Origin: Delphinus delphis
Taxonomy: Eukaryota; Chordata; Mammalia; Artiodactyla; Delphinidae
Reading direction: 5' to 3'
DNA length: 64,000 bases
NCBI RefSeq assembly: GCF_949987515.2
Contig: NC_082696.1
Span: 34,328,431-34,392,430, forward strand
Positions 1 through 64,000 of this stretch are shown here, piece after piece (the first letter of the stretch is position 1; each line of letters starts with the position of its first letter). Position numbers and translations under genes: made by a program. The notes beneath the pieces were generated by a model. That model did not search any database, was not told the DNA's origin, and saw nothing but the letters and a program-made list of their open reading frames with translations.

Positions 1-619
1 AGCATATCTGGTGATTTCTACTGTGTCTTAGACATTTTGGTTATTATGTTAGAAGATTCTAAGGCCTATATAAATCTTCCATTTTAGCAGGGAATAGCCC
101 TGTTTAGGTTAAGCATATGAATCTTGTCTACTCTTGTAGTCTTTAATCTTAATGACATTTTTCTCAGCTCTTACAATGATATTCTGGTCTGGTGGTTATT
201 CTGGTGCTGTTGGGCTCCCACTCAATCTCTGCTGGTGCTATCTGTAAGGTAGAGGTCACTTCCCTGAGGCACCTGTAGGTGACCATCTAGGTGGGGCCAG
301 AAACTGCAGGTGTGGAGGCCATAGAGACACAGGGCTTCATGCTACTGTCCTTTTGGAGGGGAGGACTGTACATTCATGCCTTGGCTGTGGAGCGGAAATT
401 GAAATGGAATGGAATTGCCTCCTGCCACTTTGGCCAAAAAAATCGAAATGACCACTCACAGGATATTGGTTGAAAAAATATTGAACATCTGCACAGAGCA
501 ATGCTAAGTAGTTAGCAAAAAAAATTAAATAAAAAAGATCTCTATGAGGACATATAGAGTAATTTCCCAGGGAAAAAAACTAAGTGAAAAAAATCAGGAA
601 ACCAAAGAATAAACATAAT
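1..619. other. Unassigned non-coding sequence
   Basis: I see no exon and no recognisable young repeat here. It is the part of the window that could lie before exon 1 of, or inside intron 1 of, the plus-strand LEG1 copy. It was read on both strands for the LEG1 exon 1 pattern (PLW-ESPGQ, DYRVEN, RMGMYK) and nothing matched. The stretch around 180-420 is richer in GC and could be an old L1 or ERV piece, but I cannot place it. Confidence 0.4.
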
Positions 620-691
620 ATTCTACATTGTGTAGAAGTATGGAATAAATATGGATAAATATTCTACATTGTGTAGAAGTACGGAATAAAT
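620..691. repeat. Tandem duplication, 31-bp unit at 41-bp spacing
   Basis: A segment beginning ATTCTACATTGTGTAGAAGT occurs at 620-650 and again at 661-691 with one substitution (TATGG versus TACGG). Each copy contains a short dyad (CTACA...TGTAG). This is a local duplication without coding content. Confidence 0.7.
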
Positions 692-701
692 AAGAGATAT
701 G

Positions 702-733
702 GACTCTCAACCACTGTGCCACCAGGGAAGCCC
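702..733 (-). repeat. Orphan 5' head of a CHR-type SINE
   Basis: Thirty-two bases, from GACTCTCAACCACTG to CAGGGAAGCCCC, match the reverse complement of the tRNA-derived start of the cetacean CHR SINEs seen elsewhere in this window. The rest of the element and its A-tail are absent. SINEs normally lose their 5' end on insertion, so a surviving 5' end alone implies a later deletion. Confidence 0.65.
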
Positions 734-964
734 CATCGTTATTTTTAATAGAAACAATTACGCCTTTGCAATATATAAGTGTTTCCCTTTTCATCAGCTA
801 TGGGCCAAAAGAAACAGGAATCAAGTGCGTTGGGTATCCCACGACTATCTCAAAAGTTGAGAGTTTGTGAGTTCCAAAAGGATCTCACAGCAATGCTTTT
901 GGCCAAGATATTTGGAGGGCATCTACAAATTTCGCCAATTGAATCTTAATAATGCATAAGTGGA

Positions 965-1537
965 GACTTCCCTGGTGGCGTAGTGGTTAAGAATCCACCT
1001 GCCAATGCAGGGGACATGGGTTCGAGCCCTGGTCTGCGAAGATCCCACATGCCTCAGAACAACTAAGCCCATACACCACAACTACTGAGCCTGCACTCTA
1101 GAGCCTGCGAGCCACAACTACTGAGCCCACGCACCACGACTACTGAAGCCTGCGTGCCTAGAGCCCGTGCTCCACAACAAGAGAAGCCACCGCAATGAGA
1201 AACCCACAGACCGCAATGAAGAGCCCCCAGCTCGCCACAACTAGAGAAAGCCCACACACAGCAACAAAGACCCAATGTGGCGAAAAATAAATAAATAAAT
1301 TTTAAAAATAATAATAATAATGCGGGCTTCCCTGGTGGCGCAGTGGTTGAGAGTTCGCCTGCCAATGCATGGGACACGGGTTCGTGCCCCGGTCCGGGAG
1401 AATCCCGCATGCCACGGAGCGGCTGGGCACGTGAGCCATGGCTACTGAGCCTGCGCGTCCAGAGCCTGTGCTCCGCAATGGGAGAGGCCACAACAGTGAG
1501 AGGCCCGCGTACCGCAAAAAAAAAAAAAGAAAGAAAA
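965..1537 (+). mobile_element. CHR-1-like SINE carrying a second, nested CHR-2 SINE
   Basis: The first element runs from about 965 to 1320. It has a tRNA-like head with a box B-like GGTTCGAGCCC, then alternating CACAACTACTGAGCC units, and ends in an AATAAATAAAT tail. The second starts at 1324 and has the shorter CHR-2 body ending GAGAGGCCCGCGTACCGC plus an A-tail to about 1537. A 15-bp target duplication (948-962 and 1538-1552, one mismatch) brackets both. This means the CHR-2 copy landed inside the downstream duplication of the older element. Confidence 0.85.
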
Positions 1538-1559
1538 AATAATGCATTAGTGCATTCAA

Positions 1560-1995
1560 CTAAACCAGAGGGTTAAAGATGATAAGTGCAGTGAAATAGT
1601 TATAAAACTGGCCAAACAGCACAAACTTAAAGTACTTGGCCAGTAAAATGAGTTCTTCAATCACTATGAAGTTTTAGAGGAGTTCCCCAGGTAGGGATAA
1701 TCTTTTCCAAAAGGACTTTTACCACGGAAGAGGCAGTAGGCTGTTTACAAGGGAGGGATTCAGTCTGATGTGAAAATATACAGATTGTAACTAAAACATT
1801 TTTACCCGTGAGACAAAGGAAGTTATATGAAATCCATTTTCTAGACTTTGGTCCGTTAGGCACTTTAAAATGTCTAGGAGCAGTACGAGCAGGCTTCTCT
1901 GTGTTGTACTTCAGATAAGTGGGACAAGTAAGACAGGCACTTTTTGTGGCCTTATTAATGTTTCTCCCCCAATATTGATTCATGAAGGCTATCAT
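1560..1995 (-). pseudogene. ERV pol relic: integrase core fragment
   Basis: Read on the minus strand from 1995 down, this gives 113 open codons and then an in-frame TGA. The fragment has a zinc-binding-type CLTCP motif and then the segment leading to the integrase catalytic core. The first catalytic aspartate position appears altered (WISYNF), while the second is kept in LHSD, immediately followed by the stop and then by RTHFTGQVL in the same frame. The pattern matches class I (gammaretrovirus-like) endogenous retroviruses. Protease, reverse transcriptase and RNase H are missing between this and the gag part upstream, so the provirus carries a large deletion and is dead. Confidence 0.75.
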
Positions 1996-2379
1996 TTTGA
2001 CAGTGGTGAAGGGTGGGAATTTTAGAGTCTCCAGTGGGACTGGGTTGTTGTTTGGTCAACCCAGAGCTTTCTTTTTTTTACCAAACCAACAACTGTTAAA
2101 TTTACAATCTTGTTTTTCCTTTCCTGAGGCCAACTGTTGGGCTTCTCTAGCCAGTTTTTCTAAGTTACCATTTGGGGGCCTTTGGAACATGACAGAGGTT
2201 TGGCTGCTAATGCTACCTTTAAGGGCAGCATTCCTTGTGGAAATATTGGCAGGGTGATTTTACTTAGCTAACAGAATCAAGTTTAGAATGCCCTGGAATC
2301 TTAATAATAGCTAAAGTTGCAGGTAAAAGTATTGCATTCAATAATTACTGAATATAGGGGCCATTTTAAATTTTCTTTC

Positions 2380-3237
2380 CACAGAATGTAATTCCTCAAA
2401 GCCCCATCACTGAGAATCAGAAGGACACTGGAAAGCATAATTAGAAGACTGAAGGCTCATAAAACACTTAAATTTATAATAATCTCTTTCCAATATCCTG
2501 GCTTATTGCAATAATAAATGAAACTGGGAGGATTTTGTTTCATTTAAGAGCCTTCATTTCCTGGAGTTGAAGATTAAGAATTTCGGCGGTCTTCCTTTGA
2601 GGTGATTCATCTAGAGTATGAGACAGCTGGTTTGCCAGATTAACTGACTCTAGAGTAGACCTAGTTTCCTATTCCATCCTGGTCCTTTTTACTATAAGGC
2701 AAAGGTCCCAGTTCAACTCATGAATAAACATAGAGTTAAAAACTACCTAGGTGGAATCAACATCTAAAGGAAGGCCAGAATTTTCTTTAAAATCAACCTG
2801 AAGTTGGTTGTAATTGTCATAAACATGTTCATCAGATTTTTGTGTGCAAGCCTGAATTTTGTTCCAATCAACAGGCTTTGGAAAAACCCTAGAAATCGCT
2901 TGATGAAGTCACCTAGAGATAGCTTGAGCCTGATCATATAGTAAGTTAGTGGGCTGATCTCCCAGATGTCATTCTAGAGCTCTTTCAGGATTTCCCTATT
3001 AGCAGGTTTTATGCAATGCTGAGCCTGGCCTTCACCAGCAAGCATATGAACTAGCTAATATAAGTCAGAGAAACTAGTTTGGTAAGTTTGAATGACAATA
3101 TTAAATTCCTTAGCAAATCTGTGAGGATCTTCAGTTATTTGGGGAAAATCTTTGACAATGACGTGCAGTTCAAATTTAGTGCAGGGAATATAAGAAATTA
3201 AGGGTTTGCTCTCTGGATCCTCCGAAGGCTTAATTTT
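2380..3237 (-). pseudogene. ERV gag relic, capsid part
   Basis: From 3220 downward on the minus strand a capsid-like frame is readable: KFELHVIVKDFPQITEDP, then FAKEFNIVIQTYQ, SFSDLY, a stop, and LVHMLAGEG. This resembles the capsid N-terminal domain of gammaretrovirus-like ERVs. Further down (about 2640-2560) another open stretch, LANQLSHTLDESPQRK, probably belongs to the end of gag. Several stop codons and frame changes are present. The element is interrupted at 3237/3249 by an L1 insertion, and gag resumes beyond 8368. Confidence 0.65.
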
Positions 3238-3248
3238 AAAGGGACAGA
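3238..3248. repeat. L1 target-site duplication, left copy
   Basis: AAAGGGACAGA occurs here and again, identical, at 8358-8368. The pair brackets the L1 and shows that one retrotransposition event split the ERV gag relic. Confidence 0.85.
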
Positions 3249-3258
3249 GGAGCTTCCG

Positions 3259-3275
3259 GGAAGATGGCGGAAGAG
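3259..3275 (+). promoter_or_regulatory. YY1-like motif at the L1 start
   Basis: AAGATGGCGG at 3261-3270 sits about a dozen bases inside the L1 5' end. YY1 sites of this form at the +10 region are known to set the transcription start of mammalian L1 promoters. The motif is seen; activity is inferred. Confidence 0.5.
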
Positions 3276-4973
3276 TAAGACGCGGAGATCACCTTCCTCC
3301 CCACAGATGCACCAGAAATACATCTACACGTGGAACAACTCCTACAGAACACCTACTGAACGCTGGCAGAAGACCTCAGACCTCCCAAAAGGCAAGAAAC
3401 TCCCCCACGTACCTGGGTAGGGCAAAAGAAAAAAATAAACAGAGACAAAAGGATAGGGACGGGTCCTGCACCAGCGGGAGGGAGCTGTGAAGGAGGAAAA
3501 GTATCCACACACTAGGAAGCCCCTTCGCGGGCGGAGACTGCGGGTGGCGGAGTGGGGGAGCTTCGGGGCCGCGGAGGAGAGCACAGCAACAGGGGTGCGG
3601 AGGGCAAAGCGGGGAGATTCCCGCACAGAGGATCAGGGCCGACCGGCACTCACCAGCCGAGAGGCTTGTCTGCTCACCCGCCGGGGTGGGCGGGGCTGGG
3701 AGCTGAGGCTCGGGCTTCGGTGGGAGCGCAGGGAGAGGACTGGGGTTGGCGGCGTGAACACAGCCTGCAGGGGGTTAGTGCGTCACGGCTGGCCGGGAGG
3801 GAGTCCGGGGAAAAGTCTAGACCTGCCGAAGAGGCAAGAGACTTTTTCTTTCTTCTTTGTTTCCTGGTGCGCGAGACGGGCACGAGCCTTGGCTAAAAGC
3901 GCGGACCCCAGAGACAGGCATGAGACACTAAGGCTGCTGCTGCTGCCACCAAGAAGCCTGTGTGCGAGCACAGGTCACTCTCCACACCCTCCTTCCGGGG
4001 AGCCTGTGCAGCCCGCCACTGCCAGGGTCCCGGGATCCAGGGACAACTTCCATGGGAGAACGCACGGCGCCCCTCAGGCTGTTGCAACGTCATGCCGGCC
4101 TCTGGCGCTGCAGGCCCGCCCCGCCCTCCGTGCCCCTCCCTCCCCCCCCCCACCCCCCACCCCCGGCCTGAGTGAGCCAGAGCCCCCGAATCAGCGGCTC
4201 CTTTAACCCCGTCCTGTCTGAGCGAAGAACAGACGCCCTCCGGCGACCTACACGCAGAGGCCGGGCCAAATCCAAAGCTGAGCCCCGGGAGCTGTGAGAA
4301 TAAAGAAGAGAAAGGGAAATCTCTCCCAGCAGCCTCAGAAGCCGCGGATTAAAGCTCCACAATCAACTTGATGTACCCTGCATCTGTGGAATACATGAAT
4401 AGACAACGAATCATCCCAAATTAAGGAGGTGGACTTTGACAGCAAGGTTTATGATTTTTTCCCTTTTCCTTTTTTTCCGTGTGGATGAAAGGCTCTTGGT
4501 ACTGCAGCCAGGAGTCAGTGCTGTGCCTCTAAGGTGGGAGAGCCAACTTCAGGACACTGGTCCACAAGAGACCTCCCAGCTCCACATAATATCAAACAGT
4601 GAAAATCTCCCAGAGATCTCCATCTCAACACCAGCACCCACCTTTACTCAACGACCAGCAAGCTACAGTGCTGCACATCCTATGCCAAACAACTAGCAAG
4701 ACAGGAACACAACCCCACCCAATAGCAGAGAGGCTGCCTAAAATCATAATAAGGCCACAGACACCCCAAAACACACCACCAGACGTGGACCTGCCCACCA
4801 GAAAGACAAGATCCAGCCTCATCCACCAGAACACAGGCACTAGTCCCCTCCACCAGGAAGCCTACACAACCCACTGAACCAACCTTAGCCACTGGGACAG
4901 ACACCGAAAACAACGGGAACTACGAACCTGCAGCCTGCAAAAAGGAGACCCCAAACACAGTAAGATAAACAAA
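3270..4973 (+). promoter_or_regulatory. L1 5' untranslated region and internal promoter, CpG-rich
   Basis: About 1.7 kb precedes ORF1. It is far richer in G+C and CpG than the rest of the window and includes a run of C-rich sequence at 4140-4166. The long open frames here on both strands (for example plus 3487-4206) reflect base composition and not protein coding. This region normally holds the internal RNA polymerase II promoter of an L1. Confidence 0.7.
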
Positions 4974-5864
4974 ATGAGAAGACAGAAAAACACACAGATG
5001 AAGGAGCAAGATAAAAACCCACCAGACCTAACAAATGAAGAGGAAATAGGCAGTCTGCCTGAAAAAGAATTCAGAATAATGATAGTAAAGATGATCCAAA
5101 ATCTTGGAAACAGAATAGACAAAATGCAAGAAACATTTAACAAGGACCTAGAAGAACTAAAGATGAAACAAACAATGATGAACAGCACAATAAATGAAAT
5201 TAGAAATACTCTAGATGGGATCAATAGCAGAATAACTGAGGCAGAAGAACAGATAAGTGACCTGGAAGATAAAATAGTGGAGATAACTACTGCAGAGCAG
5301 AATAAAGAAAAAAGAATGAAAAGAACTGAGGACAGTCTCAGAGACCTCTGGGAAAACATTAAATGCACCAACATTCGAATTATAGGGGTTCCAGAAGAAG
5401 AGGAGAAAAAGAAAGGGACTGAGAAAATATTTGAAGAGATTATAGTTGAAAACTTCCCTAATATGGGAACGGAAATAGTTAATCAAGTCCAGGAAGCACA
5501 GAGAGTCCCATACAGGATCAGTCCAAGGAGAAATACGCCAAGATACATATTAATCAAACTGTCAAAAATTAAATACAAAGAAAACATATTAAAAGCAGCA
5601 AGGGAAAAACAACAAATAACACACAAGGGAATCCCCATAAGGACAACAGCTGATCTTTCAGCAGAAACTCTGCAAGCCAGAAGGGAGTGGCAGGACATAT
5701 TTAAAGTGATGAAGGAGAAAAACCTGCAACAAAGATTACTCTACCCAGCAAGGATCTCATGCAGATTTGATGGAGAAATTAAAACCTTTACAGACAAGCA
5801 AAAGCTGAGAGAGTTCAGCACTACCAAACCAGCTCTACAACAACTGCTAAAGGAACTTCTCTAG
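4974..5864 (+). CDS. LINE-1 ORF1p, 296 residues, intact
   Basis: This is the nucleic-acid-binding chaperone of the L1 ribonucleoprotein. The frame is uninterrupted. Residues about 35-105 are a heptad-rich, charged coiled coil for trimerisation (NLGNRIDKMQETF to ISDLEDKIVEI). An RRM-like domain follows (NIRIIGVPEEEE near 130 and RYILIKLS near 187), and then a C-terminal domain with LSAETLQARREW and the conserved LYPARIS segment. The start is the first ATG of the frame, followed by MRRQKNTQMKEQ. ORF2 begins 58 bases after the stop, as in other L1s. Only the partner ORF2 is broken, so this element could supply ORF1p but not retrotranspose itself. Confidence 0.9.
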   Translation: MRRQKNTQMKEQDKNPPDLTNEEEIGSLPEKEFRIMIVKMIQNLGNRIDKMQETFNKDLEELKMKQTMMNSTINEIRNTLDGINSRITEAEEQISDLEDKIVEITTAEQNKEKRMKRTEDSLRDLWENIKCTNIRIIGVPEEEEKKKGTEKIFEEIIVENFPNMGTEIVNQVQEAQRVPYRISPRRNTPRYILIKLSKIKYKENILKAAREKQQITHKGIPIRTTADLSAETLQARREWQDIFKVMKEKNLQQRLLYPARISCRFDGEIKTFTDKQKLREFSTTKPALQQLLKELL

Positions 5865-5922
5865 GCAAGAAACACAAGAGAAGGAAAATACCTACAATAA
5901 CGAACCCAAAACAATTAAGAAA

Positions 5923-7971
5923 ATGGTAATAGGAACATACATATCGATAATTACCTTAAATGTAAATGGACTAAATGCTCCCACCAAAAGACACAGATTG
6001 GCTGAATGGATACAAAAACAAGACCCATATATTTGCTGTCTACAAGAGACCCACTTCAGACCTAGAGACACATACAGACTGAAAGTAGGGGATGGAAAAA
6101 GATATTTCAGGCAAATAGAAACCAAAAGAAAGCTGGAGTAGCAATTCTCATATCAGACAAAATAGACTTTAAAATAAAGACTATTAGAAGAGACAAATAA
6201 GGACACTACATAATGATCAAGGGATCGATCCAAGAAGATATAACAATCATAAATATTTATGCACCCAACATAGGAGCACCTCAATACATAAGGCAAATAC
6301 TAACAGGCATAAAAGGGGAAATCGACAGCAACACATTCATAGTAGGGGACTTTAACAGCCCACTTTCACCAATGGACAGATCATCCAAAATGAAAATAAA
6401 TAAGGAAACACAAGCTTTAAATGATACTTTAAACAAGATGGACTTCATCGATATTTATAGGACATTCCATCCAAAAACAACAGAATACACATTTTTCTCT
6501 AGTGCTCATGGAACACTCTCCAGGACAGATCATATCTTGGGTCACAAATCAAGCCTTGGTAAATTTAAGAAAATCGAAACTGTATCAAGTATCTTTTCCG
6601 ACCACAACAGTATGAGACTAGATATCAATTACAGGAAGAGATCTGTAAAAAATACAAACACATGGAGGCTAAACAATACACTACTTAATAACGAAGTATT
6701 TAATAATACTTTAATAACTGAAGAAATCAAAGAGGAAATTTAAAAATACCTAGAAACAAATGACAGTGGAGACACGATGACCCAAAATCTATGGGATGCA
6801 GCAAAAGCAATTCTGAGGGAAGTTTATATCAATACAATCCTACCTTAAGAAACAGGAAACATCTCGAATAAACAACCTAACCTTGCACCTAAAGCAATTA
6901 GAGAAAGAAGAACAAAAAAACCCCAAAGTTAGCAGAAGGAAAGAAATCATAAAAATCAGATCAGAAATAAATGAAAAAGAAATGAAGGAAATGATAGCAA
7001 AGATCAATAAAACTAAAAGCTGGTTCTTTGAGAAGATAAACAAAATTGATAAACCATTAGCCAGACTCATCAAGAAAAAAAGGGAGAAGACTCAAATCAA
7101 TAGAGTTAGAAATGAAAAAGAAGTAACAACTGACACTGCAGAGATGCAAAGGATCATGAGAGATTACCACAAGCAACTCTATGCGAATAAAATGGACAAC
7201 GTGGAAGAAATGGACAAATTCTTAGAAATGCACAACCTGCCAAGACTGAACCAGGAAGAAATAGAAAATATGAACAGACCAATCAGAAGCACTGAAATTG
7301 AAACTGTGATTAAAAATCTTCCAACAGGGCTTCCCTGGTGGCTCAGTGGTTGAGAGTCCGCCTGCCGATGCAGGGGACACTGGTTCGTGCCCCGGTCCGG
7401 GAGGATCCCACATGCCGCGGAGCGGCTGGGCCTGTGAGCCAAGGCCGCTGAGCCTGCGCGTCCGGAGCCTGTGCTCTGCAACGGGAGAGGCCACGACAGT
7501 GAGAGGCCTGCATACCACAAAAAAAAAAAAAAAAAAAAAAATCTTCCAACAAACAAAAGCCCAGGACCAGATGGCTTCACAGGCGAATTCTATCAAACAT
7601 TTAGAGAAGAGCTAACACCTATCCTTCTTACACTCTTCCAAAATATAGCAGAGGGAGGAACACTCCCAAACTCATTCTACGAGGCCACCATCACCCTGAT
7701 ACCAAAACCAGACAAAGATGTCACAAAGAAAGAAAACTACAGGCCAATATCCCTGATGAACATAGATGCAAAAACTAAGTGTCCATCATCGGATGAATGG
7801 ATAAAGAAGATGTGGCACATATATACAATGGAATATTGCTCAGCCATAAAAAGAAACGAAATTGAGCTATTTGTAATGAGGTGGATAGACCTAGAGTCTG
7901 TCATGCAGAGTGAAGTAAGTCAGAAAGAGAGAGACAAATACCGTATGCTAACACATATGTATGGAATTTAA
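5923..7971 (+). pseudogene. LINE-1 ORF2 relic: frameshifted, SINE-interrupted, RT deleted
   Basis: ORF2 of L1 encodes an endonuclease and a reverse transcriptase. The endonuclease starts at 5923 (TLNVNGLNAP with the active-site Asn, then QETH with the active-site Glu). A frameshift near 6110-6140 and a stop near 6199 interrupt it, and it resumes at 6213 with GDFNSPLSP and FSDHNSMRLDI, which carry the catalytic Asp and His positions. The linker (6883-7326) is cut by a SINE. The reverse transcriptase opens with [13 protein letters not shown] and [12 protein letters not shown] and then joins directly to the C-terminal end ([17 protein letters not shown]), so the catalytic palm and the Cys-rich domain are lost. 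The frame ends at 7971. Confidence 0.88.
7327..7536 (+). mobile_element. CHR-2 SINE inside L1 ORF2
   Basis: This is a tRNA-derived head plus CHR-2 body and an A-tail of more than 20 bases. It is flanked by the 15-bp duplication AAAAATCTTCCAACA (7312-7326 and about 7537-7551). It interrupts the ORF2 frame and is therefore younger than the L1. Confidence 0.9.
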
Positions 7972-8368
7972 GAAAAAAATGTCATGAAGAACCTAGGGGA
8001 AGACAGGAATAAAGACACAGACCTACTAGAGAATGGACTTGAGGATATGGGGAGGGGGAAGGGTAAGCTGTGACAAAGCGAGAGAGAGGCATGGACATAT
8101 ATACACTACCAAACGTAAGGTAGATAGCTAGTGGGAAGCAGCCGCATAGCACAGGGAGATCAGCTCGGTGCTTTGTGACCGCCTGGAGGGGTGGGATAGG
8201 GAGGGTGGGAGGGAGGGAGACGCAAGAGGGAAGAGATATTGGAACATATGTATATATATAACTGATTCATTTTGTTGTAAAGCAGAAACTAACACACCAT
8301 TGTAAAGCAATTATACTCCAATAAAGATGTTAAAAAAAATAAAATATATAAATAAATAAAGGGACAGA

Positions 8369-8600
8369 TTCTGACAAGTTCAGAGGAAAAGGGAATGGGG
8401 AGAATTTCAGAGAAAGGGGAAGTTGGGTGAGAGTGTTATCATGGGGGAATTGAGGGTATAGAGGAGGCGTGGGTGGTGTAGAAGGAAGGGGGATGATGGC
8501 TTCAGAGGTGGAGTCTGGACAGGGAGAGCTGGGGGAAGAGACAGGTGGTGCTGAAGGAGGAACCAAGGGAGAAGAGCATGAGGCTTTGGGAGACATTTTA
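8369..8600 (-). pseudogene. ERV gag relic, proline-rich region upstream of capsid
   Basis: This is the continuation of the ERV on the far side of the L1. On the minus strand it is open and highly proline/serine-rich (SSPLVPPSAPPVSS, PPTPPLYPQF). That is what is expected of the segment between matrix and capsid in gammaretrovirus-like gag. Its strand and order agree with the capsid relic at 2380-3237 once the L1 is subtracted. Confidence 0.55.
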
Positions 8601-9450
8601 TCTTTTTTTAATTGTTTGTCTCAGTTCATCTTCAAATCTTAATTTGCAGAGATACAATTTTAGACTCCCAATAATATTGGGAAGCCTCAAAATACCAATT
8701 GAAATAAGCATTTCACTCAGTTCTGGAAATTTTTAAGCTATTGTAGTCCAATTTGGTTTTAAGAAAATTGTTTGGAGATTTCAAAAATTCCCCATAATGG
8801 CCATTGATATTTTTTTTTCTTTTTTTTTTTTGTGGTACGCGGGCCTCTCACTGTTGTGGCCTCTCCCGTTGCGGAGCACAGGCTCCGGACGCGCAGGCTC
8901 AGCAGCCATGGCTCACGGGCCCAGCCGTTCCGCGGCATGTGGGATCTTCCTGGACCGGGGCACGAACCCGTGTCCCCTGCATTGGCAGGCGGACTCTCAA
9001 CCACTGCGCCACCAGGGAAGCCCCGGCCATTGATATTTTTAATTGTTGTTTGGCCAGATTGATCCATTTAGTTGCAAATGTGCACGAGGAAGGACCACTG
9101 TTTTTAAATATAAAATTGGCTGGAGTCCGGGGGGAGGGCGGAGGGCACTCTTAAAATTCTTAGGTAACTGGTATCCCATTTCTCAGATGTTTTTCTTTAG
9201 AGTGAAAGTGAGGTAGGAGGTAGATGGGCCCCAGGGCTGAGCAGCTGGGGTTTGTCAAGTGGAGTAAATCGGAGCTTTGTTTTCCCTGACACTCCAAGGA
9301 CAAAATTAGTGGCAGGAGCTGAGCCCTGCTGGAGTAAAGAGATAAGACAACCACATCTATCACTCCTGAGGTCAAGGAAACCTCCCCAACTGCACATGTA
9401 CAGGAAGGCTCCTTGGGGAGTCAGAAACGGAGGGAGCACCATTCCATAGT
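8601..9450 (-). pseudogene. Probable ERV gag matrix region, heavily decayed
   Basis: This lies between the proline-rich gag segment and the LTR side of the same minus-strand ERV. Broken open frames are visible (for example minus 9197-9442), but I cannot match a specific matrix motif. A CHR-2 SINE interrupts it. Position is the main argument. Confidence 0.35.
8815..9024 (-). mobile_element. CHR-2 SINE, antisense
   Basis: The poly-T run at 8815-8831 is the reversed A-tail, and the element ends with GGGAAGCCCC at about 9024. A 16-bp target duplication starting GGCCATTGATATTTTT lies at 8799-8814 and 9025-9040. Confidence 0.92.
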
Positions 9451-9451
9451 A

Positions 9452-9845
9452 GGTGTTTTAAAGCCTCCCATAAGCCTCCTCTGGAATCCATCTTGGCACA
9501 AAGATGTGTGCAAATATTGGATAGGGCCCTAAGATAGGTCAGATATGAGAAAAGAAATGAGATAATTGGCCAGAGGAGAACAAAGACTCAGAAGAACTGC
9601 CCCTATATAAATGATTTGACTTTCTCTTTACTGTACTTCTCATTAAGGAGGACACCCACACCATTCCTCTCCAGGTGTGTATTCCTGTTTTGTTTCTGTC
9701 TAAATAAACTCTTTCTCTGTGTGCTCTCCCACATGTTGTGCTGTGTCTCTATTAATAAACTTTGTACCTGTCTTTGCAGTTTTTGCCTCCTTGAAATATT
9801 CTTGCTTTTAAATGGGGCAAGAGCCAGGGCAACTTTGCTTCTAGC
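9452..9845 (+). repeat. LTR-like segment, plus orientation
   Basis: A TATATAA box at 9604 is followed about 95 bases later by AATAAACTC (9701) and again by AATAAAC (9752), with T- and CT-rich sequence between and after. This is the U3-R-U5 order of a retroviral LTR read on the plus strand, opposite to the ERV in which it lies. It may be a separate solo LTR inserted into the ERV leader. The ends were not fixed. Confidence 0.4.
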
Positions 9846-9847
9846 CT

Positions 9848-9925
9848 CTAGCCCCTGGTGGTCTAGCAGATAGGATTCCTGGTTTTCATCCAGGCTACTC
9901 AGGTTCAATTCCTGGGCAGGGAACT
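9848..9925 (+). repeat. tRNA-Glu(TTC)-like relic (SINE head or tRNA pseudogene)
   Basis: The segment begins CCCCTGGTGGTCTAG (acceptor and D-arm). It has an anticodon stem CCTGG/CCAGG around the loop TTTTCAT (anticodon TTC, glutamate), then GGTTCAATTCC as the T-arm/box B, and ends CAGGGAAC. Several D-arm changes and the absence of a following terminator or CCA argue against a working tRNA gene. A tRNA-Glu-derived SINE fragment is the likeliest reading. Confidence 0.55.
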
Positions 9926-10439
9926 AAGATCTTGTTTCAAGACCAGTAACTGCTGTCTCTCTGAGATCAAAGAACAATTTTCAAGCAGCTTGAAGAGCTT
10001 ACAGCTCAAACAACTTACAAGCCTAATACCAGCCAATGTTAAAAAAACAGCTTGGTCCCAGAGAAGCCAGGCTAAAAGTCTTTTCAGCCAATTTCCAGAA
10101 AATAACCCCTTCCAAAGGAATAAGTCAAAGGCTAAAAAACCAACACGATTTCAGTGAAGCAAGGGATTCTTTCCCCTGTCCCAAAAGAATGGGTCTAAGG
10201 CATTTCAGCCTGCTTCAGTTGAAACAGTCTAATCTCAAAATCAGACCAAAATGCCAAACAGGTACTTTCATATAGAACAAGGACTTACCCAGAAAGACGA
10301 AACTTAAAATAGATCCCAAATAAAGCCTACAGAGCATCAAATGCAAAGAGAGCATGAGCTCAGATCTAGAAGAAAGACATACCTTCAAACTCCAGGGTCA
10401 CTGAGAAAGCAGTGAGTGATAATGGGGTCAGTTGTGTGT
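9926..10439. other. Leader-side sequence of the ERV, no gene
   Basis: No convincing coding segment is visible. The stretch lies between the gag relic and the minus-strand LTR and is probably proviral leader or flanking sequence. Confidence 0.35.
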
Positions 10440-10790
10440 ACCACACCTGTTTGCTCACAAGCCCAGAGCCTTTAAGGATCTTCTCTGGTCCCTGCATGGA
10501 CCGCCAAGGTGTTGACCAAATAAACAGATAAATAGCCAAATATTTCTCTAGGGAATATGAGCTTTTTCAGGATCAGCAGAGAATTGCAGTTCAGGGTCTG
10601 CAACCATGCAAAACAACATGCAAGTGCCCGCATGGCAAGGGAAGGAGCACACTTTTATAGAAGAAAAAGGAAGTTGGGAGGGCTATAGTAAGCAAAGAAT
10701 CCATGGCTTTTCATTGGCTGAATCCTTGTGAGGAAAGAAAAGGAGTTTTTCTTCTTCCTGTTGGGATCTGCTAACATTGCAAGGTGTGAG
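10440..10790 (-). repeat. ERV 5' LTR, minus strand
   Basis: Read on the minus strand, a CCAAT box (10713-10717) precedes a TATAAAAGT box (10651-10659) by about 55 bases. The transcribed part follows, then the leader toward gag. The order CCAAT-TATA-leader-gag-pol fits the decayed provirus that ends near 1560. The exact TG...CA ends are not clear. Confidence 0.5.
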
Positions 10791-10842
10791 AGCTCTCCAT
10801 TCTGGTCTCCCAAATTTTAATTTAATTTAATTTGGGTTTCTG

Positions 10843-11179
10843 GGTTTTTTTTAATAAATAAATTTATTTATTTATTTTTGGCTGTGTTGGGTATTTGTTG
10901 CTGCGCACGGGCTTTTCTCTAGTCGCAGTGAGCAGGGGCTACTCTTCGTTGCAGTGCGCGGGCTTCTCATTGCAGTGGCTTCTCTTGTTGTGGAACACGG
11001 GCTCTAGGCACGCGGGCTTCTGTAGTTGTGGCTTGCGGGCTCTAGAGTGCAGGCTCAGTAGTTGTGGCGCTTGGGCTTAGTTGCTCAGTGGCATGTGGGA
11101 TCTTCCTGGACCAGGGCTCGAACCCATGTCCCCTGCATTGGCAGGCAGATTCTCAACGACTGCGTCACCAGGGAAGCCC
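10843..11179 (-). mobile_element. CHR-1-like SINE, antisense, just before LEG1-copy exon 2
   Basis: An AATAAATAAATTTATT tail (reversed) is followed by the long body with repeated GTAGTTGTGGC units and the tRNA head ending GGGAAGCCC. TGGGTTTCTG flanks it at 10833-10842 and 11180-11189. It lies about 160 bases upstream of the exon 2 acceptor of the plus-strand LEG1 copy. Confidence 0.88.
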
Positions 11180-11340
11180 TGGGTTTCTGTTTATTAATTT
11201 TTTTACAACAGTGATGGGAAGGCTGACACAATTCTTTAAAAGAAAAATATTTTGTGCATTTCTGTAAACCTAATGTATCTAGTATATCTACAGCTTAAAA
11301 ATGAGCCTTGTAGACCCAGCCCTTGATCCTTTCTCTTTAG

Positions 11341-11418
11341 CCGATCCCACCCAAAGGGCAGACTGTGGCCATGAATCTGGGGATCATCTATGTATCTCTG
11401 TGGACAGTTGGTGGGCTG
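11341..11418 (+). CDS. LEG1-like copy, exon 2
   Basis: The acceptor is TTTCTCTTTAG and the donor is CTG/GTGAGT, which is strong. The exon reads DPTQRADCGHESGDHLCIS and then VDSWWA. The minus-strand gene starts this exon 9 bases earlier; here the ancestral acceptor position reads TTCTCTTTAG, so the junction has moved inward by three codons without changing phase. An in-frame ATG at 11301 with no stop before the exon gives an alternative, signal-peptide-less start. Confidence 0.8.
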
Positions 11419-11738
11419 GTGAGTTTAAGGTAACAATCAAAACTCAAATTGATGACCTTTCCTCAACGAATCAATTCAATCTAGAATCCCAATTATAGAA
11501 ACAAAAATAGAAATGAGAACTACTGCTTTTACAAAAAAAAAAAAAGGAAAAATCTCTTTGACCCAAATATTGTGAATGTTTTGACATGAGGTTTTAGACA
11601 CTATTTTAAAAATTAGTAGTTAATTTATCCAATTATGAAAATATCAATTAGAGAAAACTAGTAACCTCAAAACTTGCTTTAAATACATGGGACAAAAGTA
11701 GGAATTTGTAATACATTAATAACTTTTTGTTTATACAG

Positions 11739-11923
11739 ACCTTAATTATTATCTCTCTGCAATACCCTTCCTTGCTATGGTTGATTCTGGCATAATGGGA
11801 ATATCATCAGACAATGTCACCTTTCTGCCACCATCCAAGGATCAAATGAATTTTTGTTATAATGTTTCTAGCTGTTATTCATCCTTTCCAGATACAATGA
11901 AAAAATGGAATAAATTTTACCAG
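11739..11923 (+). CDS. LEG1-like copy, exon 3
   Basis: The acceptor is TTTATACAG. The frame is fully open: LNYYLSAIPFLAMVDSGIM, GISSDNVTFLPP, then FCYNVSSCYSSFPDTMKKW. The donor CAG/GTTTTG departs from consensus at positions +3 to +6. G-runs (GGCGGGGG, then AGGG) follow at once, and such runs can assist weak donors. Confidence 0.8.
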
Positions 11924-12813
11924 GTTTTGGCGGGGGTTTTTTTAGGGTTTTAAGTAATACTCTTCGAGAGTAGTCAAGTAAATTTTGAATAATATTTAAT
12001 GTAAGATTTTTTATGCATCGAACAGTATGTTCCTAAGGAATAAAGTTCTAGTATCTAAATCTTTATTAGGATGACAACAATATTCATATGAGTAGATTAC
12101 TGCATGACATCATATCTCATTAGCACCCACATTAATATGAAGACTGCCCTATCCATTCTTTTCACACCAAATAAATTATATTCAAAACCTGTAGAAATTA
12201 TGTCTTCATAGTGCATGTTCATCACATTTTCAGGTCAAGTGAGCAGTAAACTCTATAAATACTACTAGGGAATAGATTGCGGTGAATTTGATCAGCTTAT
12301 TTCAACTCCCTTTATAAACCATCACCTGCGCTGACTAAAATGATAATCTGACAATCAGAATCAAATGTTGATGTCCAAAGTGAAGTGTCACGGGTGAGAG
12401 AGTAAATGACCAAAGATCAGGTTTCCCTTTAGAGAACTTGTTCATTATGCTGCATATGATTAGGTGAAAATACTCTTATACCTCCTCCCATTTCTGACTT
12501 TTAAAACTTTGTGGAAAGTTCATTGCACGGCAAGAGAAAAACAAATAAATGAAATACTACATTATAAAATTCTGAGCATTTCAAAACCATATGGTTTATT
12601 TCTTTCAAATGGATTCAGTAATACTAGTAATTATTATAGCTAATATTAAGCTCTTTGGGGAGAATTAAGCATTAAGTTTTTTATACTTTAACTCTTAAAT
12701 GTTCTCCCCTCATTTAGAATATTGAAAAATTATATTTATAAATAGAATTGATTTTCAGAAAGAGAGATTGTTATAATTGCGTAAATATTAATAACATTTT
12801 CCTTCTTGGATAG

Positions 12814-12914
12814 CAGGTAAAGTCATATTCTAGAAACTTTGATGACCTCTTGAAGTACTTATGGGTTGCACATGTCTCATCCCTGAAGGTTGTTCATGAA
12901 AAATTTCACAGTAG
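12814..12914 (+). CDS. LEG1-like copy, exon 4
   Basis: It reads NFDDLLKYLWVAHVSSLK and then VVHEKFHS, with a strong donor AG/GTAAGA identical to that of the minus-strand gene. Two acceptor AGs three bases apart (ending at 12813 and 12816) both keep the frame. Confidence 0.78.
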
Positions 12915-13179
12915 GTAAGAATGGATCTAAAGTTATTTTTTTAATCTTACACTATCTTTCTATCTTACACTATCTTTTTCGCTGAAATGTTTTTCAATTT
13001 ACCTATATGTCAACCATCGGGAAGTATTATGATAAAGATAAAACTGATAAGAAAAAATTTTACTGGATAAAACTTGAAAGTATTTTATAAGTAGGTATAT
13101 TTCCAGACCAGGTGATACAGATAATACAGATATAACATTATTCATTACAAATTAAAAATGAAAATTTCTTTGTCAATAA

Positions 13180-13915
13180 GAAGAGAAAATGGAACGTAAA
13201 TTGAAAACAGTATGGAGAGTCCTCAAAATATTAAAAATAGAACTACCATATGATCCAGCAATTTCACTGCTGGGTATTTTCTGAAAAAAAAAATGAAAAC
13301 ACTAATTTGAAAAAAATATATGCACCCCTCATGGTCATTGCAGCATTATTTACACTAGCCAAGACATGGAAACAAGTGTCCACCGACAGATGAATGGATA
13401 AAGAAAATGTGGTATATATACACGGTGGGATATTATTCAGCCATAAAGATGAAGGAAATTTTGCCATTTGCAATAACATGGATGGACTTTGAGGGCATTA
13501 CTCTAAGTGAAATAAGTCAGACAGAGAAAGACAAATACTGTGTGACCTCACTTATATGTAGAATCGTTAAAACAAAACAAAACCCCCAAAAAACAAAAAC
13601 CAAGCTCATAGACACAAAGAACAGATTGGTGGTTGCCAGAGGTGGGAGGTAGGTGAAATGCGGGAAAGGGGTCAAAATGTACAAATTCTAGTTATAAAAT
13701 AAATGTCATGAAGACATAATGTACAGCATGGTGACTATAGTTAATGGTATTGTATTGCATATATGAAAGTTTCTAGGAGAGTAGATATTAAAAGTTCTCA
13801 TCACAAGAAAAAATTTGTAACTGTGTAGGGTGACTAATGTTAACTAGACTTGTGGTGATCATCTTGCAATATACACAATATCAAATCATTATGTTGTACA
13901 ACTAAAAAAAAGAGA
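13180..13915 (+). mobile_element. LINE-1 3' fragment in the intron of the LEG1-like copy
   Basis: The sequence GTATGGAGAGTCCTCAAAA marks the end of ORF2, followed by the WYIYTVGYYSAIK frame (13407 on). An L1 3' untranslated region follows, ending in ATGTTGTACAACT and an A-rich tail. It is 5'-truncated and non-coding. Confidence 0.85.
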
Positions 13916-14404
13916 AAAATTGTCTATCTAGTATATATCATTAGGAAAAAATATCAAACTACCTGAAAATCAGGAAAAATTCTCTATAGGTTATTTCATT
14001 TTTCAGTGGTTACCTGAAATGAAAATCATGTGTTCTTAAAGAGATATCCAAATCCAGCAGAAATTGAAATTGCTAATCCTCTTTGATTTATATCTTTACA
14101 TTTTGAAACAATGAGAGTTGGTCACATTCCAGAGTTTATGCAAGTAGAGCATGTTTTATGAAAAAGGCAAAACATTTGACTAAAAGTACATATTTTCTGG
14201 GATGATAATTTCTAGATTTAAATTCTAAGAACATCTCTTCAAAGTTTCAAATCTAGGGGCTAAATCAATACCATGTTTTTACAGTCTGTAATCTAAAAAG
14301 TAGAATAATGTAGTTTTGAAGAAATTAGCTGTTTTGTAAGTTCAGTTGGCAAAGTTCTGAGTAGACTAATTCTAAATGCATACTCCCCCTCACTTGTCTA
14401 TTAG

Positions 14405-14651
14405 GTTACAACATTACTCTAAACAAGAAGCAGAGTTTGAAAGCAGCAGGGCTTTGTTTGTGGATTATTTAGCTCCACCCCTCTTCCCTTCAGCTTTGAT
14501 TAGAACATATGGACTCCAGAAGGGCCTGCCAACACAAATGCTTGTTAGTGGGAATAAAGCCCCCTTCATCAGTGACTTTACAGGCTTTCAGAACACAGTC
14601 CTGCTTGGTGTAAATTTTCTCCACAAAGTGTATAAGTATATAGGGAAGTGA
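14405..14651 (+). CDS. LEG1-like copy, exon 5, running into a stop
   Basis: The acceptor is CTTGTCTATTAG. The frame is open through LQHYSKQEAEFESS, DYLAPPLFPSALIRTYG, LQKGLP and KAPFISDFTGFQNTVLLG, to YIGK and TGA. In the minus-strand gene the equivalent point is ACAG/GTAAAG. Here it is ATAG/GGAAGT, so the GT is gone and translation ends two codons later. The conserved KAPFISDFT block confirms the identity. Confidence 0.8.
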
Positions 14652-14820
14652 CACAAAGACTTTATTTTTTTGTAAATTCTATATGTTGTGTCGATTTCAT
14701 AGGTAATGAAATATCATTAGAATCATAATTATGAATCACTACAACAGATCGTCTAAAGAAAGAAATGTTGACTTCCTGTACGTATCTGTTTCAAAGTTTT
14801 CACAATAACCTTTGTAGGCT

Positions 14821-15189
14821 TTTTTTTTTTTTAATTTATTCTTGGCTGTGTTGGGTCTTCGTTGCTGCTTGCAGGCTTTCTCTAGTTGTGGCGAGAAGGG
14901 GCTACTCTTCGTTGTGGTGCACAGGCTTCTCAGTGCGTTGGCTTCTCTTGTTGTGTAGCACGGGCTCTAGGCGCATGGGCTTCAGTAGTTACAGCACGCA
15001 GGCTCAGTAGTTGCAGCGCACGGGCTGTAGGGCATGCGGACTTCAGTAGTTGTGGCACGTGGGCTCAGTAGTTGTGGTGCACAGACTTAGTTGCTCCATG
15101 GCATGTGGGATCTTCCTGGACCAGGGATCGAACCTGGGTCCCCTGCATTGGCAGGCAGATTCTTAACCACTGAACCACCAGGGAAGTCC
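14821..15189 (-). mobile_element. CHR-1-like SINE, antisense
   Basis: The poly-T start, a body with repeated GTAGTTGTGGC units and the tRNA head ending CAGGGAAGTCC are all visible. It is flanked by CTTTGTAGGCT and CTTTGTGGGCT. Confidence 0.88.
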
Positions 15190-15199
15190 TCTTTGTGGG

Positions 15200-16906
15200 C
15201 TTATGATGGGTTTCATTTAATGGGACATATTATAGGCCCTCCCTTACTTAGCATGTCCTCTCTTCTGGAGTCTTCGCACAAAAACAGCAGATCAGTACCA
15301 CCACATTTTAGTTTGACAAGGAGATAAGAGAAACCTCTATTTAATTCTTGGATAAGTTTTGCTATTTTATTTTATTTTACTTTGTTTTAAAATGAAAAAT
15401 ATAATAATGATACTTGCCATGACTAACAGAACCATGAAATAATTTTATGTGACCTTTCTTCAGCCAGTTCTACAGATTATAGACATAAAGGAAAAAATCT
15501 GATCCCCTAAATTTCTGGTTTTGGAGGAGGTATATTTCTCTAAAATTTCCAAATCCTAGGCTTACTAATAGTGGAAAACAGAAGAAATCACATAATGGTA
15601 AATTTGAAAATTACTGTATCATTCAATTTCCCAGATACTATTTACCATTTACCCTTGTTCTATTGAGGAAAAAAATATATATATTTTTTAATATATTTTT
15701 ATATATATATCTAATTTCTATTCCCTAAAGCCAAATTCAGAAATAAGATATGAGTCAAAATAAAAATGGATGCATTGTAAATTTAAAATTGTGTATGCCT
15801 TACTTAGGGTAACACGATATTTGAATAAATAAACTTTGAATTATAATGGCAAAACTCAATAGGATTCTATTTCTCCCTCGCATAATGATTCAGGATGTTT
15901 ACTCAATTGAAAGGAGGCTTTCTTCCATGGTAATTCAAGGATTTAGGATCCTTCAATCTGTGGCTTCGTCAATCTTTACAGCTTCACCATTGTATGCTCA
16001 GTACAAAAATCAAAAGAATTAGAGAGCTTAAAGAGAGACCCCCTTTTAAAGGCCTAGGACTAGAAGAGATAAGCATAACTTTATCTCACATAACTTTGGC
16101 AAAAATACAGCCCCACTGGATGGAGGATGGGAGGGACTTGGGAAAGTTCATTCTTGTCTGAGCCCCACTGATAGGGGAATCACAAAATCTGTTGAATTGC
16201 CAGTCATCTTTGCCACATTGTCAGATACAGAAAGTAAAATCTAGGCCAAGATGATTTAACAAACTTGAACTTCCCAGTATGTAAAGAATGAGGGATGAGA
16301 TGAATGGTTAGAGTTTATTTCATTTAAAAATTATAAAATTTCTAAATTTTTGTAAGCTCTACTTTTACTAAAATTAGCTTTGGATTTAGTAAGGAGTTTT
16401 GAATTCACTGTAGGCTACAATAAAAAAGAAAAAGATGCAGAAAAGAAACAGTAAATTGGAACATAGTTAAACGAGTTACCTAGCTTCCTCACTTCCTCTG
16501 GTAATTGCATGCTGCCACTGATGCTCAGAATTCAGAAACTGTGCTGAAAACCTTGGCAGATATTTTTAGTTAATTCAAGTATAGACAAAATAATAATAAA
16601 TAGAATATCATTAATCAAAATATTTTTACAGTTGAACATGTCTGGTTCATAGTTAACATATATTAAACTTTTTAACGTAACATTCAACTACATTTTTGAT
16701 ATAAAAAAATTTAAGATTTTTCTTTACACTAACAACTGCACTAAATTTTCTTGTATTTTAGCCTTTATGCCATGATATTTTTGTGACTTCAAGTCTCCAT
16801 TAATTTGGCATTTAAAAAAATTATTTATTTATCTTAACCAAACTTGGGAAAAGTCATGCAAGGGAAAGTATAGTCTACAGATTATACCACTTGCTTGTGT
16901 GGCTGC
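15200..16906. other. AT-rich non-coding sequence downstream of the LEG1-like copy
   Basis: No exon or identifiable young repeat was found. An AT-rich patch lies at 15665-15712. This corresponds to the intron between exon 5 and the exon 6 relic. Confidence 0.45.
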
Positions 16907-16943
16907 CCTGCCTCACTCTTTTTTTTTTTCCTGCCTCACTCTT
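16907..16943. repeat. Short poly-T flanked by a 14-bp direct repeat
   Basis: CCTGCCTCACTCTT is present at 16907-16920 and 16930-16943 with nine T between. This looks like a target-site duplication around a retro-insertion reduced to its A-tail on the minus strand, or a slippage duplication. Confidence 0.6.
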
Positions 16944-17099
16944 AGTGTGGAAAAATATGGGGAAAAGAGTGATTCCTGACTCCTGAGACTTTGATGTGTA
17001 AGTTCTAACCAATCCCAGTCAAGGACCTCCTGTAGAAGAATTAGGGATAGAGCAAGAGTCCAGAGATGTTAATGGAAATAACTGCTCATAAAATAAAGT

Positions 17100-18220
17100 A
17101 ATGGGAAATAAATATGATTTTCCCAACAGAGAACTAGTAGAAGAAAAAAGGGCAGTAGCTCAAGCTCAAGTCTTCTGTATCCTCTTTCTTGTTTATTAAC
17201 TGATCAATCCATTCTGACATATTTGGTCCGCCCAAAATTCACAACCGTTACTACTTTTTTTCTATTTCCTAATAACATTTCATTTTATGACTATTATTTT
17301 CCTTATTTTTAAAATATATTCAACATGTCTGTTATTTAAAATTCAAACACTACAGAAAGTTATTAAATGCAAATAAAACTTACCTTCTCCATCATCATCA
17401 CTTAACCTCCATACCATGATTTCTTGCCTGATATATATACTTACATATATTTAAGTTTTGGGCCCACTTCTACAAAAATAATTATATGAACTAGTGAATA
17501 TAAATAAATGAATAAATTATTTGATAAAAACTCTGTATTTGCATAAAAGAGATTATATGAATGGAACTGTTCTATGCTATATATTTTTAACTAATCATGT
17601 ATATTTTAGATGTACAAATATTAACAGACATCATTCTCTTTAAATAATACATAACTTTCCACTGAATGGATTTATATTCTTTCCAGTTTTAAGCAATGCA
17701 AAGTGACATTTGATGTCTACTTTCATTAATTTAATTTGTTGGAATGGTGACAGATTAAATTGCTGGGAATGAATGTATGATCAGGTATTGCCAAATGGCA
17801 GTGAAAGAGTGTGGTATAGATTATGTTCTTATCAAAATAAAGACACACACACACAAAAAACCCACACAAACTGTTTATTAAGATTCATAATTCTGCATAG
17901 ACACCAAAAATGAGTATTAGCAAACTTTAAAATTTGCAGTAGTCTAATATGCAAAAAATATCACTTCACTTTTTTATGGGTCTTATTCTTTTAATCACTG
18001 CTGTATCCACTATTCTCTTCAGTTACTTATGTATCTTATACATTTGAATATGAAGGCATAACATAATTTTAAAGAGCAAAACATGTTTTATTTTAAAATG
18101 TATATGAAAACATGCTAATTTTATACTAATTGAAATTAATTTTGTTAAATTGAATTTTGTTTTAAATAATTTCATCTTTTGGATTCAAAGTTAAAATTTT
18201 ACCTACAACTTTTAAATGTC
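17100..18220. other. AT-rich sequence, possible old L1 relic
   Basis: There are no coding features. The 17500-17800 part resembles the reversed end of ancient L1 elements in wording (TGCTGGGAATGAATG, CCACTGAATGGATT) but is too decayed to assign. Confidence 0.3.
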
Positions 18221-18234
18221 TTTAAATTTTCTAG

Positions 18235-18360
18235 GAAAACTGTCTCTCGTTATATGGGAAAATTTAATGAAGTTACAAGAAAACTGTTTCTAGAGATTTT
18301 GGAATTCATTCTTCATTGTTTTAACTAAATACTCCTGGAAATGTATAGTAAAATAAAAAT
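18235..18360 (+). pseudogene. Relic of LEG1 exon 6 for the plus-strand copy
   Basis: After a TTTTCTAG acceptor the sequence reads KLSLVIWENLMKLQENCF and a stop, in the phase that the intact gene uses. The minus-strand gene reads SLSLTIWKILMKTQ at this place. The nucleotide match continues past the stop. An AATAAA at 18352-18357 follows. Because the exon 5 donor is lost, this exon is probably no longer spliced in. Confidence 0.6.
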
Positions 18361-18790
18361 CCACAATGATAAATTTTCAAGGAACAGTGTTCTCCAATAA
18401 TAACTAAAATGTTAACTGTCCAGTATAGATTCAGTTGAATAACTGGCAAATGCTGGTAAGTTAATAAAGGTAATAAAACGCTGATTGGACTTTTGGGATA
18501 TTATTCTACTTAAATTAATTTCATGAAATTTAGAGGAACAGATTTTCATGGACAGTAGTCAAGAGGCAGAATATTTTAAATGAAAATCTGAATGGTGAAT
18601 TTGAATTTCTAAAATGCTTAAAAATGAACTATTGGTTTAGAATGTATTACCTGATTTAGCAATGTTCTCTCTGAAAAAATTTAAAAATTATGTTCAGAAA
18701 TTTTTAGTTCATATTTTATGGGATACTTCATTTTTATGGGATACTTCAGGGTCACAGAGGGCAACGTTTCTCTCCTTTAAGAAGAGATAG

Positions 18791-19008
18791 AGCTTCCCTG
18801 GTGGTGCAGTGGTTGAGAGTCCGCCTGCCAATGCAGGGGACACAGGTTCGTGCCCCGGTCCGGGAAGATCCTACATGCTGCGGAGCGGCTAGGCCCGTGA
18901 GCTATGGCCGCTGGGCCTGCGTGTCCGGAGCCTGTGCTCCGCAACGGGAGAGGCCACAACAGTGAGAGGCCCACGTACCGCAAAAAAAAAAAAAAAAAAA
19001 AAAAAAAG
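18791..19008 (+). mobile_element. CHR-2 SINE
   Basis: It runs from AGCTTCCCTGGTGG to GTACCGC and a long A-tail, with box B-like GGTTCGTGCCCC. It lies between the two LEG1 copies. Confidence 0.9.
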
Positions 19009-19014
19009 AATGAG

Positions 19015-19215
19015 GAAGAAGGTGGTCTTTTTCCCCTCCCCGCTTTTCTTTTGATTATAGAAGTGTAGCCCACTAAGTTCTCAGGGCACAGCACCCTTTT
19101 GCTAGCCTGCCTGAAAGCCTCAGAAGTGTCCTATTCTAATAAATCACTTCTTATTTATCACTTTGCCTCTCACCGAATTCTTTCTTCGCTGAGCCATAAA
19201 GAACTGGAGCTCCTT
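19015..19215 (+). repeat. ERV LTR remnant (R-U5 end), plus orientation
   Basis: AATAAATCACTTCT at 19138 is followed by TTTGCCTCTCACCGAATTC and a GAGCTC-type end. This wording is typical of the R-U5 part of class I ERV LTRs in ungulates and whales. It sits about 0.7 kb beyond the stop codon of the minus-strand LEG1 gene. Confidence 0.45.
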
Positions 19216-19631
19216 GGAGCCCCCTGAAACTGACCTACTTTGTTCCTTTACTCTGTCCCTATCACTGGGAAAACCTTTATATGAAAGCTTCATGGGGCTC
19301 TACAAGTCACCACCTCCTAGCCAGTGGATACTGTCCTACGAGAGCAACCTTGAGAAATTTGATCCTTAAGCATTCATTATCAATTGTGGACCAAAGGAGG
19401 GGAAACTTACCTAATTGCTGTACACTTGTCAGTGAAAACACACACAAAAAAACCCTAACAAACTAATTATATATTCTATTTGCCAGGTCAGTTTTATGAG
19501 TTTTAAAACTTTAATTGAATGTCAGTACTTCATTTTAAAATGTTCTGGACTTTGGTTATAAATCAGCAAGACATTGCTCTAAATTTCATGAAATCGGGTT
19601 ACATAGGATAACAACAGAAGAGCCATACAAG

Positions 19632-19648
19632 TTTATTGTCTGTTTATT
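19632..19648 (-). terminator. Polyadenylation signals for LEG1
   Basis: On the minus strand two AATAAA hexamers (19643-19648 and 19632-19637) lie about 255-270 bases after the LEG1 stop. They would give a short 3' untranslated region. Confidence 0.5.
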
Positions 19649-19902
19649 AATTTCTTAGTGATTTGTGATAGCTTAATACAATTTTCTTTAGATCCTAAAC
19701 ATTTTAAGCGTTAATGAATTCAAAAATCAAGAATTATTAATTGAGCAAAATAATCATTGCATTAAGTTGAATTTAAAGTTAGGAATGCATGGACAAAATC
19801 CTAACAAATGAGCATAAGTCAAAAACACCAAAAACAAGAAAACTGTATGATTATGATTGTGTTAAATTTTGAAATTACTGTTGTTCAATTTGTTAGAATT
19901 GT

Positions 19903-20036
19903 TCATTTTAATTCATTAATCATTTCCAGAAACGTTGGATTAAAGTTTGCAAGGATTGCTTCAGAAATCTCTTGAGCTAGCTTCTTTGCAATCTGTGTCT
20001 TCATTAAAATTTTCCATATAGTCAAAGATAGTGAAT
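19903..20036 (-). CDS. LEG1: LEG1 exon 6 (C-terminal)
   Basis: The acceptor TTTTTCCCAG lies 7.7 kb downstream of exon 5. With the phase-1 base from exon 5 it reads D, SLSLTIWKILMKTQ, then an amphipathic helix-like stretch EISEAILANFNP, ending ELK and TGA. Support is the correct phase, the strong acceptor, the polyadenylation signals just beyond and a homologous relic downstream of the plus-strand copy. Retaining intron 5 instead would add 17 residues and stop at 27732. Confidence 0.7.
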
Positions 20037-23000
20037 CTGGGAAAAATATAAAATAATTACATGTAAATTTAAATGTATATGCATTTGCTAAAATGTTTAT
20101 TTTTTTTAATTCTATGTATTTTGGATACAAATATATATGTACATTACATGATAATTATACACATAAAGTGTTTTAATTTAAAATTAATTGACCAGATCTT
20201 CATACAAAAATCAGTAAGAAATATAAGCAATTAACCAGAAAACTGGGAAAAGCACACAAACACAGTCAAAGAATTGTAAATTCATGAGTGAAGTAGCACT
20301 TTCTACATTACACACAAATTATAGAAATTGCTATATGATAGTAGGTTGGAGAAAATAAGAACCTTAATTCATAGTTTTATAACAAAAATGTAAACTCCTG
20401 AAAATTTTTTTGAATACCATTTGGCAATATATGACCCATCAACTTGAATACAGTTCCTTTCTACACATTTATTGGTAAAATAATAAATTATGGCAAGAAA
20501 TGTATACATAAAATGCCATTGTTACATTATGGCTACCAACTTATAATGGAAAATAATGTCCACAGTTATGGTATATTCATTAAATGAAACACTACATATC
20601 ATTTAAACAGAGTGGGTTGGATCAATATGTCCTGATACAGAAAAAACGCCATGAAGATTTTTTAGTAAAAAGTATAGTGCAGAGCAGTGAGTATAATTTC
20701 ATTTGTACAGACAACATAGGTTTTATTTATTCATTTATTTGCACTGTTTTAAGTATTTTTTAAAATTCAATAAATTTGCACCAAGGACTGATTTTTTAAA
20801 ATTAGGTGGAAGACCAAGAGATACAAGTGAAGAAAGATGGTAAAGAAGACTTTGTTTTCATTTGATGTGTCACTTAGACTTTTTAAGTTTTAATATATTA
20901 CATATACTTAAAAATAAATCAGTAAAATGTACAGCAATTAAAGTGCATTTTAACTAAAGAGAAAATAAGTTAGAGTTTTAAAAACAGTTTTTGAAAAGAA
21001 GAAATATTTTAGGTTAGATCTGTTACTGTATAAGAGGTAACAGTTTGGCAGTATCCAGAATACTTGGTCCCAGGTATACTTCTTTATTTTCCTAGGCTCT
21101 TTGGGGATAGGAGGATAATGCTTAATTTCCATTAAGAGCTATTTTCATGAACATCCTTTGCTCCTTTCCATGGAGATAAAGCATGTTACCTGATTAATGG
21201 GTGTGAGCCTTCAGTTCATGCTTTTCAATTGGCTAGAGCTAATCTACTAAAGTCCTAAGATCCAGGAATAGCTCTTTTTCTCTTTTTCCTATCTAGACTA
21301 GTGAGGAAGTGATACTAGGATACTGACCTATTCTGCAAACTTTCCTTTGGGTGCCCTTTCCCAGGTCTAGTGTAAGGGTATGTAGTAGGAAGAACATTGT
21401 TGCTGCATGCCTAAATCATATTCTTCAATTGTTTTCCAGCATTAAAGCTGAGGTTCCATTCACTCATTCCTTTGCTTGTCTCAACTGGTTTTGATTTTGC
21501 ATAGGGGCAAAAAAAATGTGATCTATTGATACTGCACAATTACCAGTACTCATTCCTTGAGGGATTTAACTCATATATATAACACTAGTCATTACTTTTA
21601 TTGGAGGCTGCAAAAGCTAATGTCCACAGAGACTAGGAAGGTAACATAAATGTTTGAGATTAGATAAATATAGAAAATTAGTAGTGGGAGTTGTGCACTG
21701 TGCAGCTGTGCACCCAAGGATTGCTGTGTCCATGGGACGGTGTTCACTGGGGCCAGATGTTTGCAGACCTGGCCATGTGAAAACCCATGGAGGGAATTCA
21801 GGGATCCTGGAATTTCACCTTAAGATAAATCTGGGGTGGAAATAAAGAGGTAGAATAATAAAGAGAAAATAAAAAAGAAAATTAGTAGTGATGGTAGCTA
21901 TAAAAACTATTTCAAGGAGAGGCAGTTCCTACTCAACTTCAGGAACTTGGTGACATGCAGAAATATGGGCCCACCATACCCTGCATTATAATGTTTTTAG
22001 GAGAGTCTCAGAAATTTAGATTCTTTTCATGAAATTTATCATTATTATATTTTCACAAATAATTTGATATTTTAAATATTTATATTTGTAGACCAAACGA
22101 AAATGCCTTGATCCATTATTGGGCCAGTGGTTTGCAAACTCTAATAATCGCCAAAATACTCTTCAATCCTAGATGTTTCCTTATTGATTTTCTCCCTGGA
22201 TGATCTATCTATTGATATGTTGAAGTCCCCTAGTATTATTTTTTTGCTATTTATTTCTCCCTTCAGATCTGTTAATACGTGCTTTATATATTTAGGTCCT
22301 CCTATGTTGGGTGCATAAATATTTACAAATGTTGTATCCTCCTGTGGAATTGAACCTTTATTATTATATACTGATCCTCTTTGTCTCTTCTTACAATGTT
22401 TGTCTTAAAGTCTATTTTTTCTGATATAAGTATAGCTACCTGAGCTTTCTTTTGGTTTCCATTTGCATGGGATATCTTTTTCCAACCCTTCACTTTCAGT
22501 CTGAGTTTCCTTAAAGCTGAGGTGAGTCTCTTGTAGGCAGCATGCAGTTGGGTCTTACCTTTTATCCACTCAGCCATTCTATGTCTTTTGATTGGAGAAT
22601 TTAGTCCATTGACAGTTAAAGTAATTACTGATAGGTGTGGACTTATTGCCATTTTGTTCGTTGTTTCTGGTTGTTTTATAATTCCTTTGTACTTTTCTTC
22701 TTTTCTTGCTCTCTTTCTATGTGACTGATGATTTTCTGTAGGATATGCTTAGATTCCTTTCTCTTTACCTTTTTTTGTATCTACTATAGAGTTTTGCTTT
22801 GTGGTTACCATGAGACTTAACATAAAATATGTTATATTTATAACAGTCTACTTTAAGCCTACAACTTAAGTTTGAAGACATTCTAAAGTTCTGCATTTTT
22901 ACTCTCACGCCCCATCCCCCAAGTTTTATGTTCTCAGTGTCACAATTGACATCTCTTGTCTTATGTACCCATTAACAAGTAATTGTAGTTATAGTTATTT

Positions 23001-26000
23001 TTACTCTTTAGTCTTTTAATTTTCATACTAGATTCATAAATGATTAACCCACCACCATTACAACATTAGATTATTCTGAATTTAACTGTATTTTACCTTT
23101 ATCAATAAAATCAATTTTATATGTTTTCCTGCTACTAATTAGCACCATTTTGTTTCAGCTTTAAAAAGTCCCTTTAACATTTCTTATAAGGCTGCTTCAT
23201 GGTGATGAACTCCAGCTTTTGCTTTTCTTCAAAAAGCTACCTTCAATTCTGACAAACAGCTTTGCCAGGTAGAGCACTCTTGTCTGGCAGGGTTTTCTTT
23301 CAAGTGCTTTGAATATATTGTGCCACTCCCTCTGGCCTGCAAAGCTCCTGCTGAAAAACCTGCTGACAGTCTTATGGATGTTCCCTTCTACATAATAAGT
23401 TGTTTTTCTTCTGTTATTTTTAAGAGTCTCTCCTTGTCTTTAACTTTTGAATAATTTAATTATAATGTGTCTTGGTGTGGGTCTCCTTAGGTTCATTTTA
23501 TTTGGAACTTAAGCTATCTTTACTCTGTTTAATTTTTTTTTTTTTTTTTGGTCACACTGGGATCTTAGTTCTCCGACCAGGCGTCGAATCCATGCCCCCA
23601 GCAGTTCAGTGGAAGCACAGAGTCCTAACCACTGGACCACCAGGGAATTCCATGCTTCTTTAGTTGGATGAATTTCACGGCCTTGTCTTTGAGTTCGTTG
23701 ATCCTTTCTTCCACTTCAACAGTCTGTGGCTGAGCCCCTCTATTGAATTTTTTAGTTCAGCTATTGTATTCTTCAGCTCTGCGATTTCTATCTGGTATCT
23801 TCTCTGCGTCAAATTTTTTTACTTTTACTTTTTTACTTTACAATGTTCATGCATTGTTCTCCTGACCCCAGTGAGCATTTCATGACCCATATTTTGAACT
23901 CTTTATCAGGTAATCACTTATCTCTGTTTCATTAGGGTTTTCTTCTGAGGTGTTATCTTGTTCTTTCATTTGGAACATATTCCTTTTTTCTTCACATTTC
24001 TTGACTTTCTGTTTTGATTTCTATGCATTGTATAAAACAGCCATCCCTCCCTGTCTTGAAGGAGTGGCCTTGTATAGGACATGAAATTTATCATTTAACC
24101 CTGACCCAGTTCTTGGTTGTTTCTCAATCTTTGTGATTGTCTAAGCAGTTTTTTTTTTGTGTGCTTAGTGTCTTCCAGTAATTGAGGGTGTGCCAAGACC
24201 TGTCAGTGTCCCAAAGGGGAGGATCTCAGGTAGCACCTAGATGTAGGCTGATTGTAAGCTGGATCCTCAGGCAATAGCTTTTGTTTGTTACAGTCCTGTG
24301 GAACCCATGAACTTAAACTGGGCTGGAGACTGCAGCCAGGCACTCAAGGGGTATCCCCTAGCATGGCAGCTGTAAAAAAGTGGGGCACCAAATGTGTGCA
24401 CAATTTCCTTTCCAGGATATATCAGCAATCTGGAGAGAGACAGAGGAAGAGCGTGAATATGGCACCAATGGGATTCCAGTCTCTGGAGAATATTGTAGCC
24501 AGCCCCTTGATGTGCATTAAATTACAAGACTGCCGTTCAGTCTGCAGCTATGAAGATAAGCAAATAGGCCTCTTTCATGGAAAGACTGGGCCCATTTCAG
24601 TCTGCTGCCTCTGCTTTGGGCTCTGAGGGGCTTGCCACAGTGAGTTTGCACAAGCCCTTTGAGAAGTATCTCTCATTTACTCTAGCCTCCTGGGTCTCAT
24701 GGATGCCATCCCTGTTGCCTTTCAAAGCTAGGTGTTTTGGCGGCCCGTCTCTCAGGTGGAAGTCTTAAAAGCTGAGATGGCAGATCCAAACCCTTCACTA
24801 CTCAGGGAGAATCTGGGAGTTGTAAGATCCCTCCGAGGCATGTGTCACTGTGCCGGGGTGGGGGTGGGGGGGGGTTTATAGCACAGATCCTCCTTCCTGT
24901 TTCAATGTGGGATTTTTTTTCTCATTCGCCTGATGTGTAGGAGTCACTCAGCTAGTTTCTGGATTCTTTCCAGAAGGAATTGTTTTGTATGTAGCCCTAG
25001 ATTAGGTGTGTCTATTGAAAGAGGTAAGCTCAGGAGCCTCCTATGTTGCTATCTGAATTGAAGCTTTTGAGATGCCCAAGCTCATTTTCTCCCACTTCTT
25101 CACGCATCACACTTCAGCAAACCGTTGTCCTCATTCAAAGAAAGGAGGATGAGTCAATGACCTTCTTGGTCAGGATGGGGGCAGTGAAGGGGTCAGCTGG
25201 CCTCAGCCTTGAAACATAAAGTTTAATAAGTTTTTAAAGCACTTTGAATTTCATTACCTTGAATCTAGCTTCTGACAGTTTTGAACCTTCACTCAGTCTT
25301 CATTGTTTATTTTCAATATCACCCATGGAAAAAAACAAAAAACCTATGCAAGCTTTCTTTTCTTACTACTTATTTATTACCTAGTATTATTTCTCAGCTT
25401 TAATATGAGTTCTCTAGTGTTAGAATATGTGTAGTCAAGGTTTAAAAGCTGTTGCCACTGAAGATGGAGAGGTTGTTGAGAATTTTACATAATTAGAAAT
25501 AAAAAAAACTCCTCCATGCCAATTCTTATCATCAGTGAAAATGTTAAAGAGCTAACTTGAGGCCTGAAAAGTTTGATTTTACTTATTTATTCAAATGAAT
25601 TTAACTCAGGTTCCTTGTGAAGAACATCATAAAATACTTCTGGAGACTAAAAAGTGTTAAATGATACTTTGAAAGTATTTTTGTGAATGTAAATATGTAT
25701 TTCTATTGAATTAATTTAAAATGTTCAGTTTTAAATGGCACTATTTGTATTTTAATTATGCTTTGCTTTTAATATATGTTTTCCCTATCCTCTGCTTATT
25801 TGGAAATTCCAAGGCCTTTGGCACTGTTCCTGAAGTCTGAGTGTCAGTGGGAATGTGGAGAGTGGTTGGCCATGAGAATAATGGATAGATAATAGTAAAT
25901 GCCTTATTATGTGATATCTAAACAATTATGCTATCAAAGTTTTTTTTTAAATCAGTAGTTTTCAGTATTTAATCACCAATTTTTTTCTTGTGAGAGTAAC

Positions 26001-29000
26001 TCAAAACCACATATTAAATCCAAAGCTAAATTTAAATAAAATTGAATCTTGTAATAAAATATTGTAGTATGGGCCTTCCAAGCTTTCAAGGACTTTCAAC
26101 TCTTGACTCATTTCTTTACCCTTTACATGTTAACAGGTAAGAGCCAGCTTATACCATCCAGGCCTAGAATGCAATTATACTATGTAATAATTTGGCAAAG
26201 ATGGCTAGGCAACTCCTAAAATTCATGCATCTCCTTTCATGGTGTAGATTTGTCACACAGCAGTGGTTCCTGGGCAACAATTTAATTCCTTAGCCCCCTT
26301 TGTGTCCAGATATGGGACAATGTGACTATTTCATAGCAATAGAGTATGAGATGTAGTGAGAGAAATATCCAGGCTTTCTCCAACACTATAGTGTCTTTCT
26401 GCTGGTGAAATGTGAATAATGTAGAGGCCAGGGGCTGGAAGAACCACAGATGTAAGGATGTTCAGTCTGCTACTCATTGTGTGAAGGAAAGCTGCCACGG
26501 ACTGAGAACACTGCCCTGGAACCATTACTGGAGCAAGAAAAGACTTCAGTTGTATGAAGCCCCTAAGACATTTGGGTTTTTTACTCTACTTAATGCAAAT
26601 AAGAGTTCAAAAACTTATAGTTTAATGTTTTCTTTGCTTTTATGTCTTTTAAATCTTTCAGATTCACTTTGTTGTTTTTAAAATACTAATATTTTAATTA
26701 TGTTTTAAGTTTGGTTCACTGCATAAGAGCATGTCTGGAAAATTAGGATGATGTAGTGAGTCAAACTTGCAATTAAAGATTTCTTCCAGTTTTCACTCTG
26801 CTAGGAAACCCTACAATTGAGGGGCTGAAGCAGAATACTTCTGCCATGACTAGTAAGGCTGGATGGAGGGAACTCACATAAGTCAGTTTGCTAGTTTTCT
26901 CATTAATCATGGCAGGTTTTCTTTTTTTTTTTTTTTCTAAATCTGAGAGTGATATTAAGGATTTTCTTTAAAAAAAAAGTACTATAACAACAACAACAAA
27001 AAAGAATATATCTGTGTTTGTAGATGAATAAAGTACACGAAGTAGTCTGGTAGCTTCATGGGTAAATAAGGACCTGTATGGTCAGGCCCCATAAGATGGC
27101 TGCTCTCTTGCTGTCTGTATATGCCTTACTCCACCCGGCACTGCCTTACCCTTAATTTATGTGCATGATTGCCTCCCCCTCCTAAGCTGAAACTTTAATC
27201 AGTAGCTACCTTCGTGATCAGCTCAACCCTCAGCTAATGATTGTTCTAGTCCTCGGACCAAACGGCTCCAGTATGTTGGGTACTCAACAGGAAACAGTGG
27301 CCCATGCGAGTTTCTAACCCAAAGAGCTGAGGGGAGGCATATTCCAACAATCCCCCTGGAAACCAAGGAGCCCTTCTGATGTCACGTCCCTTATAACTGA
27401 TAGCCTCCTCCTCCCCTGTGTAGCGAAGGTTGTTACTGTGTCCTGCCGGCTATTGGCTGTACCACCGTGGGGTGTCGCTCCAGGCCCTTTGCCTCTGACT
27501 TTGTAAGATTTCCTGTCTGGTAAATGGCTGAAGTCTCTGTAGCTGACATGGCTGGGCTGTTGCAAGGATTGCAGGACTGTGGGGTGCAGTCTAACAGGAC
27601 CCATAAGAAGGGACAAGCCATGAATGCAAGGACCAAAATGTGTGTAATGGATACCCTTAAGAAACCATGACTTTCTTTCAGAGTATGTGCTTTAACAACA
27701 TATATCTCTGATAATCATCATTTCTTCCTTTATCTATTCAACACAATATTGATTTTCTTTAAGGTATTGTTTATAAGGCCTTTACCTGTAGCGTTATCCA
27801 CTTGGTGAAGAAGATTTAGACCAAGCAGGACTGTGTTCTGAAAGTCAGTAAAGTCACTGATGAAGGGGGCTTTATCCCCATCAACAAGCACTCGTGGTGG
27901 CAGGCCCTTCTGGAACCCAGATACTTGAATAAAGGTTGTAGGAAAGCTGGCTGCAGCTAAATAGTCCAAAGCCACACACCAATCTCTTCCAAAATCTGCT
28001 TCTGGTTTAGAATAATATTCTAACCTAAAAGACAAGTGGAAACATGTACAATTATAATTACTCCACTCAGAATTTCAGCCTCGTCATTTTCTAGGAAAGA
28101 TCACCTTCTGCCAACAAACTAAGAATCTAGTTTTTAGTTTTAGAATGTGATGGCTTGAGTGCCTGCCTTTGAAGATATAACTAATTAAAATTTTAAATTT
28201 GGAAAGGACCATCCCATCAGTTGTTTATATTTTATTTTGAGTTTTTTATCTCTATTAACCAGATACCTTATACCTTGGGAATCATATAACCAGGTGTTAG
28301 ACTATGACTAAGTAGTAGAAATGTGCAGATAAAAATCAAAGTTTCCAAGGTAAAATCTCTGCTAGACTCAGACAGCCTTCGTAAAACTGTTGATTTCCTA
28401 GCGTCAGGAGACCCCTAAAACACTGAGCACCCTAGAGAGACAGATGTCTGATTTTCTGGTCTGATTTTCTGAATACATGGGTTTTTTTCTAGTGGAGGAA
28501 ATCTTCCGGGAAACCAAACTCTCACCTATTTGGGGAACAAGTTATTACAGTGGAAAGGTTAGGGTGTAGTAATTAGTTTTATAACTATATAATTCATGGC
28601 TCCTGTCCCCACCCACTGCTGAACAACTTGCAGGTTTTGAACGAAGTTGTTCCCCCTGAAACACTGTCTACTCCCTGCTTTGCTCACCAGCTACATTCTC
28701 TTTTAAGTCTCATCATAGGTGTCGCCTCCTTCACAAAGTTCGCCATCCCACCTGAGGTGGAATCAACTATTTCCTACTCCACTATATTCCCAAAGCACTA
28801 TACTACTCATATATTTAAAAGTTTGTTTTCTCTTTAGATTATATTCAATTTTCTAGTAATTAGGTTATATCCTAATTTTTCTGTTTCCAAAGTACATATG
28901 TAGGGTCTATTAAACAGAAAACATTTGCATCATGTTTGTCAATGTTAAGCAAATCATGACATAGCCCAGAGAAGAAACCTTGCTGTGTTTCATTCACATG

Positions 29001-32000
29001 CACACAGGCTCCTCCCTGCCTCTAACACCCAGAAGTGGAAGACTGCATACAGTGGACTCCTAATGAGAGAAGAGTTTGGTTTGGATTCACAGTTGACTAT
29101 TTTTAGTCACATCACAGCTGATTATGAAGTAAGGATTAAAGGAAATGTGAATTCATACGGATTTTGACCAATAGCCACATGTCCCTAGTAACAATGGGTT
29201 AAACAAATTGCAGGGGAGTCAGCAACACTAGGAAAGGGGGAAAGGGATGTGGGCACCAGATCAAGACACAGAGGCCATAGGAGCACAAGTGAAATTCAAT
29301 GGAAGCCTTTCACATTATTCTATTGAATGTGCTATTGAACAATTGAACCAATAAGTCAGTTAAAATATGTCCAAGCAAAAAGAAAAATACACCTTAAAAG
29401 GCTCATTTTAATTTAAAATATATTTTAAAACATAAAATATATACATGTACCAGCCAATCTGCGGATCCAGGACCACAGTTTTATTTAAGTATATGTAGAC
29501 TACGCAGGGTTCAGTATTGTCTCATGTAAAGAAACAACTAGTATTTATTTTTACCTAAAGAAAGTAACTCATGAGGTTTTAAGGAAGTTCCCAGGCTGTA
29601 CAGATTGTAAACATGGCCTCAATTCTTCAATACTCTCTATGTCCCTGTTTTTTGGCTTGTCATTTTCCAGTGCCCCTTCCCCAGATACACACTACCATGT
29701 ATAAAATAGATAAATAAGGATTTACCGTATAGCACAGGGGACTATATTCAATATCTTGTAATAAACTGTAATGGAAAAGAATAAAAACTAATATAGATAC
29801 ATATGTATGTATATGTAAATATACATGTATATAAATATATATATATTTATGTACATATACATGTATATAAATATATATATTTATATACATATATTATAAA
29901 ACCAAATTACCTTGCTGTATACCTAAAACTAACACAATATTGTCAATCAACTATACTTCAATTAAAAATTAAATATTAGCCTACTTGACACAGCATAAGC
30001 TTAAAATGCATTTTCACACTTGGTTTCTCTCTCTTGCTATTCTGTCATCACAGTGAAGAACACCCAGGCTTGCCTGATGGAGAACGAGAGACAAGTGGAG
30101 GAGAGCTGAGCTTTCCCACTCGCCCCTGTGGGGCCGGTAAAAATCAGCCAACATGACATGAGCCCAGGAAAGATCCGCAGAGCTGCCCGGCTAAACCTCA
30201 GGCACGTGAGCAATCAACACTTATGTCATAGGACGCTGAGGGTTAATGGCTGTTGATTGTGCCTCACATTCGTGTGAGAAAAACTGGATGCAATACAGGG
30301 CCTCACATCTAATTAACTGCAGAGTCAGGACTGAAACCCTAGCAACTTGGCTTTAAAGTTCATGTTCTTTACAACTGCCCTCTACTGCCTCTTGTGATGA
30401 TGATAGTTAAACATGATGCATAGATAGATTTAATCCCCCAAATTACCCTATGTAGTATGTACTGTTATTATTACAAGTTCAAAATTGAGAAAACTGAGTT
30501 TATCGCTGTTTGGATTGCCCAATTTAATGCCTAGTTGTTGAAACCAATAGGCAAAGAAGGACATATGCTGTGAATCTGCTAATCGGGTGATTTATTTACC
30601 TTACTGGATGATGGAGTTCATGAGACAGACAACAACCAGTGGAATATGAGGTACCCAACATTCTTGCGTGGATTTGCAAATTTGCTTGTATAATGCCAAT
30701 GAGCCCTGATTTTGGTTGTTGTTGTTCCTGTTTTATACTATACCCAGATTTCTAGCCCATACTTCACTCTTGGGGATTGACTCCACCCCCTAAGTAGTGT
30801 CTGTAATCATTGATTTTATGCACCAACTTGACTGGGCCACAGGGTGCCCAGATATTTGGTCAAACATTATTTTGGGTATTTCTGTGAGGGGAGTTTTGGA
30901 AGATATTACCATATAAATCTGTAGACGGAGTAAAGCAACTTGCCCTCTATAATGTGGATAAGCTTCCTCCAATCAGTTGAAAGCCTGACTAGAACAAAAA
31001 TTAATCTTTCAGTGAGTAAGAGAGAATTCTCTTGGCTGATGGCCTTCAGACTGAGACATAGGCTCTTCCTGGTTCTATAGCAGCTGCAGCCTTTTTACTT
31101 GAACTGCACGTTGGCTTTGCAAATTATAGATTTGCCACCCTCCATAGTCATAGGAGCCAGTTCCTTACAAAAAATCTATATCTATCTATCATCTATCTAT
31201 AAATCTATCATCTCCTATTGGGTCTGTCTCTGTGGAAAACACTAACTAATACAGTGCTATTCACATCTTAACACAAATCATTCTTACGCTCTCAAATCTA
31301 GGTGTATAATACTTCTAAGTGTACCTGTGGAGTGGCTTGATAATCTTCTAGGCTATTTAGTATGCAAACCCTGATGCTACTGAATTTTCTTCCCCAAGTA
31401 TGTAGCTACCATATTATGTGCCTATGATTAAAAAAAACAGTGATAATTTCTTTTCTTTTTTTTTTAATAGAGAGAAATTTGTTGTATGTTTTTTTGGTTG
31501 GTTGGTTGGTTAGCTGGTGGTTGGTTGGTTGGTTGGTACAAGATTTTTTTTCTCAAATTTTTGCCCCTTCTTCATAAAACAATTTTTAAGTCTGATCATA
31601 CTAAAATAATCACACATCATCATTAAAATCCCCAATGATTAAATATAACATTTAATAGGAAGATTTATATTAGAAAACGAATAAAAAGGCATAAATAAGA
31701 CGAAAAATTATTTGCCGTATTAAGTAGAAATAACTTGGGATCCATTCTTACCTATCTTCAAAAATTTTGTAAGCATCTTTCAAGGATGAGAGATGTGCAT
31801 CCCACAAGTACTTCAACAAGTCATCAAAGCTACTAGAAGGTGACTGCAAACGCTATAGTAAAGAGAAGAAATTTATTCATATTTGAGCAACTATAACAAT
31901 TCTCTACAATTTAATTTTGTTCACATTTACAATTTAGCAATATTCTACATGACAGGAAAATTTTGTTTCTATGGATTAATTTGTGTAAGCCATTAGTGAC

Positions 32001-35000
32001 TAACATTCTGTAAAGACTATAATAATTATCTATTGTTAGTAGTAATATTGAGTGCATCTATAAGAGATGAACTGCATGTGTTTTCCCAAAAGTCAGCATT
32101 TTATACTGACCTAGAGAACTTTACTTTTTGATTAGCAGTTGTTTTTCTGCTACCATAGTTGAAATTACCACAAAAGTTTAACATTAAGAAAAGGGGGAAG
32201 TTACCAGAATATTTAATTTAATCACATCTTTAAAAATGAACTAATAATCTATAGAACTAGTAAATCTATCTTTTAGCATTGATTTTGGTTCATGAGTGTG
32301 CTTAACCAATGTATTTTATTTTGGTCACTGAATATTTGGTTTTGATTGCCACGTAATTGTTTAGATATACCTATTTGTGAGCGCTTATCAAATCACTTGA
32401 AATAAGTTAATTGACTATTCTAAAACCAACTCCATAATCATATTTCTCCCAAGTGTTATTGCTCAGTTGACTTGAAGGTTCAATTTACCAGGATAATCCT
32501 TTCATTCAGTGAGATATCCTATGTGCTCTCACATTTATGTATGGCTTATTTAGTGTGAGAAAGTGGATAGATTTTCTGTTAATGCTGCATTGGTTCAGAG
32601 GGTGTAAATGACATGTAATGCCCTGCTGTAATGTAATGACGTTAATATAGCTGGCATAAAATTTTACATTTTTATAGCATATAATGCACACAAAAACCTA
32701 AACAGAAAGCATTATACAAAAAAAAAAGAAAAGAAATTACCTTACCACCTTCTAAGAGAATAAATTATAAAACTTAATAAAGGCACCTTGTAAAGGGCAT
32801 TCCACTTCTTCATCGTCTTAGGAAAGGATGACTGACAACTAGAAATATTAAGACAAAACTTTGTCTGGTCCTTGGGTGGTGGCAAAAGCAGGACTTGATC
32901 TGATGATATCCCCATTATGCCAGAATCAACCGCAGCAAGGAAGGGTAGTGCACATAGAAAGTAATTTATATCTGTAATTGCAAAGTACTTGTTATTACCA
33001 CAAGCACTAATAAATGTGATAGAGGATATTTTAAAGTAATCTGTAAACCATTAAGCAAAAACTCACAGATCCAGGAACATGAAAAAAAGTCACTGCAAAA
33101 TATTGAAAATCTCCCTAAGGATCCTATACATAACTTTAACATGTTTCTGTTAATAACCCTACAGTTAGAAATGAATATGGGTTAAAATAGTTGACTACAA
33201 TATTTTAAAACAAAAAGTAATTTTCATGAATTTGGTACCATTCATTTTTCAAAGCATTATGTAAAAATGAAAGAAAGATATCTACTTGTGCAAAGAATGA
33301 TACAACACCTCTAGCTGGGGTTTTACCATGAAATGTGATTTTTTTCTAAATTATCTTAATATGGTTATAGTATTGATATTTTGTATTTTATTTAACCAAG
33401 TTTAATGTGCAGCCATGACATCACAAAGTCTTTGTCTTACATTAGGTCTTTAAAGCAAAAATGTTGGGTAAGTGTTGGCAATAGATCTTTGGATAATTAA
33501 ATTAACACTGAATTAAGATTTTTTAAATTTCTCTCTAAATGGAACCTATTCCAGCAAATTTAGACATCATGATATAGTTGACTGTAAAGCTTGTTGTACT
33601 GATTCCCACTGGTGATGCAGAACATTTTTCATCATAGACATGTATTTTGAATGCAGTTCTACGCCCCAGGGTAGCAGGCTTATACTCCAAACTATGGAGT
33701 CCATGTGAGACAAAAGAAGCCTGAATTCTAGATCTCTAGTCATGACTATTTGTGAGTCTTTGAAAAGACTCCATTGGTATCCTATGAGAAAAATAGGTAA
33801 AGGTGTATATGATGTGTGTCACTGCAAGAAAGTGAAATTTAATGTGACCTTGTTTCTAATTATTGGGAAATATCTCTAAGAAAGTGAGTGTAAATTAATT
33901 TCACTACTAAAATACAAAATAAAGCTAAAGAATTAGAAACTACCTTCTAATTATTTTAGTATTAAATATCCGACAGAGGCCTTAGATTACTGATTGATAG
34001 AACAATTTGTGGTAGATTAATCTCTGACATTTTTATGAGTTTCAAAGTTAAACACATTTTATCTGAGCAAAATGAGAAGAAAGCATTATTTTCTTGTCCT
34101 CTCCTTTCTCATCCTTCCTTGTCCTTGGAGACCCTCTGGCTAGTGGGACCTCCCATCTAACTGCCAATGCTGGCCGTTCAAAGGCCATCGTCCTTTGCTG
34201 TTCCTCAATTCAGTCCCCATGTGAAATATGTCCTAAGGAATCATTATTAAAATTGTGGCCATAAATCCTAGAATGTGACATAAAGGCCACAAGGTACATG
34301 ATGAAGTAAATTCCTTTTTACAGAGGAATAGTGCTGTTTTTGTTTTGTCTCTGTCCCTCAGATTTTAGGTTGAATATTTTCTTTGCGGGAAGGTTATTAC
34401 CTATTTTTCTATTAAATGAACATACCAGCCCACCAGCTGTCCACAGAGATGCACAAACGATCTCCATATTCATAGCCACAGTCTGTCCTTCGGCTGGGAT
34501 CAACTAATCTTCCTAGAAGAGAGAGGATGCACGGATTATTTATTATGCACATTTTGAAGCTGGTAATAATTGTTTCTTACCTAGGCGCAGTTTGTTTGCA
34601 AAGATGCACAAACATTTCTCTTTTGATGACTTGTGTTTATCTTCCTATCACTCTTTACCCTTCATTTCCCATCTCAGAACCAATTTCTATTCCTTGATCT
34701 AACATCACCACAGTATTCCACTTTTGGATTATCTGTTTTGAATATTATTTGCTTTTGTAATTATTCTCCTTTTCCTAACGTAATCCTTCTCAAAGCAATG
34801 ATTGATAAAGAACTTGTTAATGCTGTTAACCTGCATGAATATTACAAGTGTGAGTTTTCCTAATTGATTATTCCTCAGACTGCACACGCACGTGAGCGTG
34901 CACACACACCTGCACTCCGTCACGTATACCTATGCCATGCTATTTCCAGGCTCTGTTCTGTAGCTTAATTTTCCATATTATTAAATCAGAATAGAATTTC

Positions 35001-36655
35001 TGGTGGTGGACCTAGGCATTGATATTTTTAAAAACTAGGTATTTGTTTTCAACGTGCAGCTACACGCGAGAACCTCTGCTTTTGTTCATTCTTTTATTCC
35101 CTAGTAGATTTTGTTTCTTTTTCCACAGTGAAATTCTGTCCACATTTCAAATCTCAGTTCAAATGCATTTTTTTCTTCTGATTACTCCAGCTGACTCCAC
35201 TGTGTCCCTTGTTTTGCACTTTAATTTTTAACAAAGAGTTGTTGTTTATTGTTCTCTGTTTAATTTCTAATACCTTTCCTGTTTCAATTGTGTTGTAAGG
35301 TCTTTGACGGCAGGGAAACTGTCTGCAATACTTACTTACCTGCACCCCACAGCTGCTTTTAGAAAATGCTGGAGACATATAAGCCCATCATTGGATGAGT
35401 TTAGTCAGGCTTGATCATAATATGTGAATGTAATGAAAGAATAAGAAAAGCATTCAGCCTCCATCTACCGCTGGCCCCCAAGGCCCCAGAGTCTGGCATG
35501 CCTCCCATGGTGGACTACGTGCTAATAATTTCTCCTGGATCTCTATCTTTTGGACTCTGAGGAAAGCCAGATAAATAGGAGTTGGTTTGAGTCTCAAGAC
35601 ATCACCTGACAAAGGTGCATGAATTGCCAGCTTCGGTAGCTCCTGTATGTGACTCCTCCTCAGATCTTAGATAAACCTTAATCTTCTCTCTACATTTTTT
35701 CCATCAGAACAGAACAAATTTCCTTATTGGTGGTGTTATCAGTATGGATTGAAGGAAGCACCCACTCTGTTTCATGAGCTTTTCCGTCAGCCAAAATATC
35801 TTATCATTTGTGAGTCTTTGGCCCAAACATATCTTCTAACTAAACACTAGAATGTATTTTATTTTTGAAAGGAATCAATCTTTTGCAGAGAAACATACTC
35901 ATGAACAAGGTGCCACTCCTGTTCTCTCCATCTCCATATATAGGTTATCATAGTTAGAACTTTACGAAATTCAAACTAATTTGACATCACCTTCTGCTTT
36001 TAGTCCATATCTCCTTGACTGTTTTGTTCATCCCAGTGCTTAGAATAGAGTCTGGCACCTAGTAGGACTTCAATAAATATTTGTAGAATGGCCAATAGGT
36101 TGGATATGAAGTCTTTTTGTGTTTGGCAACTACGCCATATGCCCCATTGCAGTTTCTAGTCAAATCAGGCAACACAGAAAGATTGTTGGAGGAGAAGGAG
36201 AAGCAGTAGAAAAATAATGGTTATGAGGGGAAAAGAGGAAAAAGAAAAGAATCAATTTTCAAAGACATGCTTTGGTGTATACAGAGTTCCACTTCCCAAT
36301 TACAACATGGTTAGATTGGAAGATCATTAGAATAAAAACAAGGGTCATTCTTACCTGTAGTATATTGCCAGCCATGCTGTAAAGGCAATCCCCATAAAAA
36401 ATTTTGTTCATTATCTGGTGCAAATTTTTCAAAATAACTGGCTGTTTTGTTCATGAGGATTTTATACATCCCCATTCTCTTAGAGTATACCCAGGGATCA
36501 ATAACATACTTTCCATTCTCCACCCTGTAGTCACTGAACTGACCAGGACTCTCATTCCACAGGGGGGGATACAGATCTGAGAGACTGAAAGCTCCTGCTA
36601 AAGAAACAGAAATGCAACCAACTAGTGCACAGGCCCAAGGAGGAAGGAAAGCCAT
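19903..36655 (-). CDS. LEG1: Protein LEG1 homolog, six exons, 348 residues
   Basis: LEG1 (human C6orf58) is a secreted glycoprotein of the DUF781/Leg1 family, linked to liver growth in zebrafish and related to the monotreme lactation protein. Coding exons on the minus strand: 36355-36655, 34426-34512, 32787-32971, 31752-31852, 27786-28024 and 19903-20036. They join to 1047 bases with no stop, and every intron is GT-AG in matching phase. The protein has an N-terminal hydrophobic signal (residues 1 to about 21) and the family landmarks PPLWNESPGQFSDYRVEN, DPWVYSKRMGMYK, FAPDNEQN, CISVDSWWA, PFLAAVDSGIMGISSDQV, FDDLLKYLW and KAPFISDFTDFQN. Sequons are at N34, N69, N171 and N302; cysteines C112, C121, C169 and C175 are shared with the second copy. 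The start is the ATG at 36653, with G at -3 and +4; the human protein starts at the same place. The last exon differs from the human C-terminus as I remember it, so it is the least certain part. Confidence 0.93.
20100..21670. other. LEG1 intron 5, AT-rich, no exon seen
   Basis: This is non-coding AT-rich DNA between exon 6 and the retro-insertion. No open frame in it has splice sites matching LEG1. Confidence 0.45.
21672..21890 (+). mobile_element. 189-bp retro-insertion of unknown source in LEG1 intron 5
   Basis: The perfect 15-bp direct repeat AGAAAATTAGTAGTG (21672-21686 and 21876-21890) encloses a segment. The segment starts GGAGTTGTGCACTGTGC, contains AATAAAGAGG and AATAATAAAGAG near its end and finishes in an A-rich tail. 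Flanking duplication plus A-rich tail is the signature of L1-driven insertion. I do not recognise the body as a known SINE. A 5'-truncated processed transcript is possible. Confidence 0.7.
22150..25070 (-). mobile_element. Old LINE-1 5' half, antisense, in LEG1 intron 5
   Basis: On the minus strand, 25070-24100 is L1 5' untranslated sequence. About 23950-23660 is an ORF1 coiled-coil relic (ELKNSIEGLSHRLLKW). 22652-22323 is the beginning of ORF2 with the endonuclease opening (LSVITLTVNGLNSP, KIDFKTNIVRRDK). Stops and indels are frequent and the element ends abruptly, so it is ancient. A SINE interrupts it at 23531-23651. Confidence 0.75.
23531..23651 (-). mobile_element. Short tRNA-Glu-derived SINE, antisense
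   Basis: The reverse complement reads GAATTCCCTGGTGGTCCAGT, then GGTTAGGACTC, then GGATTCGACGCCTGG, and ends AACTAAGATCCCAGTGTGACC and an A-tail. This is the short cetartiodactyl tRNA-Glu SINE type, distinct from CHR-1/CHR-2 bodies. Confidence 0.75.
26230..26590 (+). repeat. MaLR/MLT1-like LTR relic in LEG1 intron 5
   Basis: The 3' end, GGAGCAAGAAAAGACTTCAG, then AAGCCCCTAAGACATTTGGG, follows the usual ending of MLT1-type LTRs (GAGTGAGAAATAAAC then AAGCCACTGAGATTTGGGG). It is weakly conserved. Confidence 0.4.
27060..27640 (+). repeat. Possible ERV LTR in LEG1 intron 5
   Basis: This is a GC-richer block with a CTTATAACTG TATA-like element at about 27389 followed by CT-rich sequence. It looks like an LTR in composition, but ends, family and polyadenylation signal are not identifiable. 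It ends about 150 bases from LEG1 exon 5. Confidence 0.3.
27786..28024 (-). CDS. LEG1: LEG1 exon 5
   Basis: The acceptor is TTGTCTTTTAG and the donor is ACAG/GTAAAG. It encodes residues 225-305 (LEYYSKPEADFGRDW, DYLAAASFPTTFIQVSG, FQKGLPPRVLVDG, KAPFISDFTDFQNTVLLG), the most strongly conserved C-terminal block of the family. The sequon NAT at N302 survives splicing. Confidence 0.9.
28620..28860 (+). repeat. L2-like relic
   Basis: The phrases CATCCCACCTGAGGTGGAATC and CACTATACTACTCATATAT resemble the 3' part of mammalian L2 elements. It lies in LEG1 intron 4 and is strongly decayed. Confidence 0.35.
29690..29968 (+). mobile_element. LINE-1 3' end with AT-rich repeat core
   Basis: It starts with TATAGCACAGGGGACTATAT and ends with AACACAATATTGTCAATCAAC and CTTCAATTAAAAATTAAAT, the standard L1 3' untranslated ending. 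Between these lies an expanded AT-rich palindromic stretch (29785-29895). Confidence 0.8.
29785..29895. repeat. AT-rich dyad minisatellite
   Basis: Two copies of a unit built from ATACATGTATATAAATATA and ATTTATRTACATAT alternate. Each half is nearly its own reverse complement, so the DNA can extrude as a cruciform. It lies in LEG1 intron 4. Confidence 0.7.
30795..31255 (+). repeat. ERVL-type (MLT2-like) solo LTR
   Basis: It contains CACCAACTTGACTGGGCCA, CAGATATTTGGTCAAACATT, CCAATCAGTTGAA and a final ACACTAACTAATACAG, the wording of a common mammalian ERVL LTR. A TCTA tetranucleotide stretch lies at 31178-31210. It is in LEG1 intron 4. Confidence 0.6.
31487..31536. repeat. (GGTT)n-rich simple repeat
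   Basis: About ten GGTT units with two interruptions (GCTGG). It lies about 220 bases before LEG1 exon 4 in genome order, i.e. in intron 4 downstream of that exon. Confidence 0.85.
31752..31852 (-). CDS. LEG1: LEG1 exon 4
   Basis: The acceptor is TTTACTATAG and the donor is GATAG/GTAAGA. It encodes residues 192-224: RLQSPSSSFDD, LLKYLWDAHLSSLK, DAYKIFED. It starts in phase 0 and ends in phase 2, as in the second copy. Confidence 0.9.
32787..32971 (-). CDS. LEG1: LEG1 exon 3
   Basis: The acceptor is TGTAATTACAG... read as TTACAG/AT, and the donor is AAG/GTGCCT. It encodes residues 130-191, including PFLAAVDSGIMGISSDQV, LLPPPKDQTKF and NISSCQSSFPKTMKKW. It holds a sequon (N171) and two conserved cysteines. 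Confidence 0.9.
34426..34512 (-). CDS. LEG1: LEG1 exon 2
   Basis: The acceptor is CTCTCTTCTAG and the donor is GCTG/GTATGT. It encodes GRLVDPSRRTDCGYEYG and then DRLCISVDSWWA. A second AG nine bases in would skip GRL; the upstream one has the pyrimidine tract and agrees with the GRLADP order in the human protein as I recall it. Confidence 0.9.
35140..35395 (+). repeat. L2 relic in LEG1 intron 1
   Basis: TGTTGTAAGGTCTTTGACGG, then CAGGGAAACTGTCTGCAATA, match the 3' wording of L2 (AAGCTCCTTGAGGGCAGGGA). It is non-coding. Confidence 0.5.
35990..36095 (+). repeat. L2/MIR-type 3' end relic
   Basis: CTGGCACCTAGTAGGACTTC then AATAAATATTTGTAGAATG is the common ending of mammalian L2-family repeats. 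Confidence 0.6.
36355..36655 (-). CDS. LEG1: LEG1 exon 1 (signal peptide and N-terminal domain)
   Basis: It begins at ATG 36653-36655 and ends at the donor ACAG/GTAAGA. It encodes residues 1-100. A hydrophobic N-terminus (FLPPWACALVGCISV) is followed by AGA, a likely signal-peptidase site, and then YPPLWNESPGQFSDYRVEN, DPWVYSKRMGMYKILMN and WGLPLQHGWQY. Sequons are NES and NKT. Reading through the donor ends 14 codons later, so the 115-codon open frame at this place is not the real product. Confidence 0.93.
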
Positions 36656-36684
36656 CACTCCCGAGCTGGGGGTGGAGATTGTGG

Positions 36685-36700
36685 CAGAGCTTTTATTGGG
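36685..36700 (-). promoter_or_regulatory. Possible TATA-like box of LEG1
   Basis: On the minus strand CCCAATAAAAGC stands 36-45 bases before the ATG. If used, the transcript would start only about 10 bases before the start codon, so an upstream untranslated exon is an alternative. Confidence 0.3.
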
Positions 36701-36894
36701 AAGTGGAGGAAGGAGTCATGGTATTTGCTTACATCCTAGCATATCAAATCTCTGTTCTTTTTCCCAGAGATCACAGTCCTTCCCTGGGAAAGTCTTACCA
36801 GTGAAAACAGGTTGCTTCCCCAGGTAAAGAGAACAAACTAGACGATACCAGAAGAGAGAGGGAAGGGAAGGGGGGCAGCTGGAGGTAGGGAATT

Positions 36895-37083
36895 AAGAGA
36901 TACAAACTACTATGTATAAAATAAATAATCAACAAGATCATATTATACAGCACAATATACATATAGCTATTATTTTGTAATAAATTTAAAGTGAGTATAA
37001 TCTATAAATATGTTGAATCACTATGTTGCATACCTGAAACTAATATAACATTGTACATCAACTATACTTCAATTTAAAAAAAG
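36895..37083 (+). mobile_element. LINE-1 3' end upstream of LEG1
   Basis: TATTATACAGCACAATATAC, then TGAATCACTATGTTGCATAC, then AACATTGTACATCAACTATAC and an A-tail: the L1 3' ending, 5'-truncated. Confidence 0.78.
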
Positions 37084-37089
37084 GAAATG

Positions 37090-38585
37090 AAGCAAATCGG
37101 GGGCTTCCCTTGTTTAATAACATCATCAATATATTATTCACATGACAGTTGAAAAAAGCTGTTGAAAATTTTAATGTTGAATGAGTCAATATTTTAAACA
37201 CTTTTAGGAAACTGCTACTATATTTACATTGTCCTTTAACGCCTATGAAGTTAAACACACTCCTACACATCTGTCTTGACCTTATTCATCTGGAAATATA
37301 AAGACATGGAATTTACTTATCTTTGCAGAAAAGAGTTTACATAGCAAACCTGAGATTGCTATTATAAGAAAAACCTGCTGGCAAGGTTGACCTTGGCTGG
37401 CATTTGTGTACTTAGCTCTCAAAGTTCCCAATCTACAGCTAAGTGACAAGCTGATTAACTCTACCTAGACTGTGCAAACAATAAGGTATGTGTGAAACAC
37501 CTGCTTCCTAGTAGAGTCTGGAATTTTCATATGTGACCAGCCCCCTAGTAAACCAGACGATGCCTATGTGACTAGCCCCCCATAAACATCTTGGGCACTG
37601 AGCTTTTAATGGGCATCCCTGGGTGGAAACATCACACATATGTTGCTGCGCGTTTGTTGCTGTGGGGAAAGTGTGCCCTGTGTGACTTCTCACGGGAGGG
37701 AGAGAGCATATCTGGAAACCTACACATGCATTCCTCTAGACTCTGCCTGCGTCTTTTCCCTTAGGGTTCAGCTGCATATCCTACTATATCACTGTAGAGA
37801 ATCTTATCTATGAGTATAACTACATGCTGAGTCCTGTGAGTACTTCTAGAGAATGTTTGATTATAGGTCCCTGATGGAAAACCTTCAGATGCCCATTAGT
37901 TTATCTCTCACCAAAGACTAAGAAAAAACTTTTTATACATTTAGTTAGTATATTTATTGAATATGAAAACTACTAGCTCCCATACTGAATCACATATCTC
38001 TAGATTCCAGAGGGAAAGACAAAGTCTAACCGATTCTAATTTCAGGTGTAATTTTCAACTAATATAAAAAAAAATTCCTGGTGACTACAATTTCATTATA
38101 AAGGAATGGAATCCTCTAAAAGGGCTGAGTTTTCTCCATGCAAAAGCTATTCAACTAGTGTTCGCCGGGGGCGGGAGGGGGGGTAAAGTACGTGAAATTG
38201 ATATATTGGCTAACATATAAAATAGTTGAATTTTGGAACTCCTGCATCAGAACCTAAAGAATAGCTTAGGTTAGGATGGCCTATAATATGATAGATAAAG
38301 CTACAGACACCTTCCAGGAGTTCCCAAGCCTAAATTATGATTTAAAAATATATCACATATGATATTAGAGTACTTCCTTCTCAAAAAAAAGCTTTAATAT
38401 GTTGCACAGTAAATATGAATGTTGATGTACTAGAATTTATGAAAAATATATGAAAGATCCACTTAATAGAAGTTTCTGTTGCAAGGGAGAAGCTGGAAGT
38501 GTGCCTGTGTATCCAACAGACCAAGCCAGTTTGTTGGCAAAAATTCCTAGTTAATTTCCAATTTTCCTCTTCCTTAGAATTTTAG
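37090..38585. other. Non-coding sequence, nothing identified
   Basis: No exon and no clear repeat. A G-rich run (GGGGGCGGGAGGGGGGG) lies at 38167-38183. Confidence 0.4.
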
Positions 38586-38589
38586 TTAG

Positions 38590-38900
38590 GAACATGGACA
38601 ACCAGAATTAAGACTACATTTCCAGTATCCCTGGCCCAAGCAACCACGTTACTAATTGCCGGCCACTGGAACATAAATGGAAATGGTGCCCACATGTCCC
38701 TTACAAGAAGAGGACATGCCACTTCCTTATCCCTTCATCTGTGTTGTGGTTTGGATTGTGAAAGTGATGGCTAAAATTCCATCTCGACGCTTAAGGACAA
38801 TGATACTATCTTGGGAATGGTAGAATGCAAAGCTAGATGCCAGAGAACTATGGAGCCATACTTTCATCCTTCTTCTATTCCCCACCCTTGGTCGAAGAGT
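38590..38900 (+). repeat. MLT1-like LTR relic
   Basis: ACTACATTTCCAGTATCCCT, CCACTGGAACATAAATGG and TTGTGGTTTGGATTGTGAAA follow the usual order of MLT1-type LTRs. Decayed. Confidence 0.4.
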
Positions 38901-38959
38901 AAAAAGATTTAGAGATTTTTGTATGCAAAGCACATGGCTTTATGCTCACAAATGAAGAG

Positions 38960-41310
38960 TCCTAGTAATCCATAACATTTTTTGAGCTGTCAGAAACAGA
39001 AGGTATAGTCAAGGTTTCTAAAATAAACTATCCCTACTCCAATAAAAATTAATTTTAAAAAACAAATAAAATAAGGTATCCCTAAATATTTAACTGGTTT
39101 ATACTTAAGAGCATGTAAAATACTTTTATAGTTAATATTTTAATTACAGGTGATATATTTATACAAGTGTAATAGTATAGCAGATAGGCTATATTTTTCC
39201 TGATTAAATATTCCTCGGTTATACTTTTTGTCTGAAATGGATTATTATTAACTCCTTTGTAAAATTATCTTTATTCCCTCTACTATGGAATGAAATATAA
39301 AGGGAAAAAAGCAAAAACCAAAACCAAAATAAAAAAAAAAAAAAACACCAAAACTGCATCTTCATTGGAACAAGGACATGGATATACTTGAAAATTATAC
39401 ACTAGAAACATATTGAAAACAAAGATGTACCCTGAACTCCTTGACCTGGTATGCAGGTTAAACATTAACTTCTTGTGAGATCTAGAGCCACAAGAGGAGA
39501 ATGTCACTAGACACCCTGTTTGAAACCCCAGAAGAGAAGAAAGTGCGAGATAAATCACATCTACACATGATTTTGATTACCTAACTCAATCATCTCAAGT
39601 TCTATTCTCACAAATCTTCCATGATTCAGCAACTTGCTTTGCATGCAATAGATACACTTTCAGTGGACTTAATTTCATTTGCCTTTAAGAAATGAGATGT
39701 ATTCTGAATATATTCTGAATAGGCCAATGTAAAAAGAGTTCAGTTACTCTGAAGAGTACAGTACGAAATGTTTCTTTTTTTCCTCTGGATACTTTCAGGA
39801 GTTTTCTTTGTTTTCAGCTGTTTGCATATAATATGCTAATTATTTTTTTAAATTTATGCATCCTGTTTGGTGTTTTCTGTACTTCATGGGTTTGTAGTTT
39901 TATGTGTGTCATTAATTTTGGAAAATTCTGAGTCATTAATATTTCAAATATTTCTTCTGCCCATTCTCTTTTTTCTTTTCTATTTTTCCCTCTCTTTTAT
40001 TCATTTATGTTTTGGTAATTTCTATTCACCTATTTTCAAGTTCACCAATATTTTTTTGCCTCAGCAAGGTATATTAATGAGATATTGATATACCTTTCAT
40101 AGACATTCCTCATCTCTGTTAACATTTCCATTTCTTATTTCTTAAGGTTTCTATCCCTTTGCTGAAATTAGCTGTATGATCTTGTATGTTGACCACCTCT
40201 TCCATTAGGGACTTTAACATATCAGTCTTCGATATCTGAGTCTGGTGCTAATTTCTTTCCAGCTTGGAAGTACATTCATTTCTTTGACTTCATATGCTTC
40301 AAAAAAATTTTTGAACATGGCAACGTACCAAAGAGGAATAATAAATATTAATTTATTTTTGTACAAAAACAGGCTACATTGAATTCTGAGCTATTGGAAC
40401 TTAGGTCATCTAGGTGGAAAAGTGCTATTCACCCTTCTCTCGTTCTAGTTTTAGGCCTTCTGCCATGTATTCCCCTTTCCCCATGTTTACACAGTTTATA
40501 TCTTACCTTCTCCCAGTGTTCTCAGAGTGACAGTTTGTTGACATATTATTCCCACACACAGAGATTAGGGCTTTTGTTCCATGAAATAATAAGAGAGAAG
40601 GGGCCAAAAGGAGTTTTTTTGTCCCTTCTCCAGAAGCAGCTACTCCCCCTCTCTGTTTGCACATGGAGGAACCTTTCTCAAGACTCTCTGTGGTCTTCCT
40701 TGTAAGAAATAATATTGTTTTTTGCTGAAGTGCATGGGATGTGAAAGGAAAGAGGAATCTGAAAGGTGACTCCCAGATATTTGGCTTGGCCTGAGACACA
40801 TACGGGTAGAATCCCCAAGGCCACTGTATATCCATCCAGTCTTAGGCGAGAGGTTTAACTCTTTCCAGACTCACCCTTGGAATGGAATACTTGAATTTAA
40901 GTCTTTTTCCAGCTTCAGTGTGTTCTTGCCTTGAGATTACCTAAACCACAATAATTCAGAATTCAATGCAACTCATCTTTGTACAAAGATAGATTAATAT
41001 TTATTATTCCTTTTTGATATGTTGCCAGTTCTAAGTTGCCAGGTCATTGAGTTGATTTATTTATGTACAGTGAGGCTTTGACTGTCCTTTCTTTATTATC
41101 CAAATAAAAATTTTTCCCAAGGCCTTCACATCCTTTGTTGATCACAATCAACAGCTAGAGACATGTCATTCTGTCAGAAAAATGAGATTTTGGGGGGATA
41201 GCTGTAGCAAATATTCTCAAGCACAAATAGTTTCCTTCAAAATACTTGAACCTAGGTTCACCTTTCTTTTGCTACACTGAATCCTCTTTGAGCTTTTTCC
41301 ATTGTGTCCT
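38960..41310. other. Non-coding AT-rich sequence
   Basis: No supported gene. The open frames here (for example plus 40379-40705) have no recognisable domain, splice context or start context. 39850-40300 has the T-rich character of a reversed old L1. Confidence 0.4.
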
Positions 41311-41317
41311 CTGCTCC

Positions 41318-41577
41318 ATTTTATTTTATTTTATTTATTTATTTTTTAATATCTTTATTGGATTATAATTGCTTTACATTGTTGTATTAGTTTCTGCTGT
41401 ATAACAAAGTGAACCAGCTATAGGTATACAAATGTCCCCATATCCCCTCCCTCTTGCATCTCCCTCCCACCCTCCCTATCCCCCCCCCTCTAGGTGGTCA
41501 CAAAGCACCAAGCTGATCTCCCTGTGCTATGCAGCTGCTTCCCACTAGCTATCTATTTTACATTTGGTAGTTGCTCC
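41318..41577 (-). mobile_element. LINE-1 3' untranslated fragment, antisense
   Basis: TTGGATTATAATTGCTTTAC, then GGTCACAAAGCACCAAGCTG, then CAGCTGCTTCCCACTAGCTA are the reverse complement of the 3' end of the L1 at 8100-8330 in this window. Same subfamily, 5'-truncated. Confidence 0.88.
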
Positions 41578-42049
41578 ATTTTAAATAATTGACAAATATA
41601 ATCCTCACTCCCTTCATAGACATTCCCTCCATTTCCATTGCTTTGTCTTTACTGGCACTTGTCTTTCCTTCGACACTTGTCTTCCATGGAGAATAGTTCC
41701 TGGGCATCCTTATTCACTTACAGCTCGTAACTACCAGGCAGACTCACCAAGATGGAAACTACCCTACTGAACACCATACTGACACATTCCTATAACATCA
41801 TCATTTCATTTACTTTCACTTCCATTTCTCCATTCTTTTGGTGATTGCTGTGGACTTTTAACAATAATTCTTCCTTGTTTAAATGTTCTATTTAAAACCT
41901 TACCTGTTGTGTTTCTCCTTATTTTCTATCATTCATTATGTCAAAATGAATTCTCAGAGTTAGACACTCCAGTAGAAACAGGAATATATTCCTTGATAGT
42001 TTTGACACTCACCCTCTTGTGATAAAGTAGGCCCATAATCCTGTATGGA

Positions 42050-42765
42050 TAATATCACTGTGTTAGATATAATGGCCACAAAATCTGTGCAGTTCCACCC
42101 ATGAAGGGATAGAGTGTATTTCTCCACTTCAACTGAGATGATTGGTGATTTGCTTTGCCCATAGAATGCAGTGAAAGTGATGCTGAGCAACTTGCCAGCC
42201 TAGACGTTAAGATGCCTTGCTGTTTCTGCTCTTGCCCTTTTGGTAATTTTTTTTTTTTTCGGTACGCGGGCCTCTCACTGCTGTGGCCCCTCCCGCCGCG
42301 GAGCCAGGCTCCGGACGCGCAGGCTCAGCGGCCATGACTCACGCGCCCAGCCGCTCCGCGGCATGTGGGATCTTCCCGGACCGGGGCACGAACCCGTGTC
42401 CCCCGCATCGGCAGGTGGACTCTCAACCACTGCGCCACCAGGGAAGCCCTTGCCCTTTTAGAAAGCACACACCATGTGAACAAGCTCCATCTAGCTTGCT
42501 GAAGAGGTACATGGTGGAGAATCAGATGACAGGAAGCCAATCACCAAAGTTGAGGTTGTTCTATATCATACAGCTTCAATCCAGCCCCGAGATTACTAAA
42601 AAATCACATTAGTGAGCCAAGGCAAGAGCAACAGAAAATCTGCCAGCAGAGCCTAACCCAAATTGCTGACCCACAGACGGTGAGTTCATGCATGAATGTT
42701 GTTATAAGCTGCTAAGTTTGGGGGTGATTTGTAGCATAGCAAATAGACAACTGATACAAATACAC
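42050..42765 (+). repeat. MLT1-type MaLR LTR, split by a SINE
   Basis: Its right end reads AAGCTGCTAAGTTTGGGGG, TGATTTGTAGCATAGCAAA and ACAACTGATACAAATAC, the typical MLT1 ending. The left end (from about 42050) shows GATGATTGGTGATTTGC. The LTR continues in register on both sides of the SINE at 42242-42449. Confidence 0.65.
42242..42449 (-). mobile_element. CHR-2 SINE, antisense, inside MLT1
   Basis: Poly-T start, CHR-2 body, head ending GGGAAGCCC. TTGCCCTTTT is duplicated at 42232-42241 and 42450-42459. A short deletion near 42303 (GGAGCCAGG) removes a few bases of the usual GGAGCACAGG. Confidence 0.92.
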
Positions 42766-42779
42766 TAGTAATTTAGAAT

Positions 42780-43800
42780 GCAAAAGTTTTTCAGGTTTTA
42801 GAAAGGTAAGTAAGTTTGAGAATATAAAAAATCATGATACATTCTAAAAACTTGCAGAGAGAAACATAATAATCAAATGACTTAGATATTCCACCAGTAA
42901 CTGCAAAAAGACAATGGAGTAGAATTTTCAAAGCATTGAAGGAAAAAAACCTTAGATCCGAGGATTTTATATCCTATCAAACTGTCATTTACGTTTCAGG
43001 ACATAAGAAAATATATGCATTAAATAACCTCAAGTAGAGTCTGAACCAAATCCCGTAATCAAACACATTAAAGTTTATTCACTGCAACCTGAGGCCTTAG
43101 ATTTCAGAAGACTGAATGAGTTTTGAATGAAGTATTCTAAACAAGAGAAAGAAGTCTACGAGATCTTGCAAGAGATCTATGAAGTTTATGCAGTCAAATG
43201 AATAAAACTAAACACCTTGATAAAATTTCTTTTCGTCTTAGAAAAATACCAAATGTAAAGTACATGTATTGTAAAATCGAGGGTAGTCATCAGTTAGATC
43301 CATTCAACTATGACTTGCTTAATAGATAATGAACTGTAACTTGCTTTCACTGATCAAGCTCACTCTTATTGTTTTTACAAAAACTTAGATGTCCTCCAAG
43401 CATCACACAGCCTAAACAATAAGATGTTTATCTGAGCTGTTTTTCAGGAACTTGGAATCAGCTGTGTCCAGTTTGAGCTTGAGTAGGTTAAGACTGGTTG
43501 GGACACCAACCTTCCAAATGGGCAATTGTAGTTCATCAACCCTGGTAGTTTGGAAGAGGAAAGGTGAGGATGTGACTTCCAGAAGTTAATTCATCTCCTG
43601 TTTTCCTTAGCTACTTCTAAACAGGGGTCTTTTATACTGCCCTGATTTTCTTCCTTTAAAAGCAGCAGGAAATGCGGTCGTTTTATTTATTTATTTTTTT
43701 CTCACTGCCTGGCTGCATCCTGTTCCAGGTGAAAGCCACCACCATCTTCACACAGTCACTTCAGGGATTTCTGTAATTTTCTGTTTTTTTTCTTGGTACT
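42780..43800. other. Non-coding sequence, nothing identified
   Basis: No gene or clear repeat. Moderately AT-rich. Confidence 0.35.
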
Positions 43801-43859
43801 TTTCCTATGGGCTAATCTTGGAGGAGGGAATCAGGAATTATTCTAAATCGGCATTTTGA

Positions 43860-44720
43860 TAGAAAGAGGAAACAAAACTGAAATCCAATTGGAATTTTCT
43901 CCAGTTTTCCTCCATGTCATTCTATATTACCACTCTTGCTCAATTATGTTTCTTAAATATATTTTTATAATTGGGATTTCTGAACCCAAGGATATGAACA
44001 TTTTTAAGACTTTTGATACATACTGCCAAATTGCGATGAAAAATTTACAATAATTTATGATATAGCTGCTAATGAGAGTCTATTTTCCGTCTAGGGCTAA
44101 CACTGGACTGATAGTATCTACATTTTTTTTTTCTGATTTGATAAGTCATAGTTTTAATTTTAAGCTTTATCTTTGTGATGATAAATATTTTTATAAATTT
44201 ATTAGCCATCTGTATTTCTTTATTATTGCATTTTCCCATCACATCTTTTGCCCACTTTTTCTTTGGGTGTATTACCTTTTTCTTATTGAATTAATAGTAT
44301 TAATTTATGAATTAATTAATATTAATTTCTAATTAATAAATTTAAAAGTAGTAATATTACTTGATCATTTCTCTGCCTCTTCAGATTTATCTCTACAACT
44401 CTCTAGCAGCAAAATACATATGGCAACATCGAGAATGTCTAATACTTTGAAATGTCCTTCATCTTAAATAGGAACATATTTTTTAATGTTTTTTTAATAT
44501 TTTCTCTTTTTAAAACATTTGTTCATGTTCTATAAATAGATTTTACCAGATACCCTATTAAGTCTTAATTTATAAAAAATATATGAATTGACCCGTTGGA
44601 AATATTCTCTGCTTGACTTTGAAATTGAGCATAGATTTTTTTTCTCTTGCTTAAGTTAATTGTAACTTTACCTTACATTATTATGTTCTATCATTTTCTA
44701 TACACCCTACTGCCCAGGCA
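43860..44720 (-). repeat. Probable ancient L1 relic, antisense
   Basis: TTTTGCCCACTTTTTCTTTG, GATATGAACATTTTTAAGAC and TTTACCAGATACCCTATTAA resemble reversed ORF2/3' sequence of old mammalian L1 elements. Too decayed for a subfamily. Confidence 0.4.
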
Positions 44721-44724
44721 ACAG

Positions 44725-47130
44725 TGCCTCATTGTATTTTGCCCTATGTTCCTTGTGTCACAGGAGATGCTTCCATGGCCTGTTGTAGTGTTCACAGTTT
44801 CATAGCCTGCACTACCTGAAATATCTTGTTGATGTGAGGAACTATTATATGGAGAACAATTTATTCTGCTTGTTTACTGATGCCTCAAGCATGGGGTAGT
44901 GATGGCACATTTTCAGACCAGGACTATTTAAATGTTATGACAAACTTTTCAGATCTTTCACTGATTACACCCAGGCTGCTATATTACTCTGAGTCCTTAT
45001 CCTTTGTGCATCCTCAGACCCCCACTTTGTATCACCTCTGATTATCAGCTGTCCTCTCTCAGCTGTACTGTATTTATTATTTTTAATTTTTTTCTCACTT
45101 CTACTATAAGCTGGCACTACACTTAAACTCTCATTTTAAAATATACCACTCTATGTTTGTTTCTTAGTGTATTGATGGTTTCCTTTTTTAAAGTCATCCC
45201 ACCTGTTCTTCAGCTTCAGTGGGGCTCAGTTTTTATATAAAATCTGCCAAAAAGAGCCATCTTTGTTTCTGGTTCAGTAACTTCTCTACAGCCTTTGGTT
45301 TATTTTCTCATTTTTCCTACTGTCATTACTGCTCAAACTCAGAAGACTATACTGTGGGTCATAAATAATATTGAGAGCACAATGTCATTGATGTCTGGTA
45401 GAGGTCTGAATATGTGCATGAGCTTATTTTAGAAGTGATTATTTTTCAGCTTATGCATCAGTAAAAGAGTGTGCTATTTGCTCTGAATTACCCAAGATCT
45501 CAAAATAGTTTCAAATTACTCCATCTGTAGAGGGTACTTATTTCAACTAAATCCTGCCCAAAATGCCTTTTTCATGCATAAGGCCTAAGTAAGAATGCCT
45601 TTATTTTAAAATTATTACAGCTGTGAGACATTTTTTTGGACCTTACTACACCTACCTATGAGTCAGAAAATAAAGTATTTTGTAGAGAAATAAGCTGTTA
45701 GCATCTATTTGAAATTACACTTTTCTTTCTTGAAAGAAGTAGGATGGCAAAGGGTCCTCACCTCCCTACTTGCCCAGAGATAGTCATTGGTTCTGCCAGA
45801 GTAGCCAGCAGGCCTTCCTTTCCATATCAGTGAATGCCAGGAAGCTGTCTGACCTTTAGGAGTTACGTAATTCCATACTATGGATGATTTATCTTATTGC
45901 TGGATGTCTCCTCATCCAGTAATCGTTCTTTCTGTTCCCAGTGGGAAGCATGACTGCTGCCTCAGGCTCATGTCTTTAGCCTCGTTCACACCACACCATG
46001 CTGGAAGGGCCCTTGATGAGGTTTCCTCCAGAACTTGCAGTCAGTTTTCCTGAAGTGTTAGAGAGGGCTCTCCTTCTGAGTTTCTTTGGTTGCCCAGGTC
46101 TACTGAATATTTCAATAGACCTTAAAAACATAAAAGTTAGGGAAAACAAGAATTAGGGCATATGACTTCCTATTGCTATGCTTTTCTTTTCCAAACACAC
46201 ATTGGGGTAAGTAAAAAAAAAACCTACAGGATTTTTACTTTTTCTACATTGTGTGCTGTTATATCCTAGATAACATGGCAAAAGAGGTGTCCTTTCTACA
46301 CTACTTAGCAACTCAATGAACAGAGGTGATCAAGGCACTTCGTATATAAAAATGAAGGAGTTCTGCTTAAGCAGAAGCCGTGGGAGAATATCACTCTCAT
46401 ACTGAGAAAAAAAAAAAATCATGTACTATTCAAAATCATAAATTTATTTCAGCCCGTGGAGAAATGCAATCAAAGGCAAAAAGGTGAGCTGAATTCTAGA
46501 GAACATCAAGCCCTTCCAAGAGAGACGAGCCCTAAGAAGTTTTGCTTCTGGCAAAGCACAGGGAAAGAGGTGGCAGCCATAATATGGGTAAGAGGAAATC
46601 AACTGAAATTCTAACAAATTCTTAAAAGCTGTGTGTGGGCTAATATGACAGTTTAGAATCCCTGGGATCCCAAGACATAATAGGAATACAGATTTACTCA
46701 GCAGCTCTTCTTCCTGAGCTGCATCATGTGGCTCATGAAAAAGATTTGGTACAGGTCAGGAGACCTGCAGGAGTTCCCTCCATAGATGATTGCTGCTAAG
46801 AGACAGGTGCAATATTTGGACCATTCTCTCATATGATACAAAAAGCTCTCTGATGCTTCAGGAGGACAGAAAACCCTGTTGTTTCTTGGTCCCAGGAAAA
46901 GGTTACTTGCTGCTGAGGGAGAAATAGAAGTAAAGGACATCTGCTACTGCAAGGGGCAGAAGCCTCCTCATATCCAAGATGCTGTACTGATACCAAGGAA
47001 AGGACCACTGCTGCTGGAGAGAGGCAGTAAACTCACTCCCATATGAGACACCCACCAGAATGTAAGTGGTGCAGCCACTATGGAAAACGATATGGAGTTT
47101 CTTCAAAATGTTACAATAGACTTACCATAT
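44725..47130. other. Non-coding sequence, nothing identified
   Basis: Two adjoining minus-strand open frames (47106-46903 and 46940-46698) look slightly protein-like ([18 protein letters not shown]) but no family is recognised and no splice or start context supports them. They may belong to an old retroelement next to the L1 that starts at 47131. Confidence 0.35.
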
Positions 47131-48735
47131 GATCCAGGCAATGGAGGCAAGAATACGCAATGGAGAAAAGGTAGTCTCTTCAACAAGTGGTGTTGGGAAA
47201 ACTGGACACATGTAAAAGAATGAAATTAGAACATTCTCTAACACCATATACAAAAATAAATTCAAAATGGATTGCAGACCTAAATGTAAGACCAGATACT
47301 ATTAAACTCCTAGAGGAAAACATAGGCAGAACACTCTTTGACATAAATTGCAGCAGAAATGTTTTAGATCTGTCTCCTAGAGTAATGGAAATAAAAATAA
47401 ACAAATGGGACCTAATTAAACTTAAAGGCTTTTGCACAGCAAAGGAAACCATAAACAAAATGAAAAGACAGCCTACAGAATGGGAGAAAATATTTGCAAA
47501 CAATGCTACCAACAAGGGATTAATTTCCAAAATATACAAACAGCACATGCAGCTCAACGTCAAAAAAACAAACAACAAATTTAAAACAAAATGGGGGCTT
47601 CCCTGGTGGCGCAGTGGTTGCGAGTCCGCCTGCCGATGCAGGGGACACGGGTTCGTGCCCCGGTCCGGGAAGATCCCACATGCCATGGAGCGGCTGGGCC
47701 CGTGAGCCATGGCCGCTGAGCCTGTGCGGCCGGAGCCTGTGCTCCGCGACGGGAGAGGCCACAGCAGTGAGAGGCCCGCGTACCGCAAAAAAAAAAAAAA
47801 AAAAAAATGGGCAGAAGATCTAAATAGACATTTCTCCAAAGAAGCATACAGATGGCCAACGGGCACATGAAAAGATGCTCAACATTGCTAATTATTAGAG
47901 AAATGCAAATCAAAGCTACATTGAGGTATCACCTCATACCAGTCAGAATGGCCATCTTCAAAAAGTCTACAAGTAATAAATGCTGGAAAGGGTGTGGAGA
48001 AAAAGGAACCCTCCTACACTCTTGGTGGGAGTGTAAATTGGTACAACCATTATGGAGAACAGTATGGAGGGTCCTTAAAAAGCTAAAAATAGAGTACCAT
48101 ATGGTCCAGCGATCCCACTTCTGGGTATATATCCAGAGAAAACTATAATTCAAAAAGGTACATGCACCTCAATGTTTATGGAAGCATACTTACAATAGTC
48201 AAGACATGGAAGCAACCTAAGTGTCCATCAACAGGTGAATGAATAAAGAAGATGTGGTGTATATACACAATGGAATATTACTCAGCCATAAAAAAGAACG
48301 GAATAATGACGTTTGCAGCAACATGCATGGACCTAGAGATTATCATACTAAGAGAAGTAAGTCAGACAAAGACAAATATTATATGATGTCACTTATATGT
48401 GGAATCTAAAAAAATGATATAAATGACCTTATTTAAAAAACAGAAATAGACTCACAGACATAGGAAACAAACTTATGGTTACCAAAGGGGAAAGGGAATG
48501 GGGGAGGGATAAATTAGGAGTTTGGGATTAATATATACACACTACTATATATAAAATAGATAACCAACAAGGACCTACTGTATAGCACAGGGAACTATAC
48601 TTACAATATCTTGTAATAACCTATAATGGAAAAGAATCTAAAAAACTATATATATATGTATATGTACAACTGAATCACTTTGCTGTACACCTGAAACTAA
48701 CACAACATTGTAAATCAACTATATTTCATTAAAAA
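47131..48735 (+). mobile_element. LINE-1 3' third, with nested SINE
   Basis: The C-terminal part of ORF2 is readable across frames: [35 protein letters not shown], and after the [16 protein letters not shown] in frame pieces, then IYTMEYYSAIKKNG. The 3' untranslated region ends with ACACAACATTGTAAATCAAC at about 48720 and an A-rich tail. It is a 5'-truncated, non-functional copy. Confidence 0.88.
47595..47807 (+). mobile_element. CHR-2 SINE inside an L1
   Basis: It is bracketed by AAAATGGG-type sequence (47587-47594 and again after the A-tail), and L1 ORF2 continues directly afterwards (GGGCAGAAGATCTAAATAG). Confidence 0.9.
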
Positions 48736-48739
48736 ATAT

Positions 48740-50394
48740 TTTTAAAGTATACCTGCAGTAGGAAACCTTTTCCTGTAGGTCAAAATATACATAAATTTAA
48801 ATTTTGAAAGATGTTATCATATGGAACTTCAGGAAGGATATATAATATTGATTTACACTATTAATCTTATTAATGTGCACATCCCAACAACTCTCAGCAA
48901 TGCTATTATAAATTGCTGTAATTTTTGCCAATATAACTGATAAAATAAAATTTTAATTCTTTTCTTTTTCTTTTTGTAAGATCAAGAACCTTTGCAAATA
49001 ATTTTTAACCAGTTCCTCCTTCTTGAATTCATTGCCTCATCACTTTCTTATCTATTTTTGTGTTGGGATATTTCTTTTTCTTAATGATTTATATAATCTA
49101 ATTATATAATATGGACTGGATATTAATTTTTTTTCTGTAATGTGAGGCATATATTCCAACTCTGATTATGTTGGCTTAAATAAATACAAAGATTATTAAT
49201 TTTTCTGATACAATTATGTCTTTATTGGATCTAATATATGAGTTGAGTGTATAAAGAGTTTCTTTTAGAATTAAGATGGTCAGAAAATAACAGAATAATT
49301 GCTATTTTTAACATATTAAAAAAGAATTACAAGAATCAACCCCAGCTATTACAATTCAATTTCCTTGAACATATATGTTTATATGTTTGTAATCCTAAGA
49401 TTTTGCTGAAGTAATGTTAGCCTTTGATGGTCAGCTGTCTATAAAAATATAACTTTATGTCTGTAAAACTGTAACCTAAAAACAATAACATTATGTTAGC
49501 ATTATTGTAAAACTATGATAAAATCCAGAAGATAGTATCAACCCAGTCTAAGGTTCTAAGTATTTATCAAATTTTAGGATATTACTTGAACTATTTTTAC
49601 ATTTTATCCCATTTACTTTTACATTGTTTAAAAACCTATAGTTCTGTTATGTATCAATTTGTGTTATAAATTCTTATATAGTAACATTGTAAGCATGGCC
49701 ATTAACTTGATTCAAAGTTAAAGTCCTTTTATTTGTATGATAAATTATAGCAGAAAAGCTTTTTCTTAAGGAATTGACATTTTAAAATTGGGAATAATAT
49801 TTTCTCTAGAAATCCTTCAATTGCCCTCTTTTTCACAATGATTTTAGCAATGCCTTAGTCATTATGTATCAATCAGCACAGAAATTAAAATTACAATACA
49901 TATTGCTCTTAGGAACTGGGATTTCCTTCAAGGGATTGTTGACTCTCAAACTCAGGGAACCCCTGTTTAACAGAATCAAGAGGAGAGTAGCAAAATATAA
50001 CAAAGGTAATATACAAGGAATGACACAGGGCAACAGAGTTTTGGTCGATGTTTTGGCTAATGATGGTCTATATGGTGAAGGAGATAGGGAGAAGATACAA
50101 AGAGCAAATAGACGAGGCACTAATGATGTATTCCAAATCCTGGAGACAAACACTTCTCTTTGTAGAAATTTAATGGACAAACAGACCATAAACCACCGAT
50201 GGGAGTTCCATCAACAAACTCTAAAGTCACAACATAGTGACATTATGTGCCACTCACAGAAGATTGCTGGCCAGGACACAAACCAAAAATCAGTAAGAGC
50301 ATTAAATACTGTGCTGTCATAGTTACTCACCACTGTGTTCCCCAGGAACATAGACTCAAGAGATCCAATCACGAGCGCTTCAGGCCCTGTGTTA
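48740..50394. other. Non-coding sequence with one 152-codon open frame
   Basis: 49864-50322 on the plus strand is open for 152 codons from an ATG. The translation has no recognisable domain, no signal peptide and no splice or promoter context, and its composition is ordinary. I do not call it a gene. Confidence 0.35.
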
Positions 50395-50402
50395 ATCTAA
50401 AC

Positions 50403-50616
50403 CAGTGGTTCTCAACTGGGTGCGATTTTGCCAACTGGGGGACATTTGGCACTGTCTGGAAACATTTCTGGTTGTCATACCTGGAAGAGAGCATGCTACT
50501 GACATCTAGTGGGCAGAGGCCAGACATGCTGCTACGAATCCCACAACGCACATGCCAGCCACTTCAATAATTATGTGGCCAGAAATGTAAATTAATGCCA
50601 AGGTTGAGAAACCCTG
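50403..50616 (+). mobile_element. MER5A-like hAT-Charlie non-autonomous DNA transposon
   Basis: The terminal inverted repeats CAGTGGTTCTCAA and TTGAGAAACCCTG bound a 214-bp element whose body carries GGGGGACATTTGGCACTGTCT and CATCTAGTGGGCAGAGGCCA, the MER5A wording. The 8-bp flanks ATCTAAAC and ATCTAGAT agree at six positions, as expected for an old hAT target duplication. Confidence 0.88.
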
Positions 50617-50629
50617 ATCTAGATGAAGG

Positions 50630-52120
50630 AAAGCCAACAGGTTCACTGGTAACTCCAGGCCTTGTTCCCATGCAGGATCAATAAGAAGAGGATGGTCCTA
50701 CGGTTCAAACGTGCTAACCACCATCCAGAATCTGATGTTAGGAAACACGCATAGATCGTGTATCATTTCTCTTAGGGAAATTTATCATTTGGGTTTGATT
50801 AATAAAATCCTCTTGAAGGAAGGATGGATCTCTATTTTAACTTTTAACTACGATGTGGCGATAAATTATAAGGTCTATAGAAGAGAAAAATAAAACACAT
50901 GTATGGGCTAGGATTTAATTTCCTAGCAATTTTGAGTTAACAATTACCATACCTGCCTCATTCTCCCTCTCAGGAGCCAGTGGACCGTGATAGTAAGTAA
51001 TAAATAAGTAGGGGTGGCACCTTGAGATGAGTGAGAGTTTTAAACTTCAGAACAGGAAGAAACATGAAAAATCATATAATCCAAAACACTCATTTTATGT
51101 CCTAAGGAACTGAGGTCCAGTCCAGAGACATTGATTTGTCCCAAATCACGTATTGCATCAGGAATAGAAACAGGCCTACAACCCAGCTATTACGATTCTT
51201 CCATCTGGCACATTTATTTGCAAGAGGTGTGCCCTACCTTTCGAAGGTTGTAACAATGGACCAGTCAAGAGAGTGAGCTGGAGATGATTCTGGCCACATG
51301 GAAGAACAGACAGTTCTTGGGAACAGGGGAGCGTTTCCGCAGGGTTGCCATACCAATGAGACAGCTTGCCAGCAAGGGGCACACAGCCACCTTCTTGAAA
51401 AAAATTTCAATCCTCCTAAGAAGTTACCAAGAAGATAAATCTTACCATCCACAGTTTGTGTCATTGAAGACAACTTGTTTCGGGACTTTGTAGAATTTTG
51501 AGATGTTAACTTACTTCAATTTGACAGCTATGGAAGAGGGAGATGACATTTTTTTAAGGACACCTTAGTTGTGGATCAGCTTCAGTATGATTGAAGGCAT
51601 GGGAATTATTGTAAATATCCAGGCTGAGAGCAGAGAGTTGTCAAACCAAGTATTCAGTCCCTGAAAAAAATAACACAAGCCCTTGGTCCTATGGTATCTT
51701 TAATAGAGTCACAATAATGAGTTAATATGAGATTACATCTTAGAGAAAATGAAGACAACTACGGCTAGGTTTAGAATTAGTTTGACAGATCAGCCAGCGA
51801 ACTGGATTATAGACGTCAGAGATCTAGTTGAGTTAAATAAAGAAACAGAAGAGATCCCAAGCATGGAGTGCGGACAGAGAGAACAGGTTTGATTTGGGAC
51901 CAAAGTGCTGTTTTCCACTGAAGAAATAAAATGAGGATGTAAATTGTCTGAAGATGTCTGGGTATGAGAATGAAGGTGAGGTACAGTGGCATAGACTGGA
52001 GGCGGCACTAACACTCATTCTGAATTGTGAACTAAGTTTAAAAGCATACAAACAACTGAGAAAAGAGCTTTGGTGTTAAGTGGCATCCCTTTGTTGCAAG
52101 AAACTAATTTTTTAAATCAA
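50630..52120. other. Non-coding sequence, nothing identified
   Basis: No gene or clear repeat was recognised. Confidence 0.35.
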
Positions 52121-52124
52121 GTGT

Positions 52125-52583
52125 CACAGAAGTTTTTTTTTTTTAATTGAAGTATAGGTGATTTACAATGTTGTGTTAATTTCTGCTGTACAGCAAAGTG
52201 GTTCAGTTACACATATATACTCTCTATCATATTTTTTTCCATTGTGGTTTAGCCCAGGATATTGAATATAGTTCCCTGTGCTATACAGTAGGACCTTGTT
52301 TTCTATCCATTCTCTATATAATAGTTTGCATCTGTTAATCCCAAACTTCCAGTCTTTCCCTACCCCCCCCCTTGACAACCACAATTCTGTTCTCTACGTC
52401 TGTGAGTCCGTTTTCGTTTTGTAGATAGGTTCATTTGTGTTGTAGTTTAGATTCCACACATAAGTGATATCCTATGGTATTTGTCTTTCTCCTTCTGACT
52501 TACTTGCCTTAGTATGATAATCTCTGGGTCCATCAATGTTGCTGCAAATGGCATTCTTTTTTTATGGCTGAATTATCTTCCAT

Positions 52584-52585
<2 letters not shown>
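52125..52585 (-). mobile_element. LINE-1 3' end, antisense
   Basis: It starts with poly-T and AATTGAAGTATAGGTGATTT. CTATACAGTAGGACCTTGTT and GATTCCACACATAAGTGATA follow, then the reversed end of ORF2 (GGCTGAATTATCTTCCATTG). Confidence 0.85.

Positions 52586-52618
<33 letters not shown>
52586..52618. repeat. (TA)n microsatellite
   Basis: About 15 TA dinucleotides directly continue the antisense L1 fragment, where the L1 itself has TATATACA. An expansion from L1 sequence is likely. Confidence 0.9.
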
Positions 52619-52619
<1 letters not shown>

Positions 52620-53098
52620 ACAGAAGGTTTTTTTTCCCATGGACTGTAACAGAACACCATCCTGCCAAAAAGTGTGATTCAAACAATGACGACATTTCAC
52701 TGTGAAAGACGCAATAAAACCTACCACTGCAAAAAACATCGATCAACTGATTGGAGTAGTAAGTCTTTTGAAAAATCAGGCATTGATATGCTCAAACCTA
52801 TAGTGGCCCCACTGGAAAAATACTTGTTACTCAGAGAGAATAATAAGAGAGTAGTTTTTTTTCCCACTGATTAGTACACAGTGTTGATCTAAAATTCAGC
52901 CTTTTTTCCTATGAAGGTTCTTTGCCAATATAAAAAAGGAAAATATTTCATAGAATAATTTAAATAAAAAACATGTTTTCAACACATGTGCTTAGTTTTC
53001 ACTTCTTTTGGAAAGAGACACCTATTTATATTCATATTTTCACTTTGGAACCACAGTTCTTAATGCAGTGTTAATTAAGTTAATCAGGATAACACTTT

Positions 53099-53317
53099 TT
53101 ATTTTATTATTATTATTATTATTTTGCGGTACACAGGCTTCTCACTGTTGTGGCCTCTCCCGTTGCGGAGCACAGGTTCTGGACGCGCAGGCTCAGCGGC
53201 CATGCCTCACGGGCCCAGCCGCTCCGCGGCATGTGGGATCTTCCCGGACCGGGGCACGAACCCGTGTCCCCTGCATCGGCAGGCGGACTCTCAACCACTG
53301 CGCCACCAGGGAAGCCC
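53099..53317 (-). mobile_element. CHR-2 SINE, antisense
   Basis: The A-tail is reversed into TTTTATTTTATTATTATT, then a standard CHR-2 body. The perfect 13-bp target duplication AGGATAACACTTT is at 53086-53098 and 53318-53330. Confidence 0.93.
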
Positions 53318-53703
53318 AGGATAACACTTTGTAGACAGCTACCACCACTGGTGTACGGTTGGAGCTGAGTTTTAATATATTATTTCCATCCGTCTTTAAT
53401 ACTTAAAGGAAGATTCACTTACATTTTGACACTTAAGAATTGAAAATAGTAGATTTTATTTTTGAAAGAGCCATTTACCATTTCACGTTTGTTGGCTGAG
53501 CTGATTTATTTACATTATACCCATTGACATTGTAAAGAAATTTTTTTTTTAAATTAAGAGCAATCAGAGTAAAATAACTTCCAGCAATTTCTGGAAGACA
53601 TGATTACAGTGAGATTGGACTTGGTGAAGACAAACCACCCAGCAGTTCTCTAGCTTACCTGGAGAGTCGACGGACAGTTTTCAGAAAGATCTGAAAACGC
53701 AAT

Positions 53704-53790
53704 CAGGAAGGAAGGAGGAAGGGAGAAAGAAAGGAAGGACAGAAAAGAAGGAAGAAGGAAATAAAAGAAGGGAAAAGGGAGGAGGGGGGA
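53704..53790. repeat. GA-rich (GGAA)n low-complexity tract
   Basis: Almost pure purine on the plus strand, with irregular GGAAG and GAAA units ending in GGAGGGGGGATCC. Confidence 0.85.
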
Positions 53791-54763
53791 TCCTTTTGCT
53801 CTCACCTAGGTTCATGCCTCTTCTCTTCATCCTGCCCTGGTACAGGTTGTCACGTGCTCCGTTTCATCCATTTCTAAGGACCTGGAGTAATGAGTGGAGC
53901 AGTGGGAAGCATTTAAGAACCAAGAAGGGCCCCTTCCTTGCATGTCTCCTTAGGATTATTTTGCTGAATTTGTCTCTCCCCCTTCCCTTACTTTACATTG
54001 CATTTCCAAAAGGTGACTTTGTATCCAAGATTTGCCTCATACTTTGTCCTGGAAAGAAAGGTAGGTATAGGAACCATGGTTGTCAACTGTTGCAAAAGCC
54101 CCAATCTCAGGCTCAGGGAGTGAGAACAACAGTCTAATAGAGGGCTGGCCTCCCTATTGCACACCCCCTGGGTGAGGAAAAGTTTCCCACCCCTTGGTAA
54201 ATGGTATGCTTAGAAAGGCACCCAGGTGCCTAATATGAGGGAAGAGGGGAAATGAGTAGTGATGTGGGATAGAAAATTGTGGGCCTGCAGGAATCATGGC
54301 GGATGTAGGCAAAAGAATATTTGCAAGTTCTCCTGGGGGTTTTGGACCTGTGAGTTTCCAGCAGGAAACTGAGGACTGAGGAGAATGTGGGAAATATTTG
54401 TAGAGAACATAGCAATTTGGAGTTCATTCTCATTCAAGGCCCACGGAAGGAAGGGGAAGGATTTCATCAATATTAGGGCCCTCATCGGAAGGGACCCATT
54501 TTGAGAATCAGCTCACTTGGGATGGTCCTACCTGGAGGGGCTAAAAAGACCACATGGAACCAGAGACTTGGTCACAAAATCGATTAAAACACACCTTCTT
54601 TGGAGCCCCATTCCCCCTCTTTGAATAATCCTTCAGAGGCTCCAGGGAAGAGACTTCTTTTTTCATCTGGTTTCCATCATAAACCAACTCAGCTAAAGCC
54701 TGAAGTCCTGTCAGCATTAGTGATGGGCCCAACGAACCTCTCCTTTTGAAGATTGACCTTAGG

Positions 54764-55085
54764 GGCTTCCCTGGTGGCGCAGTGGTTGAGAGTCTGCCTG
54801 CTAATGCAGGGGACACGGGTTCGAGCCCTGGTCTGGGAAGATCCCACATGCCGTGGAGCAACTAGGCCCGTGAGCCACAACTACCGAGCCTGCGCCTCTG
54901 GAGCCTGTGCCCCGCAACAAGAGAGGCCGCGATAGTGAGAGGCCCGCACACCGCGATGAAGAGTGGCCCCCACTTGCCATAACTAGAGAAAGCCCTCGCA
55001 CAGAAACGAAGACCCAACACAGCAAAATAAATAAATTAATTAATTAATAAACTCCTACCCCCAACATCTTCTTAAAAAAAAAAAA
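54764..55085 (+). mobile_element. SINE intermediate between CHR-1 and CHR-2, with an extra 3' segment
   Basis: The middle has the CHR-2-like GATAGTGAGAGGCCCGC, but it continues with CHR-1-like GAAGAGTGGCCCCCACTTGC and AACTAGAGAAAGCCC. After the AATAAATAAATTAATT tail come about 22 unique bases (CTCCTACCCCCAACATC...) and a second A-run. The 14-bp duplication AGATTGACCTTAGG lies at 54750-54763 and 55086-55099, outside all of this. Confidence 0.85.
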
Positions 55086-55099
55086 AGATTGACCTTAGG

Positions 55100-55780
55100 A
55101 AGAGTCATGGAGGCAGTTGTGCTTCTAAATCCTTGGGTCAGGTTAGAGGCAGGGCCAGGCACAGCTGACCCAGGCAAGGACAAGTCCACTGCACTAGGCC
55201 TTGGAGAAGGACCTCCGACAGTGTGCTGAAGATGCACAGACACTCCCTAGCCCTTAAACACACCTGCCTGGACCCCATTCTAGCCACACCTGAGCTGACT
55301 TGTCTCTTAGTGTCACTGAATAATTTGCAAAACTGTTCCTGGTCACTGCCAAGAACAGGCTAAGTTATGCCTTATCGTGGAGAATTGGTGATTAATAGCG
55401 TTCGCTTCGTTTTAATGTGCAAGGCTGTGGACCATGCCTAGAGGATGGCCAGGAATCCTGCATCCTGCTTGGATACAGAAATGCTCTCCAGTACACTTTC
55501 CCAGTCTGGGGAACATGACCGAATGCCGATCCCCGAGGTTCTGAGCCCTGAGTGTGTATACCAATGTTGATTCTGGAGGAATCCCAGGCAATTCCTATGT
55601 CACCTCCAAATTTCTCTACAAGGAAGGAATGAGGTAGAGGGGGAGCTACTTCAGGACATGCTGCTTTCTATAGCTTTGTAAAACATTTTTTAAATTGTGG
55701 TTAACATGATACTTAAAATAACTACTAGGAATCCAGATGGTTTCAATAAATATTCCAGATACACTTAGTAAAATATATTA
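55100..55780. other. Non-coding sequence, nothing identified
   Basis: Relatively GC-rich single-copy sequence. No exon with family homology was recognised on either strand. Confidence 0.35.
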
Positions 55781-55785
55781 TCCCC

Positions 55786-56001
55786 GGGCTTCCCTGGTGG
55801 CGCAGTGGTTGAGAGTCCGCCTGCCGATGCAGGGGACACGGGTTCGTGCCCCAGTCCGGGAAGGTCCCACATGCTGCGGAGTGGCTGGGCCTGTGAGCCA
55901 TGGCCGCTGAGCCTGCGCGTCCGGAGCCTGTGCTCCGCCGCAACGGGAGAGGCCACAACAGTGAGAGGCCCGCGTACAGCAAAAAAAAAAAAAAAAAAAA
56001 A
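55786..56001 (+). mobile_element. CHR-2 SINE
   Basis: Standard head, body and A-tail. The body has an extra CGC (GCTCCGCCGCAACGGG) compared with the other copies here. Confidence 0.92.
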
Positions 56002-56599
56002 ATTACCCACTCATTAATTCCAAATAAAATATAGTAATGACTACAGATATATATTTTATTATTTTAAGACTCCGTTAAAAAGGAAAGACAACTTTGCTTC
56101 TACATAAAAGAGATCTATATGCAAAACGTGTCTAGTTTTATATCTTACTCCTCAATTCCTTGCATTTGCCCAAACCTTAGTATACCAGGGCCCTGGAAAC
56201 TGCTATCATGATGGCAGTAGATACAGAAATTGAAAATTAGACTAATTAACAAGCTGGAATGGCAGCTCTTTTTTTACCTAAGGGAAGGATGGAGTGATGT
56301 TTCCACACATCATGAAATCTAGTTGCCTCAAGGGAAGAAAATATCACGTTCAAGTTACCTCTTACTCATGATTTTTTCTTTTCCCTTTGTGGATCATATC
56401 ATAATTTGAACGACCTCATCAAATAACTGGAGGGTTATAAATATTAGCCTGATTCCAGTCTTATAGAGCATGGTATGGTGAATCTTATAAAGATATATAA
56501 AATCTCTTATTACACATCTAGTGCTCCAGGAACAAACTTATTGATCACATGTACTATTGTTGCAGCAAAAATAGAAATGAAGTTTTCCATCCCCTGAGA

Positions 56600-57290
56600 A
56601 CAAGGAAAATAAAGGGAACAGTGAACAGGCTAGAGAAGAAACATAACCTGGCCTGAAAGAGTTAATCACTCCTTGTTTTACTTTAACTGTCACTAATTTG
56701 TAGTAACTAGATTTGTACTTTACAAAGCTAACCTTACTATGTAAATTATTCCGTAAATTACACTATGTAATTTACATTCGGCACCTATCACCCCTAACTG
56801 TGTGAGTTACATCCCGTGTCTCTCACTTCGAAACCTTATTATGTCCCGAAACCTTATTATGTCCCGGCACTTACATTCTATATGCCCCTCCTAACAAGTC
56901 ACCCCCTATAGCTTTTGCATTTCAGAAACAAGGTCAGGGGCCGATAAACCAGAGGCAAACGGATGCAATTACCAGACTGCAGGACCCCAATTACCGGGTG
57001 GCCTGACGCCAGCGATGACTGTTTTGAAATAATGCAAAGGAAAGGAAGAATGCAAGACCTCCACTGCTTTGATCATTATCATATACCCCACCCGGACTGC
57101 GATCCCCACATATAAAATCTTCCGTGATTTCCAAGGTGGGAGGGCACAGTTCTTGAGGTGCTAGCCTGCTGTGTCTTCCCTTCTGCCTAGCAGAAAAATA
57201 AAGCCATCTCTCTCTTCCTCCAAAATTCCTGTCTCCGTATTTCTGTTTGGCCTTGGTGCACAGGAAAGCTGGTATTTCAGAAACACTATG
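56600..57290 (+). repeat. Solo class I ERV LTR
   Basis: A TATAAAA box at 57111-57117 is followed 80 bases later by AATAAAGCC (57197) and then CT-rich U5-like sequence up to CTGTCTCCGTATTTCTG. Upstream U3 contains CACCCCCTATAGC, a dyad at 56740-56777 and an 18-bp tandem repeat. No internal gag/pol/env sequence flanks it. Edges are approximate. Confidence 0.6.
56831..56866. repeat. 18-bp perfect tandem repeat in LTR U3
   Basis: AAACCTTATTATGTCCCG occurs twice, head to tail. Repeated U3 units are common in retroviral enhancers. Confidence 0.85.
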
Positions 57291-57299
57291 AAATATCAT

Positions 57300-58185
57300 T
57301 TCTGCAATAGAAATGTGAGTTTATACTAAAAAATTATCAGATGATGTTGAATTAAATGTAACCTTAAAAATATTCGGTCAAGTGGTCAGTTTTTTTGTGT
57401 AAGGAAATCACTTTTCCCTTACCTGAAAATTGTGCTGTACTATGTAGAAATGATAAATGCTAGAATCCTGCTTTGTAAATCACACATTTGGTTGCACCAG
57501 AGTGGATACATGGATTCAGAACCTGGCTGACTGGCCAGCTCAGCACCCTACAGCTCCTTCTCTCCTATCCTAGCAGCAAACTGTAGAGCAGGGCCAGTGT
57601 TCGCTTCTAGGATAAGCAGGCACATCTCCGGAAAGGCCTCTAGCACTTACTTTTTAACTTCATTCATAGTAGCAACTGTTTGTTTCCCAGAAAGAAGGCT
57701 ATCTGTTTTACTAGACTGTTGGTTGCCAGCCTTGAAATCTGACTCATTTTAGACTGCATTTGATAACAAATGACTATTTTCTGAAAGAGAATTCATTCTA
57801 ATTTGTTTTTCAATTCAAAGTTATTGTTAACATCAGCATTACAAGACTGGTTTCTTAAATATTAATTGGAATGATCCTTTAAATGTGCACTGTTTTATGA
57901 CTAGGCCCATAAAGTATGTAAATTTGTGAATGTAAATATATTTCTAATTTATTATCCCTTTTTAAAGATAACAGTAAACAAAACTTCCTCAGTTATTACA
58001 GTGAAATGTGAATAATGAAATTCTCTGGAGAACCACTAGATGGTGCTATATAACCTATTAAATATAGCCTACCACCTTGTTTTCACCGTTCTCTGTTTTA
58101 GGCTCCTTCCAGATGGCTTTTTAATGATTGCAAGTCCAATTTTAACTAATATTTATTTAACGACTTCTATAGATAGTGATCAAAT
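57300..58185. other. Non-coding sequence, nothing identified
   Basis: No supported gene or repeat. Confidence 0.35.
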
Positions 58186-58189
58186 GGCA

Positions 58190-58290
58190 TTGTACTAGTT
58201 GAATGACCTTGGACAAGTCAGTTATCCTCCCTGTGCCTCAGTTTCCTCATCCATGAAATGGGCAGAAGAGTCTTTCCTCGTGCAGGACCC
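58190..58290 (+). repeat. MIR relic
   Basis: GACCTTGGACAAGTCAGTTA, then GTGCCTCAGTTTCCTCATCC and ATGAAATGGGCAGAA, is the conserved core of mammalian MIR SINEs. Confidence 0.88.
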
Positions 58291-58510
58291 CACGTCATGG
58301 CCTCTTGGTCGTGGCAGAATACACCAAGGGTGAGCCTATGACCTAAAAAGAGTGATTCAGAATCCTTCCCTGGGTTTTTTTCAAACTAGAATTAGGAAAA
58401 GCCAGCCAGTGCCTCCTTAGAAGTTTGATTTGGGTTATCATCACTTTAGCCAGAGGAATTCTTACTAATCCAGGTGGTCACTCATTCTGTTCATTAAAAA
58501 GTATAGCGAG

Positions 58511-58715
58511 GGCTTCCCTGGTGGCACAGTGGTTGAGAGTCCGCCTGCCGATGCAGGGGACACGGGTTCGTGCCCCGGTCCGGGAAGATCCCACATGCCG
58601 TGGAGCAGCTGGGCCCGTGAGCCATGGCCGCTGAGCCTGCGCGTCCGGACCCTGTGCTCTGCAACGGGAGAGGCCACAGCAGTGAGAGGCCCGCGTACCG
58701 CAGGAAAAAAAAAAA
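58511..58715 (+). mobile_element. CHR-2 SINE
   Basis: The perfect 15-bp duplication AAAAAGTATAGCGAG lies at 58496-58510 and 58716-58730. The body ends CGTACCGCAGG and then poly-A. Confidence 0.94.
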
Positions 58716-59201
58716 AAAAAGTATAGCGAGCAGTTTAAGTCCTTAAGAACCCCATAATCTGTTCAAGTCTAACTCCCATCGTATTTAATAATACCAAAAG
58801 AGAAAAAGTGCAAAGACGTCAAAAGGCAAAATAAGGAGAATAAGTTCCAAGCTTGTGACCCATTAGATATGAGTAGAACCTTGAAAGGAAGTGCCTCCCC
58901 AGAAATACCAAGCACTTTGCAAATGGATGTTAACTCTTACAACCATCACTTCAGTCCTAAAAGCCTGGATGGCTCAGCTTTCCCAAATATTCTGCTACTG
59001 GGAGGATCAATAGTTTTGGAGGGTAGGTAAGTGGCATAACTTTATTCTGTTAACTTATAGTGGTCCTGATTCTACTCTTAAAAACTAATGGAATAAATAT
59101 ATATTTCGCAGTACTTACATTCTCAGACATTCAAGACTAAAGGAAATAGTAAAAGATACTAGGGTTCTGGTGCAGAACCTCAAAGCAATAAACCAATGTA
59201 G

Positions 59202-59255
59202 ATCTCTCTCTCTTTCTCTTTCTCTCTTTCCTCTCCCTCTCCCTTTTTCTCCAGC
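59202..59255. repeat. CT-rich low-complexity tract
   Basis: Pyrimidine-only run of CTCTCT, TTTCTC and CCTCTCC units. Confidence 0.85.
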
Positions 59256-59259
59256 TCTC

Positions 59260-60055
59260 TCTGTCTCGGCAGAAGAATGTAGTATCTTGCGATCTATTAA
59301 TGTCTTTGAAAGCAGAGTCTTAAGATGGGGACACTGCTGGGGGACAGGATCAGAAAGAACCTGGAGACTCATCTATTGTTTCATGCCTTTTTCAGACCCA
59401 GCAGGAACATACCCTAAATTAACTTGGAGCAGTACAGAATCACTCCTCTGTTGATCAGTATGCAGGTCAAATACAGCTGTCTGATGTATGGAGGAGCAAT
59501 GTAAAACATAAAAAGTAAAAACATGCTTTTAAAAAAGTGTTTTATGACTTTAAAAAGTTTGTTTTCATTCATCCTCTACATCATTGCAATAAAGAACACT
59601 GTGGGTTCAAAACGATTAAAAAAAAAAACTCAATAAACCATCACTCTTCCTCTGTAACAGCAGTGTCATTCTTCCAAACTTTCCCACCTTCTTTCTTGTT
59701 GAAAGTGGCCCAACAGTTTCCAGCTCTTGAAGATCGCAGTATTATTAAGAATATCTGTGAAATGCCACTTCCCTCCACCCACTGTAGTTATTTCAGCCAA
59801 TTCACTTTTTGTCCCTTTTGAATTCATTACTTTTACTCCAGTTCTATAACCATTCCTAAACCACATTCCAGCGATCTCAGATTGAATTACAGTAATCTCT
59901 TCCTTACTCTCTTTGTCTTCCTGAGATTTATTCTCTCTCTGACTGCAAGTAATCTTTAATCTTTTCTTCTAGTATCCATAGTATATCTCTGTTTCTTTGT
60001 ATATCAAAGCAAAACTCTGTTTTGACATTTGAAACCTCCATGAATTCTTATTTAC
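59260..60055. other. Non-coding sequence, nothing identified
   Basis: No supported gene or repeat. Open frames in this stretch lack any family signal. Confidence 0.35.
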
Positions 60056-60059
60056 TTAC

Positions 60060-60960
60060 GCACTGACTTTGTATTTATTCGTTCATTTGTTCAAATAAAT
60101 AAAAACATTTTTGAGTGCTTACTAATGTCCTGTGTTTGGGGTCCTAGAGATAGAGCAATGAAAAAAACCAAAGCTCTACCATCTTGTAGCTCCCATTTTA
60201 GACAGGAAAAATCAATTACTATAGAGTATGTTAAATGCAGATAAGTGCTATGAAGGGGGAAAAAAGCATGGTAAGAAAGATAGAGATTGTTGAATGGGCA
60301 CAAGTTTGTACAAAGAAATTACGATATTGGGACAGTCAGAGAAGGCGACATTTGAAAAAAGACCAGAGGAGGTGTGGAGGTGAGGCAAGTGACTATTTTA
60401 GAGAAGAACATTCTTAACGGAAGGGAAACAATGCTTCAAAAATCCTGAGTCATGAGTGTGCATGTAGTGTTTGAGGAAAAAGCAAGGAGTCCAGTGTGAA
60501 AGGGGAGAGTGGGACAGGACCAGGGCAGAGAGAGTGAGGGAGCCAGAACCCCTGGCCTCCGTGAGCCATACGTGTACCGTAGGTTTTGCCCTGGGAGAGA
60601 TGGCAAGTCGTTTTAAGGTTTGAGAAGAAGAGCAACATGTTCTGACATGCAGTTGAAAATATCACTCTGGTCACCCTGTGGACATTACTTACGTAGGAAA
60701 GAGAGCAAGTGTAGAAGTAGGGAGATGCTCTTAGGGAAGTGATCATTTTCCTTTGGACCGTGGTGGTAGCAGTGAGAATAGTGAGAAATGAGACTATATG
60801 GAAATTATTTTGTATTTACAGCTGACGAGACTACCTGATTGCTTAAGGAGTTGTGTAGGGAAGAAGAAAGGAGTCAAGAATTTTGAATTAAATAACTGGA
60901 AAGGTGGAGTTATTACTGTTGTTGGAAAACTGCTGAAGATACCTGAGTAGTCATTAACAG
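60060..60960 (+). repeat. Ancient mammalian interspersed repeat
   Basis: TTTTTGAGTGCTTACTAATG, then AGATAAGTGCTATGAAGG, then GGCGACATTTGAAAAAAGAC, TATCACTCTGGTCACC and CGTGGTGGTAGCAGTGAGAA follow the order of a long, very common mammalian repeat that I cannot name with certainty. Non-coding. Confidence 0.5.
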
Positions 60961-61800
60961 AAAGATTCTACATCTTTCACTTTGGCCTCCTTCCTTGCCT
61001 TAGTCTATATGTTTCATTTCCTTTGCTTAGATTCCTCTTCCCTTTCGCAACATTCCCATTCAATTGAGAATATTTATGAAGCACTCATAATTGGCAAAAC
61101 CCTGGTCTAAAAGCTGGGAAGGGTATAAAATATGTAAGATGTGGCTTCACACATCCCAATCCATATGAGAGGAATATTACATGCATTTGTGATAATACAG
61201 CAATATCATTCAAATATGCACATTTTTATGGATAAATAAACTTCTGTGAGCAAAGAACAGTGAATAGGTACATATGCAGTAGGGATGTAACTATGAGCAA
61301 GACATGGCCCCCGTTTTCAAGAAGCTTATAACATATGCTGAAAGTTCAGTGAAAGTTCAATGAAAAATATGGAAAGAATGAAACAGAATTAAGGCAGAAA
61401 TAGATCACTGTCAGCCAGGGGAATTCAGTAAATGGGTCAAACCTGCAGTTCTCTCAAGGCCAGCTTGAGTTTTATCCTTCCATGAGGTTTTCCCTAACTA
61501 AATGTATCGATAATAAGTTTCCTGAACACCTACATAAAATCAGCACTCATCGATTTTCGCTTAGGTTTATATTTTCTTAGAAGTATCCATAAGTTATACT
61601 CTTGAATGTAAACATGAAAGCAGGAACTTCATCTTATTTAGTTTCCTTTGAAATTTGTGAACACTAAATATTGTAAAAACATTACAAAATATACCTGAAT
61701 ATTATAAAATGTCTTATATTGCTTTAAAATGCTTTTGGAAAAGGACTGTGGAAGGGTAGGAGAGTCTTCCCAAAAGTCCAGAAAACTTCCACCTTTTGAA

Positions 61801-61852
61801 TATATATATATATATATATATATTTGTCTATATATACAAATATATATATATC
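61801..61852. repeat. (TA)n microsatellite, imperfect
   Basis: Two TA runs around TTTGTCTATATATACAAA, which is itself a dyad. Confidence 0.9.
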
Positions 61853-62295
61853 ATCCCAAACAGGAATCCACTAAATGTTGAAAGACTTAGTACAATGCTT
61901 GTTCCCTAATTTTAGTTCTTAGACTTTAAATCAAGCAACTGCACTATTTCCACATATTCCGTACAATTGCTATCAATCATGAGATGTGTGATTTAAAGGT
62001 TCCTTTCATCAGGCATTGCATGTTACTTTAACTTCCTCTGAAATATTTCTGATTTAAAGCACTATGACTTTGTGATAAAGATTAAAAGAAATAATGTATG
62101 GAAACACTATAGAGTTTGAAGCATTCTGTAAAGGTAGCATATTTTTCTAAACTACTAAAACCTGCTATTATGCTAGTTCTGTCCATCTTTGGCAAGATGG
62201 TTTTGGTCAAAATGGGGAGTTTCATCTAGAATGGTTGACACTAGTTTGTTGCATTGATGATTTTTTTTACACTTCAGAGGTGTATACTTTTATGT

Positions 62296-62325
62296 GGTGT
62301 GTGTGTGTGTGTTTGTGTGTGTTCT
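62296..62325. repeat. (GT)n microsatellite
   Basis: About 14 GT units with one T interruption. Confidence 0.9.
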
Positions 62326-62599
62326 TTAAACAAAATTTTCTTCAGGTTGCCTCAGACCATCAATGACCTTCATAGTATGAAGTTTTTGCCTTTTAAAAGT
62401 GCTGAGATTGACAAAACGTAGTGAAAGAAATCACTGCACAATACTGATCTTTTCACTTTGTCAGGCACTCTGTAGTTGGTTAAGCAAGATTTGAGATTAT
62501 CTTAATAATGTAAACAGGCATATCATTTTTTCTTAGACTTCTTTATGCAAAAGAAAAACCAAAAATGAAAAAAAAGACAGCAAAGAAAAAATCATTCAA

Positions 62600-63999
62600 G
62601 TGAAGAAAATTTGTTCACACGCACATCGACTAGCTCAAAATCCATAAAATTTACTGACTTTTAGTTGGTAGATTCAGGGAATGTTTATTCGTTTGTGTAA
62701 CGATTTTACATTCTTCATTTCTAAAGGCAATTCAAAAGGTTTTCATATTCTTCATTTCTACAAAACATTTAAAATAGTGAATGAAAAACGAAATTTACAA
62801 CATCATTCAGCTACATGGCAGAGACAAAAATCAACTAATTATAGTTTTCATACATAGCAACAAATAATTGGAAAATATAGTTGAGAAATATCCTGTTTAC
62901 AATTGAAACAGATATTTTGGAATACCTGAAAATAAGGCCAATACATAAGTGCAAGACTATATAACAACGACAAAAAAGAAACATTATTAAGGACCACTTA
63001 AAATAATCAAAATCAACAGGTAGATTATGTTCCTAGCAAAAATACTCTAATATTATAAAGACATGAATTTTCCCAAGTAAATGTATAAAGCTAGATAATC
63101 ACAGCAGGATTTCCATAAAACTTGATAAGCTAATTCTAAAGTTCACATGAGAGAGAAAATGGAAATAAGGAAACAAGAAAAGATTTAAACGAATAAGAGG
63201 GGACAAGCCCTACCAGAAAGCAACATGGTTTATGAATTTATTATAATTAAAGTAGCATATATCAGCATAGGAATAGATCAATGAACAGACTGGGTATGCA
63301 GAAAAGACAACATTATTATCGGAATATAGAATATTATAAAAATAGTATGATAATTAACAGCATGCATTCTGGAGCTAGCATGGCTGGTTTCAAGTCTGAG
63401 TCTGACACTAAACTGTGACCTTGGGAAAATTATTTAATCTCACTGAACCTTGATATCCTAATGTATAAAATGGGGGTAGTATCAGTACCTATGTATTTTT
63501 AGGATTAAATTGATAAATCATATAAAATACTTGAAAGGTTGGACTACCTTCATCAGCAAACAAAAGATGTTATTTATAACATTCATCATCACAGTAAGAC
63601 AAAGAACAACAACTAGTACGATTATCAGTGGAGAAAGGATAACTGATTATTCGTTTACTTAAACCAGACTTAAATTACTATATCACATCATTCACAAAAA
63701 TAATTTCCAGATTTATTTGAAACAACTAATTTTTAAAATTTTTTAAATGATATCTGAATTAAAGCTATGCATAAAATATAATTATAATGTTGTAATGGGA
63801 AGGCCTTTCTAAGCTAGATATAAAGACTAACAGCTATAAATATAATGATTGAAAAATGTATCCACATATTAATTAAAAATTTTGTGCAAAACACCATAAA
63901 GTCAAAAGGCAAAAGACATTCTGGAGACAATCTTTACAAATAGAATATAGAAAAAGTTGTACTAAGATTTCCCAGTGAAGTATAGAGTAACTTAGGATG
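62600..63999 (+). mobile_element. Ancient LINE-1 ORF2 relic, interrupted by a MIR
   Basis: TTCTAAAGTTCACATGAGAG, GGGGACAAGCCCTACCAGA and AATAGATCAATGAACAGACT are wording of the C-terminal half of L1 ORF2. Frames are broken throughout. L1-like sequence seems to continue after the MIR to the window edge. Confidence 0.6.
63358..63530 (+). repeat. MIR SINE, nearly full length
   Basis: AGCATGCATTCTGGAGCTAG, then TGTGACCTTGGGAAAATTAT, CACTGAACCTTGATATCC and GGGGGTAGTATCAGTACCTA span the tRNA-like head and core of MIR. Confidence 0.85.
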
Positions 64000-64000
64000 G

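Follow-up and report, generated by a model that had tools for sequence, protein, structure and literature searches.

LEG1 copies and their surroundings

The window is the 64-kb stretch of Delphinus delphis DNA at C14:34328431-34392430. It contains two copies of LEG1 arranged tail-to-tail, with their 3' ends facing each other (Table 1). The minus-strand copy consists of six coding exons with AG/GT boundaries, which splice into a stop-free protein of 348 residues as a previous sequence-only reading had proposed; the product matches the annotated D. delphis protein P0001 with 100% identity. It belongs to the Pfam Leg1 family (PF05612, DUF781), scoring 263 bits against a cut-off of 25, and its N terminus is hydrophobic as judged by eye. 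This gene is LEG1a, the orthologue of human C6orf58.

Table 1. Coding exons and exon remnants of the two LEG1 copies (positions within the window)
Feature	Position	Strand	Remarks
LEG1a exon 1	36355..36655	-	ATG at 36655; signal peptide region judged by eye
LEG1a exon 2	34426..34512	-	
LEG1a exon 3	32787..32971	-	
LEG1a exon 4	31752..31852	-	
LEG1a exon 5	27786..28024	-	
LEG1a exon 6	19903..20036	-	includes stop
LEG1b exon 2	11341..11418	+	open; 5' end shortened; acceptor TTTAG looks usable
LEG1b exon 3	11739..11923	+	open; donor GTTTTG
LEG1b exon 4	12814..12914	+	open
LEG1b exon 5	14405..14643	+	open to 14643; donor GG instead of GT; read-through to TGA at 14649-14651
LEG1b exon 6 relic	18235..18328	+	tblastn and translation; frame change inside

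The four plus-strand exons had been taken for a diverged LEG1 copy, and they are: exons 2, 3, 4 and 5 are 74, 68, 54 and 59% identical to those of LEG1a (tblastn by exon), and together they score 159 bits against PF05612 (cut-off 25), which places them in the Leg1 family. The two copies agree at 126 of 200 codons, and their noncoding sequence can also be aligned and is colinear. Exon 2 has 78 bases compared with 87 in LEG1a, 9 being missing at its start. Exons 2-5 contain neither a stop nor a frameshift; each of the four acceptors is AG, and GT is kept at three of the four donors. The open coding part does end with exon 5, but the four-exon description overlooked the exon 6 relic downstream, which stops at a TAA at the same end point as the horse and rhino LEG1b proteins (P0126 and P0049). 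The copies point at each other, as described, but their 3' ends, said to lie less than 2 kb apart, are separated by 5,252 bases as drawn (14651 to 19903), and by about 1.6 kb only when the exon 6 remnant is counted. A genome-wide search with PF05612 (E<=0.001) returned five matches, namely exons 1, 3 and 5 of LEG1a and exons 3 and 5 of the plus-strand copy. Since all of them fall on the two copies, chance is excluded.

A first exon located 7 kb to the right of the window is one that we take to be SOGA3-like, and two right-hand ORFs are presumably SOGA3 and KIAA0408; Pfam returned no family for these two ORFs. The SOGA Pfam model has four matches, on C13 and C15, and none on C14, so the name SOGA3 is provisional. 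To the left of the window, at 34165-34203 kb of C14, lie three CABIT exons taken as THEMIS. The plus-strand copy is thus placed between LEG1a on its right and THEMIS on its left, and these neighbours fit the published order SOGA3-Leg1a-Leg1b-Leg1c-Themis (Dang et al., 2020).

The inverted order might be an assembly or scaffolding error, since the evidence comes from one assembly and a local inversion error can occur even in N-free sequence. We regard this as highly improbable: neither the window nor the 30 kb to its left contains any N, so the inverted order crosses no marked scaffold gap, the locus sits on a contig of 88.8 Mb, and the positions of the CABIT and SOGA3-like exons agree with the gene order of Dang et al. 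(2020).

Identity and age of the pair

In the main tree (69 protein rows), the plus-strand copy falls within a 24-row LEG1b clade that includes Microcebus LEG1b (support 98/97), where the pig LEG1b rows form its sister group (99/98). A second tree of 37 rows places it in LEG1b again (15 rows, 98/97). The clade around it includes pig, horse, rhino, bat, lemur, elephant and armadillo sequences, while the minus-strand dolphin gene is outside and belongs to a 22-row Laurasiatherian LEG1a group (100/94 in the 69-row tree). In that tree, LEG1a of eutherians does not form a single clade: the primate, rodent and rabbit sequences form a grade, and the marsupials join the LEG1a-type rows of manatee and elephant (86/55) on the LEG1b side.

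The position of the plus-strand copy inside the LEG1b clade means that the pair is old and did not arise by duplication in the dolphin lineage. The presence of elephant and armadillo rows in LEG1b indicates that the LEG1a/LEG1b split predates the placental radiation; the split has been estimated at 100 Mya (Dang et al., 2020). Of the two origins offered by the sequence-only reading, the old mammalian paralogue is therefore the one that holds, whereas the inverted duplication within this lineage finds no support. The latter would be a recent copying of LEG1a in whales or dolphins followed by decay of one copy, and the tail-to-tail placement and the colinear noncoding homology would suit it. It is exceedingly improbable, as the plus-strand copy groups with non-cetacean LEG1b (pig, horse, bats, lemurs, elephant), and LEG1a and LEG1b agree at 126 of 200 codons whereas dolphin and pig LEG1b agree at 161 of 199 residues. 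The 69-row tree rejects a lineage-specific duplication.

Very probably, then, the dolphin locus is the ancient eutherian LEG1a/LEG1b pair, in which LEG1b is a unitary pseudogene or nearly so. The pair itself is mostly ordinary and already in print, as both Leg1a and Leg1b are listed for Cetacea (Dang et al., 2020). Dolphin LEG1a shares with other C6orf58 orthologues, such as pig pLeg1a, its six exons, a near-full-length Leg1 domain and the Laurasiatherian grouping; the pig protein is given in print as 339 aa as compared with 348 in dolphin, with no other notable difference. By analogy with other eutherians, its product would be a secreted Leg1-domain protein, probably of saliva or mucosal secretion. 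The plus-strand copy shares its clade, exon lengths and phases with LEG1b of Microcebus, pig, horse and carnivores, and its exon 6 end point with horse and rhino LEG1b. It differs from other LEG1b in that no exon 1 could be found for it, its exon 5 lacks the GT donor and its exon 6 carries a frame change. It looks like a pseudogene, which is also what human LEG1b is reported to be (Dang et al., 2020). That human pseudogene aside, the view of LEG1 as single-copy in human is correct for working genes. Neither window copy groups with the monotreme lactation protein (MLP) of platypus and echidna.

Probable decay of LEG1b

A working LEG1b would have six exons, the first encoding the signal peptide. 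A profile search of 289 kb found nothing above the control for exon 1 except LEG1a's own, while still detecting exons 3-5 of a far more decayed third LEG1 copy. In the window and 30 kb leftward, tblastn with LEG1a and the exon 1 parts of ten LEG1 proteins and blastn with the LEG1a exon 1 region likewise gave LEG1a exon 1 as the only significant match; the better blastn matches of that region correspond to a repeat-like stretch preceding exon 1. Loss of exon 1 would have taken the signal peptide and the N-terminal 100 or so residues with it. Together with the GG donor of exon 5, the frame change in exon 6 and the faster protein change described below, this makes the earlier description of the copy as decaying probably right.

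LEG1b is modelled as protein-coding in databases for four odontocete species. Five cetacean models (Tursiops, Pseudorca, Monodon twice, Lipotes), which are cluster representatives of 18 member sequences and protein models rather than DNA, have no exon 1 in any case. In Tursiops, Pseudorca and Lipotes the model starts with MSLV(D/N)PALDPFSL, the sequence immediately 5' of exon 2 in the window. The five toothed-whale models give the impression of gene predictions patched across a copy that lacks its leader exon, which corrects the database picture. A Grampus match named 'LEG1' turned out to be galectin-1.

LEG1b also changes faster than LEG1a, as expected under relaxed constraint. Delphinus and Monodon LEG1b differ at 9 of 202 residues, compared with 1 of 202 in identical columns between Delphinus and Delphinapterus LEG1a (Fisher p 0.02); across a deeper split, dolphin and grey whale LEG1a differ at 7 of 122 of those columns. 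Of the 43 sites conserved at >=95% in 61 reference rows, LEG1b alters four, whereas LEG1a keeps them all; at most three are changed in 60 of the 61 rows (exactly three in three rows), and six in the remaining row. The dN/dS between LEG1a and LEG1b over exons 2-5, which mixes functional and later history, is 0.65 (NG86) or 0.83 (YN00).

LEG1b could still be in use as a short leaderless protein of exons 2-5. An ATG at 11301 opens the frame also used by the 216-residue Tursiops and Pseudorca models, which makes a truncated cytosolic product possible; exons 2-5 are open in D. delphis, as they are in models from four other odontocetes, and acceptors (4/4) and donors (3/4) are largely kept. C6orf58 has been reported from bottlenose dolphin sperm, with the paralogue left unspecified (PMC8323341). 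We consider such use very improbable. The family is secreted, yet the signal peptide is absent and about 100 domain residues are missing, the exon 5 donor and exon 6 are broken, residues change faster with 4/43 conserved positions altered, and pig LEG1b, although intact, could not be detected by RT-PCR in the tissues sampled in published work.

LEG1b is thus probably a pseudogene: the lack of exon 1 in all five cetacean models makes this the best reading and puts the loss before the baiji/narwhal/dolphin split. LEG1b would have lost its promoter-side exon 1 before baiji, monodontids and dolphins diverged, and exons 2-5 would have been drifting since then while remaining stop-free. The D. delphis copy additionally lacks the exon 5 donor and has a broken frame in exon 6. 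We infer this order and timing through gene models in the other species. As these models appear to be patched over a leaderless copy, Cetacea, in print with Leg1a and Leg1b, probably rely on LEG1a alone, like human and mouse. This would be another instance of LEG1b/LEG1c loss among placental mammals, with small wider consequence.

A third LEG1 relic

The two-copy picture proved incomplete, as it missed a third LEG1 relic, which lies on the minus strand 22-25 kb to the left of the window, towards THEMIS. A literature search found no published description of it. LEG1a, LEG1b and this relic alternate in orientation along N-free sequence. The relic occupies the place of Leg1c in the gene order of Dang et al. 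(2020). A search for eutherian LEG1c with a platypus MLP fragment (E<=1e-5) gave two proteins, both monotreme.

The relic and LEG1b stand head to head, both without a detectable first exon, with about 33 kb and many repeats between them. A single rearrangement or deletion in this interval might have removed both promoters, the LEG1b remnant being kept for a while in toothed whales as a leaderless gene of exons 2-5; we think this very unlikely.

The third relic is far more decayed than LEG1b and probably much older. In the protein tree it has a branch of 1.15 and an unstable place. Its noncoding sequence is homologous to that of LEG1a and LEG1b. With LEG1a as A, LEG1b as B and the relic as C, 203 of 1,058 noncoding sites favour AB|C, 166 AC|B and 153 BC|A; the excess of AB|C is weak (p 0.06 and 0.009) and the count is inflated by alignment error. 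These sites weakly suggest that the third relic may have split off slightly before LEG1a and LEG1b separated.

Identity and age of the two LEG1 copies

The spliced product of the minus-strand gene LEG1a is 100% identical to 'protein LEG1 homolog [Delphinus delphis]' (database protein P0001). Its open frame of 348 residues is built from six minus-strand exons with AG/GT borders, and the protein carries a Leg1 domain scoring 263 bits in Pfam; judging from its family, LEG1a would be secreted. Dang et al. 2020 (PMC7060313), whose nomenclature makes LEG1a the C6orf58 orthologue, detected Leg1a alone in pig tissues, in the salivary gland, with no signal from Leg1b or Leg1c. C6orf58, paralogue unspecified, is also among 12 dolphin-only sperm proteins in a four-species comparison (PMC8323341).

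The second, plus-strand copy proposed by the sequence-only reading is real: exons 2–5 of LEG1b are open, and their tblastn identities to LEG1a are 74, 68, 54 and 59%, respectively. When both translated copies were placed in a maximum-likelihood tree of 69 proteins, LEG1a fell into a 22-row Laurasiatherian LEG1a group (branch supports 100/94), accompanied by whale, cow, pig and camel-family sequences, and LEG1b into a 24-row LEG1b clade (98/97), its nearest non-cetacean relatives being the pig LEG1b rows (99/98). A second tree of 37 rows concurs, with dolphin LEG1b in a 15-row LEG1b clade (98/97). Since the LEG1b clade spans elephant, armadillo, lemur, rabbit, rodents, bats, carnivores, horse and rhino, the LEG1a/LEG1b duplication predates the placental radiation, and the suggestion of an old mammalian paralogue was right. 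The 69-protein tree has two blemishes: primate, rodent and rabbit LEG1a form a grade and not a clade, and marsupials stand beside LEG1a-type rows of manatee and elephant, a poorly supported grouping (86/55). Dang et al. estimate that the split occurred 100 Mya and report Leg1a and Leg1b as present and Leg1c as lost in Cetacea (PMC7060313).

Structure and apparent decay of LEG1b

LEG1 features at the dolphin locus (C14, contig of the window, which covers C14:34328431-34392430; L017, 30 kb left-flank stretch)
Feature	Position	Strand	Description
LEG1b exons 2–5	window 11341-14643	+	78, 185, 101, 239 bases; all open
LEG1b exon 6 relic	window 18235-18328	+	frame shifts within exon; terminal TAA
Third LEG1 relic	C14:34302233-34306394 (L017:3803-7964)	-	exons 2–5 in order; head to head with LEG1b

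Exons 2–5 have the same lengths in both copies, except that LEG1b exon 2 lacks 9 bases at its start. Alignment between the copies extends to noncoding DNA, taking in intron 3, the sequence flanking exons 2 and 5, stretches of intron 5 and DNA past the stop. The four exons read earlier stand as exons 2–5, but the count was incomplete, as the exon 6 relic had been overlooked; its TAA lies at the same end point as in horse and rhino LEG1b proteins. The 3' ends, drawn at 14651 and 19903, had wrongly been put less than 2 kb apart. To the left of exon 2, a long L1-like stretch (window 3250-8360, by eye) contains an inserted short repeat of ~210 bases (7326-7540).

LEG1b looks dead. Its exon 5 donor is GG instead of GT. 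Exon 1 was not found: with ten exon-1 queries, the sole significant site in the window plus 30 kb was LEG1a exon 1, and among the best 50 matches over 289 kb to a profile from the 69-row alignment, no exon-1 hit other than that of LEG1a exceeded 0.9 bits. In the same search exons 5, 3 and 4 of the third relic scored 11.3, 7.7 and 4.7 bits, and the best hit in the reversed control reached 3.7 bits; because these older exons outscore the control, a younger LEG1b exon 1 ought to be visible, although the search is blunt on short pieces (-0.9 bits for the LEG1b exon 6 relic). One isolated, weak match to the Leg1 profile beyond the right end of the window (C14:34429495-34429704, minus; 3.9 bits vs 3.7 in the control) is probably due to chance. 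Among cluster representatives, the LEG1b models of Tursiops, Pseudorca and Lipotes begin with the residues encoded just before exon 2 in the window, and two Monodon models begin with different ones.

LEG1b differs from Monodon at 9/202 residues and LEG1a from Delphinapterus, a member of the same family (Monodontidae), at 1/202 in the same columns (p 0.02). Over all aligned columns the latter pair differs at 33/343, 30 of these within the final exon, whose end is different in the beluga model; across the deeper split to grey whale, LEG1a differs at 7/122. At 43 positions conserved in at least 95% of 61 reference rows, LEG1b carries four changes and LEG1a none (three reference rows have 3 changes and one has 6). 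Against the death of LEG1b, however, exons 2–5 are still open and databases call the copy coding in four odontocete species, so a truncated product, though unlikely, is conceivable.

A third relic and the neighbouring genes

The third relic lies left of the window, its exon 2, 3, 4 and 5 matches running in order on the minus strand from C14:34306394 to 34303349; exon 2 (1.0 bit) is the only one under the reversed control. Read in the LEG1b frame, it has four in-frame stops, gaps and an insertion. Homology extends beyond the exons, as its DNA aligns with LEG1b around exon 4 (270 bases, 70%) and with LEG1a intron 5 (525 bases, 60%, possibly a shared repeat instead). Site patterns weakly suggest that it may have diverged slightly ahead of the LEG1a/LEG1b split. 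A database search with monotreme lactation protein returned two proteins, both monotreme.

Three CABIT exons left of the window were taken as THEMIS. Long plus-strand ORFs at C14:34399589-34400788, 7 kb right of the window, and C14:34470571-34471956 presumably represent the first exon of a SOGA3-like gene and KIAA0408; neither has a Pfam match, and the four genomic matches of the SOGA model are all on C13 and C15. From THEMIS to SOGA3 the copies run third relic (minus), LEG1b (plus), LEG1a (minus), with no N between the relic and the right end of the window. These neighbours fit the gene order of Dang et al., in which Leg1c occupies the place of the third relic (PMC7060313).

Prior reports and database look-alikes

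That cetaceans have this gene pair, and how old it is, has already been published (PMC7060313). No title among the open-access literature matches listed concerned a cetacean LEG1b pseudogene or the third relic, and by term search neither LEG1 nor C6orf58 occurs in the main text of the paper on the cetacean Gene Loss DB (PMC12462620).

Two records named 'Leg1-related protein, partial [Salmonella enterica]' (P0093, P0094) share 60 and 58% identity with dolphin LEG1a and come from contigs of 1,004 and 1,229 bases; they are probably mammalian contamination of bacterial records. Short metagenome-derived proteins resembling LEG1b (P0144-P0146 and P0148, 67-77% identity over ~40% of the query; P0150, 85% over 13%) probably represent host DNA within the metagenomes.
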